Assembly: GCA_002256245.1 (NCBI GenBank)
Contig: NKIU01000001.1
Coordinates: 610,232 to 674,231 of the forward strand
Length of the DNA stretch: 64,000 nt
DNA from: Pseudorhodobacter sp. PARRP1
GTDB lineage: Bacteria > Pseudomonadota > Alphaproteobacteria > Rhodobacterales > Rhodobacteraceae
Direction of reading: 5' to 3'
The notes beneath the pieces are model-generated. The model made no database searches, was not told where the DNA came from, and saw only the letters and a list, made by a program, of their open reading frames with translations. This document shows, in pieces, positions 1 to 64,000 of the stretch (within the stretch, counting starts at the first letter, position 1; the number at the start of each line of letters is the position of its first letter). The position numbers were made by a program, and so were the translations under genes.

Positions 1-739
1 CCAAGCCTGCTTCCAGCCCGGCATGATGAAATCCACCTACGGCACCGGCTGCTTTGCCCTCTTGAACACCGGCGACAAGATGGTGCCGTCAAAGAACCGC
101 CTGCTGACCACCATCGCCTATCAGTTGGACGGCAAGCCGACCTATGCGCTGGAAGGCTCGATCTTCATCGCGGGTGCGGTCGTCCAGTGGCTGCGCGACG
201 GCCTCAAGATCATCCGCGATGCGAAGGAAACCCAACCCCTCGCCGATGCCGCCGACCCCGCGCAAGACGTGATCCTTGTGCCCGCCTTCACCGGCCTTGG
301 CGCGCCCTATTGGCGGCCCGATTGCCGGGGCGCGATCTATGGGCTGAACCGCAACTCTGGCCCGGCCGAGTTGGCCAAAGCCGCGTTGGAAAGCGTCGGC
401 TATCAGACGCGCGACCTGTTGGAAGCCATGCGCGCCGATTGGGGCGTGGCCGCCGAGGGCGTGTTGCGGGTGGATGGCGGTATGACCGCGTCCGACTGGG
501 CGATGCAGTTTCTGTCCGACATTCTGGGCGCGCCGGTTGATCGCCCGGTGATCACCGAAACCACCGCTTTGGGGGCCGCTTACCTTGCCGGCCTGAAAGC
601 CGGGATCTGCCCCGCGCCAGCCGAGTTCCAGAAATCATGGGCGCTGCAACGCCAGTTCCTGCCACAGATGAGCACCACCACCCGCGACGCCAAATACGCC
701 CGCTGGACCCGCGCCGTCGCCGCCACGATGAGCGTCTGA
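1..739 (+). CDS. glpK: Glycerol kinase, C-terminal part (5' end outside window)
   Basis: Glycerol kinase phosphorylates glycerol with ATP to sn-glycerol 3-phosphate in the cytoplasm. The reading frame is open from base 2, so the gene starts left of the window and only about 245 C-terminal residues are seen. They hold the FGGY-kinase C-terminal domain: YGTGCF near the start, the [13 protein letters not shown] segment, and the nucleotide-binding [14 protein letters not shown] followed by [12 protein letters not shown]. These are typical of GlpK rather than xylulokinase. The gene ends 23 bases before the convergent DUF2892 gene. No regulatory information is visible because the promoter is outside the window. 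Confidence 0.95.
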
Positions 740-762
740 CGCAGGCCCCGCTCTGCGCGATC

Positions 763-972
763 TTACCGGAACGCGCAGCCCGACTTCATCCCCATCGCAC
801 GGAACAGCTTTGCGGCGGGGCAAAATCCGGTGATCGAGGACTGGATCAGGTTGATCCCGATAAACACGGTCAGCCACAAGAACCCCTGCGACACCCAATA
901 GGTCAGCGCAACCGACAGCAGCACCATCATCCCCGCAAACATCAACACCGAACGGTCAATCGTCATCGTCAT
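763..972 (-). CDS. DUF2892 (YgaP-type) small inner-membrane protein
   Basis: A 69-residue protein with two closely spaced hydrophobic segments (about residues 8-27 and 30-48), fitting the DUF2892/YgaP transmembrane family. Such domains often sit next to rhodanese, SQR or persulfide dioxygenase genes in sulfide-responsive operons. It is the last gene of the minus-strand unit, 47 bases after the SQR stop codon. The family has no established biochemical function. A role beside the membrane-bound sulfide oxidation enzyme is inferred from position only. Confidence 0.8.
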   Translation of the reverse strand: MTMTIDRSVLMFAGMMVLLSVALTYWVSQGFLWLTVFIGINLIQSSITGFCPAAKLFRAMGMKSGCAFR

Positions 973-1019
973 TCTCCGTGTAAGTCAAACGAAAGGGCAC
1001 AGCGCCCTTCCGGTGTGGG

Positions 1020-2303
1020 TCAGCCCTTATTGGTCGCTTTCAGCTTGTCGATGCCCAAAGCCTTGAGGGCCAGAGTTTCATAAAACGGCTCTGAAACGCC
1101 CTTGCGCAGCTTGCGGATGAAGTATTTCTCAAATCCGATCTTGGCCATGTGCACCCACTTGCCGCTGGACGACCAGTTGACGTTGCGCGGCGGAATTTGC
1201 GGCTGGGCCACAAAGGCGATGCCCCCATCCCCGAAATCGGCAAGGCAAACGGCGTTCCATGTCCCCACCTGATCGGGCGCACGGCCACGCACCAGATTGC
1301 CGATGTTATGCGCGGTTGCCGTCACCATCGATTCAATCATGAACCCGGTTTTCGGCACCCCGACAGGCACCGGAGTCGGCCCCATCGGAGGGATTGCCAC
1401 ACAGACCCCGACTGCGAAAATCTCGGGATATTTCGCGTTCTGCTGATGTTTGTCCACCAGCGTAAAGCCGCGCGGGTTGCTTAAACCCTCGATACCCGCC
1501 ACCGGCTTGATGCCGCGGAAAGCTGGCAACAGCATCGAAAACGCGAACGGCAGCTTGCGTTCTGGCTTGGCCACACCATCTTCGCCGACTTCCTCGACCA
1601 GCATTTGCCCGTCTTCGACCTTCTTGACCCGCGTCGAAGTCAACCATTTGATATGCTTGGCCCGCATCTCGGATTCGAGCAGCCCCTTGGTATCGCCCAC
1701 GCCATCAAGACCAAGATGCCCGATATACGGCTCTGAGGTGACAAAGGTCATCGGCACGCGGTCACGCACCTTGGCGCGGCGCAGGGCGGTTTCCAGAATG
1801 AACAGATACTCGTAGGCCGGCCCGAAACAGCTTGCCCCCTGCACAGCACCGATGATCACAGGGCCGGGGTTTGCGATCAACGCTTCCACCACCTTGGCCG
1901 CCTTTTCGGCGTGATCGACATGGCAGATAGATTGGGTAAAGCCCTCGGGGCCAAAGCCTTCGATCTCGTCAAAGGCCAGTTCCGGCCCGGTGGCGATCAC
2001 CAGATAATCATAGTTGACGCTTTCACCGTTGATCAGGGAAATGCGCTTTTCGTCGGGGTATAGCCGCTCGGCTGCAACCGGAATGAAGGCAATTTGCTTT
2101 TTCGCCATCACCGGTGCCAGATCAACGGTGATTTCCGCGCGCCCGCGCCAGCCGACGGCCACCCACGGGTTCGACGGCACGAAATGATACTGCGCATCCT
2201 TCGTGACGACCGTGACGGTATCTTCCGGGCGCAACTGCGCGCGCAACTCGTAGGCCATCATGGCCCCGCCCAGCCCCGCACCCAATACAACGACATGTGC
2301 CAT
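1020..2303 (-). CDS. sqr: Sulfide:quinone oxidoreductase
   Basis: A flavoprotein of 427 residues that oxidises sulfide to sulfane sulfur or polysulfide and passes electrons to the membrane quinone pool. The FAD-binding GAGLGG lies at residues 8-13. All three cysteines needed by characterised SQRs are present: C127 in QSICHVDHA, C159 in GASCFGPAYEY and C353 in GTWNAVCLADFG. The segments around them and the C-terminal FEKYFIRK...GVSEPFYE, which lies in the membrane-associated tail, closely resemble the Acidithiobacillus ferrooxidans enzyme as I remember it. The gene follows the RND pump by 24 bases and precedes a DUF2892 gene, so detoxification of sulfide or reactive sulfur is the likely role. 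Confidence 0.93.
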   Translation of the reverse strand: MAHVVVLGAGLGGAMMAYELRAQLRPEDTVTVVTKDAQYHFVPSNPWVAVGWRGRAEITVDLAPVMAKKQIAFIPVAAERLYPDEKRISLINGESVNYDYLVIATGPELAFDEIEGFGPEGFTQSICHVDHAEKAAKVVEALIANPGPVIIGAVQGASCFGPAYEYLFILETALRRAKVRDRVPMTFVTSEPYIGHLGLDGVGDTKGLLESEMRAKHIKWLTSTRVKKVEDGQMLVEEVGEDGVAKPERKLPFAFSMLLPAFRGIKPVAGIEGLSNPRGFTLVDKHQQNAKYPEIFAVGVCVAIPPMGPTPVPVGVPKTGFMIESMVTATAHNIGNLVRGRAPDQVGTWNAVCLADFGDGGIAFVAQPQIPPRNVNWSSSGKWVHMAKIGFEKYFIRKLRKGVSEPFYETLALKALGIDKLKATNKG

Positions 2304-2327
2304 TTTTCATCCTCCCTTGATAGTTGC

Positions 2328-5300
2328 TCAGGTTTTGAACACCCGATAAATCGCGGGGATGACCAGAACCGTCAGCAGGGTAGAGGTCAGCAGCCCGAAC
2401 AGAAGTGAGATCGCCAGACCCTGAAAGATCGGGTCAGCAAGAATGACAGCCGCGCCAATCATCGCGGCAACGGCCGTCAGAAAGATTGGTTTGAAACGGA
2501 TGGTCCCGGCGCGGATCAGACTGTCGATGCTGACAACCCCCTCGCCACGGATGAAATCGACCAGCAGGATCGAGTTGCGCACAATGATCCCGGCCAGCGC
2601 GATAAACCCGATCATCGAGGTGGCCGAAAACGGCGCATTGAACAACCAGTGCCCGAACATGATGCCCAGAAAGGTCAGCGGAATCGGTGTCAGAATGACC
2701 AGAGGCAGGCGGAACGAGCCGAACTGCGCCACCACCAGAATGTAGATCCCCAGCAGGGCCACCCCAAACGCCGCACCCATATCGCGGAACGTCACCCAAG
2801 TGACCTCCCACTCGCCATCCCACAGCAGCACCGGGCGGCTTTCGTCGGTGGGTTGGCCGTGCAGCGCAATCTCGGGCGCACCGGGGATTGCGGCCAGCGC
2901 GCGGTCCACGGCCAGCATGCCATACAGCGGCGCCTCAAAATCACCCGCAAGCTCTGCTGTCACCATTTCGGCGGCGCGTCCGTTGTGGCGAAAGATCGGG
3001 AAAGACGCGGCCTCGGCCTGCACTGTCACCACATCCCCAAGTTCCACCACATCGCGCGCACCGGGCAAGGTGTTGGCCGGGATCGGCGTGGTCAGGAAAC
3101 GCTCGTCCATCACGCGGTCGGATTTCGGGCGCTGGATGATCAAGGGCAGCGGGTAGCGGCCCTCGCCGCGATGCGAATAGCCCACCACCTGCCCGCCGTT
3201 CAGCGCGGCGATGGTGTCGAACACGTCTTGTTCCTGCACGCCGAAATAGTCGAGAGCATCGGTTGAAATCGTCGCCCGCAACCGCCGCGCCTGCGTGCCA
3301 TAGCTGTTGTCCACATCGACGATGAACGGCACGGCGCGAAAGGCGGTTTCCACCTGCAACGCCGTGGCCCTGCGGGTTGCGGCATCGGGGCCATAGATTT
3401 CGGCCAGCAGCGTCGCCATCACCGGCGGCCCCGGCGGTGGCTCTACCACCTTAACCGAGGTGCCCTCGGGCAAGGCAAGCTTGGCGATCAGCGCCCGGAT
3501 GGCCAGCGCGATCTGGTGGCTGGTGCGGTCGCGCGCGCCCTTTGGCAGCAGGTTGACCGCAACCTCGCCCATCTGCGGGCTTGCGCGCAGATAGGTGTGG
3601 CGCACAAGGCCGTTGAAATTGGCGGGCGATGCGGTGGCGGCATGGGTTTGCACCGAGGTGACTTCGGGCAAAGCCAGCACCGCTTCGCCAATGTCCTGCG
3701 CCACCCGGTCGGTGGCTTCGGTGGCAGCACCTTCCGGCAGGTCGATCATCACAGACAGCTCTGATTTGTTGTCAAACGGCAAAAGCTTGACCGTGACATC
3801 CTGCGTGTAAAGCAGCCCCAGCGACCCAAAGGAAAGCCCCGCCGAAATCAAAAGGAACAGCGCCGAACGCCGCTTGGTCGCCAGCACGGGCCGCGCCAGC
3901 GCCGCATAGGCGCGCTCCATGATGCCAACATGCGCCGTGTGGCTGATCTGCGCCCTGCCCGCGATCTTGACCATCAGCCAAGGCGTGATGATCACCGCGA
4001 CAAAGAACGACAGGATCATCGCCGCCGAGGCATTGGCGGGGATGGGCGACATGTAGGGGCCCATCAATCCGCTGACAAACAGCATCGGCACCAGTGCCGC
4101 CACCACCGTCAGCGTCGCCACAATCGTCGGATTGCCAACCTCGGCCACGGCATCGACAGCCGCCTGCGCGCGGGGCCGGGTATCCCCCATGCCCCAATGC
4201 CGCGCGATGTTCTCGATCACCACGATGGCATCATCGACCAGAATGCCAATCGAGAAGATCAGCGCAAACAGGCTGACACGGTTCAGCGTGTATCCCATGA
4301 TCCAGCTTGCAAACAGCGTCAGCAGAATCGTCACCGGAATGACAATCGCCACCACGATGCCTTCCCGCCAACCAATCGCCAGCAGCACAAGAACAATGAT
4401 AGAGGCGGTGGCAAGGCCAAGATGGAACAGCAGTTCGTTGGCTTTGTCGTTGGCCGTCTCGCCGTAATCGCGCGTGACTGTTACCGTGACCTCATCAGGA
4501 ATGATCCGCCCCTGTTGCGCCATCACCCGGGCCAGCGCTGCTTCGGCCACCACCACCGCATTGGCCCCGGCACGTTTGGCAATCGCCAATGTCACCGCCG
4601 GGCTGCGCGCAATGCCCGCATCCGTGCGGGTCAGGTTTGCGACGATGGCATCGCCGGTGTCCGGCACGTAGGACACATCCGCCACATCCGACACATAAAC
4701 CGGCCGCTCGTCGCGCGTGGTGATAAGCAGGTTCGCGATCTGCGCGGGCGCAACCAAAGTTTCACCGGCAACCAGATCGACCTGCGCGCCACCATCGCGC
4801 AGCTTGCCGGCTGTCAGGGTGCGATTGGCCTGCGTGACCTTTTGCGTCAGTTGTTGCAGCGTGACGCCATACAGCGTCAGCCTGTCGGGGTCTGGCGCAA
4901 TGCGGATGGCGTCCTGCGCTTCGCCCACAAGATAGGTCAGGCCAACGTCATCGGTTTTGGAAACCTCGGCCTGCAACGCCCGGGCAATCCGCGTCAGCTC
5001 ATTGGCACCCACATCCGCGCCGGGCTTGCCCGACAGCGTCACCGCCAGAATGGCCACGTCATCAATGCCCCGCCCAACGATCAAGGGCTCGGGGATGCCC
5101 ACCGGAATCCGGTCAAGATTGGCCTGCACCTTGTCATGCACACGCAGCACCGCATCTTCAGACCGCGTGCCCACCGCAAAGCGCACCATCACCAGCGCGC
5201 CATCGTCCTGCGTTTGCGAATAGACATGCTCTACCCCGGCGATACCCTTGACGATCACCTCTAACGGCTCTGTCACCAGCTTGACCGCATCCTCGGCCCG

Positions 5301-5495
5301 CAATCCGGGCGCTGCGATGTGGATATCAACCATCGGCACCGAAATCTGCGGCTCCTCCTCGCGCGGTAAAGCGCCAAGCGCCACCAATCCGGCTGCGAGT
5401 GCTGCAAGGATCAACAGCGGCGTCAAAGATGATGCGATGAAGGCCTGGGTCAGCCGCCCGGCAATCCCAAGCGCCGCCTTGACGGGTGCAGTCAT
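2328..5495 (-). CDS. RND-family efflux pump, inner-membrane transporter subunit
   Basis: A 1055-residue resistance-nodulation-division transporter, the normal length for the family, driven by the proton gradient. It has the duplicated layout: a first transmembrane helix, a large periplasmic porter domain, a helix bundle with the TM4 motif GILVDDAIVVIEN near residue 420 (the paired aspartates relay protons), then a second periplasmic domain and helices near the C terminus. Its start overlaps the adaptor stop by four bases, so the two are translationally coupled. No TolC-type outer-membrane channel is encoded nearby. The substrate is unknown; sharing an operon with SQR hints at a thiol or reactive-sulfur-related compound, but that is inference. 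Confidence 0.92.
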   Translation of the reverse strand: MTAPVKAALGIAGRLTQAFIASSLTPLLILAALAAGLVALGALPREEEPQISVPMVDIHIAAPGLRAEDAVKLVTEPLEVIVKGIAGVEHVYSQTQDDGALVMVRFAVGTRSEDAVLRVHDKVQANLDRIPVGIPEPLIVGRGIDDVAILAVTLSGKPGADVGANELTRIARALQAEVSKTDDVGLTYLVGEAQDAIRIAPDPDRLTLYGVTLQQLTQKVTQANRTLTAGKLRDGGAQVDLVAGETLVAPAQIANLLITTRDERPVYVSDVADVSYVPDTGDAIVANLTRTDAGIARSPAVTLAIAKRAGANAVVVAEAALARVMAQQGRIIPDEVTVTVTRDYGETANDKANELLFHLGLATASIIVLVLLAIGWREGIVVAIVIPVTILLTLFASWIMGYTLNRVSLFALIFSIGILVDDAIVVIENIARHWGMGDTRPRAQAAVDAVAEVGNPTIVATLTVVAALVPMLFVSGLMGPYMSPIPANASAAMILSFFVAVIITPWLMVKIAGRAQISHTAHVGIMERAYAALARPVLATKRRSALFLLISAGLSFGSLGLLYTQDVTVKLLPFDNKSELSVMIDLPEGAATEATDRVAQDIGEAVLALPEVTSVQTHAATASPANFNGLVRHTYLRASPQMGEVAVNLLPKGARDRTSHQIALAIRALIAKLALPEGTSVKVVEPPPGPPVMATLLAEIYGPDAATRRATALQVETAFRAVPFIVDVDNSYGTQARRLRATISTDALDYFGVQEQDVFDTIAALNGGQVVGYSHRGEGRYPLPLIIQRPKSDRVMDERFLTTPIPANTLPGARDVVELGDVVTVQAEAASFPIFRHNGRAAEMVTAELAGDFEAPLYGMLAVDRALAAIPGAPEIALHGQPTDESRPVLLWDGEWEVTWVTFRDMGAAFGVALLGIYILVVAQFGSFRLPLVILTPIPLTFLGIMFGHWLFNAPFSATSMIGFIALAGIIVRNSILLVDFIRGEGVVSIDSLIRAGTIRFKPIFLTAVAAMIGAAVILADPIFQGLAISLLFGLLTSTLLTVLVIPAIYRVFKT

Positions 5496-6481
5496 GGCTG
5501 CGCCCCGGCGGCAGAGCCGATCACAATGCGGTCGCCCGCCACCAGACCCGACAAAATCTCGACCACCGCGACGCCATCCGTCACGAACCCGACACCGGGC
5601 ACCACGCTGCGCATCACCGTGCCGTCAGGCGTTTCAACCGCGACAAAATCAATCCCGCTGCGTGTGATCAATGCGCTTTTCGGCACCACCAAAGCCTGAT
5701 GGCTGCCCACCGCAAGCCGCACAAGCACGCGCGCATCGACAAAGCGGTCTGAAAGACCTTCCACGGCGACATCGGCGACGACGCGGCCGTTCTCGATCAG
5801 CGGATAGACGCGGGCAAGACGCCCCTCGCCCAGGCCATCGCCATTTTCAATCTGGATAGCATCGCCTGCGTGCAGCGCCGCAGCCAGCCGCTCGGGCACC
5901 GACAACCGCAGGAAACTGCCGCCCACGGCAAGCGTTGCAACCGTTTCCCCGGGCATGATCACGGCATTCTTCGTAACCGGAACATCAAGCACCCGCCCCG
6001 ACGCAGCGGCAAGCACCGCGCCGTCACTCTGATTCTGCCGCGTGACGTTCATCTCGGCATCCAGCGCCGCCAGTTGGCCGGCCAGCACCTCGGCCTGCGT
6101 GCGCAAGGCGTCAAGCCGTTGCGCCGTTGTCACCCCCTGCCGCAGCAGGTCTTCGCCACGCTTCACCTCGGCCTGCGCATTTGCAAGCTGGGCGGCCAGT
6201 GCGGTTTTTTGCGATTCCAGTGCTGATAGCTGGAAGGCCAGTTTTTCGTCGATAATCAAAGCGATGCGTTGCCCGGCAGTTACCAGATCACCTTCGGCCA
6301 CCTCTAACGCAACCACCGTGCCACCGATTCGCGCCCGCGCTGGCAAACGATCCCGCGACTCGATGCGGCCATAAACCGCCTTCCAATCCGTCACAGCGAC
6401 GGGCGCAAGCACCAGACTTTCGCCATGCGCGGCCTGCACAAACAAGCTTAGGATCAGGGCAAAGGTTGAGGTAATCTTCAT
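5492..6481 (-). CDS. RND efflux periplasmic adaptor (membrane fusion protein, HlyD/AcrA type)
   Basis: A 329-residue adaptor that bridges the RND pump and an outer-membrane channel. It begins with a signal peptide (residues 1-20, cleavage expected after AHG). Next come the first half of the lipoyl domain (RIGGTVVALEVAEGDLVTAG), a coiled-coil hairpin rich in Leu, Ala and Gln (about 85-150), the second lipoyl half with the VTKNAVIMPGETVATL stretch, and beta-barrel domains. It is the first gene of the four-gene minus-strand operon. The promoter lies in the AT-rich stretch directly upstream. Confidence 0.92.
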   Translation of the reverse strand: MKITSTFALILSLFVQAAHGESLVLAPVAVTDWKAVYGRIESRDRLPARARIGGTVVALEVAEGDLVTAGQRIALIIDEKLAFQLSALESQKTALAAQLANAQAEVKRGEDLLRQGVTTAQRLDALRTQAEVLAGQLAALDAEMNVTRQNQSDGAVLAAASGRVLDVPVTKNAVIMPGETVATLAVGGSFLRLSVPERLAAALHAGDAIQIENGDGLGEGRLARVYPLIENGRVVADVAVEGLSDRFVDARVLVRLAVGSHQALVVPKSALITRSGIDFVAVETPDGTVMRSVVPGVGFVTDGVAVVEILSGLVAGDRIVIGSAAGAQP

Positions 6482-6507
6482 GCAAATGGCCTTCGTTGAT
6501 CCGGCCT

Positions 6508-6531
6508 ACATATCATAACATTCGAATATGT
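6508..6531. promoter_or_regulatory. Candidate ArsR-type operator in the RND-SQR operon promoter
   Basis: An inverted repeat ACATAT (6508-6513), 12 bases, ATATGT (6526-6531), with a nested ATTCGAAT palindrome at 6520-6527. It lies 27-50 bases upstream of the adaptor start in an AT-rich patch that stands out from the GC-rich surroundings. ArsR-family sulfide sensors (BigR, SqrR) bind AT-rich repeats containing ATTC/GAAT halves. Assignment to such a regulator is inference, since no regulator gene lies in the visible operon. Confidence 0.45.
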
Positions 6532-6645
6532 AAATGTATTACGCGCAGCCCGGTGGAGGGCTTTGATGCGCATACCGCAACACCGCAAAGCACCCCAATC
6601 GCGCCGCTTTCGGCATCAATTCCCACGCTCGGTCAGATTTATGTT

Positions 6646-6657
6646 GCATACGTATGC
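6646..6657. promoter_or_regulatory. LacI-type operator 1 (SnoaL-like gene)
   Basis: A perfect 12-base palindrome, GCATACGTATGC, with the central CG typical of LacI/GalR-family operators. It lies 85 bases upstream of the likely start of the SnoaL-like gene. The same motif recurs in front of the ABC importer gene (8003-8018) and in the hisD-like divergent promoter region (16478-16491 and 16650-16663). The LacI-family gene at 12437 is the obvious candidate regulator. Confidence 0.7.
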
Positions 6658-6741
6658 TTTGCGGTTCATTTTATAGCGCATCAGATAAACTTGGCCGGCA
6701 GCGCATGGGAACGCGCGGGCGAAACAGCGCAAAAGGCGAAC

Positions 6742-7905
6742 ATGGGCATGGCAGACAAGATAGACAGCGTGGCATCGAAAGCCGAAGTCGCGGCAGCACG
6801 GTCCGAGAAGGTGTTGCAGGTCGAGCGGCACGACTACCCCGATCTGGCCCCCGCCAACGGCAAGCGCACCCAAGCGATGCGGGGGTTTGACCCGATTTAC
6901 ACCGATATTGTCGATTACATCGTGCGCTGCACCCACAAGATCTGGGATGAGCGTGACATCGGCCTGATCTACAGCCACTACACCCACAACTGCGTGCTCT
7001 ATGGCACCACCGGCACGCTTTACACCCGCGAGGAAGTGGTGCGCGACACCATCCAGCGGCTGGTTTCCTTCCCCGAACGGCGCGGCATGGCCACGCAGGT
7101 GGTCTGGAAAGGTGATGAAAATTCAGGGTTTTACACCTCGCATCTGGTCACTGGCACCGGGCGGCACACGCAGAACGGCCACTTGGGCTATCCGACAGGC
7201 CGGACGTTCACCTCGCGCACCATCGCCGACTGCATGATCTATGAGAACAAGATTTACCGCGAATGGGTTGTCGCCGACACCACCGCTATCCTGCAACAGC
7301 TTGGGCTGGACGTGCAGGCCTATGCCGAGCGCATTGCCAGTGCTGCCTTTGATAAGGGCATGGTTTCATTGGATATTGGCGAAAATCGCCATATGATCGG
7401 GCAGTATCCACCCGAAGCCGAAGCCGATCTGTCCATCGCCTCGAACGAGATCGAACGGCATACTCTGCGCTGGCTACACGACGTGTATAACCGCAAGATG
7501 CTGGGCCAGATTGCCGATCTTTACGCCCCTACCGCGCAATATCACGGCCCGCTGATGGCGGAATTGTATGGCGTGGCCTCGATCATTCATCAAACGCTTG
7601 GTCTGATCGGCTCGCTGCCGGATGCGGCCTTCACGCCGCAGCACATCTGCACCACGCCATGCGAGGAAGGCGGCGAAAAGGTTGCCGTGCGCTGGATCAT
7701 GGAAGGGCACCATCTGGGTTACGGCATCCTCAACCATCTGGGTGCTCCGACCGGCAAGCGGGTGCAGATGATGGGGATCACGCATTTCCACTACAAGAAC
7801 GGCAAGATCGTTGATGAATGGCGGGTCTATGACGAAGCCTCAGCCCTTGTGCAGGTGAAACTGGCGCAGATGGCGGATCGCAAGGCCGCGATGCTGGCAG
7901 TCTAA
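6742..7905 (+). CDS. Tandem SnoaL-like (NTF2-fold) protein
   Basis: About 387 residues with two SnoaL/NTF2-like alpha+beta barrel domains in tandem. The first runs from GFDPIYTDIVDYIVRCTHKIW to about residue 205, the second from IERHTLRWLHDVYNRKM to about 370 and ends with the family-like FHYKNGKIVDEWRVYDE. The frame is open to 6496, but the upstream part crosses the operator and looks non-coding, so ATG 6742 (alternative ATG 6748) is preferred. SnoaL-fold proteins act as cyclases, isomerases or hydrolases without cofactors. The gene has its own operator, ends in a strong hairpin, and precedes the ABC importer it probably serves. The reaction is unknown. Confidence 0.8.
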   Translation: MGMADKIDSVASKAEVAAARSEKVLQVERHDYPDLAPANGKRTQAMRGFDPIYTDIVDYIVRCTHKIWDERDIGLIYSHYTHNCVLYGTTGTLYTREEVVRDTIQRLVSFPERRGMATQVVWKGDENSGFYTSHLVTGTGRHTQNGHLGYPTGRTFTSRTIADCMIYENKIYREWVVADTTAILQQLGLDVQAYAERIASAAFDKGMVSLDIGENRHMIGQYPPEAEADLSIASNEIERHTLRWLHDVYNRKMLGQIADLYAPTAQYHGPLMAELYGVASIIHQTLGLIGSLPDAAFTPQHICTTPCEEGGEKVAVRWIMEGHHLGYGILNHLGAPTGKRVQMMGITHFHYKNGKIVDEWRVYDEASALVQVKLAQMADRKAAMLAV

Positions 7906-7928
7906 GCCAAGCCCCGACACAGACTCAG

Positions 7929-7954
7929 ACGGCCCGCCCGATCAGGCGGGCCGT
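7929..7954 (+). terminator. Terminator after the SnoaL-like gene
   Basis: A 10-base-pair stem, ACGGCCCGCC (7929-7938) and GGCGGGCCGT (7945-7954), with a six-base loop, followed by TTGCATTTGC. It lies 24 bases after the SnoaL-like stop codon and separates that gene from the ABC importer operon. The downstream T-tract is interrupted, so termination may be partial. Confidence 0.75.
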
Positions 7955-8002
7955 TTGCATTTGCACCGCACAAGGCATTTTTTCTGACTCACGATATTAT
8001 GT

Positions 8003-8018
8003 TTGCAAACGTATGCAA
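8003..8018. promoter_or_regulatory. LacI-type operator 2 (ABC importer operon)
   Basis: TTGCAAACGTATGCAA is a 16-base palindrome with a single mismatched pair and a central CG. It lies 84 bases upstream of the solute-binding protein start and 49 bases after the SnoaL-gene hairpin. Its core matches operator 1 and differs by one base pair from perfect symmetry, so the same regulator probably binds both. Confidence 0.72.
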
Positions 8019-8101
8019 TAAATGTTTAGCTTTCCGCGCAGATGGCTTCCGGGCTGGCACGACCAGCCGCAGAGATGAAATCGCCAACAGAGGGGTGCGA
8101 T

Positions 8102-9355
8102 ATGAAAATCAGAATGACCAAGGCGCTGATGGCTGGCGCGGTAAGTGTGGCAGCCTTGCTGGCAGGTGGTGCGGCTTGGGCCGATTGCGGCATCACGGGC
8201 GCAGGCTCGGTCCGCATCCTGTCCAATGACTTCGAGGCGCTGCGCATCGTCAACGACGTGGCCGCAAGCTGTGCCACCGCAACCCTGACCGTCACCGCAA
8301 ACGCCACCGCCGAGCATAAGAACATCCAGGTCCCCGCGCTTTCGGCCAATCCCGCCGAATACACCGTCGCCGTTGTGGCCAACAACTCGATCGTGCCGTT
8401 GATGAACGATGGCCTGATCCGCCCGCTGGATGATCTTGTCGCCAAATACGGCGCCAGCCTGCAACCGAACCAGTTGATCAAGATCGACGGCAAGGTGATG
8501 GCGATTGCCTTCATGGGCAACGGCCAACACCTGTTCTATCGCAAGGACATTCTGGAAAAGGCCGGTGTCGCCGTGCCGACCAGCTATGAAGAAGTGCTGG
8601 CCGCAGCACAGGCGATCAAAGACAAGGGCCTGATGGAATACCCGCTGGCCGCCGCTGACAAACCCGGATGGGATCTGGCTGCCGAGTTTGTGAACATGTA
8701 TCTCGGCACTGGGGCCGCCTTCTTTGCCGATGGCTCGGCGGAACTCGCGATCGACAACGACAACGGCCGCAAGGTGCTGGAAACCATGCGCGCGATGACA
8801 GCCTTTATGAACCCCGACTATCTGACCTATGACGCGACCGAGTTGAACAAGGTTTGGGATGCCGGCAAGGTCGCCATGATGAACCAGTGGGGATCATTGG
8901 CCGCCGCGGCGATTGATCCGGCAACCGCCAGCGCCGAAGTCGCCGCAGGCACGGCTTTTGCCGCCGCCCCCACCATCAACGGCGGCACCATTCCGGCAGC
9001 AGCTTTGTGGTGGGATGGCTTCACCATCGCCGCCAACATCTCGGATGAAGACGCAGCGGCCTCGTTTCAAGCGATGGTCAAAGGCATCAGCCCGGAAACC
9101 GTCGCAGCGCATCCCGGCGTGGCAACCTGGCTGGTCGCAGGGTATGAGCCCGGCCCGACTGCCGTGGGCGTGATCGGCAATGCCAAGGGCGGGGCCAAGC
9201 CCTATCCGATGCAGCCCTACATGGGCCTGCTGCACACCGCGCTGCAAACCGAACTGGCCGACTTCATCGCTGGCAAGGAAGACGCCGATCAAGCACTGGC
9301 AGATGTGAAATCGGCCTATGATACTGCGGCGAAAGAAGGCGGCTTTCTGAAGTAA
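8102..9355 (+). CDS. ABC importer periplasmic solute-binding protein (family 1, sugar type)
   Basis: A 417-residue extracellular solute-binding protein that captures the substrate in the periplasm for the importer encoded downstream. ATG 8102 is chosen because it opens directly onto a signal peptide (MKIRMTKALMAG, then a hydrophobic run to GGAAWA, cleavage before DCG) and follows an AGAGGGG ribosome site. The mature protein has the two-lobed SBP pattern: FMGNGQHLFYRKDILEKAGV, KPGWDLAAEFVNMYLG, and KVAMMNQWGSLAAAA where a small Ala-rich loop faces the cleft. Relatives transport oligosaccharides, polyols or glycerol-phosphate compounds. The ligand cannot be read from sequence. Confidence 0.9.
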   Translation: MKIRMTKALMAGAVSVAALLAGGAAWADCGITGAGSVRILSNDFEALRIVNDVAASCATATLTVTANATAEHKNIQVPALSANPAEYTVAVVANNSIVPLMNDGLIRPLDDLVAKYGASLQPNQLIKIDGKVMAIAFMGNGQHLFYRKDILEKAGVAVPTSYEEVLAAAQAIKDKGLMEYPLAAADKPGWDLAAEFVNMYLGTGAAFFADGSAELAIDNDNGRKVLETMRAMTAFMNPDYLTYDATELNKVWDAGKVAMMNQWGSLAAAAIDPATASAEVAAGTAFAAAPTINGGTIPAAALWWDGFTIAANISDEDAAASFQAMVKGISPETVAAHPGVATWLVAGYEPGPTAVGVIGNAKGGAKPYPMQPYMGLLHTALQTELADFIAGKEDADQALADVKSAYDTAAKEGGFLK

Positions 9356-9364
9356 CCGCCCCCA

Positions 9365-9405
9365 AGGCTGCAAGGTGGTCTCCCCCGCCTTGCAGCCTGT
9401 TCCTT
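9365..9405 (+). terminator. Intercistronic stem-loop between SBP and permease genes
   Basis: An 11-base-pair perfect stem (AGGCTGCAAGG at 9365-9375 with CCTTGCAGCCT at 9388-9398), a 12-base loop and then GTTCCTTTT. It sits in the 65-base gap between the solute-binding protein and first permease genes. Such structures commonly stop a fraction of transcripts or protect the upstream mRNA end, so that the binding protein is made in excess over the membrane subunits. Confidence 0.75.
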
Positions 9406-9420
9406 TTGACCGGAGCCACC

Positions 9421-10452
9421 ATGCCGCATCGCACGTTTTTCGCCTTCATCTTTCCGTCCCTGCTGGCGATGGTGTTGTTCATCACCTTGCCGATCTTTTC
9501 GGTGGTGGCGCAGTCGTTCTTTGTCGAGCATGACGCCATTCTGACAACGGTTGAAAACTGCGGCCCGTTTGGCTGCGAAGCCGAAACCAAGGTCGATACC
9601 GAGGCGATGGCGAAACTGCGCGCAGAGGCCCCCATGGGCAAATTCGCAGGCTTTTCCAACTATCTGAACCGCAACCATCTGGCGGTGGCCGAGGTGAGTG
9701 CGATTTTCAGCGATAACAACGGCCCCCGCGACATCGGCGCGCGCCTGATGAACCTGCCGTTCTACCGCGCCTTGGCCTTCACGCTGGCCTATTGCTTTTT
9801 CGTCACGCCGCTGGCGATGGCCTTGGGCTTTGCGGTGGCGCTGGCAGTCAACACGATCCCGAAACTGCTGCGCGGCCCGACGATTTTCGTGTCGTTGCTG
9901 CCGATGATCATCACCCCCTTGGTCGGCTCGTTGATCCTGTCGTGGATGTTCAATCCGGCGGGCATCTTGGGCGCGGGCTTGCAGCATCTGACCGGCGACC
10001 CCACCCTGTCGCTGCGGGCGTCCCCGGCGCTGACATGGGCGGTTTTGCTGCTGTATGGTGTGTGGACCAACGGGCCGTTTTCCTTCGTGGTGTTCTATGC
10101 CGGCCTGCAGAGCGTGCCGCAGGATACGCTGGAAAGCGCCAAGATGGATGGCGCAACCCGCTGGCAAGCGGTGCGTTTCGTGATCATCCCGCATCTGATG
10201 CCGCTCGCGACCTTCGTCGCGCTGGTGCAGTTGATGGACAATTTCCGGGTGTTTGAACCCATCGTCGGTTTCTCGGCCGAAGCCAATGCAACCTCACTTT
10301 CATGGCTGGTTTACAACGATCTCGTCAGTCAGGATTCGGCACAGTTCGGTTCCGCCGGGGCGACTTCGGTGATGACGATTATCGGCGTGCTGATCCTGTT
10401 GGCCCCGGTCTTGCTGCGCACATGGCGCGATTTCAACCGGAAGGTGGTGTAA
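9421..10452 (+). CDS. ABC importer permease (MalF/UgpA type)
   Basis: An inner-membrane permease of 343 residues. The frame is open from TTG 9406, but ATG 9421 is the better start. After the first transmembrane helix (about residues 8-30) there is a long periplasmic insert that includes CGPFGCEAETKVD before the remaining helices. The cytoplasmic EAA loop that docks onto the ATPase is visible as DTLESAKMDGATRWQAVRFVIIPHL. It ends one base before the next permease starts. The large insert with two cysteines is unusual for sugar permeases and may help recognise the binding protein. Confidence 0.9.
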   Translation: MPHRTFFAFIFPSLLAMVLFITLPIFSVVAQSFFVEHDAILTTVENCGPFGCEAETKVDTEAMAKLRAEAPMGKFAGFSNYLNRNHLAVAEVSAIFSDNNGPRDIGARLMNLPFYRALAFTLAYCFFVTPLAMALGFAVALAVNTIPKLLRGPTIFVSLLPMIITPLVGSLILSWMFNPAGILGAGLQHLTGDPTLSLRASPALTWAVLLLYGVWTNGPFSFVVFYAGLQSVPQDTLESAKMDGATRWQAVRFVIIPHLMPLATFVALVQLMDNFRVFEPIVGFSAEANATSLSWLVYNDLVSQDSAQFGSAGATSVMTIIGVLILLAPVLLRTWRDFNRKVV

Positions 10453-10453
10453 C

Positions 10454-11326
10454 ATGGTGGATCGCCGCCCATTGGCCCTGCGCGGCCTGACAACCGGATT
10501 TCTGGCAGTCTGGCTGATCGCCGCCCTGTTCCCCTTCGCTTGGACAGTCTGGGGTAGCTTCAAGGTCGAGGCTGACTTCTTTTCCCGCGAAAGCTGGTGG
10601 TTCGCCATCGAAGGCACCCGCACCCAAGCCCAAACCGGCGGCAGCTTCACGCTGGCAGGCTATGAAGGCGCGTGGATCAAGAATGAATTCTGGAAGCCGG
10701 TGATCAACACGCTGATCGTCACCATCTGCGTCACCTGCATCTCGCTGTTTGTCGGCACCTTGGGCGGCTATGCCCTTGCGCGTTCTGGTCAACGCTATGC
10801 CTTCTGGGTGCTGATCGCGGCATTGGTGTTCCGCGCCATGCCGCATATCACGCTGGTTTCGGGCTATCTGTTGCCGTTCTTTCAGCTGAACATCTGGGGT
10901 GTGCTGCCCACCACGATCATCGTGCTGGTAGCGATCAACCAACCGTTTACGCTGTGGATGCTGCACAGCTTTTTCCTGTCGATCCCCAAGGATCTCGATG
11001 AAAGCGCGCTGGTCGATGGCTGCACCCGGTTTCAGGCCTTCCGCATGGTGATCATGCCGGTGATGTGGCCGGGGGTGGTTACCACGGGCCTGTTCAGCTT
11101 CCTGCTGGCTTATAACGACTTCGCTGTGACTTCGATGCTACTCAGCCAAGACAACCAAACCATGATCCCGAAGATCGCCAGCTTCCTCGGGTCGATCCAG
11201 AACGAAGGCAACGTGATGTATGCCGTGGCCGCCGTGGTCTCTGCCACCGTGCCTTTGTTCGTGCTGGTGCTGTTCTTCCAACGTCAAATCGTCTCGGGCC
11301 TGACCGCAGGCGCTGTGAAAGGGTAA
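10454..11326 (+). CDS. ABC importer permease (MalG/UgpE type)
   Basis: The second inner-membrane permease, 290 residues with six predicted helices. The EAA loop reads DLDESALVDGCTRFQAFRMVIMPV. It also carries an extra periplasmic stretch between helices 1 and 2 (around GTRTQAQTGGSFTLAGYEG), paralleling the insert in its partner. The gene starts one base after the first permease stop codon and ends three bases before the ATPase gene, so the three are co-translated. Confidence 0.92.
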   Translation: MVDRRPLALRGLTTGFLAVWLIAALFPFAWTVWGSFKVEADFFSRESWWFAIEGTRTQAQTGGSFTLAGYEGAWIKNEFWKPVINTLIVTICVTCISLFVGTLGGYALARSGQRYAFWVLIAALVFRAMPHITLVSGYLLPFFQLNIWGVLPTTIIVLVAINQPFTLWMLHSFFLSIPKDLDESALVDGCTRFQAFRMVIMPVMWPGVVTTGLFSFLLAYNDFAVTSMLLSQDNQTMIPKIASFLGSIQNEGNVMYAVAAVVSATVPLFVLVLFFQRQIVSGLTAGAVKG

Positions 11327-11329
11327 ATC

Positions 11330-12376
11330 ATGGCGCAAATTCGCCTTGTGAACGTCTGCAAACGCTGGGGCTCTTACGTCGGCGTCGATAACTTCAGTCT
11401 TGAGATCGCCGACGCCGAATTTCTGGTGCTGCTGGGGCCGTCGGGCTGCGGCAAGACCACGACCATGCGGATGATCGCGGGGCTAGAGGAGGCGACCAGC
11501 GGCGAAATCTGGATCGGCGACCGCATGGTCAACGGGATGGAGCCGAAAGACCGCGACATCTCGATGGTGTTCCAAAGCTATGGGCTTTACCCGAACCTGA
11601 CGGTCTATGAAAACATCCGCTTCCCGCTGCGGGTGCGCAACGTGCCGAAAGCCGAGCATGATATGCGGGTGATGCGCGCGGCGGAAATGGTGGAACTCGG
11701 CCCCCTGCTGGACCGGCGCCCTGCTGCCCTGTCGGGTGGCCAACGCCAACGCGTCGCGCTTGCCCGCGCGATTGTGCGTGAACCGAATGCGTTCCTGATG
11801 GATGAACCCCTGTCCAACCTTGATGCCAAACTGCGCGTCTCCACCCGTGCGCAGATCAAGAACCTGCACCACACCCTGAAAACTACGACGATCTACGTCA
11901 CCCACGATCAGATCGAAGCAATGACCCTCGCCGATCGCGTGGTGGTGATGAACAAGGGCGAAGTCCAGCAAGTCGGCACCCCCACCGAAATCTACGACCG
12001 CCCCGCCAACACCTTTGTCGCCAGCTTCATCGGATCGCCTGCGATGAACCTGATCTCCGGTCAGATCGCGGGCGGCACCTTCACCGCCGACAACATGCTG
12101 GTCGCAGGTGTTGCCGGAAACGGCCCCGCCACCCTCGGCTTCCGCGCCGAGGATGCCACCGTCGTGACCGAAGGCGGCAATATCTCCGCCCCGGTCTATG
12201 CGATGGAACTCTTGGGCGATGCCACGCTGGTATCCGTCCGCATCGGCCCGGCGCTGGTATCCGTCCGCGCGCCCAAGGATTTCCGCATCGAAATCGGCAG
12301 CCCCTTGCAAATCCGCGTGCCGCTCTCGGTCGTGCATCTGTTTGACGCCACCACCGGCGCACGGATCGCAGGATGA
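11330..12376 (+). CDS. ABC importer ATPase (MalK/UgpC type)
   Basis: The nucleotide-binding subunit, 348 residues. Visible motifs are Walker A GPSGCGKTT (about residues 38-46), the signature [16 protein letters not shown], Walker [15 protein letters not shown] and the switch histidine in YVTHDQIEAM. A C-terminal TOBE-type regulatory domain follows (about residues 235-348, including FRAEDATV). It powers import through the two permeases. The UgpC/MalK subclass serves carbohydrate-like substrates, which agrees with the binding protein type. Confidence 0.94.
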   Translation: MAQIRLVNVCKRWGSYVGVDNFSLEIADAEFLVLLGPSGCGKTTTMRMIAGLEEATSGEIWIGDRMVNGMEPKDRDISMVFQSYGLYPNLTVYENIRFPLRVRNVPKAEHDMRVMRAAEMVELGPLLDRRPAALSGGQRQRVALARAIVREPNAFLMDEPLSNLDAKLRVSTRAQIKNLHHTLKTTTIYVTHDQIEAMTLADRVVVMNKGEVQQVGTPTEIYDRPANTFVASFIGSPAMNLISGQIAGGTFTADNMLVAGVAGNGPATLGFRAEDATVVTEGGNISAPVYAMELLGDATLVSVRIGPALVSVRAPKDFRIEIGSPLQIRVPLSVVHLFDATTGARIAG

Positions 12377-12378
12377 CA

Positions 12379-12420
12379 GGCTTGCCCCCGCAAGCCCCTT
12401 TGACGCAAACTGCGCCAAAG
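12379..12420 (+). promoter_or_regulatory. Hairpin and inverted repeat upstream of the LacI-family gene
   Basis: Two structures fill the 60-base gap before the regulator. The first is a short stem GGCTTGC/GCAAGCC (12379-12396) followed by CCCTTTG, which resembles a weak terminator. The second is CTTTGaCGCA, three bases, TGCGcCAAAG (12398-12420), a long inverted repeat with one mismatched pair. The second directly precedes the ribosome site AGGGGGAG and could be an RNA hairpin or a distinct regulator site. It does not match the GCATACGTATGC operator. Confidence 0.45.
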
Positions 12421-12436
12421 CAGGGGGAGTGTTCTG

Positions 12437-13456
12437 GTGGCCAATGAAAAAGTGACATCGCTTGAGGTGGCAGCCCTTGCGGGCGTCAGCCAATCGGCGG
12501 TCAGCCGGGTGTTCACGCCCGGCTCATCCGTCAGCCAGAAAACCGCCGAAAAGGTGCGGGCAGCCGCTCTGCAACTCGGCTACCGCCCCAATGTGCTGGC
12601 GCGCTCGCTCAAATCCGGCAAAAGCCGCATCATCGGCTTGGTCGTGGCCTATCTGGAGAACTACTTCTACCCCGAGATGGTGGAACGCCTCTCCACCGAA
12701 CTGCAAAAAGTCGGCTACCATGTGCTGATTTTTCTGGCCCCACAAACCAGCGTCAATGTCGATCAGGTGATCCGCGAAATTCTGGATTATCAGGTGGATG
12801 GCATCGTGATGGCCTCAGTCTCGATGTCCTCCGATCTGGCCGCCCGCTGTCAGGAAACCGGCATCCCGGTGGTGCTGTTCAACCGCGCGCATGAGGATAA
12901 GAACCTCTCCTCTGTCACCTCCGACAATTTCGCGGGCGGCAAGGCCTTGGCCGATTACCTCTGCGCCACCGGCCACAGCCGCATCGCTTATATCGCGGGC
13001 TTTGCCGGCGCCTCGACCCAGGCCGACCGCGAGGCAGGCTTCCGCGCAGGTCTGGCCGAGGCCGGGCAAGACCTGTTCGCCCGCGCCGATGGCAATTTCG
13101 ATTACCGCACCGCACAAATGGCCGCGCGCACCCTGTTTGCCACCCAGCGCCGCCCCGATGCGGTGTTCGTCGCCAATGATCACATGGCCTTCGCGGTGAT
13201 GGATGTGCTGCGGTTTGAACTTGGCCTGCGCGTGCCCGAAGATGTCTCGGTCGTAGGCTTCGACGATGTGCCCCCCGCCGCATGGCCCGCCTATAACCTC
13301 ACCACGTATCGCCAGCGCGTCGATCAGATGGTGCAGGAAACCGTCGATATGCTGATGGCATGGATCGCCGCCGATCAGCCGAAAGTGTCCCGCGTGGTAT
13401 TGCCGGGCGAATTGGTGATCCGCAGCTCCACCCGCCGCATCGGGATCGCACGATGA
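12437..13456 (+). CDS. LacI/GalR-family transcriptional regulator
   Basis: A 339-residue regulator. The N terminus has the LacI helix-turn-helix (TSLEVAALAGVSQSAVSRVF) and hinge helix (RPNVLARSLKSGKS), followed by a periplasmic-binding-protein-like effector domain. The GTG start at 12437 is favoured by the ribosome site AGGGGGAG seven bases upstream. It sits between the importer genes and the AtzG-like gene, overlapping the latter by four bases. Four palindromes with a central CG across 6.6-16.7 kb are its probable operators. The effector is presumably the imported compound or an early product. Confidence 0.92.
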   Translation: MANEKVTSLEVAALAGVSQSAVSRVFTPGSSVSQKTAEKVRAAALQLGYRPNVLARSLKSGKSRIIGLVVAYLENYFYPEMVERLSTELQKVGYHVLIFLAPQTSVNVDQVIREILDYQVDGIVMASVSMSSDLAARCQETGIPVVLFNRAHEDKNLSSVTSDNFAGGKALADYLCATGHSRIAYIAGFAGASTQADREAGFRAGLAEAGQDLFARADGNFDYRTAQMAARTLFATQRRPDAVFVANDHMAFAVMDVLRFELGLRVPEDVSVVGFDDVPPAAWPAYNLTTYRQRVDQMVQETVDMLMAWIAADQPKVSRVVLPGELVIRSSTRRIGIAR

Positions 13457-13596
13457 CCGAAGCCGCCTTCCGCGCCCGTCTGGCCGCCTTGGGCCTGACG
13501 CTGGACGACAAGGCCTTCGCCGCCGCATGGGCCGGGGCGCAGCACCTGCGGGCCGAGATCGCCCGCGTTGAGAAATGGTTAACAACCCAGCCATGA
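13453..13596 (+). CDS. AtzG-like small protein (DUF4089)
   Basis: A 47-residue protein too short for most gene finders: MTEAAFRARL at the start and RAEIARVEKWLTTQP at the end, with a helical pattern. It fits the AtzG/DUF4089 family, the small subunit found in complex with the amidase-signature enzyme AtzE. The start is fixed by an ATGA overlap with the regulator stop, and its own stop overlaps the amidase ATG the same way. The tight packing supports a stable two-subunit enzyme. In AtzEG the substrate is 1-carboxybiuret; here the substrate is unknown. Confidence 0.78.
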   Translation: MTEAAFRARLAALGLTLDDKAFAAAWAGAQHLRAEIARVEKWLTTQP

Positions 13597-14951
13597 TTGA
13601 GCCCCTCGACCTGCCCCTGCAAGACGCCGCAGCCGCCCTACGTGCAGGCACCCTCACCGCCCGCGCTTTGACCGAGGCTGCGCTGACCCGCTGCGCATTG
13701 CGCAATCCGCATCTGCACGCCGTCACCCATCTGAACCCACAGGCCTTGACCGAAGCCGACCGCGCCGATGCCCTACTGGCGGCAGGTCAAGGCGGGCCAC
13801 TGTGCGGAATACCATTTCTGGTCAAAGACTTGATCGACGTCGCAAGCCTGCCCGCCACCAGCGGTTCCGCCGTGCTGGCAGGGCGGATTGCCGATACCGA
13901 TGCCCCCGCCGTCGCCCTGCTCCGCGCCCAAGGTGCGGTGGTGCTGGGCAAGGTGGCCACCTACGAATTCGCCATGGTCGGCCCCGATCTGACCCTGCCC
14001 GACCCACCCGCCCGCAATCCGTGGAACCGCGCCCATATCACTGGGGGGTCGTCGTCCGGTTCCGCCTCGGCGGTGGCAGGGGGCCTCGTGCGGATGGCAC
14101 TTGGCACCGATACGGGTGGCTCGATCCGCAGCCCTTCGGCCTATTGCGGCTGTGTCGGGCTGAAACCCAGCTACGAACGTGTCGCCCGCGCAGGGGCCTT
14201 CCCGCTGTCACCCGCGCTCGATCACACCGGCCCGATTGCCGCCTCGGTCGCCGATGCGGCGCTGATGCTGGATGCGATCACCGCCAACCCTTCCGCATGG
14301 CGACCCGCCAGCGGCAAGCTAACCCAAGGCGCGCGCGGCCTGCGCATCGGTTACGCCCGCGATTGGTTTGCCGCTGATCCGCAAGCCGCCCCCGCCCTGA
14401 TCCACGCGATGGACGATGCCGCCGCACAGCTTTCCATGCTGGGCGCAAGCATCACCCCAATCCCCCTCCCCGACTACGCGCCCTACGAGGCCGCCGCCTC
14501 GGTGATCCTGCATGCCGAGGCTTTGGCCGAACACCGCGATCTGATCCGCGACAAGGCCGCGCTTTATGGCCGCCCCGTGCTGCAATGTCTGGCCTTCGGT
14601 GCCGCGATTGACGCCGATGATCTGGCGCAAGCCCGCCTTGCCCAAACCAGCCTGACCGCCGCAATGCTCGCGGCGATGGACGGCTTTGATCTGATCCTGA
14701 CCGCCACCACCCTCACCCCCGCGCTGCCGTTTTCCGCCTTTGACGGCGAAAAAGCGGTGTGGACACCGATGCGCACCATCGCCTTCAACCTCACCGGTCA
14801 ACCTGCCATTTCGGTGCCAATCGGCTTTGACGCAGGCCTGCCGCTGGGGATGCAACTGGTGGGCCGCATCGGCTGCGAAGACCTGATCTGCGCCACAGCC
14901 CACGCGTTTGAACAGTCCACCGACCATTCCTGTCAGCGCCCAAGCTTCTAA
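13593..14951 (+). CDS. Amidase-signature hydrolase (AtzE-like)
   Basis: A 452-residue serine hydrolase that cleaves amide bonds. The Ser-cisSer-Lys triad is complete: K78 in GIPFLVKDLID, S153 in GGSSSGS and S177 in GTDTGGSIRSP. ATG 13593 is preferred over ATG 13575 because it forms an ATGA overlap with the AtzG-like gene. The adjacent AtzG-like subunit makes an AtzE-type heterodimer likely rather than GatA of the amidotransferase. In this locus it probably removes an amide or carbamoyl group from the imported compound. The substrate is not deducible. Confidence 0.88.
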   Translation: MIEPLDLPLQDAAAALRAGTLTARALTEAALTRCALRNPHLHAVTHLNPQALTEADRADALLAAGQGGPLCGIPFLVKDLIDVASLPATSGSAVLAGRIADTDAPAVALLRAQGAVVLGKVATYEFAMVGPDLTLPDPPARNPWNRAHITGGSSSGSASAVAGGLVRMALGTDTGGSIRSPSAYCGCVGLKPSYERVARAGAFPLSPALDHTGPIAASVADAALMLDAITANPSAWRPASGKLTQGARGLRIGYARDWFAADPQAAPALIHAMDDAAAQLSMLGASITPIPLPDYAPYEAAASVILHAEALAEHRDLIRDKAALYGRPVLQCLAFGAAIDADDLAQARLAQTSLTAAMLAAMDGFDLILTATTLTPALPFSAFDGEKAVWTPMRTIAFNLTGQPAISVPIGFDAGLPLGMQLVGRIGCEDLICATAHAFEQSTDHSCQRPSF

Positions 14952-14984
14952 CTCCGGCAGTTCCAGACGATCCCGCAGGGGGGT

Positions 14985-15009
14985 CCGGGGGGACGTGACG
15001 TCCCCCCGG
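14985..15009. terminator. GC-rich hairpin downstream of the amidase gene
   Basis: A perfect inverted repeat CCGGGGGGACG (14985-14995), loop TGA, CGTCCCCCCGG (14999-15009), 33 bases after the amidase stop. No T-run follows on the plus strand, so it may work as a transcript-end stabiliser or a Rho-assisted stop. It is the first of three consecutive palindromes in this convergent intergenic region. Confidence 0.6.
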
Positions 15010-15039
15010 CGTTGTCAAAAGATAGAAACGCCTAAATTG

Positions 15040-15080
15040 AAAAAAACGTCAAAAACCACAACATATTGTGGTTTTTGACG
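15040..15080 (-). terminator. Rho-independent terminator of the minus-strand HisD-like gene
   Basis: A 15-base-pair perfect stem (CGTCAAAAACCACAA at 15047-15061 with TTGTGGTTTTTGACG at 15066-15080) and a four-base loop. On the minus strand the stem is followed by a run of T residues (complement of 15040-15046). It lies 47 bases beyond the stop codon of the HisD-like gene at 15127, so it is a classical intrinsic terminator for that gene. Confidence 0.85.
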
Positions 15081-15104
15081 CATAATCTTGAGTAAAAGCA
15101 CAAG

Positions 15105-15124
15105 TCTGTCCCCGCGGGGACAGA
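15105..15124. repeat. Perfect 20-base palindrome next to the HisD-like stop codon
   Basis: TCTGTCCCCG followed by its exact reverse complement CGGGGACAGA, ending two bases before the stop codon of the minus-strand HisD-like gene. With no loop bases it would need to open to form an RNA hairpin. It could be a DNA-binding site or part of a compound terminator with the two hairpins beside it. Confidence 0.6.
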
Positions 15125-15126
15125 AA

Positions 15127-16422
15127 TTACCCCCGCTGCATCCGATCCAGACGCAGTTGGGCCGCCCGGCGATGGCCCTCAAGCCCTTCGCTTGCCGCCT
15201 GCCGTGCCGCGGGCGGTGCGACCTGATCGACCCCATGCGGCTCCAGCCATTGATGCGTGGCGATCTTGACATAGGCCCCCACCCACAACCCGCCGGTATA
15301 GCGCCCCGCCGCCATCGTCGGCAGCGTGTGGTTGGTGCCCGAGCATTTGTCGGAATAGACCACGCTGGCCAATTCCCCGATGAACAAAGACCCATAGTTG
15401 CGCAGCTTTTTGGCAAAGCCATGCGCATCCGCCGTATGCACCTGAAGGTGTTCCGCCGCGATGAAATCCGAATAGGCGATCATCGCCTCTTCATCCTCAC
15501 ACACCGCAATCTCGCCATAGTCGCGCCAAGCCGGTTCCGCCACATGCGCGGTGGACAGCGTTTTCATCTGGCGTTCCACCTCGGTCACCACAGCCTCGGC
15601 CAGCGGGCGGTGGGTGGTGATCAGGCCGACGCGGGTGCGCACGTCATGTTCCGCCTGCGCCAACAGGTCGGTCGCGATCATCTCGGCATCGCCGGTTTCA
15701 TCCGCCAGAATGTAGATCTCGGACGGCCCCGCCAACTGATCAATCCCCACCGGGCCAAACACCTGCCGCTTGGCCTCGTTCACAAAGGCATTGCCCGGCC
15801 CCATGATCTTCATCACCCCCGGCACGGTCTCGGTGCCAAACGCCATCGCCGCAATCGCCTGCGCGCCGCCAATGCGGAAAATCCGATCCGCGCCCGACAG
15901 ATGGCACCCCGCCACCATCGCCTCATGCGCGTTCGGCGGCAGGCACGCGATCACCTCGGGCACGCCCGCAACCTTGGCCGGAACGATGGTCATGATCGGC
16001 GCCGAGAGCAGCGGAAACCGCCCCCCCGGCACATAGCAGCCCACCCGATCAATCGGGATCACCCGATGCCCCATGAACACACCCGGCAGCGGCTCAATAT
16101 CCAGCGGCAGAATCGTCGCCAACTGCGCCTCGGCAAAACGGCGGACGTTGGCGATGGCGAATTCGGTATCGCGGCGAGTCTGCGGATCAAGCGCCGCAAC
16201 TGCGGCCTCGCGCTGCGCCAGGCTTACCTCAAACACCTGCAGGTCCGATTTGTCGAACTGCGCCGAATACTCCCGCACCGCGGCATCGCCACGGGCTTTC
16301 ACATCGGCCAGAACCTTGGCGACCAACTCGGCCACAGGCTTGTTGTCACTTTCCGCGTTGCGCGTAGGCGACTTCACCCACGAGATTTTGGCGGCAGGAT
16401 AGGCTTCGGACAGGTTCGACAT
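15127..16422 (-). CDS. Histidinol-dehydrogenase-like (HpsN-like) dehydrogenase 1
   Basis: A 431-residue member of the HisD superfamily, which oxidises a primary alcohol to a carboxylate in two NAD-dependent steps. Zinc ligands match those of HisD: Q256 and H259 in LLAQAEHD, D358 and H417 in EGLEGH. The catalytic pair E324-H325 lies in AAEHLQVH, and the SGTNHTLPT loop is present. The start has a strong AAAGGAG site. A catabolic HpsN-type role is favoured over histidine synthesis because a second copy is divergent to it and both lie in an inducible uptake locus. HpsN itself oxidises 2,3-dihydroxypropane-1-sulfonate, but the substrate here is unproven. Confidence 0.85.
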
Positions 16423-16477
16423 GTTTGCTCCTTTCAGGCCAGCAAGGGCCTTTGCTTTGCCGATAATCTAAACAATC

Positions 16478-16491
16478 TGCATACGATTGCA
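16478..16491. promoter_or_regulatory. LacI-type operator 3 (HisD-like gene 1)
   Basis: TGCATACGATTGCA resembles the other operators, with the central CG and intact outer half-sites, but has two mismatched pairs near the centre. It lies 56 bases upstream of the minus-strand HisD-like start codon, in the 255-base divergent promoter region. The weaker symmetry suggests lower affinity. Confidence 0.55.
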
Positions 16492-16649
16492 ACGGCATCT
16501 TTTGGCCCACTACCTGATTCAACCGCAAACCCGCACAATCAAACGGGTTTTACATTTGAACAGACAGTTGCAGGCGACGTTTTGCCAAATAATTCATCGA
16601 TTCCATCACAAGCACCTTGCCATCCCGCACCAGCTGGGTTTATCAATAT

Positions 16650-16663
16650 TGCAAACGTATTCA
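16650..16663. promoter_or_regulatory. LacI-type operator 4 (HisD-like gene 2 operon)
   Basis: TGCAAACGTATTCA matches operator 2 at all but one position. It ends 14 bases before the start codon of the plus-strand HisD-like gene, so a bound repressor would lie across the transcription start or early leader. It lies 172 bases from operator 3, a distance at which a LacI-type tetramer could loop the divergent promoters. Confidence 0.62.
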
Positions 16664-16677
16664 CTGCCGAGGATGAA

Positions 16678-17988
16678 ATGGCTGTAACCTGGCTCAAACG
16701 TGGCAAGCCCGAAACCGAACGCGCCGCCGACGATGCGAAAACCAGCGCCACGGTCGAATCTGTGCTGGCCGATATCGAGGCGCGCGGCGATGCTGCCATC
16801 CGCGATCTGTCGGTGAAATTTGACCGCTACGATCCGCCCAGCTTCCGGTTGACCCCGTCCGAGATCGAAGCCGCGATGCAAAAGGTCGCCGCGCGCGATA
16901 TGGAAGACATCCGTTTTGCGCAGGCCCAAATCCGCCGCTTTGCCGAAGCCCAACGCGCCAGCATGACGGATATCGAGGTTGAGACTCTGCCCGGCGTCTT
17001 CCTTGGCCATCGCAATATCCCGGTGCAGTCGGTCGGCTGCTATGTGCCGGGCGGCAAGTTTCCCATGGTGGCATCGGCCCATATGTCGGTGCTGACGGCT
17101 TCTGTGGCGGGCGTGCCGCGCATTGTGGCCTCCGCCCCGCCGGTGAATGGCGCGCCGCATCCGGCGATTGTGGCGGCGATGGCCTTGGGCGGCGCGCATG
17201 AAATCTACGTCTTGGGCGGGATGCAGGCGGTGGGTGCGATGGCGATTGGCACCGAAACCATCACGCCGGTGGATATGCTCGTCGGCCCCGGCAACGCCTT
17301 TGTGGCCGAGGCCAAGCGGCAGCTTTATGGCCGCGTCGGCATTGATCTGTTTGCAGGCCCGACAGAGACCATGGTGATCGCCGATGATACGGTGGACGCC
17401 GAGTTGTGCGCGACCGACCTGTTGGGGCAGGCAGAGCACGGCTATAACTCGCCTGCCGTCTTGCTGACCAACAGTCGCAAACTGGCCGAGGCGACGCTGG
17501 TGGAAATCAACCGCTTGCTGCAAATCCTGCCGACCGCCGCGACGGCCTCGGTCAGTTGGGCCGATTACGGCGAGGTGATCGTCTGCGACAGCTATGATGA
17601 GATGCTGGCGGTCGCCAATGACATCGCATCGGAACATGTGCAGGTGATGACCGACCGTGACGATTGGTTCCTGCAGAACATGCACAGCTATGGCGCTTTG
17701 TTTCTTGGCCCGCGCACCAATGTCGCCAATGGCGACAAGGTGATCGGCACCAACCACACCCTGCCGACCAAGAAAGCTGGCCGCTACACGGGTGGGCTTT
17801 GGGTTGGCAAGTTCCTGAAAACCCACAGCTATCAGCGCATCACAACCGACGCCGCAGCGGCTGAAATCGGCGCTTACGGCTCACGGCTGTGCATGTTGGA
17901 AGGCTTTGTCGGCCATGCCGAGCAATGCAACATCCGCGTGCGCCGCTACGGCGGGCAGAACGTGCCTTACGGGGCGGCGGCGGAATGA
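16678..17988 (+). CDS. Histidinol-dehydrogenase-like (HpsN-like) dehydrogenase 2
   Basis: A second HisD-superfamily alcohol dehydrogenase, 436 residues. All expected zinc and catalytic residues are seen: Q251 and H254 (LLGQAEHG), E319-H320 (IASEHVQVM), D353 and H360 ([13 protein letters not shown]), H413 (GFVGHAEQ). It is clearly diverged from the copy at 15127, so the two probably act on different alcohols or stereoisomers. The frame stays open far upstream, antisense to the first copy, but ATG 16678 is the start because homology begins there and the operator lies just before it. It heads a five-gene operon, overlapping the SDR start by four bases. Confidence 0.86.
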
Positions 17989-18749
17989 GCCTGCCGCGCA
18001 CGCCTTCGTTCCGGCTGGACGGTCGCCGCGCGCTGATTGCGGGGGCGTCTTCTGGCATCGGGCTGGCCTGCGCGGTGGCTTTGGCCGAACAGGGCGCGCA
18101 TGTAACCCTGTGCGCCCGCCGCGCGCCCGAACTGGCTAATTTGGTTGAGGACCTGCGGGCCGAGGGCTTTGCCGCCCATGCCCTGCCCTTGGATATCACC
18201 GACCCCACCGCGACCGAAGCCGCACTGGCAGCCCTGCCCGCGTTCGACATTCTGGTGAACTCGGCAGGTGGCGCGCGCCACAGCCCCGCGATTGAAACCA
18301 CGCCCGAGGATTTCGATTTCGCCACCAACCTGAACCTGCGCGCGGCCTATTTCCTGACCCGCGCCGTCGCCGCCCGGCTGATTGCCGAAGGTAAGCCCGG
18401 CAGCCTGATCAACATCACCAGCCAGATGGCGCATGTCGGCGGCATCGACCGCGCGGTTTATGCCGCCACCAAGCACGCGGTTGAAGGCATGACGAAAAGC
18501 ATGGCCATCGAATGGGGCCCGCACGGCATCCGCGTCAACACCATCGCCCCCACCTTTATCCGCACCGCCCTGACCGCCGCCACCTTCGCCAATCCCGAAC
18601 GGGCGGCTTGGATTGCCAGCAAGATCAAACTGGGCCGCGTCGGCGAAGTCACCGACATCATGGGGGCCGTCGCCTTCCTTGCCTCGGATGCTGCCAGCCT
18701 GATCACCGGAACCTCTCTTCTTATTGATGGCGGCTGGACCGCCGATTAA
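17985..18749 (+). CDS. Short-chain dehydrogenase/reductase
   Basis: A classical SDR of 254 residues. The NAD(P)-binding GASSGIG is at residues 20-26, NSAGG near 92-96, and the catalytic S146, Y159 and K163 (YAATK) are intact. ARR after the second strand may favour NADP, which is tentative. The start is set by an ATGA overlap with the HisD-like gene. In DHPS catabolism SDR enzymes work beside HpsN to interconvert stereoisomers through a ketone. A similar ketone-forming or epimerising role here is inference. Confidence 0.9.
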
Positions 18750-18764
18750 CCGCAAAGGTGCCCT

Positions 18765-19733
18765 ATGACTCCGCAAGAAATGGAAGCCCGCATCGTCCGC
18801 TATGGCGATCTGCGCCCCTGCAAGACCGCGTTTATCGACGCGCATACCCCCGGCTCGAACCGCAAGGAAAACTTCACCATCATCGGCGGTGGCGTGTCGG
18901 AAAGCCCGGATCAGCACGTGCATATCCGCGAAACCCCCGGCTTTAACATCGGCGCGGCAGGCCAGCCCCCCGGTTGCCGCAACAGCCTGCACACCCATCG
19001 CACCGCCGAAGTGTTCTTCGTGCTAAAGGGCCGTTGGCGGTTTTTCTGGGGCCGCTACGGCACGGCCGGAGAGTTCATTGCCGAAGAGGGCGATATCTTC
19101 AACATCCCCACCGGTATCTTCCGCGCCTTTGAAAATGTCGGCACCGACTATGGGATGATCATGGCGATCCTTGGCGGTGATGACGCGGGCGGCGGTGTGG
19201 TTTGGGCACCGCAGGTGATCACCGATGCCAAGGATTACGGCCTGATCCTGGGCAAAAACGGCAAGCTTTATGACAGCAAAAAGGGCCAGACCCTGCCCGA
19301 AGGCATCCCGCCGATGCCGCTGCTGAATGATGAGGAGCTGAAAGCCTTCCCCGAACCCACCACCGCCGAGGTGATCCCGAACTGCGTCGCGCGCTATTGG
19401 GATCTGATGGCTTTGTCCGATCGTCAGCCCGCCAAGGTGATCGGCGCGGCAGGCAAACTGCGTGACCGTCCGGGGTTTGAGGTGGAATTCCTGTCGCGCA
19501 ACTCGATCCCCGATACCCCCTACAGCCTTGATCAGCATGAGATTTTGATGCCGATGCGTGGCCACTGGCGCATGGCTTGGGCCGGCGGCACCACGGCGCT
19601 GAACCCCGGCGATACCGCAGCCATTCCGCCCGGCCTTGAACACAGCCTGACGCCCGCGATGACAGGAGAAGCCTCGCTTTACCGGGTGATCAGCACCGAG
19701 GATCAGGCGGGCGCGACCGGGCGTTTGCTGTAG
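18765..19733 (+). CDS. Bicupin protein
   Basis: A 322-residue protein with two cupin domains. The first (about 60-135) shows a metal-binding pattern, SLHTHRTAEVFFVLKGRWRF, with later G-D-x-F-x-I-P-T. The second (about 240-310) has LDQHEILMPMRGHWRMAW with NPGDTAAIPPGLEH. Bicupins include dioxygenases, isomerases and decarboxylases that use Fe, Mn or Ni. It follows the SDR by 15 bases and precedes the hydrolase by three, so it is part of the same pathway. The exact reaction cannot be assigned. Confidence 0.82.
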   Translation: MTPQEMEARIVRYGDLRPCKTAFIDAHTPGSNRKENFTIIGGGVSESPDQHVHIRETPGFNIGAAGQPPGCRNSLHTHRTAEVFFVLKGRWRFFWGRYGTAGEFIAEEGDIFNIPTGIFRAFENVGTDYGMIMAILGGDDAGGGVVWAPQVITDAKDYGLILGKNGKLYDSKKGQTLPEGIPPMPLLNDEELKAFPEPTTAEVIPNCVARYWDLMALSDRQPAKVIGAAGKLRDRPGFEVEFLSRNSIPDTPYSLDQHEILMPMRGHWRMAWAGGTTALNPGDTAAIPPGLEHSLTPAMTGEASLYRVISTEDQAGATGRLL

Positions 19734-19736
19734 GCC

Positions 19737-20408
19737 ATGCTGCTGCTGATCCCCGGCATGATGTGTGACGCGCGGATGTGGGGCGACCTGTCTGGGTTGC
19801 CCCCTGCGCTGCACGCCGACATCACCGGGGCCGATAGCGTGGGCGCTCTTGCCGCCGCTATCCTGCAACAGGCCCCCGAAAGCTTTGATCTGGCGGGCCT
19901 GTCGATGGGCGGCATCGTCGCGATGGAGGTGCTGCGCCAAGCCCCTCAGCGCGTCCGCCGTCTTGCCCTGCTCGACACCAACCCGCGCGCCGAAGTGCCC
20001 GCGGTGCAAGCCCTGCGCGCCCCACAAATCGCCCGTGCACTGGCTGGCGATCTGGCGGGGCTGATGCGCAGTATCATCCCGGGCTACTTCGCCACGCCGC
20101 GCCCAGACCTCGCCGCACTCTGCCTCGACATGGCGCTGGATCTGGGGGGCAAGACCTTCGCCCGCCAATCGCGCGCGTTGCATGACCGCCCCGACCAGAC
20201 CGCCACCCTCGCCGTGTTCAAAGGCCCGGCCTTGGTGCTGATGGGCGCGCAGGACGCGCTTTGCCCGCGCGACCGGCATGATCAAATGCACAGCCTGATG
20301 CCACAATCGCGGCTGACAATCATCGCCGATGCGGGTCATATACCGCCACTCGAAAACCCGCAGGCCACCCAAGCCGCGTTGCTGAACTGGCTTGATCAAC
20401 CGTGTTAG
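19737..20408 (+). CDS. Alpha/beta-hydrolase fold protein
   Basis: A 223-residue alpha/beta hydrolase, on the small side for the family. The nucleophile elbow GLSMGG gives S56. The acid is likely the Asp of GAQDALCPRD and the base the His of ADAGHIPPLE near the C terminus. The oxyanion loop is LIPGMMCDARMW at the N terminus. It probably cleaves an ester, thioester or lactone in the pathway. It is packed three bases after the bicupin and seven bases before the aldolase gene. Confidence 0.85.
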   Translation: MLLLIPGMMCDARMWGDLSGLPPALHADITGADSVGALAAAILQQAPESFDLAGLSMGGIVAMEVLRQAPQRVRRLALLDTNPRAEVPAVQALRAPQIARALAGDLAGLMRSIIPGYFATPRPDLAALCLDMALDLGGKTFARQSRALHDRPDQTATLAVFKGPALVLMGAQDALCPRDRHDQMHSLMPQSRLTIIADAGHIPPLENPQATQAALLNWLDQPC

Positions 20409-20415
20409 GAACCCA

Positions 20416-21195
20416 ATGACCCCGCTGCATCAGCTTTTCGCCAACCAAGCCAAAGCCGTCAACGGCTGGTGTGCGATCCCGTCGCCGATCACCGCCGAGA
20501 TCATGGCGCGGCAGGGCTTTGATCTGATGACCGTTGATCTGCAACACGGCCTGATCGACTATCAAACCGCCCTCACCATGCTGCAAGTGATGCAGGGCCT
20601 TCCCGCCCCGGTGATGGTCCGCGTGCCGTGGAACGAGCCGGGGATCATCGCCAAAACGCTGGATGCGGGCTTTGCCGGGCTGATCTGCCCGATGGTCAAC
20701 ACGGTTGAAGATGCACAACGCTTGGTGCAAGCCACCCGCTATGCGCCGCTGGGCGCGCGGTCTTTTGGCCCCACCCGCGCCAATCTGTTGCACGGCGCAA
20801 CCTATGCCCAACACGCCAACACCGCGATATCGGTCTTTGCGATGATTGAAACCCGCGAGGCGCTTGGCAATCTTGATGCGATCCTTGCGGTTGAGGGCAT
20901 CGACGGCGTCTATGTCGGGCCGTCTGACCTTGGGCTGTCCATGGGATACCAACCCACGCTCGAGCCGACCGCCCCCGAAGTGCTTGACGCGATTGGTGAA
21001 ATCGCCGCCCGCACCAAAGCCGCAGGGCGCTTTGCGGGCATTCACACAGGCTCGCCCGAGATGATCCGGCGCGTGTTCGCCCAAGGGTATGATTTCGCCT
21101 CGCTGCTGACCGATGCACGGATGTTTGCCTCGGCCATCGCCACCCAGTTGGCAGCGGTGAAGCAGACCAGTGTCGAGGTGGTGAAGGGCTACTGA
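20416..21195 (+). CDS. HpcH/HpaI-type class II aldolase
   Basis: A 259-residue metal-dependent aldolase of the HpcH/HpaI family. Family features are the general-base His in TVDLQHGLID (about residue 43), the arginine in VRVPWNEPG, the metal-binding Glu in FAMIETREAL and the Asp in VGPSDLGLSMGY. Members split 2-keto-3-deoxy acids to pyruvate and an aldehyde. ATG 20416 is chosen over an in-frame TTG at 20392. As the last gene of the operon it is the likely carbon-splitting step, feeding pyruvate to central metabolism. Confidence 0.9.
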   Translation: MTPLHQLFANQAKAVNGWCAIPSPITAEIMARQGFDLMTVDLQHGLIDYQTALTMLQVMQGLPAPVMVRVPWNEPGIIAKTLDAGFAGLICPMVNTVEDAQRLVQATRYAPLGARSFGPTRANLLHGATYAQHANTAISVFAMIETREALGNLDAILAVEGIDGVYVGPSDLGLSMGYQPTLEPTAPEVLDAIGEIAARTKAAGRFAGIHTGSPEMIRRVFAQGYDFASLLTDARMFASAIATQLAAVKQTSVEVVKGY

Positions 21196-21214
21196 AGCCC
21201 GCCCACACACCGCC

Positions 21215-22108
21215 TTAAGACAAAACCTCGGGCAGCTTCAGGCCGTTCAGAACGTCGGCAGCCGACATCGGCCGCTTGCCCTCGCGCTGCGCCAGCGTGA
21301 TTTCCACCGCGCCCGCGCCACAGGCGATACGCAAACCATCCAGCACCTGCCCCGGCTTCCCCGCACCTGCGGCGATCCGCGAGCGCAGCAGTTTCACCCG
21401 CTCGCCATTGATCTCGCACCAAGCCCCCGGAAACGGCGAAAGCCCCCGTATCAGGCGATCCACCACCGCAGCGGGCTGCGACCAATCCACCCGCGCCTCG
21501 GTCTTGTCGATCTTGGTGGCATATGTGACCCCCTGTTCGGATTGCGGAACCGCAGGCAGCGGCAACCCGGCAATCGTCTCGCTGATCAGTTGCGCGCCCA
21601 TCGCTGCCAGACGGTCATGCAGGTCTGCCGTGGTGTCCTCGGCCCCAATCGCCGTCTGCGCCCGCGACAGCACCGGGCCGGTGTCCAGGCCCGCCTCCAT
21701 CTGCATGATGCAAACCCCGGTTTCGGCATCGCCCGCCATGATCGCGCGGTGAATCGGCGCCGCCCCCCGCCAGCGCGGCAACAGCGAGGCATGGATGTTC
21801 AGACAGCCCAACCGCGGATGATCCAACACCGCTTGCGGCAGGATCAACCCATAGGCCACGACCACGGCAAGGTCCGCCCTCAGATCAAAAAACGCCTGCT
21901 GCGCCGCGGGCGTGCGCAGCGAAACCGGATGATAAACTGGCAAGCCCAAGGCTTCGGCACAGTGCTGAACCGGGGTGGGGCGATCCGCTTTTCCGCGCCC
22001 CGCAGGTCGGGGCGGCTGGCAATAGACGGCCACGATCTCGTGCTGTTGCGCCAGTTGCTGCAGGATCGGAACCGAGAAATCCGGCGTGCCCATGAAAATG
22101 ATTTTCAT
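21215..22108 (-). CDS. fmt: Methionyl-tRNA formyltransferase
   Basis: Formylates initiator Met-tRNA with 10-formyltetrahydrofolate. At 297 residues it is near the usual length. The N-terminal catalytic domain has [16 protein letters not shown], the [20 protein letters not shown] segment with the catalytic Asn and His, and the C-terminal OB-like domain contains [15 protein letters not shown]. Its start overlaps the stop of the degenerate deformylase gene by four bases, so formylation and deformylation genes form one operon. Confidence 0.95.
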
Positions 22109-22608
22109 AACCGCTTCCGAAGCTTTTCTGCCCGCGCAATCAACATCTTGCGCTTCACCGCCGAGAGGTGATCAAAAAACATCTTGCCCGCCAGATGGTC
22201 AATCTGATGCTGCACCGACGTGGCCCACAGATTGACGAAATCGCGCTCCTCGATCTGATTTTGCGCGTTCAAAAACCGCACTGTTACGGCCCGAGGCCGC
22301 CGGATCGTGGCATAGACGCCGGGCAGGTTGGGCGAGGCCTCTTCATGCTCGCGGAACTGGCCAGAGGCGTGCAAAATCTGCGGATTGGCCATCAGAATGG
22401 CTTGGCCGCGCTGTTCAGAACAATCCACCACCGCCAGACTTTGCGCGATACCAATCTGCACCGCCGCCAGCCCATACCCCGGCATCGCATCCATCGTATC
22501 GACCATGTCAACCCAGATCGCCCGCGTCTCATCGGTGATCTCAGTGACAGTGTGCGCAGGCGTGCGCAGACATGGATGCGGGTAGGGCAAACAGGCTCTG
22601 ACGGTCAT
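22105..22608 (-). CDS. Peptide-deformylase-like protein lacking catalytic residues
   Basis: A 167-residue member of the deformylase family. Motif 1 is nearly kept ([10 protein letters not shown]). Motif 2 reads EASPNLPG in place of EGCLSLPG, so the metal-binding Cys is Ser (S92). Motif 3 reads HQIDH in place of HExxH, so the catalytic Glu is Gln (Q135) although H134 and H138 remain. The frame is intact and overlaps both neighbours by four bases, which argues against a decaying pseudogene. It probably does not deformylate peptides and may have a binding or regulatory role, which is inference. Confidence 0.88.
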
Positions 22609-23087
22609 GCAAGGGCGCTTTCGGCTTGGGCGCGCGCGGCCGGATCAAGATGATCCAGCGTCAACACACCGTTCAGATGATCCAATTCGTGCTGCGCGCA
22701 GATGGCGGCAAAATTTGTGAACATTTCTTCATGTTGGTCGCCATCAAGACCAACCCACCGCATCCGCACCGCGACAGGGCGGGCCACGTCACTGGTCATG
22801 CCCGGCAAAGACAAGCAACCCTCGGGCCCTTTGGCAGTCTCATCCGAGGCCCAGACCAGCTCAGGATTGATCAACACCTGTGGCGCGTAGATGCCTTCTT
22901 TCCAGGTGCAATCCATCACAAACATGCGCAGCAACACCCCCACCTGTGGCGCCGCCAAGCCCCTGCCCGGGGCGGCATACATGGTTTCCAGCATATCCGC
23001 CGCAAGGCCCGCGACATCACCGGACACCTGTGCACAGACAGTGGTCAACCGCGCATCGGGCCAGCGCAGGATCGGCAGCACCGCCAT
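22605..23087 (-). CDS. def: Peptide deformylase (second copy)
   Basis: A 160-residue metallohydrolase that removes the N-formyl group from nascent proteins. All three motifs are canonical: GRGLAAPQVG (42-51), EGCLSLPG with C91, and HELDH with H133, E134 and H137. It overlaps the following gene by four bases and the preceding def by one base. Compared with the first copy it has a shorter C-terminal helix, so substrate range or localisation may differ. Confidence 0.93.
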   Translation of the reverse strand: MAVLPILRWPDARLTTVCAQVSGDVAGLAADMLETMYAAPGRGLAAPQVGVLLRMFVMDCTWKEGIYAPQVLINPELVWASDETAKGPEGCLSLPGMTSDVARPVAVRMRWVGLDGDQHEEMFTNFAAICAQHELDHLNGVLTLDHLDPAARAQAESALA

Positions 23088-23611
23088 CAGCTGTCAGCGC
23101 CCGACCGCGCACGTTCCCGTTTCAGCTTTTCCATCTTGCGGGTGATCATCTGCCGCTTCAACGGGCCAAGATAATCAATGAACAGCTTGCCGTTCAGATG
23201 GTCAATCTCATGCTGCACGCAGGTCGCCCACAGGCCGGTGAACAGCCGCTCTTGCGGCGCGCCGTCCAGATCCATCCAGCCCACCTTGACCGAGCTTGGC
23301 CGCTTCACCTCGGCATATTGGTCGGGGATCGACAGGCAGCCTTCCTCATAGCTGCCCAGATCCTCGGATGACCACAACACCTCGGGGTTCAGCAGCGCCA
23401 TCGGTTCTGGCGGGCCGTCCTTGATGCAATCCATCACGATCATGCGCTTCATCACGCCAATCTGCGGCGCAGCAAGCCCGATGCCGGGGGCGTCATACAT
23501 GGTTTCCAACATGTCCGCCGCCAACGCAGAAATCTCGGCGCTCACCGCTGCGATCGGCTCGCAGGGCTTTTTCAGACGTGGATCGGGATGGATCAGGATA
23601 TCGCGGATCAT
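23087..23611 (-). CDS. def: Peptide deformylase (first copy)
   Basis: A 174-residue canonical peptide deformylase: GIGLAAPQIG (43-52), EGCLSIP with C92, HEIDH with H134, E135 and H138, and a charged C-terminal helix (KRQMITRKMEKLKRERARS) such as the one known to contact the ribosome in the E. coli enzyme. It leads the def-def-def-like-fmt operon. The upstream region (23612-23817) is AT-rich and shared with the divergent PatB-type gene, and presumably holds promoters for both. Confidence 0.95.
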   Translation of the reverse strand: MIRDILIHPDPRLKKPCEPIAAVSAEISALAADMLETMYDAPGIGLAAPQIGVMKRMIVMDCIKDGPPEPMALLNPEVLWSSEDLGSYEEGCLSIPDQYAEVKRPSSVKVGWMDLDGAPQERLFTGLWATCVQHEIDHLNGKLFIDYLGPLKRQMITRKMEKLKRERARSGADS

Positions 23612-23759
23612 GTTTGGGATTTACGGCGCGGGGGCAAATCGTGCAAGAGGGCGGTGGGGATTCCGTGAATTTGCGCCCATGAATATCGGAACAGAACTAT
23701 TTTCCATCATATTCATCATAGATGGACGGATAGTCCGAATTAAAACCACATTAAAGGAA

Positions 23760-23779
23760 GACATACCTATTTGTATGTC
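23760..23779. promoter_or_regulatory. Inverted repeat upstream of the PatB-type gene
   Basis: GACATAC (23760-23766), six bases, GTATGTC (23773-23779), perfectly symmetric, 38 bases before the PatB-type start codon in an AT-rich patch. The position fits an operator or a short leader hairpin. No regulator is encoded nearby, so the binding protein is unknown. Confidence 0.4.
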
Positions 23780-23817
23780 ATATCTAGAACGAAATACCAA
23801 ACCGACACAGGATCAAC

Positions 23818-24987
23818 ATGACCTTCGACACGCCAATCAATCGCTTTGGAACCCATTCTGTCAAATGGGATTCGATGGAGGCCATCTACGGCGTGCCCGC
23901 CCGTGACGGCATTGCCATGTGGGTGGCCGATATGGATTTCCGCCCACCCACCTGCGTGCAAAACGCGCTTGAGGGGATGTTGGCGCATGGCGTCTATGGT
24001 TATTACGGCGATGACGCGGCCTATTTGGATGCCATTCGCTGGTGGATGCAGACGCGCCATGGCTGGAGCGTCGAACGCGATCAGATTTTTACCACGCATG
24101 GCCTCGTGAACGGCACCGCGATGTGTGTCGATGCTTTCACGCAACCGGGCGACGGCGTCGTGCTGTTCACGCCCATCTATCACGCCTTTGCGCGGGTGAT
24201 CAAAGGTGCCGGGCGGCAAGTGGTGGAATGCAAGCTGGCCAATGTGAACGAACGTTACGAAATGGATTTCGCCGCCTGGGATGCCCAGATGACCGGCAAG
24301 GAAACCATGCTGATCCTGTGCTCTCCGCACAATCCGGGCGGGCGGGTTTGGACGGTGGAGGAGTTGCAGGGCGTGGCCGACTTCTGCGTGCGCCACAACC
24401 TATTGCTGGTGTCTGATGAAATTCACCACGATCTTGTGATGCCCGGCCAGAAGCACACTGTGATGGCAACGCTGCCAGGGATAAGTGAACGTCTGGTCAT
24501 GATGACCGCAACCACCAAGACCTTCAACATCGCGGGCGCGCATTCGGGCAATGTCATCATCGCCGATCCCAAGCTGCGCGCACGCTTTGCCGCGCGGATG
24601 AACGCAATGGGCATCTCGCCGAATTCGTTCGGGATGTTCATGGCGACGGCCGCCTACTCGCCCGAAGGTGCTGCATGGGTGGACGCGCTATGCGCCTATC
24701 TCGCGGGCAATGCGCAGATTTTCAACGATGGCATCGGCCAGATCCCCGGCCTGCGCTCTATGCCGCTGGAAGCCACTTATCTGGCTTGGGTCGATTTTAC
24801 TGATACCGGCATGACACAGGCTGAATTCATCAAGCGTGTGGAAAAGCAGGCCAAGATCGCCACAAATTATGGCACACCTTTTGGTGCCGGAGGCGAGTCG
24901 TTCCTGCGCTTCAATCTCGCCACGCCACGCGCCGTGGTGGTTGAAGCGGTCCAGCGGCTGCAAGCGGCCTTTGCCGATCTGCAATAA
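23818..24987 (+). CDS. patB: PLP-dependent C-S lyase/aminotransferase (PatB/MalY type)
   Basis: A fold-type I PLP enzyme, 389 residues. The Schiff-base lysine is K234 in TATTKTFNIAG. Cofactor contacts include the Asp and tyrosine regions at SDEIHHDL (D200) and SPHNPGGR (N172), and the C-terminal carboxylate-binding Arg lies in FLRFNLATPR. The N-terminal pattern (KWD near 16-18, MWVADMDF at 34-41, GYYG at 61-64) is typical of MalY/PatB cystathionine beta-lyases, which release thiol, pyruvate and ammonia. The physiological substrate is probably cystathionine or another S-conjugate of cysteine. Confidence 0.88.
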   Translation: MTFDTPINRFGTHSVKWDSMEAIYGVPARDGIAMWVADMDFRPPTCVQNALEGMLAHGVYGYYGDDAAYLDAIRWWMQTRHGWSVERDQIFTTHGLVNGTAMCVDAFTQPGDGVVLFTPIYHAFARVIKGAGRQVVECKLANVNERYEMDFAAWDAQMTGKETMLILCSPHNPGGRVWTVEELQGVADFCVRHNLLLVSDEIHHDLVMPGQKHTVMATLPGISERLVMMTATTKTFNIAGAHSGNVIIADPKLRARFAARMNAMGISPNSFGMFMATAAYSPEGAAWVDALCAYLAGNAQIFNDGIGQIPGLRSMPLEATYLAWVDFTDTGMTQAEFIKRVEKQAKIATNYGTPFGAGGESFLRFNLATPRAVVVEAVQRLQAAFADLQ

Positions 24988-25018
24988 AGGCGTGCGGCGT
25001 CAGCGCCGCAGCCCAACC

Positions 25019-25369
25019 TTACGCCTTGGACAACAGCGCGACGGGGGCATTCTCGTCGCGCGCGTAATCCAGTGCTGCATGATCAGACACCAGCGTCATG
25101 CGTTTGAAATCGCACACCAAATCACCGTTTTCGACCAGCGAGGCAACAATCAGGCACTGAAAAATGTGCCGCGAGCCGTCGTAAACATCGACCAATCCGC
25201 GCAGATGCGGGGTCAGGGCAGCGTCCAGCGCGAACCCGTCGTGCCAGCAGCGGATCACTGGAAAAACCGCCTCGCCCACCTGCACGCGCATCCGCGATTT
25301 GCGCGCGCCTTCGCGTTTGCGGGCGGCATCCAGACCATCGCGAATATCCTGTGGCAGAAACTCCAGCAT
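25019..25369 (-). CDS. Conserved hypothetical protein
   Basis: A soluble protein of about 116 residues with no signal peptide or membrane segment. The frame extends further upstream, but ATG 25369, with AGGAGG five bases upstream, is the best start; the adjacent ATG 25372 is too close to that site. The N terminus (FLPQDIRDGLDAARKREGARKSRMRVQVGE) is basic, and the rest alternates hydrophobic strands, including a VYDGSRHIFQCLIV stretch. The compact beta-rich pattern with an N-terminal Arg/Lys stretch resembles PilZ-like folds superficially, but I do not recognise a confirmed family. The gene is 225 bases downstream of the next minus-strand gene. Confidence 0.65.
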   Translation of the reverse strand: MLEFLPQDIRDGLDAARKREGARKSRMRVQVGEAVFPVIRCWHDGFALDAALTPHLRGLVDVYDGSRHIFQCLIVASLVENGDLVCDFKRMTLVSDHAALDYARDENAPVALLSKA

Positions 25370-25594
25370 CATCGCCTCCTTACCTGCGGATAAGTGTGCC
25401 TGCGAAGTGCTTAATTTTATGACAGAGTTAGAACGGCATACCGAAATGCCGGGATCACGTGGCGGAAATGTCGCAATTATCGGGCCAAGCATGACATCAT
25501 ACGCATGAGCCAACATACGCCCACAACCAGAGCGTGAAACCCTGCCCAAGCGCCTCGCAACAACCGCTTGGCCGATTCGCAACGCGGCCTTCGC

Positions 25595-25936
25595 CTACAT
25601 GCCCTCGTCGCGCTGCCGGCTGGCGCGCCGCCACGCCACGCATTGCGCCACCATCGCGCGCGTCAGGTCGCCCCAAGCGGCGAGCGTTTCGGGCGTTGCA
25701 GGCTGCGTGATCCGGGTTTCGCCCTGCCAGATATCCATCGGCACGCCCGGATGGCGCGCGTTCCACTCTGCGATCTGCGCGGGCGTTGCCCGCAAAGGCC
25801 AGCATTGTGCCAACTGCCAGCCGGCATCGGTCGGCGTTGCGGTAAATTCGGGCAAAGCCGCGTCGCTGCGTGCAAAAATCACCCCGTCCACCCGCTCTAC
25901 ACCGATGAATCCAGCCGCCCGCAGGTGATCTTCCAT
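25595..25936 (-). CDS. Hypothetical protein coupled to smc
   Basis: A 113-residue protein I do not recognise. It begins MEDHLRAAGFIGVERVDGVIFARS and ends in an Arg-rich tail (VAWRRASRQRDEGM), with several tryptophans between. Its ATG shares the final base of the smc stop codon (TGATG), so translation is probably coupled to smc. It has no signal sequence or membrane helix. A role linked to chromosome organisation would be guesswork from position. Confidence 0.68.
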   Translation of the reverse strand: MEDHLRAAGFIGVERVDGVIFARSDAALPEFTATPTDAGWQLAQCWPLRATPAQIAEWNARHPGVPMDIWQGETRITQPATPETLAAWGDLTRAMVAQCVAWRRASRQRDEGM

Positions 25937-28900
25937 CACGCCACCAAGGCCTCGGCCCGCTTGAGGTCAACCGAGACCAACTGGCTGACGCCCTGCTCTG
26001 CCATGGTCACCCCGAACAACCGGTCCATCCGCGCCATCGTCACCGCGTGGTGGGTGATGATCAGGAACCGCGTTTCCGTGCGCCGGGTCATCTCATCCAG
26101 CAGGTCGCAGAACCGGGTGACGTTGGCATCGTCCAGCGGCGCATCAACCTCATCCAGCACGCAAATGGGGGCCGGATTGGCAAGGAAAACCCCGAAAATC
26201 AGCGCCAGCGCCGTCAGAGTCTGCTCGCCGCCAGACAACAGGCTCAGTGTTGCCAGCTTCTTGCCGGGCGGCTGGCACATGATCTCAAGCCCCGCTTCCA
26301 GCGGATCATCCGATTCCACCAACACCAGACGCGCCTCGCCGCCGTTGAACAGATGGGTGAACAGGGTGGCGAAATTAGCGTTCACCTGCTCAAACGCGGT
26401 CAGCAAACGCTCACGCCCTTCGCGGTTCAGGCCCGCAATGCCGGTGCGCAGCTTCTTGATCGCTTCTTCCAGATCAATCTTTTCCTGTGCCAAAGCGTCA
26501 TATTCATCGGAAACCGTCTTGGCATCCTCCTCGGCACGCAGGTTCACAGCGCCCAAAGCCTCGCGCTGCCGCTTCAGGCGCTGCACATCGGTATCCAGCA
26601 CTTCGGCGTCGGGCATCTTGTCGGGATCGACCTTCAACGTGCTCAGCAACTGATCGGGGGTTGCCCCCTGTTCTTCGGCGATACGCTCGGCGGCCAGGAT
26701 CACGCTTTCGCGCGCGGCTTCCGAGCGGGCTTCGGCACGCGCGCGGGCCTCGCGCGCCTCACCCGCCAGGCGTTCGCCCTCGCGTTCGGTATCGCGGGCG
26801 CTGCGCAACACCGCTTCGGCCGTCGCCAGCGCATCCGCCGCCACGGTGCGCCGCGCCTCGGCATCAGAGATCGCGTCGCCCAGTTCCTCGCGCTTGATGG
26901 CGATTTCCTCGGGCGCGGCAGAGGCTTCGGACAACTCCTCCTGCGTCTCGGCGCGGCGCTCGGCCAATTCGGCGATGCGCTTGGCGGCGGTGTCAAGCCG
27001 ATGCTTCCAGCCCGACACTTCCTTGACCGCTTCCTGACGCCGCCGCACCCGCGCCTCGCCTTCGCGGCGCAATTCGTCATGCGCCGATCTGCGCGCCATC
27101 ATGGTGATCCGCGCGGCCTCTACCGCAAGCTTGGCCGCCTCGACACCTTCGCGCGCCGCCTCCAGATCGGGCAGATCCTCGTCGGCAGCCAAAGCGGCCT
27201 CTAGCCGTTCGCGCGCCTCGATCGCCTCGCTGTCATAGCGCCCAACCGCCAGCCGCGCGGCCTCCAGCTTGCCGCCCGCGATGGATTTATCGGCCTCGGC
27301 CCGCGCCGCCATCCGCCCCGCTTCGGCCACCCGCGCATCCGCCGCCCGCCGCGCATCGCGGGCGCGTTGGTCGGCCTGCGCCAATTCGGCCAGCCGGGCC
27401 TGCAACATCGCATGCGCCTGCGCTGCCCCTTCGGCGCGCGCGGCGACCTCCTCCAGATCGCGCTTCAGCGCCGTCAGCCGGTTCAACTGCTGCAACCGCA
27501 GCGCCGCCGCCGAGGGCGCATCCTCGGCCCCGGCGCGAAACCCATCCCAGCGCCACAGATCGCCCTCGCGCGAGACCAGCCGCTGCCCCGGTTGCAGATC
27601 GGCTTGCAGCCGGGGGCCGTCCTCGCGCGCAACAAGGCCAATCTGCGCCAGCCGCCGCGCCAGCACCACCGGGGCCTGCACGTGGGTCGCCAGCGCCACG
27701 GCCCCCACAGGCAGGCTTTGCGGTTGCGGATAATCCGGCAGCGCCACCCATCCCGAGCGTTTGTCGCCCGCAACTTCCGGCGCACGCAGATCATCGGCCA
27801 GCGCGGCACCGATGGCCTTTTCCAGCCCCGGCTGCACCACCAACAGATCAAGCAACTGATGCCCCGACTGCGCCTCGCGCTGCACAAGTCGAGTCAGCGC
27901 CGCCACTTCCGCCCGCAAGGCACTGGCCTCGCCCTCGGCTTCAGACCGTGCCGCCCGCGCCTCGGCTTCGCGGCCCTGCACTTCGGCGCGCGCGTCTTCG
28001 GCGGCCAGCAAAGCCTCTTCCGCGACTTCGGCGGTCTCGGCTGCTACAACCTGCGCTTCCTCGGCTGCATCGAACGCATCGCTTGCAATCGCCAACGCAG
28101 TCTCTGCCGCCACCACCGCATCGCTGGCGCGCGCCGCCTCGGTTTCAGCCTTTTGCACGGCGGTTTTGGTATCGGCCAACATCCGCTGCACCGATTGGTG
28201 CCGCGCCGAAAGCCGTGCTGCATCCTCGGTCGCCTGTGACAACACACCCTCGCGGTCAGTCAGCACAGCCGAGGCCTCGCGCGCCACGTCACCGGCTTCG
28301 GTCAACCGATCCTCATGCCCCTCATGCGCGCGCAAAAGCTGCTCGATCTCCCAATCCAGCCGCCCGATCACCTCGCCTGCGTCACGGTTCAGGCTGGCCT
28401 CACGTTCGGCATCGCGGTCAAGCTCCACAATCCGCCCGCGCAGAGTTTCGATCATCGCCCGCGCGCGCGCCTCTTGGTCGCCCAACTGGTCGCGCTGCAC
28501 CATCAACCGTTGCAAGATCGCGGCGGCAATCGCCTCCTCCTCGCGCAGGGCGGGCAGCGCATCCTCTGCCGCCTCGCGCTGTTTGGCGGCCAGACGTGCT
28601 GCGGCTTCGGCCTGCGCGGCTTGGGTCAGCCGTTGGCGCAAAAGGCCATCGGCCTCGGCGCGGGCAAGGTCGGCCTCGCGCCAGCGACGATACAGCAACT
28701 GGCCCTCGGCGCGGCGCAACTCTTCACCGATCTCGCGGTAACGCGCCGCCTGCTTGGCCTGCCGCGTCAGTGTCGAAAGCTGCTGCGCAAGGCTTTCCAG
28801 CACATCATCGACCCGCAGCAGATTGGCCTCGGCCCCCGTCAGCTTCAACTCGGCCTCATGCCGGCGCGCATAAAGCCCGGAAATCCCCGCCGCTTCCTCA

Positions 28901-29391
28901 AGTATCCGCCGCCGCGCTTTCGGCTTGGCGTTGATCAGTTCCGAAATCTGCCCCTGCCGCACCAGCGCAGGGCTGTGCGATCCGGTCGAGGCATCGGCAA
29001 ACAGCATCTGCACATCGCGCGCGCGCACATCCTTGGTGTTCAGCTTATAGGCAGACCCGGCATCCCGGGTGATCCGCCGGGTGATTTCAATCGTGTCGGC
29101 ATCGTTGAAACCCGACGGCGCCAACCTGTCGGTGTTGTCCATCACCAGCGCCACTTCGGCAAAATGCCGCGCGCCCCGGCTGGCCGCACCGTTGAAAATC
29201 ACATCCTCCATCCCGCCGCCGCGCATGGCCGAGGGGCGGTTTTCCCCCATCACCCAGCGCATTGCTTCCAGCAGATTGGATTTGCCGCAGCCGTTCGGCC
29301 CGACCACACCGGTCAGCCCGTCGTGGATGACCAGATCGGTCGGGTCCACAAAGCTTTTGAAGCCATTCAGGCGCAGCTTGGTAAAACGCAA
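25936..29391 (-). CDS. smc: Chromosome partition protein SMC
   Basis: The ATPase that folds and segregates chromosomes with ScpA and ScpB. From TTG 29391 it has 1151 residues. The first residues (M)RFTKLRLNGFKSF and Walker A VGPNGCGKSN lie at the N terminus, two long coiled coils flank a hinge near the middle, and the C terminus holds the signature LSLLSGGEQTLTALAL and Walker B PICVLDEVDAPLDD. TTG 29391 is preferred because SMC proteins normally begin just before this strand and AGGA lies eight bases upstream. A GTG at 29442 would add 17 residues of unusual composition. Confidence 0.95.
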   Translation of the reverse strand: MRFTKLRLNGFKSFVDPTDLVIHDGLTGVVGPNGCGKSNLLEAMRWVMGENRPSAMRGGGMEDVIFNGAASRGARHFAEVALVMDNTDRLAPSGFNDADTIEITRRITRDAGSAYKLNTKDVRARDVQMLFADASTGSHSPALVRQGQISELINAKPKARRRILEEAAGISGLYARRHEAELKLTGAEANLLRVDDVLESLAQQLSTLTRQAKQAARYREIGEELRRAEGQLLYRRWREADLARAEADGLLRQRLTQAAQAEAAARLAAKQREAAEDALPALREEEAIAAAILQRLMVQRDQLGDQEARARAMIETLRGRIVELDRDAEREASLNRDAGEVIGRLDWEIEQLLRAHEGHEDRLTEAGDVAREASAVLTDREGVLSQATEDAARLSARHQSVQRMLADTKTAVQKAETEAARASDAVVAAETALAIASDAFDAAEEAQVVAAETAEVAEEALLAAEDARAEVQGREAEARAARSEAEGEASALRAEVAALTRLVQREAQSGHQLLDLLVVQPGLEKAIGAALADDLRAPEVAGDKRSGWVALPDYPQPQSLPVGAVALATHVQAPVVLARRLAQIGLVAREDGPRLQADLQPGQRLVSREGDLWRWDGFRAGAEDAPSAAALRLQQLNRLTALKRDLEEVAARAEGAAQAHAMLQARLAELAQADQRARDARRAADARVAEAGRMAARAEADKSIAGGKLEAARLAVGRYDSEAIEARERLEAALAADEDLPDLEAAREGVEAAKLAVEAARITMMARRSAHDELRREGEARVRRRQEAVKEVSGWKHRLDTAAKRIAELAERRAETQEELSEASAAPEEIAIKREELGDAISDAEARRTVAADALATAEAVLRSARDTEREGERLAGEAREARARAEARSEAARESVILAAERIAEEQGATPDQLLSTLKVDPDKMPDAEVLDTDVQRLKRQREALGAVNLRAEEDAKTVSDEYDALAQEKIDLEEAIKKLRTGIAGLNREGRERLLTAFEQVNANFATLFTHLFNGGEARLVLVESDDPLEAGLEIMCQPPGKKLATLSLLSGGEQTLTALALIFGVFLANPAPICVLDEVDAPLDDANVTRFCDLLDEMTRRTETRFLIITHHAVTMARMDRLFGVTMAEQGVSQLVSVDLKRAEALVA

Positions 29392-29575
29392 AGGGGTGGT
29401 CCTGATTCCTTCGGTCGCCGACTGTCGCAAGCGAGTGGCCACCGAGTCAACGCAGACCCGCCGTATATGGCGCAGCTTTGGCGCTTATCCCCAACATATT
29501 GCGCAAACGGGCAGCGCATGCCCCCGGCAAACCCCGCTGTGCGCAGCCGACGCTAATCCCCTGTCGCAAAGCGGT

Positions 29576-30058
29576 TCAGGCCAGATAGGGGCGAAACGCC
29601 TGCACCACTTCCTCATAGACCTTGCGCTTGAACGGCACGATGGCGGCGACCATGTCATCCGCCCCGATCCAGCACCATTTCGAAAACTCGGGGTGCTCGC
29701 TTGCGATATTCACCTGTGCATCATCGCCCAGAAACCGGAACAGGAACCACTTTTGCCGCTGGCCGCGATACTTGCCGCCCCAGACGCGGCCCAGCAGATC
29801 GGGCGGCAAATCATAGGTCACCCAATCGTCGGTCTTGGCGATAAACTCCACCAGATCAGCGGTGACGCCGGTTTCTTCCCACAACTCGCGCAGCGCCGCC
29901 GCGCGTGGCTTTTCGCCCGCGTCAATCCCGCCCTGCGGCATCTGCCAAGCCGGCACTGGATTATCCAACCGCTGCCCGGCAAAGATCCGGCCCTGCGCAT
30001 TGATCAACATCACCCCCACGCAAGGACGATACGGCAGGCTTTCGGGGTCTAGGGTCAT
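29576..30058 (-). CDS. rppH: RNA pyrophosphohydrolase (Nudix)
   Basis: A 160-residue Nudix hydrolase that removes pyrophosphate from the 5' end of transcripts and so primes mRNA decay. The Nudix box spans residues 43-65, with the metal-binding glutamates in RELWEETGV (E58, E61, E62). [11 protein letters not shown] at the N terminus and the [14 protein letters not shown] tail are typical of RppH. The frame is open upstream to 30109, but ATG 30058 with GAGG four bases before it gives the standard length. It is 54 bases after the ctpA stop. Confidence 0.93.
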
Positions 30059-30112
30059 GGGGCCTCGGGCATAAAAATGCCGCGCCAGAACAACTGGCGC
30101 GGCAACCACAGG

Positions 30113-31459
30113 TTACTGTTTCGGCGCAACCGCGTTCAGACCGCGCAGAATATCCACCGCATAGGCCAGTTGATAATCTTCATCGCGCAGTTTCGCGGCT
30201 TCTTCGGTGCGCGCACGCTCTTCTTCAAGCTGCTTTTTCTCGTCGTCGGTCATCGAGTCGTTGCTGATCGCACCCCGCAAGGATGCTTCGGTGCGCTGTT
30301 TGGCCTGATCCTCTGCCGCCTTGGCCTCGGTGCCCTCTGCGGCCGGGTCAACGATGGGCTGATTGACGACGATATCCGGCATCACGCCCAGCGATTGGAT
30401 AGAACGTCCCGACGGCGTGTAATACCGCGCCGTGGTCAGGCGCATCGCCCCCTCGCCCTTCAGCGGGATCAGCGTCTGCACCGAGCCTTTGCCAAAGCTT
30501 TTCGTCCCCACCACAATCGCGCGGCGGTGATCCTGCAACGCACCCGCCACGATTTCGGAAGCCGAGGCCGAACCGCCGTTGATCAGCACCACAATCGGCT
30601 TGCCATCCGCCAGATCGCCCGGCGTCGCGTTCTCGCGAGAGCTGTCTTCCGCATTGCGCCCACGGGTCGAGACGATTTCACCCTCGTTCAGGAACGCGTC
30701 CGAGGTCAGGATCGCCTGTTTCAGCAAACCACCGGGGTTGTTGCGCAGGTCAATCACATAGCCTTTCAGCTTGTCCGACCCGCCCGCTTCCTCGGCCAGT
30801 TTCTTGATGCCTTCCTGAATGCCCGGATAGGTCTGATCGTTGAACGACGACACCCGCATCACACCGATATTGCCCACCAGCCGCGATTTCACCGCCGCCA
30901 CCTTGATGGTGTCGCGCACAATCGAGACATCGAACGGCTCTTTGACGCCTTCGCGCACGACGGTAATCACGATTTCCGAGCCGATCGGCCCGCGCATCTT
31001 GTCCACGGCCTCGTCCAGCGTCAGGCCCTGCACGTTCTCGCCATCCACCGTGGTGATGAAATCGCCCGGTTTGATCCCGGCCTTGTCGGCAGGTGTGCCA
31101 TCCATCGGCGAGACGACCTTGATATAGCCGTCCTCCATCGTCACTTCGATGCCAAGCCCGCCAAACTCGCCACGGGTCTGGGTGTTCATATCCGCAAACG
31201 CCTTGGCGTCCATATAGCTGGAATGCGGGTCAAGCGAGGTCAGCATGCCGTTGATCGCCGCCTCAACCAGCTTCTGGCTGTCCACATCCTCGACATATTG
31301 CGCGCGGATACGTTCAAACACATCGCCGAACAGATCAAGCTGTTCATAGACGCTTGCGTTCTTGGTGGCATCCTGCGCGATCAGCGGCCCGGCCACTTGC
31401 GTCGTCACCACGCCGCCTGCAATCGAGCCGCACAGTGCTGCGATAATCATCTTCTTCAT
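30113..31459 (-). CDS. ctpA: Carboxy-terminal processing protease (S41 family)
   Basis: A periplasmic serine protease of 448 residues. It has an N-terminal signal or anchor (MKKMIIAALCGSIAGGVV), a PDZ domain (about 95-170, with GLGIEV and PADKAGIKPGD), then the S41 core. The Ser-Lys dyad is S299 in GGSASASE and K324 in SFGKGSVQT. The C-terminal region is charged and Ala/Glu-rich. It follows the envC gene by nine bases, so cell-wall remodelling and proteolysis genes appear co-transcribed, as is common in alphaproteobacteria. Confidence 0.94.
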   Translation of the reverse strand: MKKMIIAALCGSIAGGVVTTQVAGPLIAQDATKNASVYEQLDLFGDVFERIRAQYVEDVDSQKLVEAAINGMLTSLDPHSSYMDAKAFADMNTQTRGEFGGLGIEVTMEDGYIKVVSPMDGTPADKAGIKPGDFITTVDGENVQGLTLDEAVDKMRGPIGSEIVITVVREGVKEPFDVSIVRDTIKVAAVKSRLVGNIGVMRVSSFNDQTYPGIQEGIKKLAEEAGGSDKLKGYVIDLRNNPGGLLKQAILTSDAFLNEGEIVSTRGRNAEDSSRENATPGDLADGKPIVVLINGGSASASEIVAGALQDHRRAIVVGTKSFGKGSVQTLIPLKGEGAMRLTTARYYTPSGRSIQSLGVMPDIVVNQPIVDPAAEGTEAKAAEDQAKQRTEASLRGAISNDSMTDDEKKQLEEERARTEEAAKLRDEDYQLAYAVDILRGLNAVAPKQ

Positions 31460-31468
31460 CGGCTCGTC

Positions 31469-32584
31469 CTATTCCTCTGCTTTGGCGGTCGCCGCGAACC
31501 ACGCCATTGGGTCCACTGGTTTCGCGCCTTGCCTCAACTCTATGTAAAGCGTTTCCGTCTCGGCTCCGCCACTGCCTTCTTGTGCCCCGCTCAAAAGATC
31601 GCCCGTTCGCGCCGCTGCCCCGCCCATCAGGCCCAGTGCAGCGCCCTTGGCAATCACTTCGCCCACCTCGCCATACACCTGATCCAGCCCGCCCAGAACC
31701 AAAAGATAGCCGCCACCGGGCTCAATGATCATCACGTTTCCGTAGTCCAGCAACGGCCCGCGGTAACGGATGGTTGCAGCCCAGGGGCTTGTCACCAAAG
31801 CGCCGGGACGTGTGGCGAAAGTCATGCCGGGGCGGGTCACGCCGCGCACATCGGTTTCGTTGGGTTTAAGCAGCAAGGTGCCCAGCGCAGGCAATTCCAG
31901 CTTGCCCTGCTGATCGGCGAAACTGGCGTTGCCCGTATCATCCAGTGCCAGCCCTGCGGCAAACGCCTCCAGCGTGTCGGCGGATTCCAACAAGCCCTTC
32001 AGCACTTCGGGGTCTTCGGTAAAGCGTTTCGGCAACTTGGTGCGGTCCGATATCGCCTGACTTAGATCAGAGCGCGCCACCTGCGCCGCCGCCAACCCTT
32101 GCGACAAAGTCTGCCCCGCCGCCGCCTGCAACCGCCGCAAGTCGGACAATTCCTGCAACTGGCCCTTCAGCCCATTCACCTCGGCCTGCAACGCAGGCGT
32201 CACATCGGCCAGCATCATGCCAGATCGCACCGTGCCCAAAGGCCCAGTCGGATGCAGCAGCATCAGCGGCCCCGGCTCGGCATCAATGCGGGATAGAACC
32301 CCCAAAAGCTGCGCAATCCGGTCGCGCTTGGTCTGAAACTGCAACGTCAGCGCCGCCTCGCGCAACTCTGCCTGCCGCAACGCCTCGCGCAGCGCCGCCA
32401 AGCCTTCCTCATAGGCCTTGATCGTCTGGGTCAGTGCCGCCACCCGATCCTTGGCCCCTTCGGCGGCTTGCAGCGCACCAACCGCCTGCTGCAACTGCGC
32501 GCTCGCCTGTGCCGCATCTTCCGCCACGCCGCCCCACGCGGTGCTGGCGGTCAGCAGCAAGACAAAGGCAGCTTTGCGGATCAT
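31469..32584 (-). CDS. envC: EnvC-type murein hydrolase activator
   Basis: A 371-residue periplasmic protein with a signal peptide (MIRKAAFVLLLTASTAWG), a long coiled coil (about 25-230, rich in Ala, Gln and Leu) and a C-terminal LytM/M23 domain (PGALVTSPWAATIRYRG, then NVMIIEPGGGYLLVLGGL). The metal-binding His motifs of active M23 peptidases are not kept (LVLGGLD occupies the usual HxH site). That matches EnvC, which activates amidases at the division site instead of cutting peptidoglycan. It lies between gpmI and ctpA. Confidence 0.88.
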   Translation of the reverse strand: MIRKAAFVLLLTASTAWGGVAEDAAQASAQLQQAVGALQAAEGAKDRVAALTQTIKAYEEGLAALREALRQAELREAALTLQFQTKRDRIAQLLGVLSRIDAEPGPLMLLHPTGPLGTVRSGMMLADVTPALQAEVNGLKGQLQELSDLRRLQAAAGQTLSQGLAAAQVARSDLSQAISDRTKLPKRFTEDPEVLKGLLESADTLEAFAAGLALDDTGNASFADQQGKLELPALGTLLLKPNETDVRGVTRPGMTFATRPGALVTSPWAATIRYRGPLLDYGNVMIIEPGGGYLLVLGGLDQVYGEVGEVIAKGAALGLMGGAAARTGDLLSGAQEGSGGAETETLYIELRQGAKPVDPMAWFAATAKAEE

Positions 32585-32590
32585 ACCGCG

Positions 32591-34117
32591 TTAAATCCCG
32601 GTCTGCATCAAATCGCGCCCGGTCATCTCGGGCGGCTGCGGCAGCCCCATCAGCGCCAGCACCGTCGGCGCCAGATCGCCCAACCGGCCCCCGTCGCGCA
32701 ACACCGCCCCCGCAGGCCCACCGACCAGCACCACCGGCACCGGATTGACCGTATGCGAGGTGTGCGGCCCGCCCGTCACCGGATCAATCATCATCTCGCA
32801 GTTGCCATGATCGGCGGTGACAATCATCGCCCCACCCTTGGCTTCCAGCGCCGCCAAAGCCCGGCCCAGCCCAATATCCACCGCCTCACATGCCTTGATC
32901 GCTGCCGTCAGACTGCCGGTATGGCCCACCATATCGGGGTTGGCAAAGTTCACCACGATCAGATCATAGCCCTTCTCAATCGCCATCACGAGGTTATCCG
33001 CGACCTCAACCGAGGACATCTCCGGCTGCAAATCATAAGTCGCCACTTTCGGCGATTTCGGCATCGCGCGGTCTTCGCCGTCAAACGGCACCTCGCGCCC
33101 GCCATTCAGAAAGAAGGTGACATGCGGATATTTCTCAGTCTCGGCGAGGCGAAACTGCGTCAGACCCTGCTTGGCCACCCACTCGCCCAAGGTGTTGGAA
33201 ATGCTGCGCTTCGGGTAGGCGGTGGACATATATTCATTGTGGTCAGTGGAATACTCCACCATCCCCAGCATCGCCGCCCATTCTGGCCGATCCCCCGTCG
33301 CAAAGCCCGCAAAACCGGGGGCCGCCAGCGCGCCCAAAATCTCACGCGAACGATCCGAGCGGAAATTCAGGCAAAACACCCCGTCGCCATCAATCGCGCC
33401 TTCATAGCCGTCGATCACCGTCGGGGCGATGAATTCATCCATCTCACCCTTGGCATAAGATTGCGCCACGGCCTGCGCGGGCGTCTCGGCGCGCTCGCCA
33501 TTGGCCATCACCATCGCATCATAGGCGCGCTGCACCCGCTCCCACCGATTATCCCGGTCCATCGCCCAATAGCGCCCGATCACGGTGGCAACCTTCGCGC
33601 CTGCGGGCAGTTGCACCATCAGCATGTCGATAAACTCGGAAGCCGACGAAGGCGACACATCCCGCCCATCGGTGATCGCATGCAGCGCCACCGGAATACC
33701 CATCGCCGTAATCACCCGGCACGCCGCAATCACATGGGTGATATGGCCATGCACCCCGCCATCCGACACCATCCCGATCAGATGCGCCGTGCCGCCACTC
33801 GCCTTCAGCTTGGCCGCAAAGTCGAGCAGCGCCGGATTGGTCGCAAAACTGCCATCCTCCACCGCCAGATCAATCGCACCCAGATCCATCGCCACCACGC
33901 GCCCCGCGCCGATATTGGTGTGGCCAACTTCCGAATTGCCCATCTGCCCGGTCGGCAAGCCCACATCCGGCCCATAGGTGATCAGGGTCGAGTGCGGACA
34001 TGTCGCCCAAATCCGGTTGAAATTCGGCACATTGGCCTGCGCCGGCGCGCTCGATGTCGGATCAGCATTGATCCCCCAGCCATCCAGAATGCACAGAACA
34101 ACGGGTTTGCGGGACAT
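32591..34117 (-). CDS. gpmI: Phosphoglycerate mutase, cofactor-independent
   Basis: Interconverts 3- and 2-phosphoglycerate in glycolysis using two Mn ions. The 508-residue length is standard. The N terminus CILDGWG and the phosphoserine site in LPTGQMGNSEVGHTNIGAGR are present, as are VVNFANPDMVGHTGSL and the C-terminal TADHGNCE metal-binding motif. It starts the gpmI-envC-ctpA-rppH run. The envC start follows its stop by six bases. Confidence 0.96.
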   Translation of the reverse strand: MSRKPVVLCILDGWGINADPTSSAPAQANVPNFNRIWATCPHSTLITYGPDVGLPTGQMGNSEVGHTNIGAGRVVAMDLGAIDLAVEDGSFATNPALLDFAAKLKASGGTAHLIGMVSDGGVHGHITHVIAACRVITAMGIPVALHAITDGRDVSPSSASEFIDMLMVQLPAGAKVATVIGRYWAMDRDNRWERVQRAYDAMVMANGERAETPAQAVAQSYAKGEMDEFIAPTVIDGYEGAIDGDGVFCLNFRSDRSREILGALAAPGFAGFATGDRPEWAAMLGMVEYSTDHNEYMSTAYPKRSISNTLGEWVAKQGLTQFRLAETEKYPHVTFFLNGGREVPFDGEDRAMPKSPKVATYDLQPEMSSVEVADNLVMAIEKGYDLIVVNFANPDMVGHTGSLTAAIKACEAVDIGLGRALAALEAKGGAMIVTADHGNCEMMIDPVTGGPHTSHTVNPVPVVLVGGPAGAVLRDGGRLGDLAPTVLALMGLPQPPEMTGRDLMQTGI

Positions 34118-34192
34118 GAGGCGACCTTTCCAATGCGTCAGATGCTTCTAACGCCCTGATTCTGTCAGAGCAACGCCTGCCCCACGCACGCC

Positions 34193-34237
34193 GATTTTTT
34201 TAGAAAAAATCGTGCACGAATTTCGTCACGAAATTCG
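34193..34237 (-). terminator. Tandem terminator-like palindromes after rlmH
   Basis: Read on the minus strand from the rlmH stop codon there is first a perfect hairpin (CGAATTTCGT at 34217-34226 with ACGAAATTCG at 34228-34237). A second then follows (34193-34212: CGA plus six T, two-base loop, six A plus TCG), which supplies the T-run. Together they should end the rsfS-rlmH transcript before gpmI. Confidence 0.75.
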
Positions 34238-34238
34238 G

Positions 34239-34709
34239 CTACGCCCGGTGATACGGCCCGCCGCCCAGAATCGTCGCTGCCCGATACAACTGTTCGGCCA
34301 GCATCACCCGCACCAGCATATGCGGCCAGACCATCCGCCCAAAGCTAAGGCTAAACCCCGCCTTCGCGCGCAAACCGGGGTCAATCCCGTCCGCGCCGCC
34401 GATCACAAAGGCCACATCCTGCCGCCCGCCATCGCGCCAGCCTGCCAGCATTTCGGCGAACTCCGGTGACGACAAAACCCGCCCGCGCTCGTCCAGCGTC
34501 GCAATCAGCGCGCCCGCAGGAATAGCCCGCTCCAGCAAAACCGCCTCTGCCGCCATGCCAAGGTTTTTCTTATCCTCAACCTCAAGCTCTGCCACCGGGC
34601 CAAGGCTTAACGCCCGCCCGGTGCGATCCAGCCGCGTATAGTAATCATCCACAAGATCGCGCTCGGGCCCAGCCCTGAGCCGCCCCACCGCACAGACATG
34701 CAGCCGCAA
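34239..34709 (-). CDS. rlmH: 23S rRNA pseudouridine-1915 N3-methyltransferase
   Basis: A SPOUT-class methyltransferase of 156 residues that modifies helix 69 of 23S rRNA in the assembled ribosome. It begins MRLHVCAVGRLRAGPERDLVDDY. Typical features are LDERGRVLSSPEFAEML, FVIGGADG for S-adenosylmethionine binding and the C-terminal AEQLYRAATILGGGPYHRA with the conserved Tyr-His. It follows rsfS by three bases, the usual alphaproteobacterial pair. Confidence 0.95.
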   Translation of the reverse strand: MRLHVCAVGRLRAGPERDLVDDYYTRLDRTGRALSLGPVAELEVEDKKNLGMAAEAVLLERAIPAGALIATLDERGRVLSSPEFAEMLAGWRDGGRQDVAFVIGGADGIDPGLRAKAGFSLSFGRMVWPHMLVRVMLAEQLYRAATILGGGPYHRA

Positions 34710-34712
34710 ACC

Positions 34713-35135
34713 TTACGCCCCGCGATGCGCGCTTCCCGGAAGCCACATCTTTTCAAGATCATAGAACTCGCGCACTTCCGGGCGGAAGACATGGACGATC
34801 ACGTCGCCCGCATCAATCAGCACCCAATCGCCGGTCTCTTTGCCTTCCATCTTGGCCGACAAATGGAACTGCTCTTTCAAGCGATCCGCCAGCTTTTCGG
34901 AAATCGAGCCGACTTGCCGTGAAGAACGCCCCGAGCAGATCACCATAAAGTCAGCCACATCCGAGCGGCCGCGCAGATCAATCTGCACGATGTCTTCAGC
35001 TTTATCGTCATCGACCGAGGCCAGCACCGACGCCAGCAGATCTTCGGCGGTGTAATCTTCAGAAGCGCGGGTGGTGCGCGGGCCAACCGGCAGGCCGGTG
35101 GCAGGATCAGAATGCGACAGGACAACGTCCTCCAA
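34713..35135 (-). CDS. rsfS: Ribosomal silencing factor
   Basis: A 140-residue protein that binds L14 (uL14) and prevents joining of ribosomal subunits when nutrients are scarce. The RsfS core is clear: LRGRSDVADFMVICSGRSSRQVGSISEKLADRLKE, then GDWVLIDAGDVIVHVFRPEVREFYDLEKMW. The N-terminal 25 residues are less conserved, so the true start could be slightly downstream, although no better ATG with a ribosome site stands out. Confidence 0.94.
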   Translation of the reverse strand: MEDVVLSHSDPATGLPVGPRTTRASEDYTAEDLLASVLASVDDDKAEDIVQIDLRGRSDVADFMVICSGRSSRQVGSISEKLADRLKEQFHLSAKMEGKETGDWVLIDAGDVIVHVFRPEVREFYDLEKMWLPGSAHRGA

Positions 35136-35401
35136 TTAGCGCGCCGATGCGGCCCCGGCACAGGGCTGGCGCCAGCCTATCATTGCGGGGCAACAATCTC
35201 AACGGCGGGCGAAAGCGGGCGCATATCCTGCAACCCGCCGCAGCGCAAGGGCACCGCTTGCCTTCTGTGCAGCAGTCCTGAGCAAAAACCGTGCACATAG
35301 CCATGCACCAGAGACATGGCGGCAATACTTATCGCATACCTACACATCAACGCTGCAACGCAGCATATTACCGGCAGGGAGGGAACAACGGAGTAAACAC
35401 C

Positions 35402-35542
35402 ATGACCAAGTTCCTTAAACTGCTGCCGCGTCGCAAAACCCGCCACGAGGCAGAACTTGAATACCTCAACGGCGCTGTCAGTCTCTATGATCTGGAATGC
35501 CGCGAGCGCGAAATTCAAGCCGGACGGTTCGCCAGCTTCTAA
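35402..35542 (+). CDS. DUF3563-type miniprotein
   Basis: A 46-residue protein: an N-terminal basic amphipathic stretch (MTKFLKLLPRRKTRHEAE), then YLNGAVSLYDLECREREIQAGRF, which resembles the DUF3563 family pattern of L-x-x-S-x-D-L-E-x-R-x-R-x-L/I. It has a GGAG site nine bases before ATG 35402. The 266-base region upstream (35136-35401) is non-coding and holds a 14-base palindrome at 35164-35177. The function of the family is unknown. Confidence 0.7.
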   Translation: MTKFLKLLPRRKTRHEAELEYLNGAVSLYDLECREREIQAGRFASF

Positions 35543-35655
35543 GCGACCAAAGCCTAAATCCGCATCGGGGGCGAACCCGCCCCCGGATGCCCGAGATCGC
35601 CGCTCGACCCCGGCCAGATCCGCCAAACTCCGCCAAACATCGACAGCCTCGACCC

Positions 35656-35684
35656 TTGCTTGCAAAGCGGCAAAGGCGTATATC
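35656..35684 (+). promoter_or_regulatory. Candidate sigma-70-type promoter for leuCD
   Basis: TTGCTT (35656-35661) and TATATC (35679-35684) are separated by 17 bases, close to the housekeeping consensus. The predicted start point falls at about 35691, giving a leader of about 156 bases before leuC. The surrounding 304 bases between the DUF3563 gene and leuC are otherwise non-coding apart from a possible 28-residue reading frame. Confidence 0.5.
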
Positions 35685-35690
35685 CCCCGC

Positions 35691-35777
35691 ATGATCCGGT
35701 TTTTTGACATCGCCGACCATGACCGCCTGCCGTGGCGGTTTTACGGGGCCACCCGCGCCATTCTTGCGCACGTCTGA
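35691..35777 (+). CDS. Possible 28-residue leader peptide upstream of leuC
   Basis: ATG 35691 opens a 28-codon frame (MIRFFDIADHDRLPWRFYG then ATRAILAHV) ending 69 bases before leuC. It has no ribosome site, but its ATG coincides with the predicted transcription start of the promoter at 35656-35684, so it could be read as a leaderless message. It is not leucine-rich, so a classical leu attenuator is unlikely. It may be a chance frame. Confidence 0.3.
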   Translation: MIRFFDIADHDRLPWRFYGATRAILAHV

Positions 35778-35846
35778 TCGGTTTTCAGGGCTTTCACGCC
35801 CCGCCTCACGCCAATCCCCTTTCCAAACCCCGAGGATGAGCCAGCC

Positions 35847-37265
35847 ATGACCGCTCGCACGCTTTATGACAAAATCTGGGACGATCACGTCGTCCACCAA
35901 GCCGATGACGGCACCTGCCTTTTGTATATCGACCGCCATCTGGTGCATGAAGTGACCAGCCCGCAAGCCTTTGAAGGCCTGCGCATGTCGAACCGCAAGG
36001 TCCGCGCGCCAGAGAAAACCATCGCCGTGCCGGACCATAACGTGCCAACGACGCTGGACCGCGCCAATGCCGCGACGATGACCGAAGACAGCCGCATTCA
36101 GGTGCAGGCACTGGATCAGAACGCCAAAGATTTCGGCATCCACTACTACCCCGTGTCAGACGTGCGCCAAGGCATTGTCCACATCGTCGGCCCCGAACAG
36201 GGCTGGACCCTGCCCGGCATGACCGTGGTCTGCGGCGACAGCCACACCGCCACCCATGGCGCGTTCGGCAGCCTTGCGCATGGCATCGGCACCTCGGAAG
36301 TGGAGCATGTGCTGGCCACCCAAACGCTGATCCAGCGCAAGGCGAAGAACTTCAAGGTCGAAATCACCGGCTCTCTGCGCCCCGGTGTGACCGCCAAAGA
36401 CATCACCATGGCGGTGATTGGCGAGACCGGCACCGGCGGCGGCACCGGCTATGTCATTGAATATTGTGGCCAAGCTATTCGGGAATTGTCGATGGAAGGC
36501 CGCATGACGGTCTGCAACATGGCGATTGAGGGCGGTGCCCGCGCTGGCCTGATCGCCCCCGATGAGAAAACCTTCGCCTATTGCATGGGCCGCCCGCATG
36601 CGCCGAAAGGTGCTGCATGGGAGGCCGCCGTTGCCTATTGGAAGACGCTTTACACCGATGAAGGCGCGCATTTCGACAAGGTTGTGACGATCAAGGGCGA
36701 AGACATCGCGCCGCTCGTCACCTGGGGCACCAGCCCCGAAGACGTGTTGCCGATCACCGCAGTCGTGCCCTCGCCTTCCGACTTCACCGGCGGCAAGGTT
36801 GAAGCCGTGCAGCGCGCGCTGGACTATATGGGCCTTGTTCCCGGCCAAAAGCTGTCGGAAATCAAGATCGACACCGTGTTCATCGGCTCTTGCACCAATG
36901 GCCGGATTGAAGACTTGCGCGCCGCCGCCGCGATCCTGAAGGGCAAGAAAAAGAAAGATGGCATCCGCGCGATGGTCGTCCCCGGCTCTGGCCTTGTGCG
37001 CGCGCAGGCGGAAGAAGAAGGTCTGGCGCAGATCTTCATCGACGCAGGCTTTGAGTGGCGCTTGGCAGGCTGCTCGATGTGCCTTGCCATGAACCCCGAC
37101 CAACTGGCCCCGGGCGAGCGTTGTGCAGCAACCTCCAACCGCAATTTTGAGGGCCGCCAAGGTCGCGGTGGGCGAACGCACCTGCTGTCGCCCGGCATGG
37201 CCGCCGCAGCCGCAATCACCGGCCATCTTACCGATGTGCGCGATCTGATGGCAGAGACGGTTTAA
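35847..37265 (+). CDS. leuC: 3-isopropylmalate dehydratase, large subunit
   Basis: With LeuD it isomerises 2-isopropylmalate to 3-isopropylmalate in leucine synthesis. It has 472 residues. The [4Fe-4S] ligands are C349 ([11 protein letters not shown]), C409 and C412 (GCSMCLAMN). [16 protein letters not shown] at the N terminus and the [12 protein letters not shown] segment are diagnostic. It lies 12 bases before leuD. A promoter and a 156-base leader precede it. Confidence 0.97.
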
Positions 37266-37277
37266 GGAGCTGTAATC

Positions 37278-37883
37278 ATGGATAAATTCACCACCCTCAC
37301 CGGTATTGCAGCGCCCATGCCTTTGGTCAATATCGACACCGATATGATCATCCCCAAGCAGTTCCTGAAGACCATCAAGCGCTCGGGCCTTGGCGTGAAT
37401 CTGTTCGACGAGATGCGCTATAATCTCGACGGCTCGGAAATCGCGGATTTCGTGCTGAACCAGCCCGCCTATCGCAAGGCGGAAATCATCGTGGCGGGCG
37501 ACAACTTCGGCTGTGGTTCCTCGCGCGAACATGCGCCTTGGGCGCTGCTCGATTTCGGCATCCGTTGCGTGATCAGCACCTCTTTCGCCGACATCTTCTA
37601 TAACAACTGCTTCAAAAACGGCATCTTGCCGATCGTGATGCCGCAAGAAGTGGTCGATGTGCTGATGGCCGACGCCAAAAAGGGCGCCAACGCCCGGCAA
37701 ACCGTTGATCTGATCGCCCAAACCGTCACCACCTCCGACGGTCAGGTCTTCGCGTTCGAGGTTGACGGCCACCGCAAGCACTGCCTGATCAACGGGCTCG
37801 ATGATATCGGCCTGACTTTGGAAAAAGCGACGGCCATTGATTCTTTTGAGAAAAAGAACGCCGCGCTGCATCCTTGGGCCTAA
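37278..37883 (+). CDS. leuD: 3-isopropylmalate dehydratase, small subunit
   Basis: A 201-residue swivelling subunit that completes the active site of LeuC. Typical segments are [21 protein letters not shown] near the N terminus, [18 protein letters not shown] in the middle and [18 protein letters not shown] ribosome site AAGGAG precedes ATG 37278. An intrinsic terminator follows, so leuCD is a two-gene unit separate from leuB 4 kb away. Confidence 0.97.
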
Positions 37884-37907
37884 CAGAACCCAAACCACAA
37901 CATCTAG

Positions 37908-37933
37908 GGCCACCCTGCGGGGTGGCCTTTTTG
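37908..37933 (+). terminator. Intrinsic terminator of leuCD
   Basis: Stem GGCCACCC (37908-37915) with GGGTGGCC (37920-37927), loop TGCG, then TTTTTG. It begins 25 bases after the leuD stop codon and has the classic stem plus T-run form on the plus strand. Confidence 0.9.
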
Positions 37934-38139
37934 TTACCGCCAGTTTGATTCAATCCTGCAACACATTCACCACGGAATTGCCACACAGCTTACCGATCAT
38001 TAACCCAACGGTTGCCGGATAGCGGGAAAGATGGCAAGAATTGGGCAATATTGAGGCAACCCGCCTTAAAGTGCGGGATATCTTCGGAACCTTGGCGCGG
38101 CAAAGCACCGGTCAAGACCGATTGAAGGGTGGCAGGGCA

Positions 38140-38979
38140 GTGGTTTCGCGGCTTACAGGCGCGATCGTGCGCATGGTTTTGGTGATGGTGCTGGTCGCCA
38201 CGCCCTCCGTGCTGCTGGTCGATGTGACAGCAGATGCCAAACAGATGGTGGCGCTTGTGGCGCTGTTCATCGGCCTTTTGACCTTTGTCGAATACAACGC
38301 AACCTACCCCAGCCTTGTCGAATTCCGCGACGCCGCCCCGTTCAACCGCGTGCGCTTTCTTATGCTGCTGGCCACCGTCGTCTCGCTTTCGATGATCGCG
38401 CGGGGCCGCGTCGTGCCCACCACGCTGACCGATTTCTTCGATGCCGTTGGCACCCTGATCGGCATTTCGATGGATTTCCCCTACAGCCCGGTGCGGCTGG
38501 CCACGTTGATGGTCGCCAATGATGCCACAGCCGAGCAGATCGCCGCCGTGCGCACCGCCGCGGGTATGGCTTACCTGATCTCATTGATTTCGCTGTCAGT
38601 TTTCGTGGTGATCCTGAAAGCCGGTCGCTGGCCGTCGCGCGGGCGGGCCTTCAACGTCTGGGTCAACCTGCCCACATTCGACCCCACCGCCGGGGCAGAT
38701 GTGGTCACGCGCCTGACGCGCGATGCGCGCATTAACATTGCGTTAGGGTTTTTGCTGCCATTCTTGATCCCAGCCGTGGTGAAGATTGCGTCAACCGGGT
38801 TTGAGCCTTTGACTCTGACAGCACCACAAACCCTGATCTGGACGATGACGGCATGGGCCTTTCTTCCCGCCAGCCTGTTCATGCGCGGCATTGCGATGGG
38901 TCGCATCGCCGACATGATCATCGAAACCCGCGCCGCCAATATGCTTGGCGGCGATGGCAAGCACTATGCTCATGCCTGA
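38140..38979 (+). CDS. Multi-pass membrane protein, conserved hypothetical
   Basis: About 279 residues with roughly six hydrophobic segments (for example RMVLVMVLVATPSVLL, MVALVALFIGLLTFV, FLMLLATVVSLSMIA, GMAYLISLISLSVFVVIL, IALGFLLPFLIPAVV). The frame is open from TTG 38041, but GTG 38140 places the first helix near the N terminus, so it is preferred with moderate confidence. I know of no assigned function. Its end overlaps the upstream portion of the next frame, which suggests translational coupling to the secreted phosphoesterase-like gene. Confidence 0.65.
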   Translation: MVSRLTGAIVRMVLVMVLVATPSVLLVDVTADAKQMVALVALFIGLLTFVEYNATYPSLVEFRDAAPFNRVRFLMLLATVVSLSMIARGRVVPTTLTDFFDAVGTLIGISMDFPYSPVRLATLMVANDATAEQIAAVRTAAGMAYLISLISLSVFVVILKAGRWPSRGRAFNVWVNLPTFDPTAGADVVTRLTRDARINIALGFLLPFLIPAVVKIASTGFEPLTLTAPQTLIWTMTAWAFLPASLFMRGIAMGRIADMIIETRAANMLGGDGKHYAHA

Positions 38980-39995
38980 TCTGGCTGCTGGCCTGGCCCG
39001 CTTGCGCCGACCTGCGGGTGGCCGTTTATAACATCGACCTTTGGGCCAAGGGCCCCGGCCTTGCGCTGCAAGCCTTGCAGCGCGGCGACAATCCGGCGCA
39101 GCTTGCGGCGGTGCAGGTGATTGCGGGTCTTGATGCCGATGTGCTGCTGCTGACCGGAATCGACTATGATCTGCGCGGCGAAACCCTTGCAGCGCTGGAA
39201 GCGCGCCTTGCCACGGCGGGTGCGCCCTATCCCTACCGGCTGCCTCTGCGCCCCAACACCGGGGTTCAAACCGGCATTGATCTGGATGGCAACGGCATTC
39301 TGGGCGAGCCGCGTGATGCCATGGCCTATGGTCGCTGGGCGGGCGAAGGCGGTATGGCGGTGCTGTCTCGCCTGCCGATTGATACCGAAAACATCCGTGA
39401 TTTCAGTGGCTTCCTGTGGGCTGATCTGCCAGGCACCCTGATGCCGCCCGACACGCCCCCCGGTCAGCCGCTGTCCACCACCGGCGCTTATGAGGTGCCG
39501 ATCACCCTGCCCGATGGGAAATCTTTGCGCCTGCTGGCCTATTACGCCAGCCCGCCGATCTTTGATGGTGCCGAAGACCGCAACGGTCGGCGCAACCACG
39601 ACGAATCGGCGTTCTGGCTGCATCTGCTGGCGGGGGATCTGCCGTTCAAACCGCCCGAGCCGCCCTTTGTCATACTGGGCCAAAGCAACCTCGACCCCGC
39701 CGATGGCGCGGGCCGCAAAGACGCGATCACCGCACTTTTGCACCACACCGCCCTGCAAGACCCGGCGCCGCGCGCGCAATCCAACCGCCACGATCCGGGC
39801 CAGTCAGGCGATCCGGCATACGACACCGCCTTATACCCCAAGATCGGCGGCCTGCGGGTCGAGGTTATCTTGCCCTCACGCGATCTGCATGTGCAGGCGT
39901 CGGGCGTGGTCTGGCCGCCGGACGACGACCCAACCGCAGCCGCCGTCACCGCCGCCTCACGCCATCGCCCGCTTTGGGTCGATCTGCGGCGCTAA
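38853..39995 (+). CDS. Endonuclease/exonuclease/phosphatase-family secreted protein
   Basis: A DNase I-like fold is suggested by LRVAVYNIDLWAKG near the start of the mature part, AGLDADVLLLTGIDYD, GGMAVLSRLPI, and late VILGQSNLDPADG with RHRPLWVDL at the end. RRWQALCSCLIWLLAWPACA followed by ADLRV looks like a signal peptide. The only canonical in-frame start is ATG 38853, which would overlap the previous gene by 127 bases. A CTG at 38976 overlapping the previous stop (CTGA) is the alternative. Some catalytic positions are altered, so activity is uncertain. Confidence 0.68.
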   Translation: MGLSSRQPVHARHCDGSHRRHDHRNPRRQYAWRRWQALCSCLIWLLAWPACADLRVAVYNIDLWAKGPGLALQALQRGDNPAQLAAVQVIAGLDADVLLLTGIDYDLRGETLAALEARLATAGAPYPYRLPLRPNTGVQTGIDLDGNGILGEPRDAMAYGRWAGEGGMAVLSRLPIDTENIRDFSGFLWADLPGTLMPPDTPPGQPLSTTGAYEVPITLPDGKSLRLLAYYASPPIFDGAEDRNGRRNHDESAFWLHLLAGDLPFKPPEPPFVILGQSNLDPADGAGRKDAITALLHHTALQDPAPRAQSNRHDPGQSGDPAYDTALYPKIGGLRVEVILPSRDLHVQASGVVWPPDDDPTAAAVTAASRHRPLWVDLRR

Positions 39996-40847
39996 CCCCG
40001 CCCAGCGCAACTGCGCCGCAGCCACCTCGGCCAGCCCCGTAGTCTGGAAATCGGGCAACACCGCCCGCAGCGTCGCCCCGTCAAGGTGATGCGGCAAATC
40101 ATACAGATAGCGCATTTCCGACATCTCGCGCGCCAACTCCCAGAACGGCGATGCAAGCCGCATCACCCACCATGCAAACCGGGTTATCCGATAGCTTTGC
40201 CCGGTCTGGGCCTGAAACGCCGCCGCCAACTGCTGCACGCTGAAGGTCAGCCCAGCAAACGGAACATCGGCAAAACGCGGCAAGCTGTGCCGCACCGCGG
40301 CCAAAGCCACCGCCGCCCGCGCCATATCCGGCAGATAGGCATAGGCGCGCGGCACATCGACGCCGCCCAAAGCCATGATCTTGCCCTTGGCAAGACCGCG
40401 CAGCGCCATCCCCATACCTTGCGATTTCCCCTCTGCATCCATGAAATCACCGCCGCGCAGCAAGATCACCGGCACGCCGCTGGCGCGATAGTCCGCCTCC
40501 ATCTGCACCCGCACCAACCCCTTGCGGGTATTGGGTTTTTGCGGCGTGGATGGCCCCCAGGGCCGTGGCTGGCTGCCGTAATTATACACGCTTGCCGGCA
40601 CGATCAACGTGGCCCCGCTGGCCCGCGCCGCCGCAATCGCCTGCGCGGTGATCGCGGGCACCAGACGCGGCCAATCGTGATACATCGGCGGGTTCATCGC
40701 ATTCACGATCACATCCGCCCCCTGCGCCGCCTGCGCCATATCGGTGCCGCGCTGATACCGCCGCACCTCCCATCCCGCCGCCGCAAACGCACCTGCCGCA
40801 TGCGCGCCAAACAGCCCCGACGCACCTGCCACCAAAACCACCGCCAT
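39957..40847 (-). CDS. NAD-dependent epimerase/dehydratase-family protein
   Basis: A 296-residue Rossmann protein: GASGLFGAH at residues 8-16 binds the dinucleotide, and VPASVYNYG corresponds to the Ser/Tyr region of extended SDRs, but the YxxxK pattern is not clear. That suggests an atypical, NmrA-like or epimerase-like member. ATG 40847 with AGGAG seven bases upstream is the start; the longer frame to 41147 runs antisense through the LysR gene. It is divergent from that regulator, which probably controls it. Confidence 0.8.
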   Translation of the reverse strand: MAVVLVAGASGLFGAHAAGAFAAAGWEVRRYQRGTDMAQAAQGADVIVNAMNPPMYHDWPRLVPAITAQAIAAARASGATLIVPASVYNYGSQPRPWGPSTPQKPNTRKGLVRVQMEADYRASGVPVILLRGGDFMDAEGKSQGMGMALRGLAKGKIMALGGVDVPRAYAYLPDMARAAVALAAVRHSLPRFADVPFAGLTFSVQQLAAAFQAQTGQSYRITRFAWWVMRLASPFWELAREMSEMRYLYDLPHHLDGATLRAVLPDFQTTGLAEVAAAQLRWAGLAPQIDPKRAMA

Positions 40848-40914
40848 GATCAATCTCCTGTTGTTGTGCGGTGAAATTAGCCGCCGCGATCCGTTCATAA
40901 CATTGGCACCAATC

Positions 40915-40937
40915 GCAGATGTGCTATTCATATCTGC
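40915..40937. promoter_or_regulatory. LysR-type binding site (T-N11-A)
   Basis: GCAGAT (40915-40920), 11 bases, ATCTGC (40932-40937): a perfect inverted repeat with the T-N11-A spacing that defines LysR-family boxes. It ends directly at the regulator ATG. A second symmetric element, ATTGG-CA-CCAAT (40902-40913), lies beside it. Both lie in the 90-base divergent promoter shared with the epimerase-like gene, so autorepression and control of that gene are likely. Confidence 0.65.
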
Positions 40938-41843
40938 ATGGATAATCTCGACTGGACCCTGACCCGCTCTTTCCTTGCCGTGGCCGAGACCGGCTCGCTG
41001 TCCGCAGCCGCCCGCCAGTTGGGCCTCAGCCAACCCACGCTTGGCCGCCATATTGCCGATTTGGAACTGGCCCTTGGCCTGCCCCTGTTCACCCGCCAAC
41101 CGCGCGGTCTGGCCCCAACCGCCGAGGCCGCCGCCCTGATCCCGCACGCCCGCAGCATGCGCGACGCGGCGGCCAAGCTGGCGCTGGCGGTCGCTGGCCG
41201 CGACGCCAGCCTGCGCGGCCCGGTCCGCATCACCGCCAGCCGCATCGTCTCAAACTACCTGCTGCCGCCGATTCTCGCCCAACTGCGCCACGAGGAACCC
41301 GGCATCGAGATCGAACTTTCTCCCACCGATGCCTCGGATAACCTGTTGTTCCGCGAGGCTGATATCGCGCTGCGGATGTATCGCCCGACGCAGCCCGATC
41401 TGATCACCGCGCATCTGTGCGATATCCCGATGGCGATTTACGCCGCCCACAGCTACCTTGCCCGCCGCCCCGATCCGATCACCCCGGAAACCATTCTTGC
41501 CCATGATTTTGTCGGCTTTGACAGATCAGACCTGATGCTGCGGATGATGGCCGCGCAGGGCATTGCGGCACGGCGCGAAGATTTCCCGACCCGCTGCGAT
41601 GACCAGATCGTCTATTGGGCGCTGGTGCGCGCGGGTCTCGGCCTCGGCGGGATGCAGACGGTGATCGGTGATGCCGACCCAACCGTCACCCGCGCCGCGC
41701 CCTTCCTGCCGCTGCACCCCCTGCCGATCTGGCTGACCGCCCCCGAGGCTTTGCGCCACACCCCCCGCATCCGCCGGGTGTTTGATGCGCTTGCCGCCCA
41801 TTTCCGGGCGCTAAACCTTGACCCTGCCCCCCCCACCCGCTAG
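40938..41843 (+). CDS. LysR-family transcriptional regulator
   Basis: A 301-residue regulator. The helix-turn-helix is in residues 1-60 (FLAVAETGSLSAAARQLGLSQPTLGRHI), followed by a LysR substrate-binding domain (about 90-295). It is divergent from the NAD-epimerase-like gene at 40847, the classic LysR arrangement, with a T-N11-A site directly before its start codon. The effector is unknown. It lies upstream of leuB with 33 bases between, but leucine control is not implied by sequence. Confidence 0.92.
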   Translation: MDNLDWTLTRSFLAVAETGSLSAAARQLGLSQPTLGRHIADLELALGLPLFTRQPRGLAPTAEAAALIPHARSMRDAAAKLALAVAGRDASLRGPVRITASRIVSNYLLPPILAQLRHEEPGIEIELSPTDASDNLLFREADIALRMYRPTQPDLITAHLCDIPMAIYAAHSYLARRPDPITPETILAHDFVGFDRSDLMLRMMAAQGIAARREDFPTRCDDQIVYWALVRAGLGLGGMQTVIGDADPTVTRAAPFLPLHPLPIWLTAPEALRHTPRIRRVFDALAAHFRALNLDPAPPTR

Positions 41844-41876
41844 GCCATCGCCAACCTTTCAAACGTGGAGCCTACG

Positions 41877-42983
41877 ATGGCAAATCCCTCCCTGCTTATC
41901 CTCGCCGGCGACGGCATCGGTCCTGAAGTGATGGACGAAGTGAAAAAGCTGATCGCTTGGTTCGACACCAAAGGCATCGTGACCTTTGACGTCTCCGAAG
42001 GCTTGGTCGGCGGCTGTTCCTACGACGCCCACGGCACGCCGTTGACCGATGAAACCATGGCCCGCGCGCAGGAAGTCGATGCCGTGCTGCTGGGGGCAGT
42101 TGGCGGCCCGAAATACGACAAACTCGATTTCAGCGTGAAGCCCGAGCGTGGCCTGCTGCGTCTGCGCAAAGAGATGGACCTGTTCTCCAACCTGCGCCCC
42201 GCCCAGTGCTTTGATGCGCTTGCCGATTTCTCGTCGCTGAAGCGCGATGTGGTCGCGGGCCTTGATATCGTCATCGTGCGCGAGCTGACCTCGGGCGTCT
42301 ATTTCGGCGAGCCGCGCGGTATCTTCATGGAGGGCAATGAGCGCGTCGGCATCAACACCCAGCGCTATACCGAATCGGAGATCGCCCGCGTTGCGCGCTC
42401 GGCGTTCGAGTTGGCCCGCAAGCGTGGCAACAAGGTCTGCTCGATGGAGAAGGCCAATGTGATGGAATCCGGCATCCTGTGGCGCGATGTGGTGCAGGAA
42501 ATCCACGACAAGGAATATCCGGATGTGGCGCTGACCCATATGTATGCCGACAATGGTGCCATGCAGCTGTGTCGCTGGCCGAAGCAGTTTGACGTGATCG
42601 TCACCGACAACCTGTTCGGCGACGTTCTGTCCGACATGGCCGCGATGCTGACCGGGTCTTTGGGCATGTTGCCCTCGGCGTCTCTGGGTTTGCCGCAAGC
42701 CAACGGTCGCCCGAAGGCGCTTTATGAGCCCGTCCACGGCTCGGCCCCCGACATCACCGGCATGGGCAAAGCCAACCCGATCGCCTGCATCCTGTCCTTC
42801 GCGATGGCGCTGCGCTATTCCTTCGACATGGGGGCCGAGGCCACCCGCGTCGAAAAAGCCGTCGAGAAAGTGCTGGCCGACGGCGTGCGCACCGCCGATC
42901 TGATGGGCCCCGAAGGCGGCACTCCGGTGTCCACCACCCAGATGGGCGATGCGATCATCGCCGCGATGGAAGCCAGCCTGTAA
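41877..42983 (+). CDS. leuB: 3-isopropylmalate dehydrogenase
   Basis: Oxidises and decarboxylates 3-isopropylmalate to 2-ketoisocaproate with NAD. From ATG 41877 it has 368 residues, the standard length, with GTGGAG upstream; ATG 41865 would add four residues. Typical segments are [12 protein letters not shown] at the N terminus, [12 protein letters not shown], the substrate-binding arginine region [21 protein letters not shown]-like stretch, and [16 protein letters not shown]. It is separated from leuCD by about 4 kb. Confidence 0.96.
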
Positions 42984-43021
42984 GCAAACAACGATTGCAA
43001 AAGTGGCCGATAAAATTCTAC

Positions 43022-43046
43022 CCTTGGCGAGTATTTTTCGCCAAGG
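43022..43046 (+). promoter_or_regulatory. Hairpin overlapping the ribosome site of the DUF2167 gene
   Basis: CCTTGGCGA (43022-43030), loop GTATTTT, TCGCCAAGG (43038-43046): a perfect nine-base-pair stem. The ribosome site AAGGAG (43043-43048) of the next gene is half inside the stem. It could end leuB transcripts or block translation of the DUF2167 gene until the stem opens. No T-run follows it, which makes an intrinsic terminator less likely. Confidence 0.55.
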
Positions 43047-43055
43047 AGATTTGAT

Positions 43056-44021
43056 GTGACATTTGTTTTGCGAGCCGCTCTTGCGGCGGCGGTTTCGGCT
43101 TTGCTGGCCCTGCCTGCGGCGGCAGAGAATTTCAAAACCGCCTTCCCCGATGTCTATAGCCAGATCGACACCCAGTATCAGGCCGCCACCGGCGCGCTAG
43201 AGTTGCAGCACGGCACCATCAAACTCAGCGATGGCACCGCCGAAATCGCTTTGCCGGATGCGTTCTACATGCTGAACGCCAAGGATGCGCGCTATGTGCT
43301 GGAAACCTTGTGGGGCAACCCACCCGATGACACCATCCTTGGCCTGATCCTGCCGAAAGGCACCACGCCGTTTGATGGCGACTGGGCGGTGACGCTGACC
43401 TCTGATCCGATGGGCTATGTCTCGGACGAGGATGCCGACAGCTATAACTACGACGAGATGCTGGCCACGATGCAAAAAGATGCGCAAGACGGCAATGCCG
43501 AGCGCACCAAAGCAGGCTATCCCACGGTCGAAATCAAAGGCTGGGCCGCCACACCGCATTATGACAAAGCCACCCGCAAGCTGTATTGGGCCAAGCGGCT
43601 GCAATTTTCGGGCAGCGAAGGCGAGACGCTGAATTACGACATCCGCGTTCTGGGCCGTCGTGGTGTGCTGGTGCTCAGTTTCATCGCCGGAATAGACCAA
43701 TTGCCCGCCGTCGAGGCCGCAGCCCCCGAAGTGCTGAAAATGGTGAACTTTACCGAAGGCAACCGCTATTCCGATTTCGTGCCCGGCGTAGATACCGTGG
43801 CCGCCGTTGGCATCGGCGGGCTGATCGCGGGTCAGGTTGCTGCGAAAACCGGGCTTTTGGTGGTGCTGCTTGCGTTCCTGAAGAAAGGTTTCGTGCTGGT
43901 GCTGCTGGTTGGCGGCGCGGTGCTGGGCAAACTCAAATCATGGTTCGGCAGCAAGCCCGCTGCGGTGCCGCCAGAACCTTTGCCGCACGCCCAAGCCGAA
44001 GACGAGCCGCCACCAAGTTGA
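43056..44021 (+). CDS. DUF2167 membrane protein
   Basis: A 321-residue exported protein of the DUF2167 family. It has a signal peptide (VLRAALAAAVSALLALPAAAE), a long extracytoplasmic domain with family-like WGNPP, GDWAVTLTSDPMGYVSDEDADSYNYDEML, IKGWAATPHYD and LYWAKRLQF, and two C-terminal hydrophobic segments (about 238-290) before a Pro-rich tail. The GTG start at 43056 follows AAGGAG eight bases before. Family members are found in many Gram-negative bacteria, and the function is unknown. Confidence 0.86.
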   Translation: MTFVLRAALAAAVSALLALPAAAENFKTAFPDVYSQIDTQYQAATGALELQHGTIKLSDGTAEIALPDAFYMLNAKDARYVLETLWGNPPDDTILGLILPKGTTPFDGDWAVTLTSDPMGYVSDEDADSYNYDEMLATMQKDAQDGNAERTKAGYPTVEIKGWAATPHYDKATRKLYWAKRLQFSGSEGETLNYDIRVLGRRGVLVLSFIAGIDQLPAVEAAAPEVLKMVNFTEGNRYSDFVPGVDTVAAVGIGGLIAGQVAAKTGLLVVLLAFLKKGFVLVLLVGGAVLGKLKSWFGSKPAAVPPEPLPHAQAEDEPPPS

Positions 44022-44140
44022 CCCCCTGCGATCCAAGCCGAAAAGCCGCGAGAAATCCCGCAGAAATGCGGCTTCCCCCTTGAACTTTACCCCCCAAGGC
44101 CCGACAGCTAGGCGCATCGCCCTCCTCCCGGATATCCGTC

Positions 44141-45148
44141 ATGCCTGTTGCTCAATCGAACCTGCGCGGGGCGCTCTTGGCGCTGGCTGCGTTCGGGATT
44201 TACGCCACCCATGACGTGCTGGTGAAATTCTTGGGCGCGCATTACAGCGCGTTTCAGTTGATCTTTTTCTCGGGCCTGCTGACCTTCCCGCTGATCACCA
44301 TCCTGCTGATGAGCGACCGCACCGACGGCAACCTGATCCCCAAGCACCCCTACTGGACCGCCCTGCGCACCGCTTCCGCGGTGGTCAACGGCATCACCGG
44401 ATTCTACGCGTTTTCCGTGCTGCCGCTGGCCCAATGCTACGCGATCTTCTTCGCGATGCCGATCCTGATCACCCTGCTGGCGATCCCGATCCTGGGCGAA
44501 AAGGTCGGCCTGCACCGTGGCCTTGCCATCGTCGTAGGTCTTGCCGGCGTGATGATCGTACTGCGGCCGGGGCAAGAACCGCTAAGCCTTGGCCACCTGT
44601 CCGCCCTCGCCGCCGCCCTGTTGGGGGCGATGACCTCGGTGATCGTGCGCAAGATCGGCCATGACGAACGCTCGGTCGTCCTCATGCTTTATCCGATGGT
44701 TGCGAACTTTGTGGTGATGGCGCTCGCACTCCCCTTCGTCTATGTGCCTGTTCCGATTGAACATATGGGCATGATGGGCGCGATGGCCTTGCTTAGCCTG
44801 TTTGCCGGGATGCTGACCATCGCCGCCTACCGCCGCGCCCCCGCGATCATCGTAGCCCCCATGCAATACAGCCAGATCATCTGGGCAATCATCTACGGCT
44901 TCCTGATTTTCAACGAACAGGTCGATTTCTGGACAGCCATCGGCACCGCCGTGATCATCGCCGCCGGGGTCTATATCGTGCTGCGCGAAGACAAGCCCGA
45001 AGTCTCGATCAACCGCCCCGTGCTGGAAACCCGCTCGCGCTTTGATTTCGGCGCCATCCCCCGCATCGGCCTCTGGCTGCGCCTGTTCGACCGCCGCCGT
45101 CTGCGCAACAAGACCGAAGGCCTGTCCGGCACCGACGGCGATGCGTAG
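44141..45148 (+). CDS. DMT-superfamily (EamA) permease
   Basis: A 335-residue drug/metabolite transporter with ten predicted helices in two EamA repeats (first about 10-143, second about 154-285) and a cytoplasmic charged tail. Recognisable segments are YATHDVLVKFLG, LPLAQCYAIFFAMPILITLLA and APMQYSQIIWAIIYGFLIFNE. Substrates in the family are usually amino acids, nucleosides or other small metabolites. The one here is unknown. It stands alone between the DUF2167 gene and the tRNA. Confidence 0.88.
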   Translation: MPVAQSNLRGALLALAAFGIYATHDVLVKFLGAHYSAFQLIFFSGLLTFPLITILLMSDRTDGNLIPKHPYWTALRTASAVVNGITGFYAFSVLPLAQCYAIFFAMPILITLLAIPILGEKVGLHRGLAIVVGLAGVMIVLRPGQEPLSLGHLSALAAALLGAMTSVIVRKIGHDERSVVLMLYPMVANFVVMALALPFVYVPVPIEHMGMMGAMALLSLFAGMLTIAAYRRAPAIIVAPMQYSQIIWAIIYGFLIFNEQVDFWTAIGTAVIIAAGVYIVLREDKPEVSINRPVLETRSRFDFGAIPRIGLWLRLFDRRRLRNKTEGLSGTDGDA

Positions 45149-45219
45149 CCAAAACCGGGCATAAATCTGCGTCCCCCTCTTGCAAACCCGCGCGCAACGG
45201 TTTAACCCCGCGCCACGGT

Positions 45220-45296
45220 CGGAGCGTAGCGCAGTCTGGTAGCGCACCTGCTTCGGGAGCAGGGGGTCGGAGGTTCGAATCCTCTCGCTCCGACCA
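45220..45296 (+). tRNA. tRNA-Pro, anticodon CGG
   Basis: A 77-base cloverleaf. Acceptor arm CGGAGCG pairs with CGCTCCG. The D arm includes GCGCAGTCTGGTAGCGC. The anticodon stem-loop is CCTGC-TTCGGGA-GCAGG, giving anticodon CGG that reads CCG. The T arm is GGAGGTTCGAATCCTCT. The CCA end is encoded (45294-45296). The direction agrees with the permease gene upstream. Confidence 0.96.
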
Positions 45297-45348
45297 AAAT
45301 TTCCCGATATTTTCAATCCAGACACACCCTCGCGCAGGGTGCCCGTCT

Positions 45349-46266
45349 TTAGCGCCCCCGCCACATCGCCAGAATATAGGCCGCCGTCATCAGATCCAGA
45401 TGCGCGCCGCCGCCATTCTTCGCCACGGTGATTTCATCGTCGGAACTCCGCCGATAGGCACCCTGCGACATGTCGTAGAAATCGGCCTTGATGTCCGCCT
45501 CGCGCAGCGCGCCGCTGGCGATCGGGTCGATGATCTCGCCGATGTGATGCACCGTGGTCGCGCGGCTATCGACGAAAACCGACGCCCGCCGCATCACGGC
45601 GTCGTCGGCCTCGCGCATCCCCGGCGTGTAGGCGCCGATCAGGTCGATGTGCTGGCCGGGTTGCAGCCACGCGCCCTGCAACACCGGAGTTTTGCTCATC
45701 GTCGCCGTGCAGATGATATCCGCCGCCCGCACCGCCGCCGCCAGATCGCTGACCGCCGTCACCCGCGCGTCTGCCGCAGCCATCGCCTCTGCCGCAGCGG
45801 GCGAGCGGTTCCAGATGCTGAACCGCGCGTCAGGAAACAGCGCGGCATAGGCCGAAATCATCGACTTCGCCACCGTCCCCGCCCCCACCAGCAGGATTTT
45901 GCGGCTGTCCTTGCGCGCCAGCTTACTGGCCGAAAGCAAGCTGTCACCAGCGGTTTTCCATTTGGTCACCAGATGAAAATCCACCAAAGCCTCTAGCTGC
46001 CCGGTCACATCGTTGAACAGATTGACCGCGCCGTTAATGCTGGGCAAACCCCGCGCGGCATTGCCCGGAACCACCGTCGCCACCTTCACCAGACTGCCAA
46101 GGCCATCAATCCACGCCGCACGGTCCAGCAAGGTATCGCTGCCACGATAGAGCAACAGATCGTTGATTTCGGCGCGCGGCAGGCGATGCCCGGCCTCCAG
46201 CGCCTCACACAGACCCGCCCAAGACAGCAGCGCCTCGGCCTCTGGCCCCACGATTTCGATGCTCAT
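45349..46266 (-). CDS. Ornithine cyclodeaminase/mu-crystallin-family protein
   Basis: A 305-residue NAD(P)-dependent enzyme of the OCD family. Features are [26 protein letters not shown], the conserved [16 protein letters not shown] substrate/cofactor region, the Rossmann [13 protein letters not shown] and [16 protein letters not shown]. Members act as ornithine cyclodeaminase, alanine dehydrogenase or ketimine reductase. The exact substrate cannot be decided. It overlaps the HAD gene start region by four bases (46263-46266), so the two are co-translated. Confidence 0.87.
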
Positions 46267-46889
46267 AGCCCCGCCTCTTCTTTGCTTAACAACCCTTCGG
46301 CAACCAAGCGCCCGGCCCAGCCCTGCCAGCTTTCAAACTGATGCGTCCGCCAGCCCCGGCGCGCCGCCGCCGTGATGTTATCGGCGCGGTCATCGGTGAA
46401 CAACAGCCTGTCAGGTGCTATACCGCAATCATCCTCAACCATCTGATAAATCAGCGGATCAGGCTTGATCACCCCCATCACGCCCGAGACATAGCGGCGG
46501 TCAAAATCCTGCAAGAAATCCATCTTCGGCAAGGCTTCTTCAAACGAATAGCGCCCGAAATTGGTCAGCGCAAACACCGGAACCCCCTTGGCGCGCAAAG
46601 CCCGCTGCAACGCAATGCTGCCCTCAATCCGGGGGCTGGCGAGTTCGATCCAGCGGTCATACCACATCCGGATTTCCGCAGCCCATTCGGGGTGGCGCTC
46701 GGCCCACTCATAGATCGTTTCCCGAAACAACGCGCCTTCATCGACCCGGTCATTCATGCCGTGCAGGTCAACCGCCTCGAACAAAGCACGGCGGCGGTCT
46801 TCGCCAATCACCCGATCATAAAACGCCTCGGGCTGCCAGCGTGTCAGCACATTGCCGATGTCAAATATCACCGCTTGGGGCTGCAACAT
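46263..46889 (-). CDS. HAD-family hydrolase (YihX-like)
   Basis: A 208-residue haloacid-dehalogenase-type phosphatase. The nucleophile motif is VIFDIGNVLTRW (D10), with ALTNFGRYSFEEALP as motif II, the lysine of GVIKPDPLIYQ as motif III and LLFTDDRADNI as motif IV. The pattern resembles YihX, a sugar-phosphate phosphatase. Its start lies inside the 3' end of the upstream permease gene (29-base overlap), and its stop overlaps the OCD gene. Confidence 0.88.
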   Translation of the reverse strand: MLQPQAVIFDIGNVLTRWQPEAFYDRVIGEDRRRALFEAVDLHGMNDRVDEGALFRETIYEWAERHPEWAAEIRMWYDRWIELASPRIEGSIALQRALRAKGVPVFALTNFGRYSFEEALPKMDFLQDFDRRYVSGVMGVIKPDPLIYQMVEDDCGIAPDRLLFTDDRADNITAAARRGWRTHQFESWQGWAGRLVAEGLLSKEEAGL

Positions 46890-47829
46890 CCAGATCCTTC
46901 TTCTTGCGCACCGTCTCGCGCCACAAGGTATAAAGCCCCGCGCCGCAGATCAGCGCAATCCCCACCCAGGCGGTGTGATCGGGGAAGGTGCCAAACACAA
47001 CAGCCCCCCAGAAAATCGCCATCGGCATCCCGATATACTCAAACGGCGCGATCAGCGCGGCCTCGGTGGTGCGGTAGGCCTGCGACATCATCAACCCGCC
47101 CACCCCCATCGCGACACCCGTGGCCACAAATGCCCACCAGTCGGCCACCGGGGGCATATGCCAAGGCCGGAACAGAAACTCCCAAGTGCTGCCCGGGGCC
47201 TGCGCCAGATGGCCATCGCCCGCGATCAGTCCGAAACTCAGGCTGACGATGATAAACCCGACCTGCACGAAGAAATTCAACGTCATAGCGCTTTCAGTGC
47301 CGCGCATCCGCCGGGTCATCATATGGCTGGACGCATAGCAGAACGCCGAAATCAGCACCAAAATCGCCGCCGGCTGAATAACCCCCGCCCCCGGCCGCGT
47401 CATCACCACCACGCCCAGCATCCCCACCGCCACCGCCGCCCAGCGCCGTGGCCCGACCTGCTCACCCAAAATCACCGCCGACATCAGGGTGACAAACAAC
47501 GGCGCCACAAACGCCGTCGCCACCGCATCGGCCAGCGGCATCAGCGACAGCCCGACGAAATAGGTGATGTTGGAACACATCACGATGCTGACCCGAAACA
47601 GATGATCCAGCGGCCTGCGCGTCAGCAACTGCCGGAACCCGCCGCCCGAGGCCCAGATCACCGCCAGCACGATGCCAATGCCGATAAACGCCCGCAGCAA
47701 GATCACCTGATGCAAGGCATAGCCGGACCCCGACAGTGCCTTGATCGCCAGATCATTCATCGACAGCATAACCCCGCCGCCAAGGGCAAAGAAAATACCA
47801 GAGTTGGATTTTTTGGAAATGTCAGACAT
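46861..47829 (-). CDS. DMT-superfamily (EamA) permease
   Basis: A transporter of about 322 residues with ten predicted helices in two EamA repeats, such as SGIFFALGGGVMLSMNDLAIKALSG, LADAVATAFVAPLFVTLMSAVILGE and TEAALIAPFEYIGMPMAIFWGAVVFG. ATG 47829 (MSDISKKSN) is preferred over TTG 47850. It precedes and overlaps the HAD gene, giving a permease-HAD-OCD unit. A shared metabolic role, such as amino-acid or imino-acid handling, is possible but unproven. Confidence 0.87.
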   Translation of the reverse strand: MSDISKKSNSGIFFALGGGVMLSMNDLAIKALSGSGYALHQVILLRAFIGIGIVLAVIWASGGGFRQLLTRRPLDHLFRVSIVMCSNITYFVGLSLMPLADAVATAFVAPLFVTLMSAVILGEQVGPRRWAAVAVGMLGVVVMTRPGAGVIQPAAILVLISAFCYASSHMMTRRMRGTESAMTLNFFVQVGFIIVSLSFGLIAGDGHLAQAPGSTWEFLFRPWHMPPVADWWAFVATGVAMGVGGLMMSQAYRTTEAALIAPFEYIGMPMAIFWGAVVFGTFPDHTAWVGIALICGAGLYTLWRETVRKKKDLDVAAPSGDI

Positions 47830-47877
47830 ACCGCAACTCACCGCGCCCAAGCCCGCAAGTCTAGCCCGAAGCCGACA

Positions 47878-48342
47878 TCACCGCTTCGCTTGCCGCACAA
47901 CCCGCTCTAAAACTTCCAGAAACCTGCTCCGGTCCGCCTTGGAAAACGGCCGCCCGCCACCCTGCCGGAACGGGTCCGCAGAACGCAAATCCTGCATCAG
48001 ATCCCGCGTCGCCAGCACATTGCCGATATTCGCCCCGGTCAACTCCTCGCCATTGTGCTTGACCACCTTCGCCCCCGCCGCCACGCATTTCGCGGCCAGC
48101 GGAATATCCCCGGTCACCACCACATCGCCCGCACCGCAAGCCTCGGCGATCCACTTGTCGGCCTCATCCGGGCCCGCCGCCACGAACACGCTTTCCACCA
48201 ACGGGTTAGCCGAGGGCCGGATGCCACCGTTGGAAACCAGTATCATCCGCATCTGATGCCGTGTCGCCACGCGCTCCGCCTCGGCCTTCACCGGGCAGGC
48301 ATCGGCATCAATGAAAATCCGCCCGCCACTCAAACCACTCAT
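47878..48342 (-). CDS. YaiI/YqxD-family protein (DUF188)
   Basis: A 154-residue protein of the UPF0178/DUF188 family with a PIN-like fold. Diagnostic segments are [18 protein letters not shown] at the N terminus, [30 protein letters not shown] and the C-terminal [22 protein letters not shown]. The start at 48342 is fixed by an ATGA overlap with the CAP-domain gene upstream. Its biochemical function is not established. Confidence 0.9.
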
Positions 48343-48818
48343 GGAGCCGCAAAAACCTCGACCCAATAGTATTTCATCGCGTATTTCTGCCCCTTCAAAG
48401 GCTGATCGTCGGGTTGATACACCACCGCGATCCCGGTCTCACGCAAGGCGCAGTCCAGGATGTTCTTGCGGTGCCCGGCACTGCCCATCCAGCTTTCCAT
48501 GATCCCCGCAGCCGAGGATTGCCCCGCCCCGATATTCTCGGCCACCTTGCTATAGCTATAGCCTTGCGCCTTGATCCGGCTGGAAAATTTCGCGCCGTTC
48601 TTGCTGGAGTGGCTGAAGAAATTCTGCTCTGCCATCGCTTTGGCGTGGCCCTTCGCCGCCTTCACCAGCTTGGCATTCACCGTCAGCGCCGCACAGCCCG
48701 CCCCCGCCCGCGCCTTGTTCACCGCCGCCAAGACCTGATCTTCCGCCTCGCCCGCAAACAGCGGAGAGGCAATCAGCGCCATCAAAACCGCCGCCTTCAA
48801 TCCGCCCAATCTACGCAT
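48339..48818 (-). CDS. CAP/SCP-domain secreted protein
   Basis: A 159-residue protein with an N-terminal signal peptide ([18 protein letters not shown]) and a CAP (SCP/PR-1) domain. The domain has [60 protein letters not shown] and [12 protein letters not shown], with the usual His and Glu pair. Bacterial CAP proteins are exported and their molecular role is mostly unknown. It is coupled by short overlaps to the DUF188 gene downstream and the fghA gene upstream. Confidence 0.9.
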
Positions 48819-49641
48819 TCAGTGCCCCCGCATGAAACGCCACATGTTCTTCCATAAACGTGCTCACGAAGAAATAGCTGTGGTCATAGCCCTTCTGCAT
48901 CCGAAAACTGCCGCCCTGCCGCCGCTCGGCCATCGCCGCCGCCAAAGCCTCGGGCTTCAGCAAATCAAGAAACTGATCGCTGGTGCCTTGGTCAATCAAA
49001 ATCGGCCCATCAAAGCCGCGCTTTTTCATCAACAGCGTCGCATCATACGCGGCCCAACTCGCCTCATCCGGCCCCAGATAGGCGCTGAACTGCTTGCGCC
49101 CCCAGTCGCTGGCCGTCGGATTGCAGATCGGCGCAAAGGCCGAAACCGACCGGAACCGCCCCGGAAAGCTCATCGCAATCGTCAGCGCGCCATGCCCGCC
49201 CATCGAATGCCCGCTGATCGACTGCGCGGCTTCCGCAATCGGAAACGCCTTGAACAACTCGCCCGGCAACTCATCGGTCACGTAATCCCACATGCCGAAA
49301 TTCTTATCCCACGGGCTTTGCGTCGCGTTGACATAAAACCCCGCGCCCTGCCCCAGATCGTAAGCCGCGTCATTCGGCACATCCTCGCCACGCGGGCTGG
49401 TATCGGGGAACACCAGCGCAATTCCCACCTCGGCCGCCCAGCGTTGCGCCCCCGCCTTCACCATCGCGTTTTCATGCGTGCAGGTCAGCCCCGACAGATA
49501 CCACAGCACCGGCACCAGCCCTTCTTCGGCTTCGGCGGGCAGGAACAGCCCAAAGGTCATGTCGGTGCCAGTGGCCTCTGATGCGTGGCTGTAAACCCCC
49601 TGCACGCCGCCAAACGCCCGGTTTTCGGAAATGGTTTTCAT
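48811..49641 (-). CDS. fghA: S-formylglutathione hydrolase
   Basis: Hydrolyses S-formylglutathione to formate and glutathione in glutathione-dependent formaldehyde oxidation. The 276-residue length is typical. The catalytic Ser is S146 in ISGHSMGGHGA, the acid is in DQGTSDQFL and the His is in KGYDHSYFF. LSGLTCTHEN near residue 50 forms the oxyanion region. The glutathione-dependent formaldehyde dehydrogenase partner is not in the window. It overlaps the CAP-domain gene by eight bases. Confidence 0.94.
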   Translation of the reverse strand: MKTISENRAFGGVQGVYSHASEATGTDMTFGLFLPAEAEEGLVPVLWYLSGLTCTHENAMVKAGAQRWAAEVGIALVFPDTSPRGEDVPNDAAYDLGQGAGFYVNATQSPWDKNFGMWDYVTDELPGELFKAFPIAEAAQSISGHSMGGHGALTIAMSFPGRFRSVSAFAPICNPTASDWGRKQFSAYLGPDEASWAAYDATLLMKKRGFDGPILIDQGTSDQFLDLLKPEALAAAMAERRQGGSFRMQKGYDHSYFFVSTFMEEHVAFHAGALNA

Positions 49642-49669
49642 CGTCTTGCCCCTTTAGCCTGCCCTGAAA

Positions 49670-50596
49670 TTAACCCGTCACCAACGCAATCACCGCCGTC
49701 ACACTCAGCACCGAAGCGGCGGTCGAGAGCAGAATCGCCGTGGAAACCCGCTGCGGCGCCACCCCGAAATGCTGCGCCAGAATGAACACATTCCCCGCCA
49801 CAGGCAACGACGCCGCAGCCACCATCACCCCCGCCGCATAGCGCTCCACCGGAAAAATCACCAGTGCCGCCAGCGCCACCGCCGCCGGATGCAGCACCAG
49901 TTTGGCAAAACTCAGCCAAGCCGCAACCTCCAGCCGTTCCGCACTGCGCCCGGCAAGGCTTGCCCCAATCGCAAACAGCGCGCAGGGTGTGGCCGCCGCC
50001 CCCAGCATGGTCATGAATTCATTCACCGGCACCGGCAGCGCCCATCCGGTCGCCCCCCAGGCCATCCCCAGCACCACAGAGACGATCATCGGGTTTTTTA
50101 GCAACCCCAGCCCCAGCACCCGAAAGATGCCCCAAGACATCCGGCCTTCGCGCAAGCCCACCACCAGCAGCGTCAGCAGGCTGGAAAACACCACCAGATC
50201 CACCGCCAGCACCAGCAAAACCGGCCCCACCGCGGCGCGGCCCAGCAGCAGCGTCAGCATCGGGATGCCAAGGAAACCCACGTTGCCGATGATCCCGGTA
50301 TGCGCCTCAAACACCGCAACTTCGGGCTTCACGCCGCGCATCAGCGCCACGCCGGCCACGATCACCCACACAAGGCTTGATGCCAGAAAATACGCCCAGA
50401 CAAACGCCCATGAAAACACCGCGCTCAGGTCCAGATTGGCGGCAAAGCCAAACAGCATCGCCGACAGCGCAAAGTAGAACACGAATTTCGTCAGATACGC
50501 CGTGGCCTCGGGGCTGAAAAACCGCGCCCGCCCCGCGCCATAGCCAAGGCCAATCACCGCAAAGAACGGCAGAGTTTTCAGCAAGATCGCCAGCAT
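49670..50596 (-). CDS. AEC-family transporter
   Basis: A 308-residue auxin-efflux-carrier-type membrane protein with about ten helices. It starts MLAILLKTLPFFAVIGLGYGAGRARFFSPEA, contains the central NVGFLGIPMLTLLLG and has FAIGASLAGRSAERLEVAAWLSFAKLVLHPA in the second half, all typical of the family. Substrates are often organic anions such as malate or malonate. It is 28 bases upstream of fghA on the same strand. Confidence 0.9.
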   Translation of the reverse strand: MLAILLKTLPFFAVIGLGYGAGRARFFSPEATAYLTKFVFYFALSAMLFGFAANLDLSAVFSWAFVWAYFLASSLVWVIVAGVALMRGVKPEVAVFEAHTGIIGNVGFLGIPMLTLLLGRAAVGPVLLVLAVDLVVFSSLLTLLVVGLREGRMSWGIFRVLGLGLLKNPMIVSVVLGMAWGATGWALPVPVNEFMTMLGAAATPCALFAIGASLAGRSAERLEVAAWLSFAKLVLHPAAVALAALVIFPVERYAAGVMVAAASLPVAGNVFILAQHFGVAPQRVSTAILLSTAASVLSVTAVIALVTG

Positions 50597-50702
50597 AGCG
50601 CCAGAGTTTCACGCCACCCCGCCCAACACAAGCCTTTGCGGCCACCTGTGAACAAACTCTTAACGCGAAAAACCAACGCATTGATTCAACGGTATTTTCA
50701 GA

Positions 50703-50721
50703 TGGTCCCAACGCGGGACCA
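50703..50721 (-). terminator. Terminator of mbfA
   Basis: Stem TGGTCCC (50703-50709) with GGGACCA (50715-50721) and a five-base loop, placed four bases beyond the mbfA stop codon on the minus strand and followed there by TCTGAAAATA. The short T-tract is weak, so termination may be incomplete. The rest of the 129-base gap to the AEC gene shows nothing else. Confidence 0.65.
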
Positions 50722-50725
50722 CCCG

Positions 50726-51703
50726 TCAGCCGCCGCCAATCAGCACCCCCGCCGCAAACACCAAAGCCCCGCCCAGCACCACCTGCAAGGCCGCCCTCAG
50801 GAACGGCGTCTCCATGAATTTGTTCTGAATCCAGGCAATCGTCCACAATTCCACAAACACCACCACCATCGCAATCGTGGTCGCGGTCCAGAAATCCGGG
50901 ATCAGATAGGGCAGCGCATGGCCAAGCCCGCCCACCGCCGTCATCACCCCCGATGCCAGCCCCCGCTTGAACGGCGAGCCCCGCCCCGACAGCACGCCAT
51001 CATCATGCGCGGCCTCGGTGAACCCCATCGAGATCCCCGCCCCCACACTCGCCGCCAACCCCACCAGAAACGTCGTCCAGGTGTTCTGAGTCGCAAAGGC
51101 CGTCGCAAAGATCGGCGCAAGCGTGGACACCGACCCATCCATCAACCCCGCCAACCCCGGCTGCACCCAGGTCAGAATAAACTGCCGCCGCGCCGCCTTG
51201 TCCTCGCCGTCGCGCACCTCCGGCCCCAGCAGATCGGCCTCCAGCCCCTCGGCGTGCCGCTCGTGCCCAGCCTCCGCCGCCGCAAGATCGCCCAACAGCT
51301 TCCGCGTCGCCGCATCCTGAGTCCGCGCCGCCGCCCGCACATAAAACTCGGCAGCGCCATGCTCCATCGCGCGGGCCTCGTCGCGGATACGCTCCAGCCC
51401 CAGATTTTCCGTCAGCCAAACCGGGCGGCGCGCATAAAACCCCGCCACATGCTCGCGCCGCAGCAGCGGGATCACATCGCCAAACCGGCTGACATGCAGG
51501 TCAATCAACCGCTGCCGATGGCGATCTTCTTCCGCCGCCATCCCGTCAAACACGCTGGCCGAGGCCGGATACTCGGCCCGCAATCCTTGCGCAAAGGTCC
51601 GGTAAATCCGCGCATCGTCTTCCTCCGACGAAATCGCCAGCGCCAAGACCTCTTGTTCGGTCAGATCGGCAAAGCGTTTGCGGCTGGAAATGTTGAACCC
51701 CAT
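50726..51703 (-). CDS. mbfA: Membrane-bound ferritin-like iron exporter MbfA
   Basis: A 325-residue fusion. The N-terminal rubrerythrin/ferritin-like four-helix domain (about 1-150) has diiron glutamates in SSEEDDARIYRTF, AAEEDRHRQRL, AMEHGAAEFY and EAGHERH. The C-terminal VIT1/CCC1-like membrane domain (about 165-325) has AGLMDGSVSTLAP. In Agrobacterium and Bradyrhizobium MbfA exports iron and protects against peroxide. ATG 51703 is preferred over GTG 51712 because AAGG lies about ten bases before it. An Irr-type box lies 17 bases upstream. Confidence 0.93.
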   Translation of the reverse strand: MGFNISSRKRFADLTEQEVLALAISSEEDDARIYRTFAQGLRAEYPASASVFDGMAAEEDRHRQRLIDLHVSRFGDVIPLLRREHVAGFYARRPVWLTENLGLERIRDEARAMEHGAAEFYVRAAARTQDAATRKLLGDLAAAEAGHERHAEGLEADLLGPEVRDGEDKAARRQFILTWVQPGLAGLMDGSVSTLAPIFATAFATQNTWTTFLVGLAASVGAGISMGFTEAAHDDGVLSGRGSPFKRGLASGVMTAVGGLGHALPYLIPDFWTATTIAMVVVFVELWTIAWIQNKFMETPFLRAALQVVLGGALVFAAGVLIGGG

Positions 51704-51719
51704 ATCGGTCACACCTTAG

Positions 51720-51736
51720 TTTGGAATGATTCTAAA
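51720..51736. promoter_or_regulatory. Irr-type iron-control element (ICE box) before mbfA
   Basis: TTTGGAATGATTCTAAA is a 17-base palindrome with one mismatched pair. It matches the known Irr element pattern TTTAGAA-N-TTCTAAA seen upstream of mbfA in other alphaproteobacteria. It lies 17 bases from the start codon, where Irr would block transcription in low iron. The irr gene is outside the window. Confidence 0.8.
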
Positions 51737-51778
51737 TACTCTGATCGCAACCCAAAGGCCAAGCCCCAAAATGCAATC

Positions 51779-51853
51779 TGAACTGATCGGTTCATTTTCT
51801 GCTTGCCAAACTGAACGAATCGGTTCACTTTCACTTTTGAACCGATGAGTTCA
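51779..51853. promoter_or_regulatory. Three TetR-type operators
   Basis: Three 16-base sites of the form TGAACNNATNNGTTCA: 51779-51794 (TGAACTGATCGGTTCA), 51812-51827 (TGAACGAATCGGTTCA) and 51838-51853 (TGAACCGATGAGTTCA). Start-to-start spacings are 33 and 26 bases. They fill the region directly upstream of the small secreted peptide gene and the TetR gene. Autoregulation by the TetR protein is the simplest reading. Confidence 0.8.
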
Positions 51854-51869
51854 GATATAGGAGCCCGCT

Positions 51870-52019
51870 ATGAAACCCTTCGCCACCGCCCTGCTGTTGA
51901 CCCTCGCCGCCGCCACCCAAGCCTCGGCCTTCTCGATCAGCTTCAATCTGCCCGACCTGACCTTCCCGCCGACCACCACCAACGTTTCGACGCAAAACGC
52001 TGTCGAACCCGGCAAATGA
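51870..52019 (+). CDS. Small secreted peptide, unknown function
   Basis: A 49-residue protein: a signal peptide (MKPFATALLLTLAAATQASA) and a short mature peptide of about 29 residues, starting FSISFNLPDLTFPPTTT and ending in EPGK. AGGAG lies nine bases before ATG 51870. It comes 17 bases after the last of three TetR-type operators and 56 bases before the TetR gene, so it is the first gene of a two-gene regulated unit. No cysteines, so no lipoprotein or disulfide. No known family. Confidence 0.68.
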   Translation: MKPFATALLLTLAAATQASAFSISFNLPDLTFPPTTTNVSTQNAVEPGK

Positions 52020-52075
52020 TCCAACCGCTTGCCCGCCGCCCCCTCGCCGCTATAGATTGCGGCAAGGGGGACAGC

Positions 52076-52699
52076 ATGGGTGCCAAGCCACAACTGATCG
52101 TTAAGGGTCGCAAGTTCGATCAAGTGCTGGAAGGCGCGCGCGTTGTCTTTATGCGTGACGGCTTTGAACGCGCCTCTGTCGATGACATCGCGCGTGAGGC
52201 GGGGGTGTCGAAAGCCACGCTTTACGCCTATTTCCCCGACAAACGCCTGCTTTTTCTGGAAATCGCCAGCACCGAATGTCGCCGTCAGGCCGATGATGCC
52301 GAATCCCACATCGACCCCAACGCCCCCGTGGCCCAGGTGTTGCGGCTGGCCGCCGAGAAAATCACCGCTTTCATGCTGTCAGATTTCGGCCAGCGCATCT
52401 TCCGCATCGCGGTGGCGGAATCCGAGAATTTCCCCGCCGTGGCGCAGCAATTCTACCAATCCGGCCCAAAGCTGGTGCAAGACCGCCTCGCGGAAATCCT
52501 GCGCTGCGCCACCGAACGCGGTGAGTTGGTGATCGACGACATCCCCTTCGCCGCCGCGCAATTCGCGCAACTGTGCAAGGTCGATATCCAGGATCGGATG
52601 ATCTTCACGCCAAGCCCCTGCTGCACCGCAGCCGACACCGCCCGCGTGATTGACGGGGCCGTGTCGATGTTCATGGCGCGCTACGGCGTCAAATCCTAG
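52076..52699 (+). CDS. TetR-family regulator with AefR-like C-terminal domain
   Basis: A 207-residue regulator. The N-terminal TetR domain has FDQVLEGARVVFMRDGFERASVDDIAREAGVSKATLYAYFPDKRLLFLE. The C-terminal half (about 80-200: FRIAVAESENFPAVAQQFYQSGP) resembles the AefR-like ligand-binding domain. ATG 52076 follows AAGGGGG by five bases. The frame is open to 51845, but that part covers the secreted peptide gene. It is probably the protein that binds the three upstream palindromes. The ligand is unknown. Confidence 0.9.
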   Translation: MGAKPQLIVKGRKFDQVLEGARVVFMRDGFERASVDDIAREAGVSKATLYAYFPDKRLLFLEIASTECRRQADDAESHIDPNAPVAQVLRLAAEKITAFMLSDFGQRIFRIAVAESENFPAVAQQFYQSGPKLVQDRLAEILRCATERGELVIDDIPFAAAQFAQLCKVDIQDRMIFTPSPCCTAADTARVIDGAVSMFMARYGVKS

Positions 52700-53961
52700 C
52701 CGTTCTCGCGCAAAACCCCGCCCGCCAGATACAAAGATCCGCAGATCAGCACCCGCGCATGGGGTGCCACGGCGGCAATCGCGGCCAAAGCCTCGGCCAC
52801 CGAGCCTGCCACAACCGCATCCATGCCCACACTCAGCGCCGCATCGCGCGTCACTTCGGCGGGCAGCGTGTTCTTCTCGCCGGGGATCGACACCGCATGC
52901 AGCCGCGTCACGCAGCCCGCCAGCGGTTCCATATAGCCGCGCACATCCTTGGTGTTCAGCATGCCGCAAATCAGATGCGTCTCACGCGCAGGCATCCGCG
53001 CCAGGGTCGCCGCCACCGCAACGCCCCCCGCCGGATTGTGCCCACCGTCCAGCCACAACTCTATCCCCGGCGCGCTTTCGACCAAGGGCCCCACCCGCAG
53101 ACGCTGCATCCGCGCGGGCCAATAGGCGTTGGTCACCGCCGCCTCGCAGGCCGCCTGATCCTTGCCCAACGCCCGCAGCGCCGCAATCGCCGCCCCGGCG
53201 TTCTGAATCTGAAACGGCCCCGGCAGGTTCGGCAGCGGCAGGTCCAGCAGCCCGTTTTCATCCTGATAAATCAGCCGCCCACGTTCTTCCCACGCACTCC
53301 ACTGCTGCCCAAACGCCAGCACCGGGCAGCCCAACCGCGCCGCCCGCGCCTCGATCACCGCCATGCCCGCGTCTTCCTGCGGACCAATCACACAGGGCAC
53401 GCCGCGCTTCAAGATCCCGGCCTTTTCGCCCGCAATCTCGGCCAAAGTCTCGCCCAGATATTGCTGATGGTCGATGGAAACCGGCGTGATCACCGTCAAC
53501 AGCGGCTTTTCCACCACATTCGTCGCATCCAGCCGCCCGCCAAGGCCGACCTCAAGCAAGGTATAATCGGCCTGCACACGCGAAAACGCCAGAAATGCCG
53601 CACAGGTGGTGATCTCGAAAAACGTGATCTCATCGGGGCCATTGGCCTGCACGCACTCATCCAGCAGGGCCGTCAGCGCATCTTCCGAAATCAACGCGCC
53701 CGCCAGCCGTATCCGCTCGTGAAACCGCGCCAGATGCGGCGAGGTATAGGCATGCACAAGGCTACCCCCCGCCTCCAGCCCCGCGCGGATCATCGCCTGC
53801 GTGCTGCCCTTGCCATTGGTCCCGGCAATATGGATCACCGGCGGAATACGGCGTTCGGGGTTGCCAAGCGCTGCCAGCAACCGCTCCACCCGGTCCATCA
53901 CAAGGTCGATCACCTTGGGATGCAGCGTCATCATCCGCTCTAGAACGGCGTCAGAACTCAC
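52696..53961 (-). CDS. folC: Bifunctional folylpolyglutamate/dihydrofolate synthase
   Basis: Adds L-glutamate to dihydropteroate and then glutamates to folates, with ATP. It has 421 residues. The P-loop is [15 protein letters not shown] (about 44-58), with [30 protein letters not shown] and the C-terminal domain [15 protein letters not shown]. It overlaps the accD stop by four bases (the usual accD-folC pair) and converges by four bases on the TetR gene. Confidence 0.95.
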
Positions 53962-54872
53962 GCTTTTGCCTCGGCCACCTCAAGGATTTCACCCGGAGGC
54001 GGCAAATCACCCTTCACCGCAGGCGATTGGTTCATCAGCATCCGCAAAATCGTCACCAATTCCTCGCGCAAAGCCTTGCGATGCGTCACCCGGTCCAACA
54101 TGCCGTGGTCGAGCAGATATTCGGCGCGCTGAAACCCCTCCGGCAGCTTTTCACGAATGGTCTGCTCGATCACGCGCGGCCCGGCAAAACAGATCAGCGC
54201 GTTCGGCTCGGCAATCTGCACATCGCCCAGCATCGCGTAAGACGCCGTCACCCCGCCCGTCGTCGGATGCGTCAGCACCACCACATAGGGCAAGCCCGCC
54301 TCTTTCAGCATCTGCACCGCAACGGTCGTGCGCGGCATCTGCATCAGAGACAAAATCCCCTCCTGCATCCGCGCGCCGCCTGCTGCCGAAAACAGCACCA
54401 GCGGCCGCTTCGTCGCCACCGCCCGCTGCGCCGCCGCGATGATCGCGTTGCCGACATACATGCCCATGGACCCCGCCATGAAACTGAAATCCTGCGCCAC
54501 CGCGATGATCGGCGTGCGGCCAACCTCGCCTTCAGCCACCAGCATCGCCTCACGCTCGCCCGTCGATTTCTGCGCGGCTTTCAAGCGATCGGGGTATTTC
54601 TTCTGGTCGCGGAAATGCAGCGGATCGACCACCGGCTCCGGCACCTTCACCTCGACAAACACGCCGACATCGAACAGCCCGGTGAAGCGATCGCGCGGGC
54701 TGATCGCCATATGGTGATCGCACGAGGTGCAAACATTCAGATTCGCCGCGAGTTCGCGGTGAAACAGCATCGTCCCGCATTCCGGGCATTTCGTCCAAAG
54801 ATTCTCGGGCACCTCGCGGCGCGAAAACAGCGAGTTGATCTTCGGGCGGACGTAGTTTGAAATCCAGTTCAT
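53958..54872 (-). CDS. accD: Acetyl-CoA carboxylase carboxyltransferase, beta subunit
   Basis: Transfers the carboxyl group to acetyl-CoA to form malonyl-CoA with AccA, the first step in fatty-acid synthesis. It has 304 residues. The zinc ribbon cysteines are C29, C32, C48 and C51 (KCPECG and VCTSCDHH). The crotonase-fold core has [18 protein letters not shown]-like and [18 protein letters not shown] segments. The start [12 protein letters not shown] is standard. It is upstream of and overlaps folC. Confidence 0.97.
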
Positions 54873-54952
54873 CGCCTGTCCTGCGGTAACATCGGTCTAT
54901 CGTCAGATAGTCCGGGGGGGCCGGAAATGCAATCGCTGCGACGGCAGAGGTG

Positions 54953-56005
54953 CTATGCCGCCGAAAAAGGGTGGCCATCCAAATCTACGACGCTCAGCAA
55001 TGTTGAGCGTTCCCAATCCGACAAAAATATTAAGTTGGCATCCGCAGAAAACGAGACATCGCTGGAAAATCTAGATGGAACAAAAGCAAAGGGCTCAAGA
55101 TCGCAACAGCGCAAGAATCCAAAGCCCTTCGAACTTGCAAAACAAATCATCCCACTGTCGGGGGACCATCGCAGTTTTTTAACAACGAGTTTGGCAACTA
55201 GGAACTGGCGTCGCCGCATAACTTTCCAAGTGGAAAGATCATACAAACAAACGTCAAATCGAGCAACTTTCTCACTCCGAGCATCATCAAGGCGACCAAT
55301 CTCAGACGGTTGCGCCTCCGCTGCCAAGCCAGTCATTGACACGGCGAATTTCCCCGAGGGGTCAACTGCAATGTTGGCGTCAAACGACAGTGGCAAGGCC
55401 TCGGTGCCTTCCAGAGTTTCAACGTCTAACCTCCACAGCGATTGGCTAGGTCTGCTCCGTATGCCATCAGCAGGAATTATCCGCCTGTAGAAAACGCATC
55501 CCAAAGCAGGTGAATACTGCAGTTGTCGGATTTGGTGATCAGGGCGAGGCGCCGTGACAACAGCTTTGCCATCTCTTGGGTCGATCCGTTGCAGTGCACC
55601 GTCCCAACTTGCGAACAAAAAGCTTTGATCTGGCAGGATGATCCCGGTATCGCCCTCACCGATGGCTGCACTGCGCCATTGAACCTCACCGGTTTCGACC
55701 TTCATACCATGATGCACACCAGCAGTGTTTGAGACTATTAATACCTTTTCGTCAGCACTCAGCGTCAACATGCTCGAATGTATAATCGGCTTCGCCCAAG
55801 CCTCAACCATGCGCGGTGCACCATCTGTGCCGGCAAGCAGTCGCGCTTTACGAACTTTGCGCACGCCATTGCAGAATAGAAACTCGCCATTTTTAGCGAA
55901 AACTGCGCCATATGTCCCCTTTGAGATGCCCGACTTACCCACAGACTCACTCCTTCGAAGCGCACTACGACCAATCCATCCGAAGAACGCGCTGTATCCC
56001 AACAC
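54953..56005 (-). CDS. Orphan beta-propeller-like protein, lower GC
   Basis: A frame of 350 residues without a recognised family. Repeated short blocks such as MLTLSADEKVLIVSNTAG, GIILPDQSFLFASWDGALQRIDPRDG, NIAVDPSGKFAVSM, LRWSPDSGMICFASSKG and VSFSADANLIFLSDWE have the spacing of WD40/propeller blades. The base composition is clearly less GC-rich than the neighbours, which suggests recent transfer. The start is a GTG just after an in-frame stop with no ribosome site, and an overlapping frame upstream (to 56121) could be its real N terminus if there is a frameshift. Adjacent regions (54873-54952 and 56006-56102) show no other genes. Confidence 0.6.
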   Translation of the reverse strand: MLGYSAFFGWIGRSALRRSESVGKSGISKGTYGAVFAKNGEFLFCNGVRKVRKARLLAGTDGAPRMVEAWAKPIIHSSMLTLSADEKVLIVSNTAGVHHGMKVETGEVQWRSAAIGEGDTGIILPDQSFLFASWDGALQRIDPRDGKAVVTAPRPDHQIRQLQYSPALGCVFYRRIIPADGIRSRPSQSLWRLDVETLEGTEALPLSFDANIAVDPSGKFAVSMTGLAAEAQPSEIGRLDDARSEKVARFDVCLYDLSTWKVMRRRQFLVAKLVVKKLRWSPDSGMICFASSKGFGFLRCCDLEPFAFVPSRFSSDVSFSADANLIFLSDWERSTLLSVVDLDGHPFSAA

Positions 56006-56102
56006 CGTCGTTGCTTTTCGTGATCATTGCCCCCGGATAGAGTGTTTTCGGTCCCGTATCCGAAGATGTTGCCAATTAAATGCGCTATGTATGCCCACCA
56101 CC

Positions 56103-56750
56103 TCACGCCATATCCAGCCAAACCTGCCCATCACGAACGCCGCCCGCGATCACATGGCCCGGCAGGGCGACTTCGGGGTGGGTTTCTTTCCAGTCGCGAA
56201 AGCGATCATTGCTGACAATCCGCGCGCCCAAGGCACGGGCCGAGGCCAGGATCACCGGGTCGGCGGGCGTGCCTTTGTCCACCACCATCACCCGGTCGCG
56301 CGGCAGGCCCAGCAGTTTGCCCAAGGCGTGATCGTGGCGGTATTTGCCCATCAATTTATACCCCGCATTGGCATCAAACACCACGCCGGGGGCAAAGCCT
56401 GCGGCAACCAGTTTATCCACCACGGCGCGCACCACCTCGATCTGCGGCAGGTTATCCTTCCAATGCATCACGTTTGATCCATCAACGACGACATATTGCG
56501 GCGGGGCCTGTTTGCGGGTGAACAAACCGCGCCGGGGTGGGCCGCTGTGGGTGTCAATCTGGCCCTTGATCGCCTGTTCCGCGCGCAGACGGCGATCCGT
56601 CGATTGTCCGCGAACTGCGCGCAGCAGCAGCCAAGCCGCGGCCAGCAGCATCGGCCCAAACAGCATGGCCAGATCAGCCAAATCCGGCAGATACAAGGCT
56701 GCCGCCAACCCAATGGCCGAGCCGAGACAGAGCAAAAACGGCACAAACAT
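56103..56750 (-). CDS. Membrane-anchored NYN-domain ribonuclease-like protein
   Basis: About 215 residues. Two hydrophobic segments (FVPFLLCLGSAIGLAAALYL and LAMLFGPMLLAAAWLLL) anchor the N terminus. After a basic linker the NYN/PIN-like domain begins with VVVDGSNVMHW. Acidic residues in GVVFDANAGYKLMG and IVSNDRFRDW complete a likely metal site, as in Zc3h12a-type RNases. ATG 56750 has a GAGGTG site five bases upstream; the frame is open to 56813. RNA cleavage is inferred from the fold only. Confidence 0.82.
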   Translation of the reverse strand: MFVPFLLCLGSAIGLAAALYLPDLADLAMLFGPMLLAAAWLLLRAVRGQSTDRRLRAEQAIKGQIDTHSGPPRRGLFTRKQAPPQYVVVDGSNVMHWKDNLPQIEVVRAVVDKLVAAGFAPGVVFDANAGYKLMGKYRHDHALGKLLGLPRDRVMVVDKGTPADPVILASARALGARIVSNDRFRDWKETHPEVALPGHVIAGGVRDGQVWLDMA

Positions 56751-56913
56751 CCGACACCTCTTGCACATTGCGCAGCGAAGACGAGTGCCACCCGCCCGCA
56801 TACGCAAATCCATAAAACCGCCTATGTGTTAAGAAACCCTTAAAATGGACACCCTAACATGCTGTTCTAAATAAGAAAAATTTGGTCCCGAGTTGGGGCC
56901 ATCCCCAAGCCCG

Positions 56914-58221
56914 CTAGATTTTAGGCCTATGATCCAAGATCCGCACCGCCTTGCCCTCGCTGCGCGGCACCGAACCCGGAAGGCCCACCAAGACCTCGAC
57001 ATTGATCCCCCAAACCTGCCTGATCCGCTTGTGAAGCCCGGTGCCCAAGCGCGCCAGTTCGCCCGCCTCCATCGCAGCCACCGCCTCGACCAGCACCCGC
57101 ATCGAATCCAGCCGGCCATCGCGGCGCAACTCGATCTGGAAATGCGGCGCAAGGCCCGGATGCGCCAGAACCTGCTCCTCGATCTGGCTGGGAAACACGT
57201 TGACCCCGCGCAGGATAATCATGTCATCGCTGCGCCCCCGCATCCGCTCTAGCCGCCGCATCGAGCGCGCCGTGCCGGGCAACAGCCGGGTCAGATCGCG
57301 GGTGCGGTAGCGGATGATCGGCAGCGCCTCTTTGGTCAGCGAGGTCAGCACCAACTCGCCATATTCCCCGTCCGGCAGCACCGCGCCGGTCTCGGGGTCG
57401 ATGATCTCGGCCAGAAAGTGATCCTCCCACAGTGTCAGACCATCCTTGGTTTCCACACATTCAATCGCCACCCCCGGCCCGATCACTTCCGAAAGGCCGT
57501 AGCAATCCAGCGCGTGCATATCGAAGGCCGCCTCGATCTCGGCTCGCATCGCGGTTGTCCAAGGCTCGCCGCCAAACACCCCCACCCGCAGCGGGCTTTG
57601 GCGCGGATCGCGGCCCTGCGCGCGGTATTCATCAAGGATCGACAGCATATACGACGGGGTAGAGCCAATCGTGGTCGCCCCGAAATCCTCGATCAGATTG
57701 ACCTGCCGATGCGTCATCCCGCCCGAAACCGGCACCACCGTGCAGCCCATCTTCTCGGCACCATAGTGGAATCCCAAACCGCCGGTGAACAGCCCATAGC
57801 CGTAGGACAGATGCACCACATCCCCCGGCCGCGTCCCGCAAGCCCGCAAACTGCGCGCCATCAGATGCGCCCAGGTGTCGATATCCTTGGCCGTGTAACC
57901 CACCACAGTCGCCTTGCCCGTGGTGCCAGACGAGGCATGCAGCCGCACCACCTTTTCGCGCGGCACTGCGAACATGCCGTAGGGATAATTCGCCCGCAAA
58001 TCGGCCTTGGTGGTGAACGGAAACCGCGAGATATCCTCAAGGCTGCGCAAATCATCCGGATGCACGCCCGCCGCTTTGAAGGCCGCATTGACATGTGGCA
58101 CGTTGTGGTAGGCGTGGGCCAGCGACCATTTCAGGCGGCAAAGCTGCAATGCCGCGATCTCATCGCGTGAGGCGATTTCGATGGGCTCGAGGGTCAGGCG
58201 GTCTGGGGATACGTCAAGCAT
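56914..58221 (-). CDS. paaK: Phenylacetate-CoA ligase family enzyme
   Basis: An adenylate-forming ligase of 435 residues that activates an aryl acid with ATP and CoA. Motifs are HASSGTTGKATVVGYT (ATP loop), VHLSYGYGLFTGGLGFHYGAE, DCYGLSEVIGPGVAIEC, and the C-terminal RSDDMIILRGVNVFPSQIEE hinge. The length and the start LTLEPIEIASRDEIAALQ fit PaaK. No paa catabolic genes are next to it, so it may instead activate another aromatic acid. The 163 bases upstream of the NYN gene (56751-56913) hold nothing I can identify. Confidence 0.86.
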   Translation of the reverse strand: MLDVSPDRLTLEPIEIASRDEIAALQLCRLKWSLAHAYHNVPHVNAAFKAAGVHPDDLRSLEDISRFPFTTKADLRANYPYGMFAVPREKVVRLHASSGTTGKATVVGYTAKDIDTWAHLMARSLRACGTRPGDVVHLSYGYGLFTGGLGFHYGAEKMGCTVVPVSGGMTHRQVNLIEDFGATTIGSTPSYMLSILDEYRAQGRDPRQSPLRVGVFGGEPWTTAMRAEIEAAFDMHALDCYGLSEVIGPGVAIECVETKDGLTLWEDHFLAEIIDPETGAVLPDGEYGELVLTSLTKEALPIIRYRTRDLTRLLPGTARSMRRLERMRGRSDDMIILRGVNVFPSQIEEQVLAHPGLAPHFQIELRRDGRLDSMRVLVEAVAAMEAGELARLGTGLHKRIRQVWGINVEVLVGLPGSVPRSEGKAVRILDHRPKI

Positions 58222-58327
58222 GGGGTCTCCGCGCCAAGGGGGCGATACGGCTTAGGGTTGTGCAATCTTGCGCAACAATCTTGGCATTGTCATGGCAAGC
58301 GGCCCGGAAAACCGGATAACCGCATGA

Positions 58328-58363
58328 CAAAAGCTGCGGCAGGTCACCCCGCCGCAGCTTTTG
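58328..58363 (-). terminator. Terminator downstream of the LLM flavoprotein gene
   Basis: A 13-base-pair perfect stem: CAAAAGCTGCGGC (58328-58340) with GCCGCAGCTTTTG (58351-58363) and a ten-base loop. The A/T ends of the stem could act as the U-run in either direction. It lies 24 bases beyond the stop codon of the minus-strand LLM gene and well before the paaK start. Confidence 0.82.
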
Positions 58364-58387
58364 CTTAGAAATCCGTCAGGGGCGCGC

Positions 58388-59416
58388 CTAGCTGGCCAAC
58401 AGATCATGCACCATCGGAATCACCTTCTCGCCGTAAAGCTGGATACAGGTCAGCAACTGATCATGCGGTTGCGGCCCAGTGGCGTATTTCATGTCGAACC
58501 GCTGGATCTTCAAATCCCGCACCGCCGCCGCGATCTTTTTCGCCACGGTTTCCGGCGAGCCTACATAAAGCGATCCATGGTGCACCTCATCCAGAAACCG
58601 CTCTTTGGTTGTGGGCGGCCAGCCCCGTTCGCGGCCCAAACGCCCGAACATGGTTTGATAGTGCGGCCACATCGCCTCTTGTGCCGCTTCATCCGTCTCG
58701 GCCACGAACCCCGGTGAGTGGATGCCAATCGGGCGCACGGTTTTGCCCAACTGGTCCACCGCGCGGTGGTAAAGGTCGATATAGGGCAGGAACCGCCGCG
58801 GATCACCACCGATGATCGCCAGCATCAACTGCAAATCCTGCCGCACCACCCGCACCACCGATTCAGGGCTGCCACCTACGCCGACCCAAGTCGTCAGCCC
58901 CTTAGGCCCCACCGGCGGATAGACGATCTGGTTTTTCAACGCGGTGCGGGTCTCACCGCTCCAGGTCAGGCTGGGCTCTCGGACCAGTTTGGCGAAGATA
59001 TCCAGCTTTTCCTCGAACAACAGCTCGTAGTCATCCATCGCATAGCCAAACAGCGGATAGCTTTCGGTAAAGCTGCCACGGCCAAGGATCACCTCGGCCC
59101 GCCCATTCGAGATAGCATTCAGCGTGGAAAAGCGTTGAAACACCCGGATCGGATCATCCGACGACAGCACTGTCACCGCCGTGCCCAGATGGATCTTGCT
59201 GGTGCGGCCCGCGATGGCCGCCAAGATCACCTCGGGCGCGGAAATCGCGAAATCGGGGCGGTGATGCTCGCCCAGACCGATGAAATGCACCCCGGCCTGA
59301 TCGGCCACGACAGCTTCTTCGACCACATCGCGGATCACCTGATCCATCGGTTTTTGCGCACCATTGGCGTCGATGGTCACATCGCCAAAGGTATCCAGGC
59401 CCAGTTCAATCGTCAT
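58388..59416 (-). CDS. LLM-class flavin-dependent oxidoreductase
   Basis: A 342-residue member of the bacterial-luciferase-like superfamily with a TIM-barrel fold that binds FMN or F420. It begins MTIELGLDTFGDV, with GVHFIGLGEHHRPDFAISAPEVILAAIAGRT and the VTVLSSDDPIRVFQRFSTL segment, and GVGGSPESVVRVVR further on. ATG 59416 with AAGGAG seven bases upstream is the start. Substrates of this subgroup are mostly unknown. It stands alone between two terminators. Confidence 0.88.
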   Translation of the reverse strand: MTIELGLDTFGDVTIDANGAQKPMDQVIRDVVEEAVVADQAGVHFIGLGEHHRPDFAISAPEVILAAIAGRTSKIHLGTAVTVLSSDDPIRVFQRFSTLNAISNGRAEVILGRGSFTESYPLFGYAMDDYELLFEEKLDIFAKLVREPSLTWSGETRTALKNQIVYPPVGPKGLTTWVGVGGSPESVVRVVRQDLQLMLAIIGGDPRRFLPYIDLYHRAVDQLGKTVRPIGIHSPGFVAETDEAAQEAMWPHYQTMFGRLGRERGWPPTTKERFLDEVHHGSLYVGSPETVAKKIAAAVRDLKIQRFDMKYATGPQPHDQLLTCIQLYGEKVIPMVHDLLAS

Positions 59417-59478
59417 CTCTGTCTCCTTGGACGGTGCTGGATCATCCAGCACGCCCATCTGTTAAGCCAGAGATAAGC

Positions 59479-59512
59479 GCAGCCGCGCATGTGGGGAAGT
59501 CTGCGCGGCTGC
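59479..59512 (-). terminator. Terminator of the polyol operon
   Basis: Stem GCAGCCGCGCA (59479-59489) with TGCGCGGCTGC (59502-59512), 11 base pairs, 12-base loop. It lies 22 bases beyond the mtlK stop codon on the minus strand. There is no clear T-run after it, so it may rely on Rho or only protect the transcript end. Confidence 0.7.
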
Positions 59513-59533
59513 ACATCGGCTGTTCGGTGAGGA

Positions 59534-60979
59534 TCAGCCGATGTAAGCGCGCAACGCCGCCTCGCACCCGTGATCGCGCACGCGGGCGAGTTGGGTGGCA
59601 AAGGCGGTTTGAAACACCGGATTGTCGGCCAGATCACCGTAAATCGTGCGCTGATCCAGCCAAGCCTGCGGGTTGGACTGCGCGGCCTTGGCGATGGTCT
59701 GCAAGCTGTCCCAGTTCGGATCATTCGGCGCAATCGCGGTGCCGTTGTCAGAAACCCCGGCGCAGTAGCGGCACCACAGGGCCGACACCAAGGCCAGACC
59801 GTCGCAGGATTGCCCCGCCGCCAACCGATCACGCAAAGGCGGCACGATGAATTTCGGCTGGCGGTTTGATCCATCGAGGCACAGCCGACGCTCGGTATCG
59901 GCCACCTCGGGGTTTGAGAACCGCTCGACGATCTTGGCGTAGTAATCGGTCAGATTGGTGTTCGGAACCGGGGCAACGGTCGGGATGATCTCGGTGGTTT
60001 CCAGTTTGTTGAGGAAGCCCAGGATCAGCGGATGCGCCATCGCCTCATGCACAAATTCAATATCCAGCAGGCCGCCGGGATAGGCGATGGTGGCGTGGCC
60101 GCCGTTCAGGATGCGAATTTTCATCGCCTCGTAGGCGTGCACGTCATTGGAAAGCGTCACGCCAACCTTTTCCAGCGGCGGGCGGCCAGCGGGGAAGTTA
60201 TCCTCGAGCACCCATTGCCGGAACGGCTCGCAAGTGACAGGCACCGGATCGTCGGCCAGACCAAACGCCGCCGCCATGCTGCGTTCGCGCGGGCCTGTGG
60301 CGGGGGTGATGCGGTCCACCATGCCGTTCGGGAAGGCGACGTTGGCCTTGATCCAGTCGGCCAAGGCAGGGTCGGACAGGCGGGCAAGCCCCACCACGGC
60401 GGCTTCTGTGACATGGCCGTTGCCGGGCAGGTTGTCACACGACATCACGGTGAAGGGCTGGATGCCAGCAGCGCGGCGGGCCTTGAGGGCAGCGATGATG
60501 GCCCCGAAAGCGGTGCGGTGCGGATTGGCGGCATCGGCGGCGATTTCCGGTGCGGTGGGGTCAAACTGGCCCGTCGCCGGGTCAATGAAATAGCCGCCTT
60601 CGGTGACAGTCAGGCTGACAATGCGGATTTCGGGTTTGGCCATCGCGGCGATAAGGGCGGCGTTGTCCGGCTGCACCTCGATAAAGCCGATCATCGCACC
60701 AACGCGGCGGGCAGATTTGCCTTTCGGGTCAAGTTCGATGATCGACGACAGACAATCCTGCGCCATCAGCGCATCGCGCATCCGCGCGTCGCCCTCGCGC
60801 ACACCTGCGCCAAGGATCGCCCAGTCATGCGCCAGACCCATGGCGAACAGATCATCCAGATACACCGCCATATGCGCGCGGTGAAAGTTGCCCAGACCGA
60901 TGTGCACGATACCGGGCGTCAGCTTGCTGCGGTCGTAGGCGGGCAGGCTTGCGATTTGTGAAGATGCGTTCATGTTCAT
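59534..60979 (-). CDS. mtlK: Mannitol 2-dehydrogenase (long-chain polyol dehydrogenase)
   Basis: Oxidises D-mannitol to D-fructose with NAD; relatives also act on arabitol and fructuronate. It has 481 residues. GIVHIGLGNFHRAHMAVYLDDL binds the cofactor at the N terminus. MSCDNLPGNGHV is typical, and the catalytic Lys, Asn and His lie in KIRILNGGHATIAYPG (near residue 290). It is the last gene of the operon and overlaps the sorbitol dehydrogenase gene by four bases, as in the Rhodobacter sphaeroides smo/mtlK cluster. Confidence 0.93.
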   Translation of the reverse strand: MNMNASSQIASLPAYDRSKLTPGIVHIGLGNFHRAHMAVYLDDLFAMGLAHDWAILGAGVREGDARMRDALMAQDCLSSIIELDPKGKSARRVGAMIGFIEVQPDNAALIAAMAKPEIRIVSLTVTEGGYFIDPATGQFDPTAPEIAADAANPHRTAFGAIIAALKARRAAGIQPFTVMSCDNLPGNGHVTEAAVVGLARLSDPALADWIKANVAFPNGMVDRITPATGPRERSMAAAFGLADDPVPVTCEPFRQWVLEDNFPAGRPPLEKVGVTLSNDVHAYEAMKIRILNGGHATIAYPGGLLDIEFVHEAMAHPLILGFLNKLETTEIIPTVAPVPNTNLTDYYAKIVERFSNPEVADTERRLCLDGSNRQPKFIVPPLRDRLAAGQSCDGLALVSALWCRYCAGVSDNGTAIAPNDPNWDSLQTIAKAAQSNPQAWLDQRTIYGDLADNPVFQTAFATQLARVRDHGCEAALRAYIG

Positions 60980-61746
60980 GCCATCCAGTTGCCGCCGTCA
61001 ACGCCGAAGCATTGCGCGACGATGTATTCGGCCTCGGGCGTGGCAAGGAAAACCGCCATCCCTGTCAGATCGGCAGCGGTTCCCATGCGGCCAAACGGCA
61101 CCGCGGCGCCCACTTCGCGCTTTTTCTGCCCCGGTTGCTTGTTCTCATATTTGGCAAAGAACGCATCGACACCGTCCCAATGCTCGCCATCCACCACACC
61201 GGGGGCGATGGCGTTGACGTTGATCTTGTGTTCGATCAAGCCAAGCCCTGCGCTTTGCGTCAGGCTGATCACCGCCGCCTTGGTGGCACAGTAAACCGCG
61301 ACCAAACCTTCGCCCCGACGCCCCGCCTGTGACGCCATGTTGATGATTTTGCCGCCTTTTCCGCGCGCGATCATATGCTTGGCCGCAGCCTGCATACAAA
61401 ACAGCGTGCCAGACACATTCACAGCGAACAAACGTTCATAATCGGCGCGGGTGATCTCGGCAATCGGCGCGGCGGTGAACAAGGCGGCGTTGTTGACCAG
61501 AATATCCAAGGCCCCCATCTGAGCAATCGCCGCCGAAAACCCCGCGTCGATCGAGGCTTGCGAGGTCACATCCATCTGCACGCCAATCGCTTTCGGCCCC
61601 AGCAAGGCGGCAGCCTTCGCAACCGCCTCGGCGTTGATATCGGCCAAGGCGACCGTCGCCCCTTCGGCGATATAGGCGCGGGCAAATTCCAGCCCGATGC
61701 CACGGGCGGAACCTGTGATCAGCGCGGTTTTGCCAGCAAGTCTCAT
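60976..61746 (-). CDS. smoS: Sorbitol (L-iditol-2) dehydrogenase, SDR type
   Basis: A 256-residue SDR, the same length as the characterised Rhodobacter sphaeroides sorbitol dehydrogenase, that oxidises sorbitol and galactitol with NAD. The glycine motif GSARGIG is at residues 12-18. LADIN with an Asp after the second strand favours NAD. The catalytic S139, Y152 and K156 (YCATK) are present. It overlaps the ATPase gene upstream and mtlK downstream by four bases each. Confidence 0.92.
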
Positions 61747-62744
61747 GCCATTGTCTTTCCGTCAGCACCAAAGCGATGCACCTTGCCCGCCTGCGGCGTC
61801 AGATAGACCGTGTCGCCGTGGCGCAAATTGACATCACCGCCACCGCGCACCGTCATCGTGCCGTGGCCTTCGACATTGACATGCAGGAACGTGTCCGACC
61901 CCAGCAGTTCGGCCACAGCGACTGTGCCCTTCCATTGGCCCGCCGTGGTCGAGATATCCAGATGCTCGGGCCGCACGCCAATCGTCTTGGCCCCCACCGC
62001 CTGCGCATCCGCACCCTCCAGCAGGTTCATCCGGGGCGAGCCGATGAAGCCCGCCACAAAGGCATTGGCCGGGTGGTTATACAATTCCAAAGGCGAGCCG
62101 ACCTGTTCGATATTGCCCGCCTGCAGCACCACGATCTTGTCAGCCATGGTCATCGCTTCGACCTGATCATGCGTCACGTAGATCATCGTGGTTTTCAGGT
62201 TCTGGTGCAGTTCGGTGATCTCAAGCCGCATGTTGCCACGCAACGCCGCGTCCAGGTTCGACAAAGGCTCGTCAAACAAGAACGCCGCAGGTTCGCGCAC
62301 AATCGCGCGGCCAATCGCCACCCGCTGACGCTGACCACCCGAAAGCTGGCCGGGTTTGCGCTCCATATAGCTGGTCAGGTTCAACACCTTGGCCGCCGCA
62401 TCGGCCTTTTTGGTGGCCGCTTCAATATCCATCCCCGCCATTTTCAGCGGGAACATGATGTTCTTGCGCACCGTCATATGCGGATACAAAGCATAAGACT
62501 GGAACACCATCGCCAAGCCACGCTTGGCCGGGGGCAGCGCCGTCGCATCCTTGCCGTCGATCTCGATGACACCCGAAGTGGTATCCTCGAGCCCGGCAAT
62601 CAGCCGCAGCAAGGTGGATTTTCCGCAGCCCGAGGGGCCGACGAACACCACAAACTCGCCGTTTTCAATCGTCAGATCGACGGAAGGGATGACATGCACA
62701 TCGCCGAAGGATTTGCGGACTTGTTTTAGAACGATCTTACCCAT
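61743..62744 (-). CDS. smoK: Polyol ABC importer ATPase
   Basis: The MalK/UgpC-type nucleotide-binding subunit, 333 residues. It has Walker [14 protein letters not shown], signature [16 protein letters not shown], Walker [15 protein letters not shown] and the switch histidine [10 protein letters not shown], followed by a TOBE domain with [10 protein letters not shown]. It is seven bases from the permease gene upstream and overlaps smoS by four bases. Together with SmoF, SmoG and the binding protein SmoE (outside the window) it imports sorbitol and mannitol. Confidence 0.93.
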
Positions 62745-62751
62745 GATATCC

Positions 62752-63582
62752 TCACTTCACCGCGCCGAAGGTCAAACCGCGGACGAGTTGTTTCTGGCCA
62801 AACCAGCCCATGATCAGAATTGGCGCGATGGCCATTGTGGAAGCCGCCGAAAGCTTGGCGTAGAACAGCCCCTGCGGTGCCGAAAAGCTGGCGATAAAGG
62901 CCGACAAGGGGGCAGCGTTCACCGTGGTCAGCGTGATCGTCCAGAACGCCTCGTTCCATGCCAGAATGATGTTCAGCAGCATCGTCGAGGCGATGCCCGG
63001 AATGGCCATCGGCGTCAGGATATACAGCACCTCGTTTTTCAGGCTGGCACCGTCCATCCGCGCGGCTTCAAGGATTTCACCGGGGATTTCCTTGAAGTAG
63101 GTGTAAAGCATCCAGATGATCACCGGCAGGTTCATCAGCATCAGCGCCAGAACCAGCCCCGTGCGGGTGTCAAACAGCCCGGTTTTCTGAAAGATCAGAT
63201 ACATCGGGATCAGCACCGCCGCCGCGGGCATCATCTTGGTCGATAGCATCCACATCAGCAGGTCTTTGGTCTTGTTGCCCGGCACGAACGCCATCGACCA
63301 CGCCGCCGGAATGGCGATCAGAAGGCCCAGCAGCGTCGAGCCAATCGAGATGATCACCGAGTTCATAAAGAAGCGCGGATAATCCGAACGCGCCCAGACA
63401 TCGCTGTAATTCTGCAATGTCCAATCCGCGCCCAGCAATTCCGGCGGCGAGGCCACAGCGCTTGCTTCGGTCTTGAAGCTGGTCAGGATCGTCCACAGCA
63501 CCGGAAAGAAGATAAGCAGGGCAACAGACCAGGCGGCAACCGTGAAAAACAGCTTGCGGCGGGTAGAGACTGAGCGGGCCAT
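62752..63582 (-). CDS. smoG: Polyol ABC importer permease
   Basis: The second inner-membrane subunit of the sorbitol/mannitol importer, 276 residues and six helices. The cytoplasmic EAA loop is [28 protein letters not shown]. It begins with a basic stretch ([18 protein letters not shown]), then helix 1. It lies 18 bases after the smoF stop codon. It is similar in class to, but distinct from, the permease at 10454 in the other importer. Confidence 0.92.
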
Positions 63583-63600
63583 AAGGGTGATCTCCGTCTG

Positions 63601-64000
63601 TTAAGCGTCTAGGTGCTTGCCCATGCTGCGCATGAGGAAGAAGGCGACAATATTGGCAAGAATGACGGCAATGATCCCACCCGCAGCCGCGCGGCCGATA
63701 TCCTTGGCGATCAACGCTTGCTTGTAGATCATGTAGGGCAGCGTCGTAGAGGCCGATCCGGGGCCGCCTTGGGTGGTGGTGAAAATCTCACCAAAGATGC
63801 CCAGCAAAAAGATGGTCTGGATCAGAATGACGACAGTGATCGCGCGGGTCATGTGCGGCAGGGTGATATAGCGGAACCGGCTGAGCGCAGAGGCGCCATC
63901 CATCTCGGCCGCTTCAAGCTGTTCCGATGACAGGGATTGCAGCGCGGTCAGCAAGATCAGCGTGGCAAAGGGCAGCCACTCCCATGCGGTGATGAACACA
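63601..64000 (-). CDS. smoF: Polyol ABC importer permease, C-terminal part (5' end outside window)
   Basis: The C-terminal 133 residues of the first permease. The frame runs off the right edge. They contain the EAA loop EQLEAAEMDGASALSRFRYITLPHMTRAI and the last helices, ending FLMRSMGKHLDA. The order smoF-smoG-smoK-smoS-mtlK matches the Rhodobacter sphaeroides polyol operon. The binding protein gene smoE is expected just beyond the window. Confidence 0.9.
   Translation of the reverse strand, partial: VFITAWEWLPFATLILLTALQSLSSEQLEAAEMDGASALSRFRYITLPHMTRAITVVILIQTIFLLGIFGEIFTTTQGGPGSASTTLPYMIYKQALIAKDIGRAAAGGIIAVILANIVAFFLMRSMGKHLDA

Follow-up and report, generated by a model that had tools for sequence, protein, structure and literature searches.

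A locus of Pseudorhodobacter sp. PARRP1, lying within the 64,000-nucleotide stretch analysed here (the window), is likely to be a local LacI regulon for taking up a polyhydroxylated compound and degrading it by a non-phosphorylative oxidative route. Its catabolic gene set is probably switched by a single palindrome, and the regulon looks real and widespread because distant bacteria share the palindrome, the regulator and the core enzymes. A single regulator, a single operator and five core enzymes make up a testable unit, found again in bacteria of soil, ponds and the sea and in plant-associated ones. Knowing the inducer would identify a carbon source for which many Rhodobacterales and rhizobia seem to be equipped.

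The LacI protein would bind four copies of TTGCAWACGTWTGCAA, one for each of four transcription units whose limits we infer: the tandem SnoaL gene; the ABC importer, LacI and amidase genes; HisD1; and the HisD2-SDR-bicupin-hydrolase-aldolase operon (Table 1). Bound LacI would block RNA polymerase at all four units and would release the DNA once a sugar-like inducer enters through the importer. Autoregulation through operator 2 is predicted because the LacI gene sits after the importer genes.

Table 1. Features of the proposed regulon (window coordinates; mismatches are to the operator pattern)
Feature	Position	Strand	Remarks
Operator 1	6645..6658	none	TGCATACGTATGCT; upstream of tandem-SnoaL gene; one mismatch
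Tandem SnoaL-like (NTF2-fold, 'ester cyclase') protein	6742..7905	+	387 aa; Pfam SnoaL, two stretches
Operator 2	8004..8017	none	TGCAAACGTATGCA; upstream of importer; exact
Sugar-type ABC importer, solute-binding protein	8102..9355	+	Pfam SBP_bac_1; 31/42 core loci
ABC importer, permease 1	9421..10452	+	tblastn relative in 36/42 core loci; L113 relative annotated 'sugar ABC transporter permease'
ABC importer, permease 2	10454..11326	+	tblastn relative in 36/42 core loci
ABC importer, ATPase (UgpC type)	11330..12376	+	tblastn relative in 32/42 core loci; annotated ugpC in L113
LacI-family regulator	12437..13456	+	Pfam LacI and Peripla_BP_3; helix GVSQSAVSR
Amidase-signature hydrolase (accessory module)	13575..14951	+	Pfam Amidase, E=8e-90
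HisD1, HpsN/HisD-family dehydrogenase, own clade	15127..16422	-	motif GRFPL
Operator 3	16478..16491	none	TGCATACGATTGCA; in front of HisD1; one mismatch
Promoter-like CTTGC ... TA pair	16616..16647	+	immediately 5' of operator 4; predicted -35/-10 of HisD2 operon
Operator 4	16650..16663	none	TGCAAACGTATTCA; between promoter-like element and HisD2 start codon; one mismatch
HisD2, HpsN/HisD-family dehydrogenase, own clade	16678..17988	+	motif GKFPM
Short-chain dehydrogenase (SDR)	17985..18749	+	Pfam adh_short_C2; overlaps HisD2 end
Bicupin	18765..19733	+	322 aa; Pfam Cupin_2; putative metal site HxH...E in N-terminal domain
Alpha/beta hydrolase, PcaD/MenH-like	19737..20408	+	Pfam Abhydrolase; 34/42 core loci
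HpcH/HpaI-type aldolase	20416..21195	+	Pfam HpcH_HpaI; best solved-structure match 6r62 hydroxyketoacid aldolase

Operator sites and their conservation

An earlier note, made from the window's letters alone, had reported four shared palindromes. All four are present where it placed them: operator 2 is the only exact match to TGCAWACGTWTGCA, and each of the others carries one mismatch. Allowing up to three mismatches, the window contains no more copies of the pattern than chance would give (7 observed, 7.8 expected); allowing up to one, it contains four, against a mean of 0.04 in 200 Markov-1 sequences. Throughout the 4.35-Mb genome, TGCAWACGWWTGCA with at most one mismatch is found at four places, all of them at this locus, and a reversed control pattern at one.

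Related loci (80 in total) were collected with the bicupin as the fetch query; many are close relatives, so counts made on them are not independent. The search of related genomes that the note had proposed yielded 79 palindrome sites in 52 of these loci at up to one mismatch, together with a shared enzyme core, and 300 scrambled palindromes average 0.58 sites. Chance occurrence is rejected as an explanation. The note had staked its claim on the palindrome being present at the same positions in orthologous loci, and there it is: across 12 distinct HisD1-HisD2 intergenic regions, operator columns are on average 94% conserved, compared with 57% for the rest. When the 242 fourteen-column windows of this gap are ranked by conservation, operator 4 comes first and operator 3 eighth. 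The operator logo is symmetric with a central CG. The promoter-like CTTGC ... TA columns are invariant or nearly so in the same alignment; a promoter consensus scan did not report this pair. Relatives of the tandem-SnoaL gene also have a site in front in loci L132 (two mismatches), L134 and L135 (one each).

The exact motif is found in 27 of 198 genomes of the family, and the reversed control in one. The bicupin (E<=1e-100) is encoded in 24 of the 27 motif-bearing genomes versus 79 of all 198 (Fisher P=2e-8), and in 17 of the 27 the motif and the bicupin lie within 13 kb of each other on one contig. Of the related loci, 54 span at least 20 kb; HisD2 and LacI are both present in 42 of these 54, referred to here as core loci. 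Seven core loci lack a site at up to one mismatch, including four whose sequences were fetched from inside the importer genes onward (L009, L024, L046 and L061). Sites at two mismatches are present in L015 and L031, and no site was found in L030.

A conserved enzyme core and its possible substrate

The protein families proposed earlier are borne out by profile scans covering ten of the thirteen gene products (tandem SnoaL, solute-binding protein, LacI, amidase, two HisD-family proteins, SDR, cupin, alpha/beta hydrolase and HpcH/HpaI aldolase). The two permeases and the ATPase were named by tblastn matches to annotated relatives. The description of the amidase as AtzEG-like holds for the amidase family and only loosely for AtzE, whose model gives 263.3 bits, below the NCBIfam cut-off of 461. 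The tandem-SnoaL protein, whose start codon was fixed by alignment, has an AlphaFold2 model with a mean pLDDT of 88. Its PDB matches are of the single-domain SnoaL type, and a Foldseek search returned generic SnoaL folds and nothing more specific. No copy of its gene was found in viral contigs.

Bicupin residues H76, H78 and E82 are invariant in 77 aligned sequences, and a second metal site looks lost from the window protein. Its predicted model (mean pLDDT 81) returned the bicupin fold and nothing more specific in a Foldseek search. The best matches are two-cupin proteins such as oxalate decarboxylase and quercetinase, but identity among the matches listed is 12-19%, with TM scores of about 0.5 or below.

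Gene counts by tblastn place the bicupin (the fetch query itself) and the SDR in all 42 core loci, the importer permeases in 36 and the hydrolase in 34. HisD2 and the SDR share a locus in every case and are not always adjacent. The aldolase is RraA-type in 27 core loci and HpcH-type in eight, with both in none and neither in seven; kinship is a confounder here, since the HpcH loci are Rhodobacter-like. HisD1 and the amidase occur together in 14 core loci. These counts suggest a core of HisD2, SDR, bicupin, alpha/beta hydrolase and aldolase, with HisD1 and the amidase as an accessory module. All twelve structural genes might act on one compound, as the note supposed; this metabolic reading has partial support from the comparison. 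A MetE-like protein (F7) is encoded in 25 core loci and is absent from the window. In five bicupin loci without the core (L041, L055, L062, L068 and L077), none of ten neighbouring proteins scanned is related to the core enzymes. A literature search found no description of this gene set, in line with the note's statement that it knew of none.

We infer diol oxidation to an oxo acid followed by aldol cleavage. HisD2, with zinc and NAD+, would convert a terminal CH(OH)-CH2OH group to a hydroxy acid in a four-electron step, and oxidation of the adjacent hydroxyl by the SDR would give a 2-oxo acid. The SnoaL-like protein, bicupin and alpha/beta hydrolase may act on the carbon skeleton by isomerisation, dehydration or ring opening; no firm chemistry can be assigned to the SnoaL, bicupin and MetE-like steps. 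An HpcH-type aldolase, elsewhere RraA-type, would then free pyruvate or hydroxypyruvate. The amidase and HisD1, perhaps with the tandem SnoaL, might channel another compound, related to the substrate but carrying an amide, into this route.

A bolder version, which we put forward tentatively as close to an even prospect, is that the locus represents a previously undescribed pathway spread horizontally through Proteobacteria and Deinococcota. Its substrate would be a polyol, branched sugar or cyclitol, with the primary alcohol oxidised by four-electron alcohol dehydrogenases of the HisD fold that make up two new subfamilies (GKF/YPM and GRF/YPL types). After remodelling by bicupin, SnoaL and hydrolase, the route would end in an aldolase, HpcH and RraA being interchangeable, and a single, deeply conserved pair of LacI helix and operator would govern the whole pathway.

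The substrate could instead be a C4-type acid sugar, or a sugar acid degraded to oxo-tetronate, although we consider this rather unlikely. Related bicupin-aldolase-hydrolase triplets adjoin tetronate genes in two plasmids: one lies beside otnK, otnI and an aldolase gene in Salinivibrio (L204), and another beside otnK and an aldolase gene in Thioclava (L202). The TRAP permease of the Salinivibrio locus is also 60% identical to that of a Roseibium cluster (L113). However, otn neighbours accompany only two of the seven distant bicupin loci examined (L200-L204, L206 and L207), and the window encodes a sugar-type ABC importer. No kinase or isomerase of the otnK/otnI type, nor any other otn gene, was found among the ten window proteins scanned, and the other three genes encode the importer.

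A cyclitol-like or branched C7 compound, for example of the gadusol or mycosporine type, is a much more doubtful candidate. Here HisD would oxidise a hydroxymethyl group on a tertiary alcohol and the RraA/HpcH aldolase would cleave a branched hydroxy-oxo acid. A cupin and a C-C hydrolase would fit ring opening, and a MetE-like protein with apparent zinc ligands could demethylate. The RraA relatives match models of 4-carboxy-4-hydroxy-2-oxoadipate aldolase weakly (26 bits against 304). Against such a substrate, the gene set is also present in Sinorhizobium, Pantoea and Deinococcus, and plants are not known to make mycosporines. A literature search for mycosporine degradation found nothing relevant.

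Two clades of HisD-fold dehydrogenases

HisD1 and HisD2 form two clades apart from histidinol dehydrogenase and HpsN in a tree of 48 of 100 family sequences. Biosynthetic HisD splits off from both at 100/100, and HisD2 groups with two HpsN rows at 96/93. The window pair scores 442 and 426 bits against the NCBIfam hisD cut-off of 243.8, so family scores alone would call both proteins HisD. They share Pfam PF00815 and the catalytic Glu-His with that enzyme, but carry Asp-Lys in place of Asp-Tyr. A role in histidine biosynthesis is rejected, as the genome has its own true HisD elsewhere (L118). Many genes labelled histidinol dehydrogenase fall into two catabolic clades distinct from HisD and HpsN, which simple residue markers separate.

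The best solved-structure matches of both proteins are HpsN (374 and 372 bits for HisD2; 338 and 307 for HisD1). Like the R-DHPS 3-dehydrogenase HpsN (8v35; (R)-DHPS dehydrogenase 8wwe), they belong to this fold family and have Gln/His metal ligands, catalytic Glu-His and Asp-Lys. Metal and catalytic residues taken from an excerpt of PMC11382572 (QAEH, EH and DK) are kept in all 81 HisD1- and HisD2-type sequences, typed by a five-residue motif. The C-terminal His pattern is seen in at least 71 of these. HisD1 and HisD2 carry NHTLPT and GGLWV where HpsN carries NHVLPT and GGLSV.

These likenesses, the tree grouping of HisD2 and the shared Asp-Lys pair would fit a cluster for DHPS (sulfonate) catabolism in which HisD1 and HisD2 are HpsN enzymes, as would the frequent placement of HpsN in operons with hpsO (an SDR), transporters and a regulator (PMC11131964, in excerpt). 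This reading is nonetheless highly improbable and is rejected. The sulfonate-recognising histidine of HpsN, in the motif GRY[AS]H as excerpted from PMC11382572, is replaced by Met in HisD2 and Leu in HisD1, and is found in none of the 79 HisD-family open reading frames located by signature in the cluster loci. A separate HpsN-type gene with GRYSH (L121) lies elsewhere in the genome, about 2 kb from another LacI gene, and no sulfolyase family was found among the ten proteins scanned. Relatives of HisD2 occur in aromatic-type clusters (64-66% identity) and, in one case (69%), in a different setting; none of these loci has a LacI of the type found here, so HisD2 by itself does not fix the substrate.

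The LacI helix and its predicted operator

Both the DNA-binding and the sugar-binding domain of a LacI protein are found in the regulator. Its sites are even palindromes with a central CG, lie upstream of operons and are conserved in orthologues. Even palindromes with a central CG are reported for the operators of 1173 of 1303 LacI-family regulators in the accessible part of PMC4052901. Local sugar-catabolic regulons described there likewise have sites close upstream of operons, and a regulator within a locus of importer and catabolic genes. That part gives no account of the present operator and gene set, and neither 'hisD' nor 'histidinol' appears in the paper's main text.

A search pattern captured 57 LacI proteins in the 80 loci, every one with a VSQSxVSR helix; the LacI of L063, outside the pattern, has VSQPTVSR instead. 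Among nine LacI helices read directly from the genome, this type is present only in the locus regulator. The recognition helix is identical across two phyla at an overall LacI identity of 36-48%, GVSQSAVSR being found in annotated LacI genes of Novosphingobium, Pantoea, Klebsiella and Deinococcus. All four of these distant loci have intergenic palindromes zero to two mismatches from the motif, with related enzymes alongside. No intergenic operator was found in four HisD2 loci that lack such a LacI gene.

The near-invariant helix and the operator-less loci support the pairing of regulator and site. That another regulator binds the palindrome and LacI is a passenger is scarcely credible, and is rejected on the identity of the helix across phyla, the LacI-less loci without an operator and the central CG typical of LacI sites (PMC4052901, same part). 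Operator-like matches also occur inside genes of two distant loci, at 10239 in L206 (within HisD2) and at 5307 in L207 (within a helicase gene).

The operator palindrome in the window and in related loci

The four palindromes that the earlier note had placed in the locus are all present, one exact and three with a one-base difference. Allowing at most one mismatch, these are four occurrences in 64 kb against 0.04 expected; at up to three mismatches, the seven matches in the window carry no signal (7.8 expected). The four sites are also the only places in the 4.35-Mb genome that match TGCAWACGWWTGCA with at most one mismatch, while a reversed control of the pattern matches one.

Features of the window considered here
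Feature	Position	Strand	Remark
Operator 1	6645-6658
Operator 2	8004-8017
LacI gene	12437-13456	+
HisD1	15127-16422	-	GRFPL
Operator 3	16478-16491		HisD1-HisD2 gap
Operator 4	16650-16663		HisD1-HisD2 gap
HisD2	16678-17988	+	GKFPM
Deformylase-like genes	22105-23611	-	three consecutive genes
Divergent deformylase-like copy	22105-22608	-	one of the three

Relatives of the bicupin are encoded by 530 of 592 candidate stretches from named genomes, and the best 80 loci, mostly from Rhodobacterales and Hyphomicrobiales to judge from record titles, were used for comparison. With at most one mismatch, 52 of these 80 loci carry 79 operator sites, whereas 300 scrambled half-sites yield a mean of 0.58; the loci are not all independent, since L003 and L004 share one genome and L026/L027, L037/L040 and L052/L053 are apparent near-copies. 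Among the scrambles WGCATAC scores best, with 47 sites, and it is almost the operator motif itself. Most sites (64 of 79) fall between -300 bp and +250 bp of a called cluster-gene start, and the other 15, judged by eye, lie mostly 5' of transporter genes. The sequence logo of 80 distinct sites reads TTGCAWACGTWTGCAA. According to PMC4052901, most LacI operators are palindromes of even length centred on CG.

The earlier note would have given up its proposal had the palindrome been lost at equivalent positions in orthologous loci. Instead it is retained: across 12 distinct HisD1-HisD2 gaps (from 13 regions, including one duplicate), operator columns are on average 94% conserved, compared to 57% elsewhere, and among 242 windows of the gap operator 4 ranks first and operator 3 eighth. 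Directly upstream of operator 4 is a conserved CTTGC...TA pair, which is not among the promoters listed by a consensus scan. This pair would put operator 4 at about a putative transcription start, as expected for a repressor site.

Among 198 evenly drawn genomes of the family, the exact motif occurs in 27 and its reversed control in one. The bicupin is found in 84, 79 of them at E<=1e-100 by hand count, and 24 of the 27 motif genomes fall within these 79 (Fisher P=2e-8). Motif and bicupin lie at most 13 kb apart on the same contig in 17 of the 27. Of the other ten, the one inspected (G056) has its site some 105 bp away from a solute-binding gene that belongs to a related cluster.

The LacI regulator and distant loci

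All 57 LacI proteins caught by the search pattern in the best 80 loci share the recognition helix VSQSxVSR, preceded by G or, in L058, by K. The L063 protein has GVSQPTVSR, outside the pattern, which brings the total to 58 LacI proteins or more, 57 of them with the helix. Nine LacI DNA-binding domains are encoded in the genome, with key residue pairs VT, EM, IA, RA, RA, QS, VA, PT and IA; the sole bearer of QS is the LacI of the window locus. As judged from sequence, this is a strongly conserved LacI regulon in which the protein is predicted to bind the operator.

GVSQSAVSR persists in LacI proteins of only 36-48% overall identity from Novosphingobium (L200), Pantoea (L201), Deinococcus (L206) and Klebsiella (L207). 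Intergenic DNA in these loci contains TGCATTCGAATGCA, with two mismatches, twice in L200 and once in L207, and TGCATGCGTATGCA (one mismatch) together with TGAATACGTATTCA (two mismatches) in L201. The Deinococcus sp. KNUC1210 plasmid (L206) carries exact TGCATACGTATGCA at two intergenic places, 7342 and 7619. Markov copies of the distant LacI loci contain means of 0.00-0.02 matches to a wider form, TGCAWWCGWWTGCA. Operator-like matches also occur within genes (L206, 10239; L207, 5307). An intergenic counterpart is absent from four HisD2 loci that lack this LacI (L205, L208, L209, L210), the single two-mismatch match in L205 being inside a GH43 gene. The exact Deinococcus sites, beside related enzymes in another phylum, suggest that regulator and operators spread horizontally together. 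A partial cluster in another family of the class (L137, genome G074), with HisD1, tandem SnoaL, a 37% bicupin, the MetE-like family F7 and the hydrolase, has three copies of TGCATTCGAATGCA.

HisD-family enzymes

Four genes of the genome belong to PF00815. One (L118) groups with biosynthetic HisD; another (L121) has GRYSH, the HpsN type of the five-residue motif used for typing, as given in PMC11382572. HisD1 and HisD2 are of neither kind, and both score above the NCBIfam hisD cut-off, so the family score is blind to the distinction. A signature search of cluster loci found 79 HisD-family open reading frames (60 GKFPM, 15 GRFPL, three GRYPL, one GKYPM), none with the HpsN-type GRY[AS]H.

Motif typing of 100 distinct sequences from cluster loci and other genomes gave 61 HisD2, 20 HisD1, 17 HisD and two HpsN types. 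QAEH and the EH and DK pairs are retained throughout the 81 HisD1/HisD2-type sequences, which also have NHTLPT and GGLWV in common; in contrast, HisD has NHVLPT (17/17) and HpsN has NHVLPT and GGLSV (2/2). A tree built from 48 of these 100 sequences, with only two HpsN rows and some long branches, resolves the four motif types as four clades, and HisD1, HisD2 and HpsN jointly split from HisD (support 100/100). The retained residues, altered motifs and separate clades suggest that HisD1 and HisD2 likely keep Zn/NAD+ primary alcohol-to-acid chemistry with a changed substrate.

Elsewhere in the same genome, L131 (G000:C24:950000-969500) has a GRYSH HpsN-type gene and, some 2 kb away, a second LacI gene (helix RA); a distant alpha/beta-hydrolase match separates the two. 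L131 is possibly a DHPS locus arranged somewhat like the window locus.

Gene set and candidate pathway

The gene list of the earlier note agrees for all ten proteins scanned; the importer's two permeases and ATPase were named by match to annotated relatives. Among the best 80 loci, 54 span 20 kb or more, and 42 of these have both HisD2 and LacI (core loci), under author-set thresholds and with some clusters cut by the fetched flanks. Every core locus pairs HisD2 with the SDR (42/42) and, by construction, has the bicupin used as the fetch query. The alpha/beta hydrolase occurs in 34, the permeases in 36, the ATPase in 32, the solute-binding protein in 31, the small tandem SnoaL-like protein in 30 and a TRAP permease in one. 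The aldolase is RraA in 27, HpcH in eight, both in none and neither in seven. HisD1 and the amidase occur jointly in 14, and the amidase without HisD1 in one. We read this set as a core pathway plus an accessory HisD1-amidase module. The module membership of the window-type tandem SnoaL (4/42) is uncertain because the gene often lies beyond the fetched DNA. Operators with at most one mismatch are present in 35 of the 42 core loci versus 6 of the 12 other loci of this length; of the seven core loci without, two have two-mismatch sites, four start inside importer genes, and L030 has no site. Relatives of HisD2, SDR, hydrolase, aldolase, bicupin and LacI recur in Pantoea, Klebsiella and Deinococcus, the Deinococcus cupin being shorter. 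No published description of the gene set was found in the open PMC literature.

In the simplest order, a terminal diol would yield a hydroxy acid, which would in turn yield a 2-oxo acid, and the aldolase would act last. The window aldolase best matches, among solved structures, 6r62, named a hydroxyketoacid aldolase; RraA relatives show weak matches to models of oxo-acid aldolases. One metal site is apparent in the bicupin, whose H76, H78 and E82 do not vary across 77 sequences. Two of seven distant bicupin loci (L202, L204) join a bicupin-aldolase-hydrolase triplet to tetronate genes; the TRAP permeases of L204 and of a Roseibium cluster (L113) share 60% identity. Neither the aldolase matches nor the tetronate-gene or aromatic-type contexts fix the substrate.

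The aromatic-type catabolic clusters (L205, L208, L210) combine a HisD2 relative and SDR with an FAD-dependent oxygenase or oxidoreductase, a VOC protein and a fumarylacetoacetate hydrolase; L205 and L210 also have a glycosidase gene. F7 (for example, L001:10979-12100) often lies between bicupin and hydrolase. It is found in 45 of 86 sequences and 25 of 42 core loci, with no member in the window, and we take its HIC and DCG motifs to resemble methionine-synthase zinc ligands.

Near the locus are three consecutive genes of what we take to be the polypeptide-deformylase family, with EGCLS(L/I)P and HE(L/I)DH as family motifs. Two copies have these; the divergent copy has EEASPNLPG and HQIDH in their place, and its metal site has therefore probably been lost.
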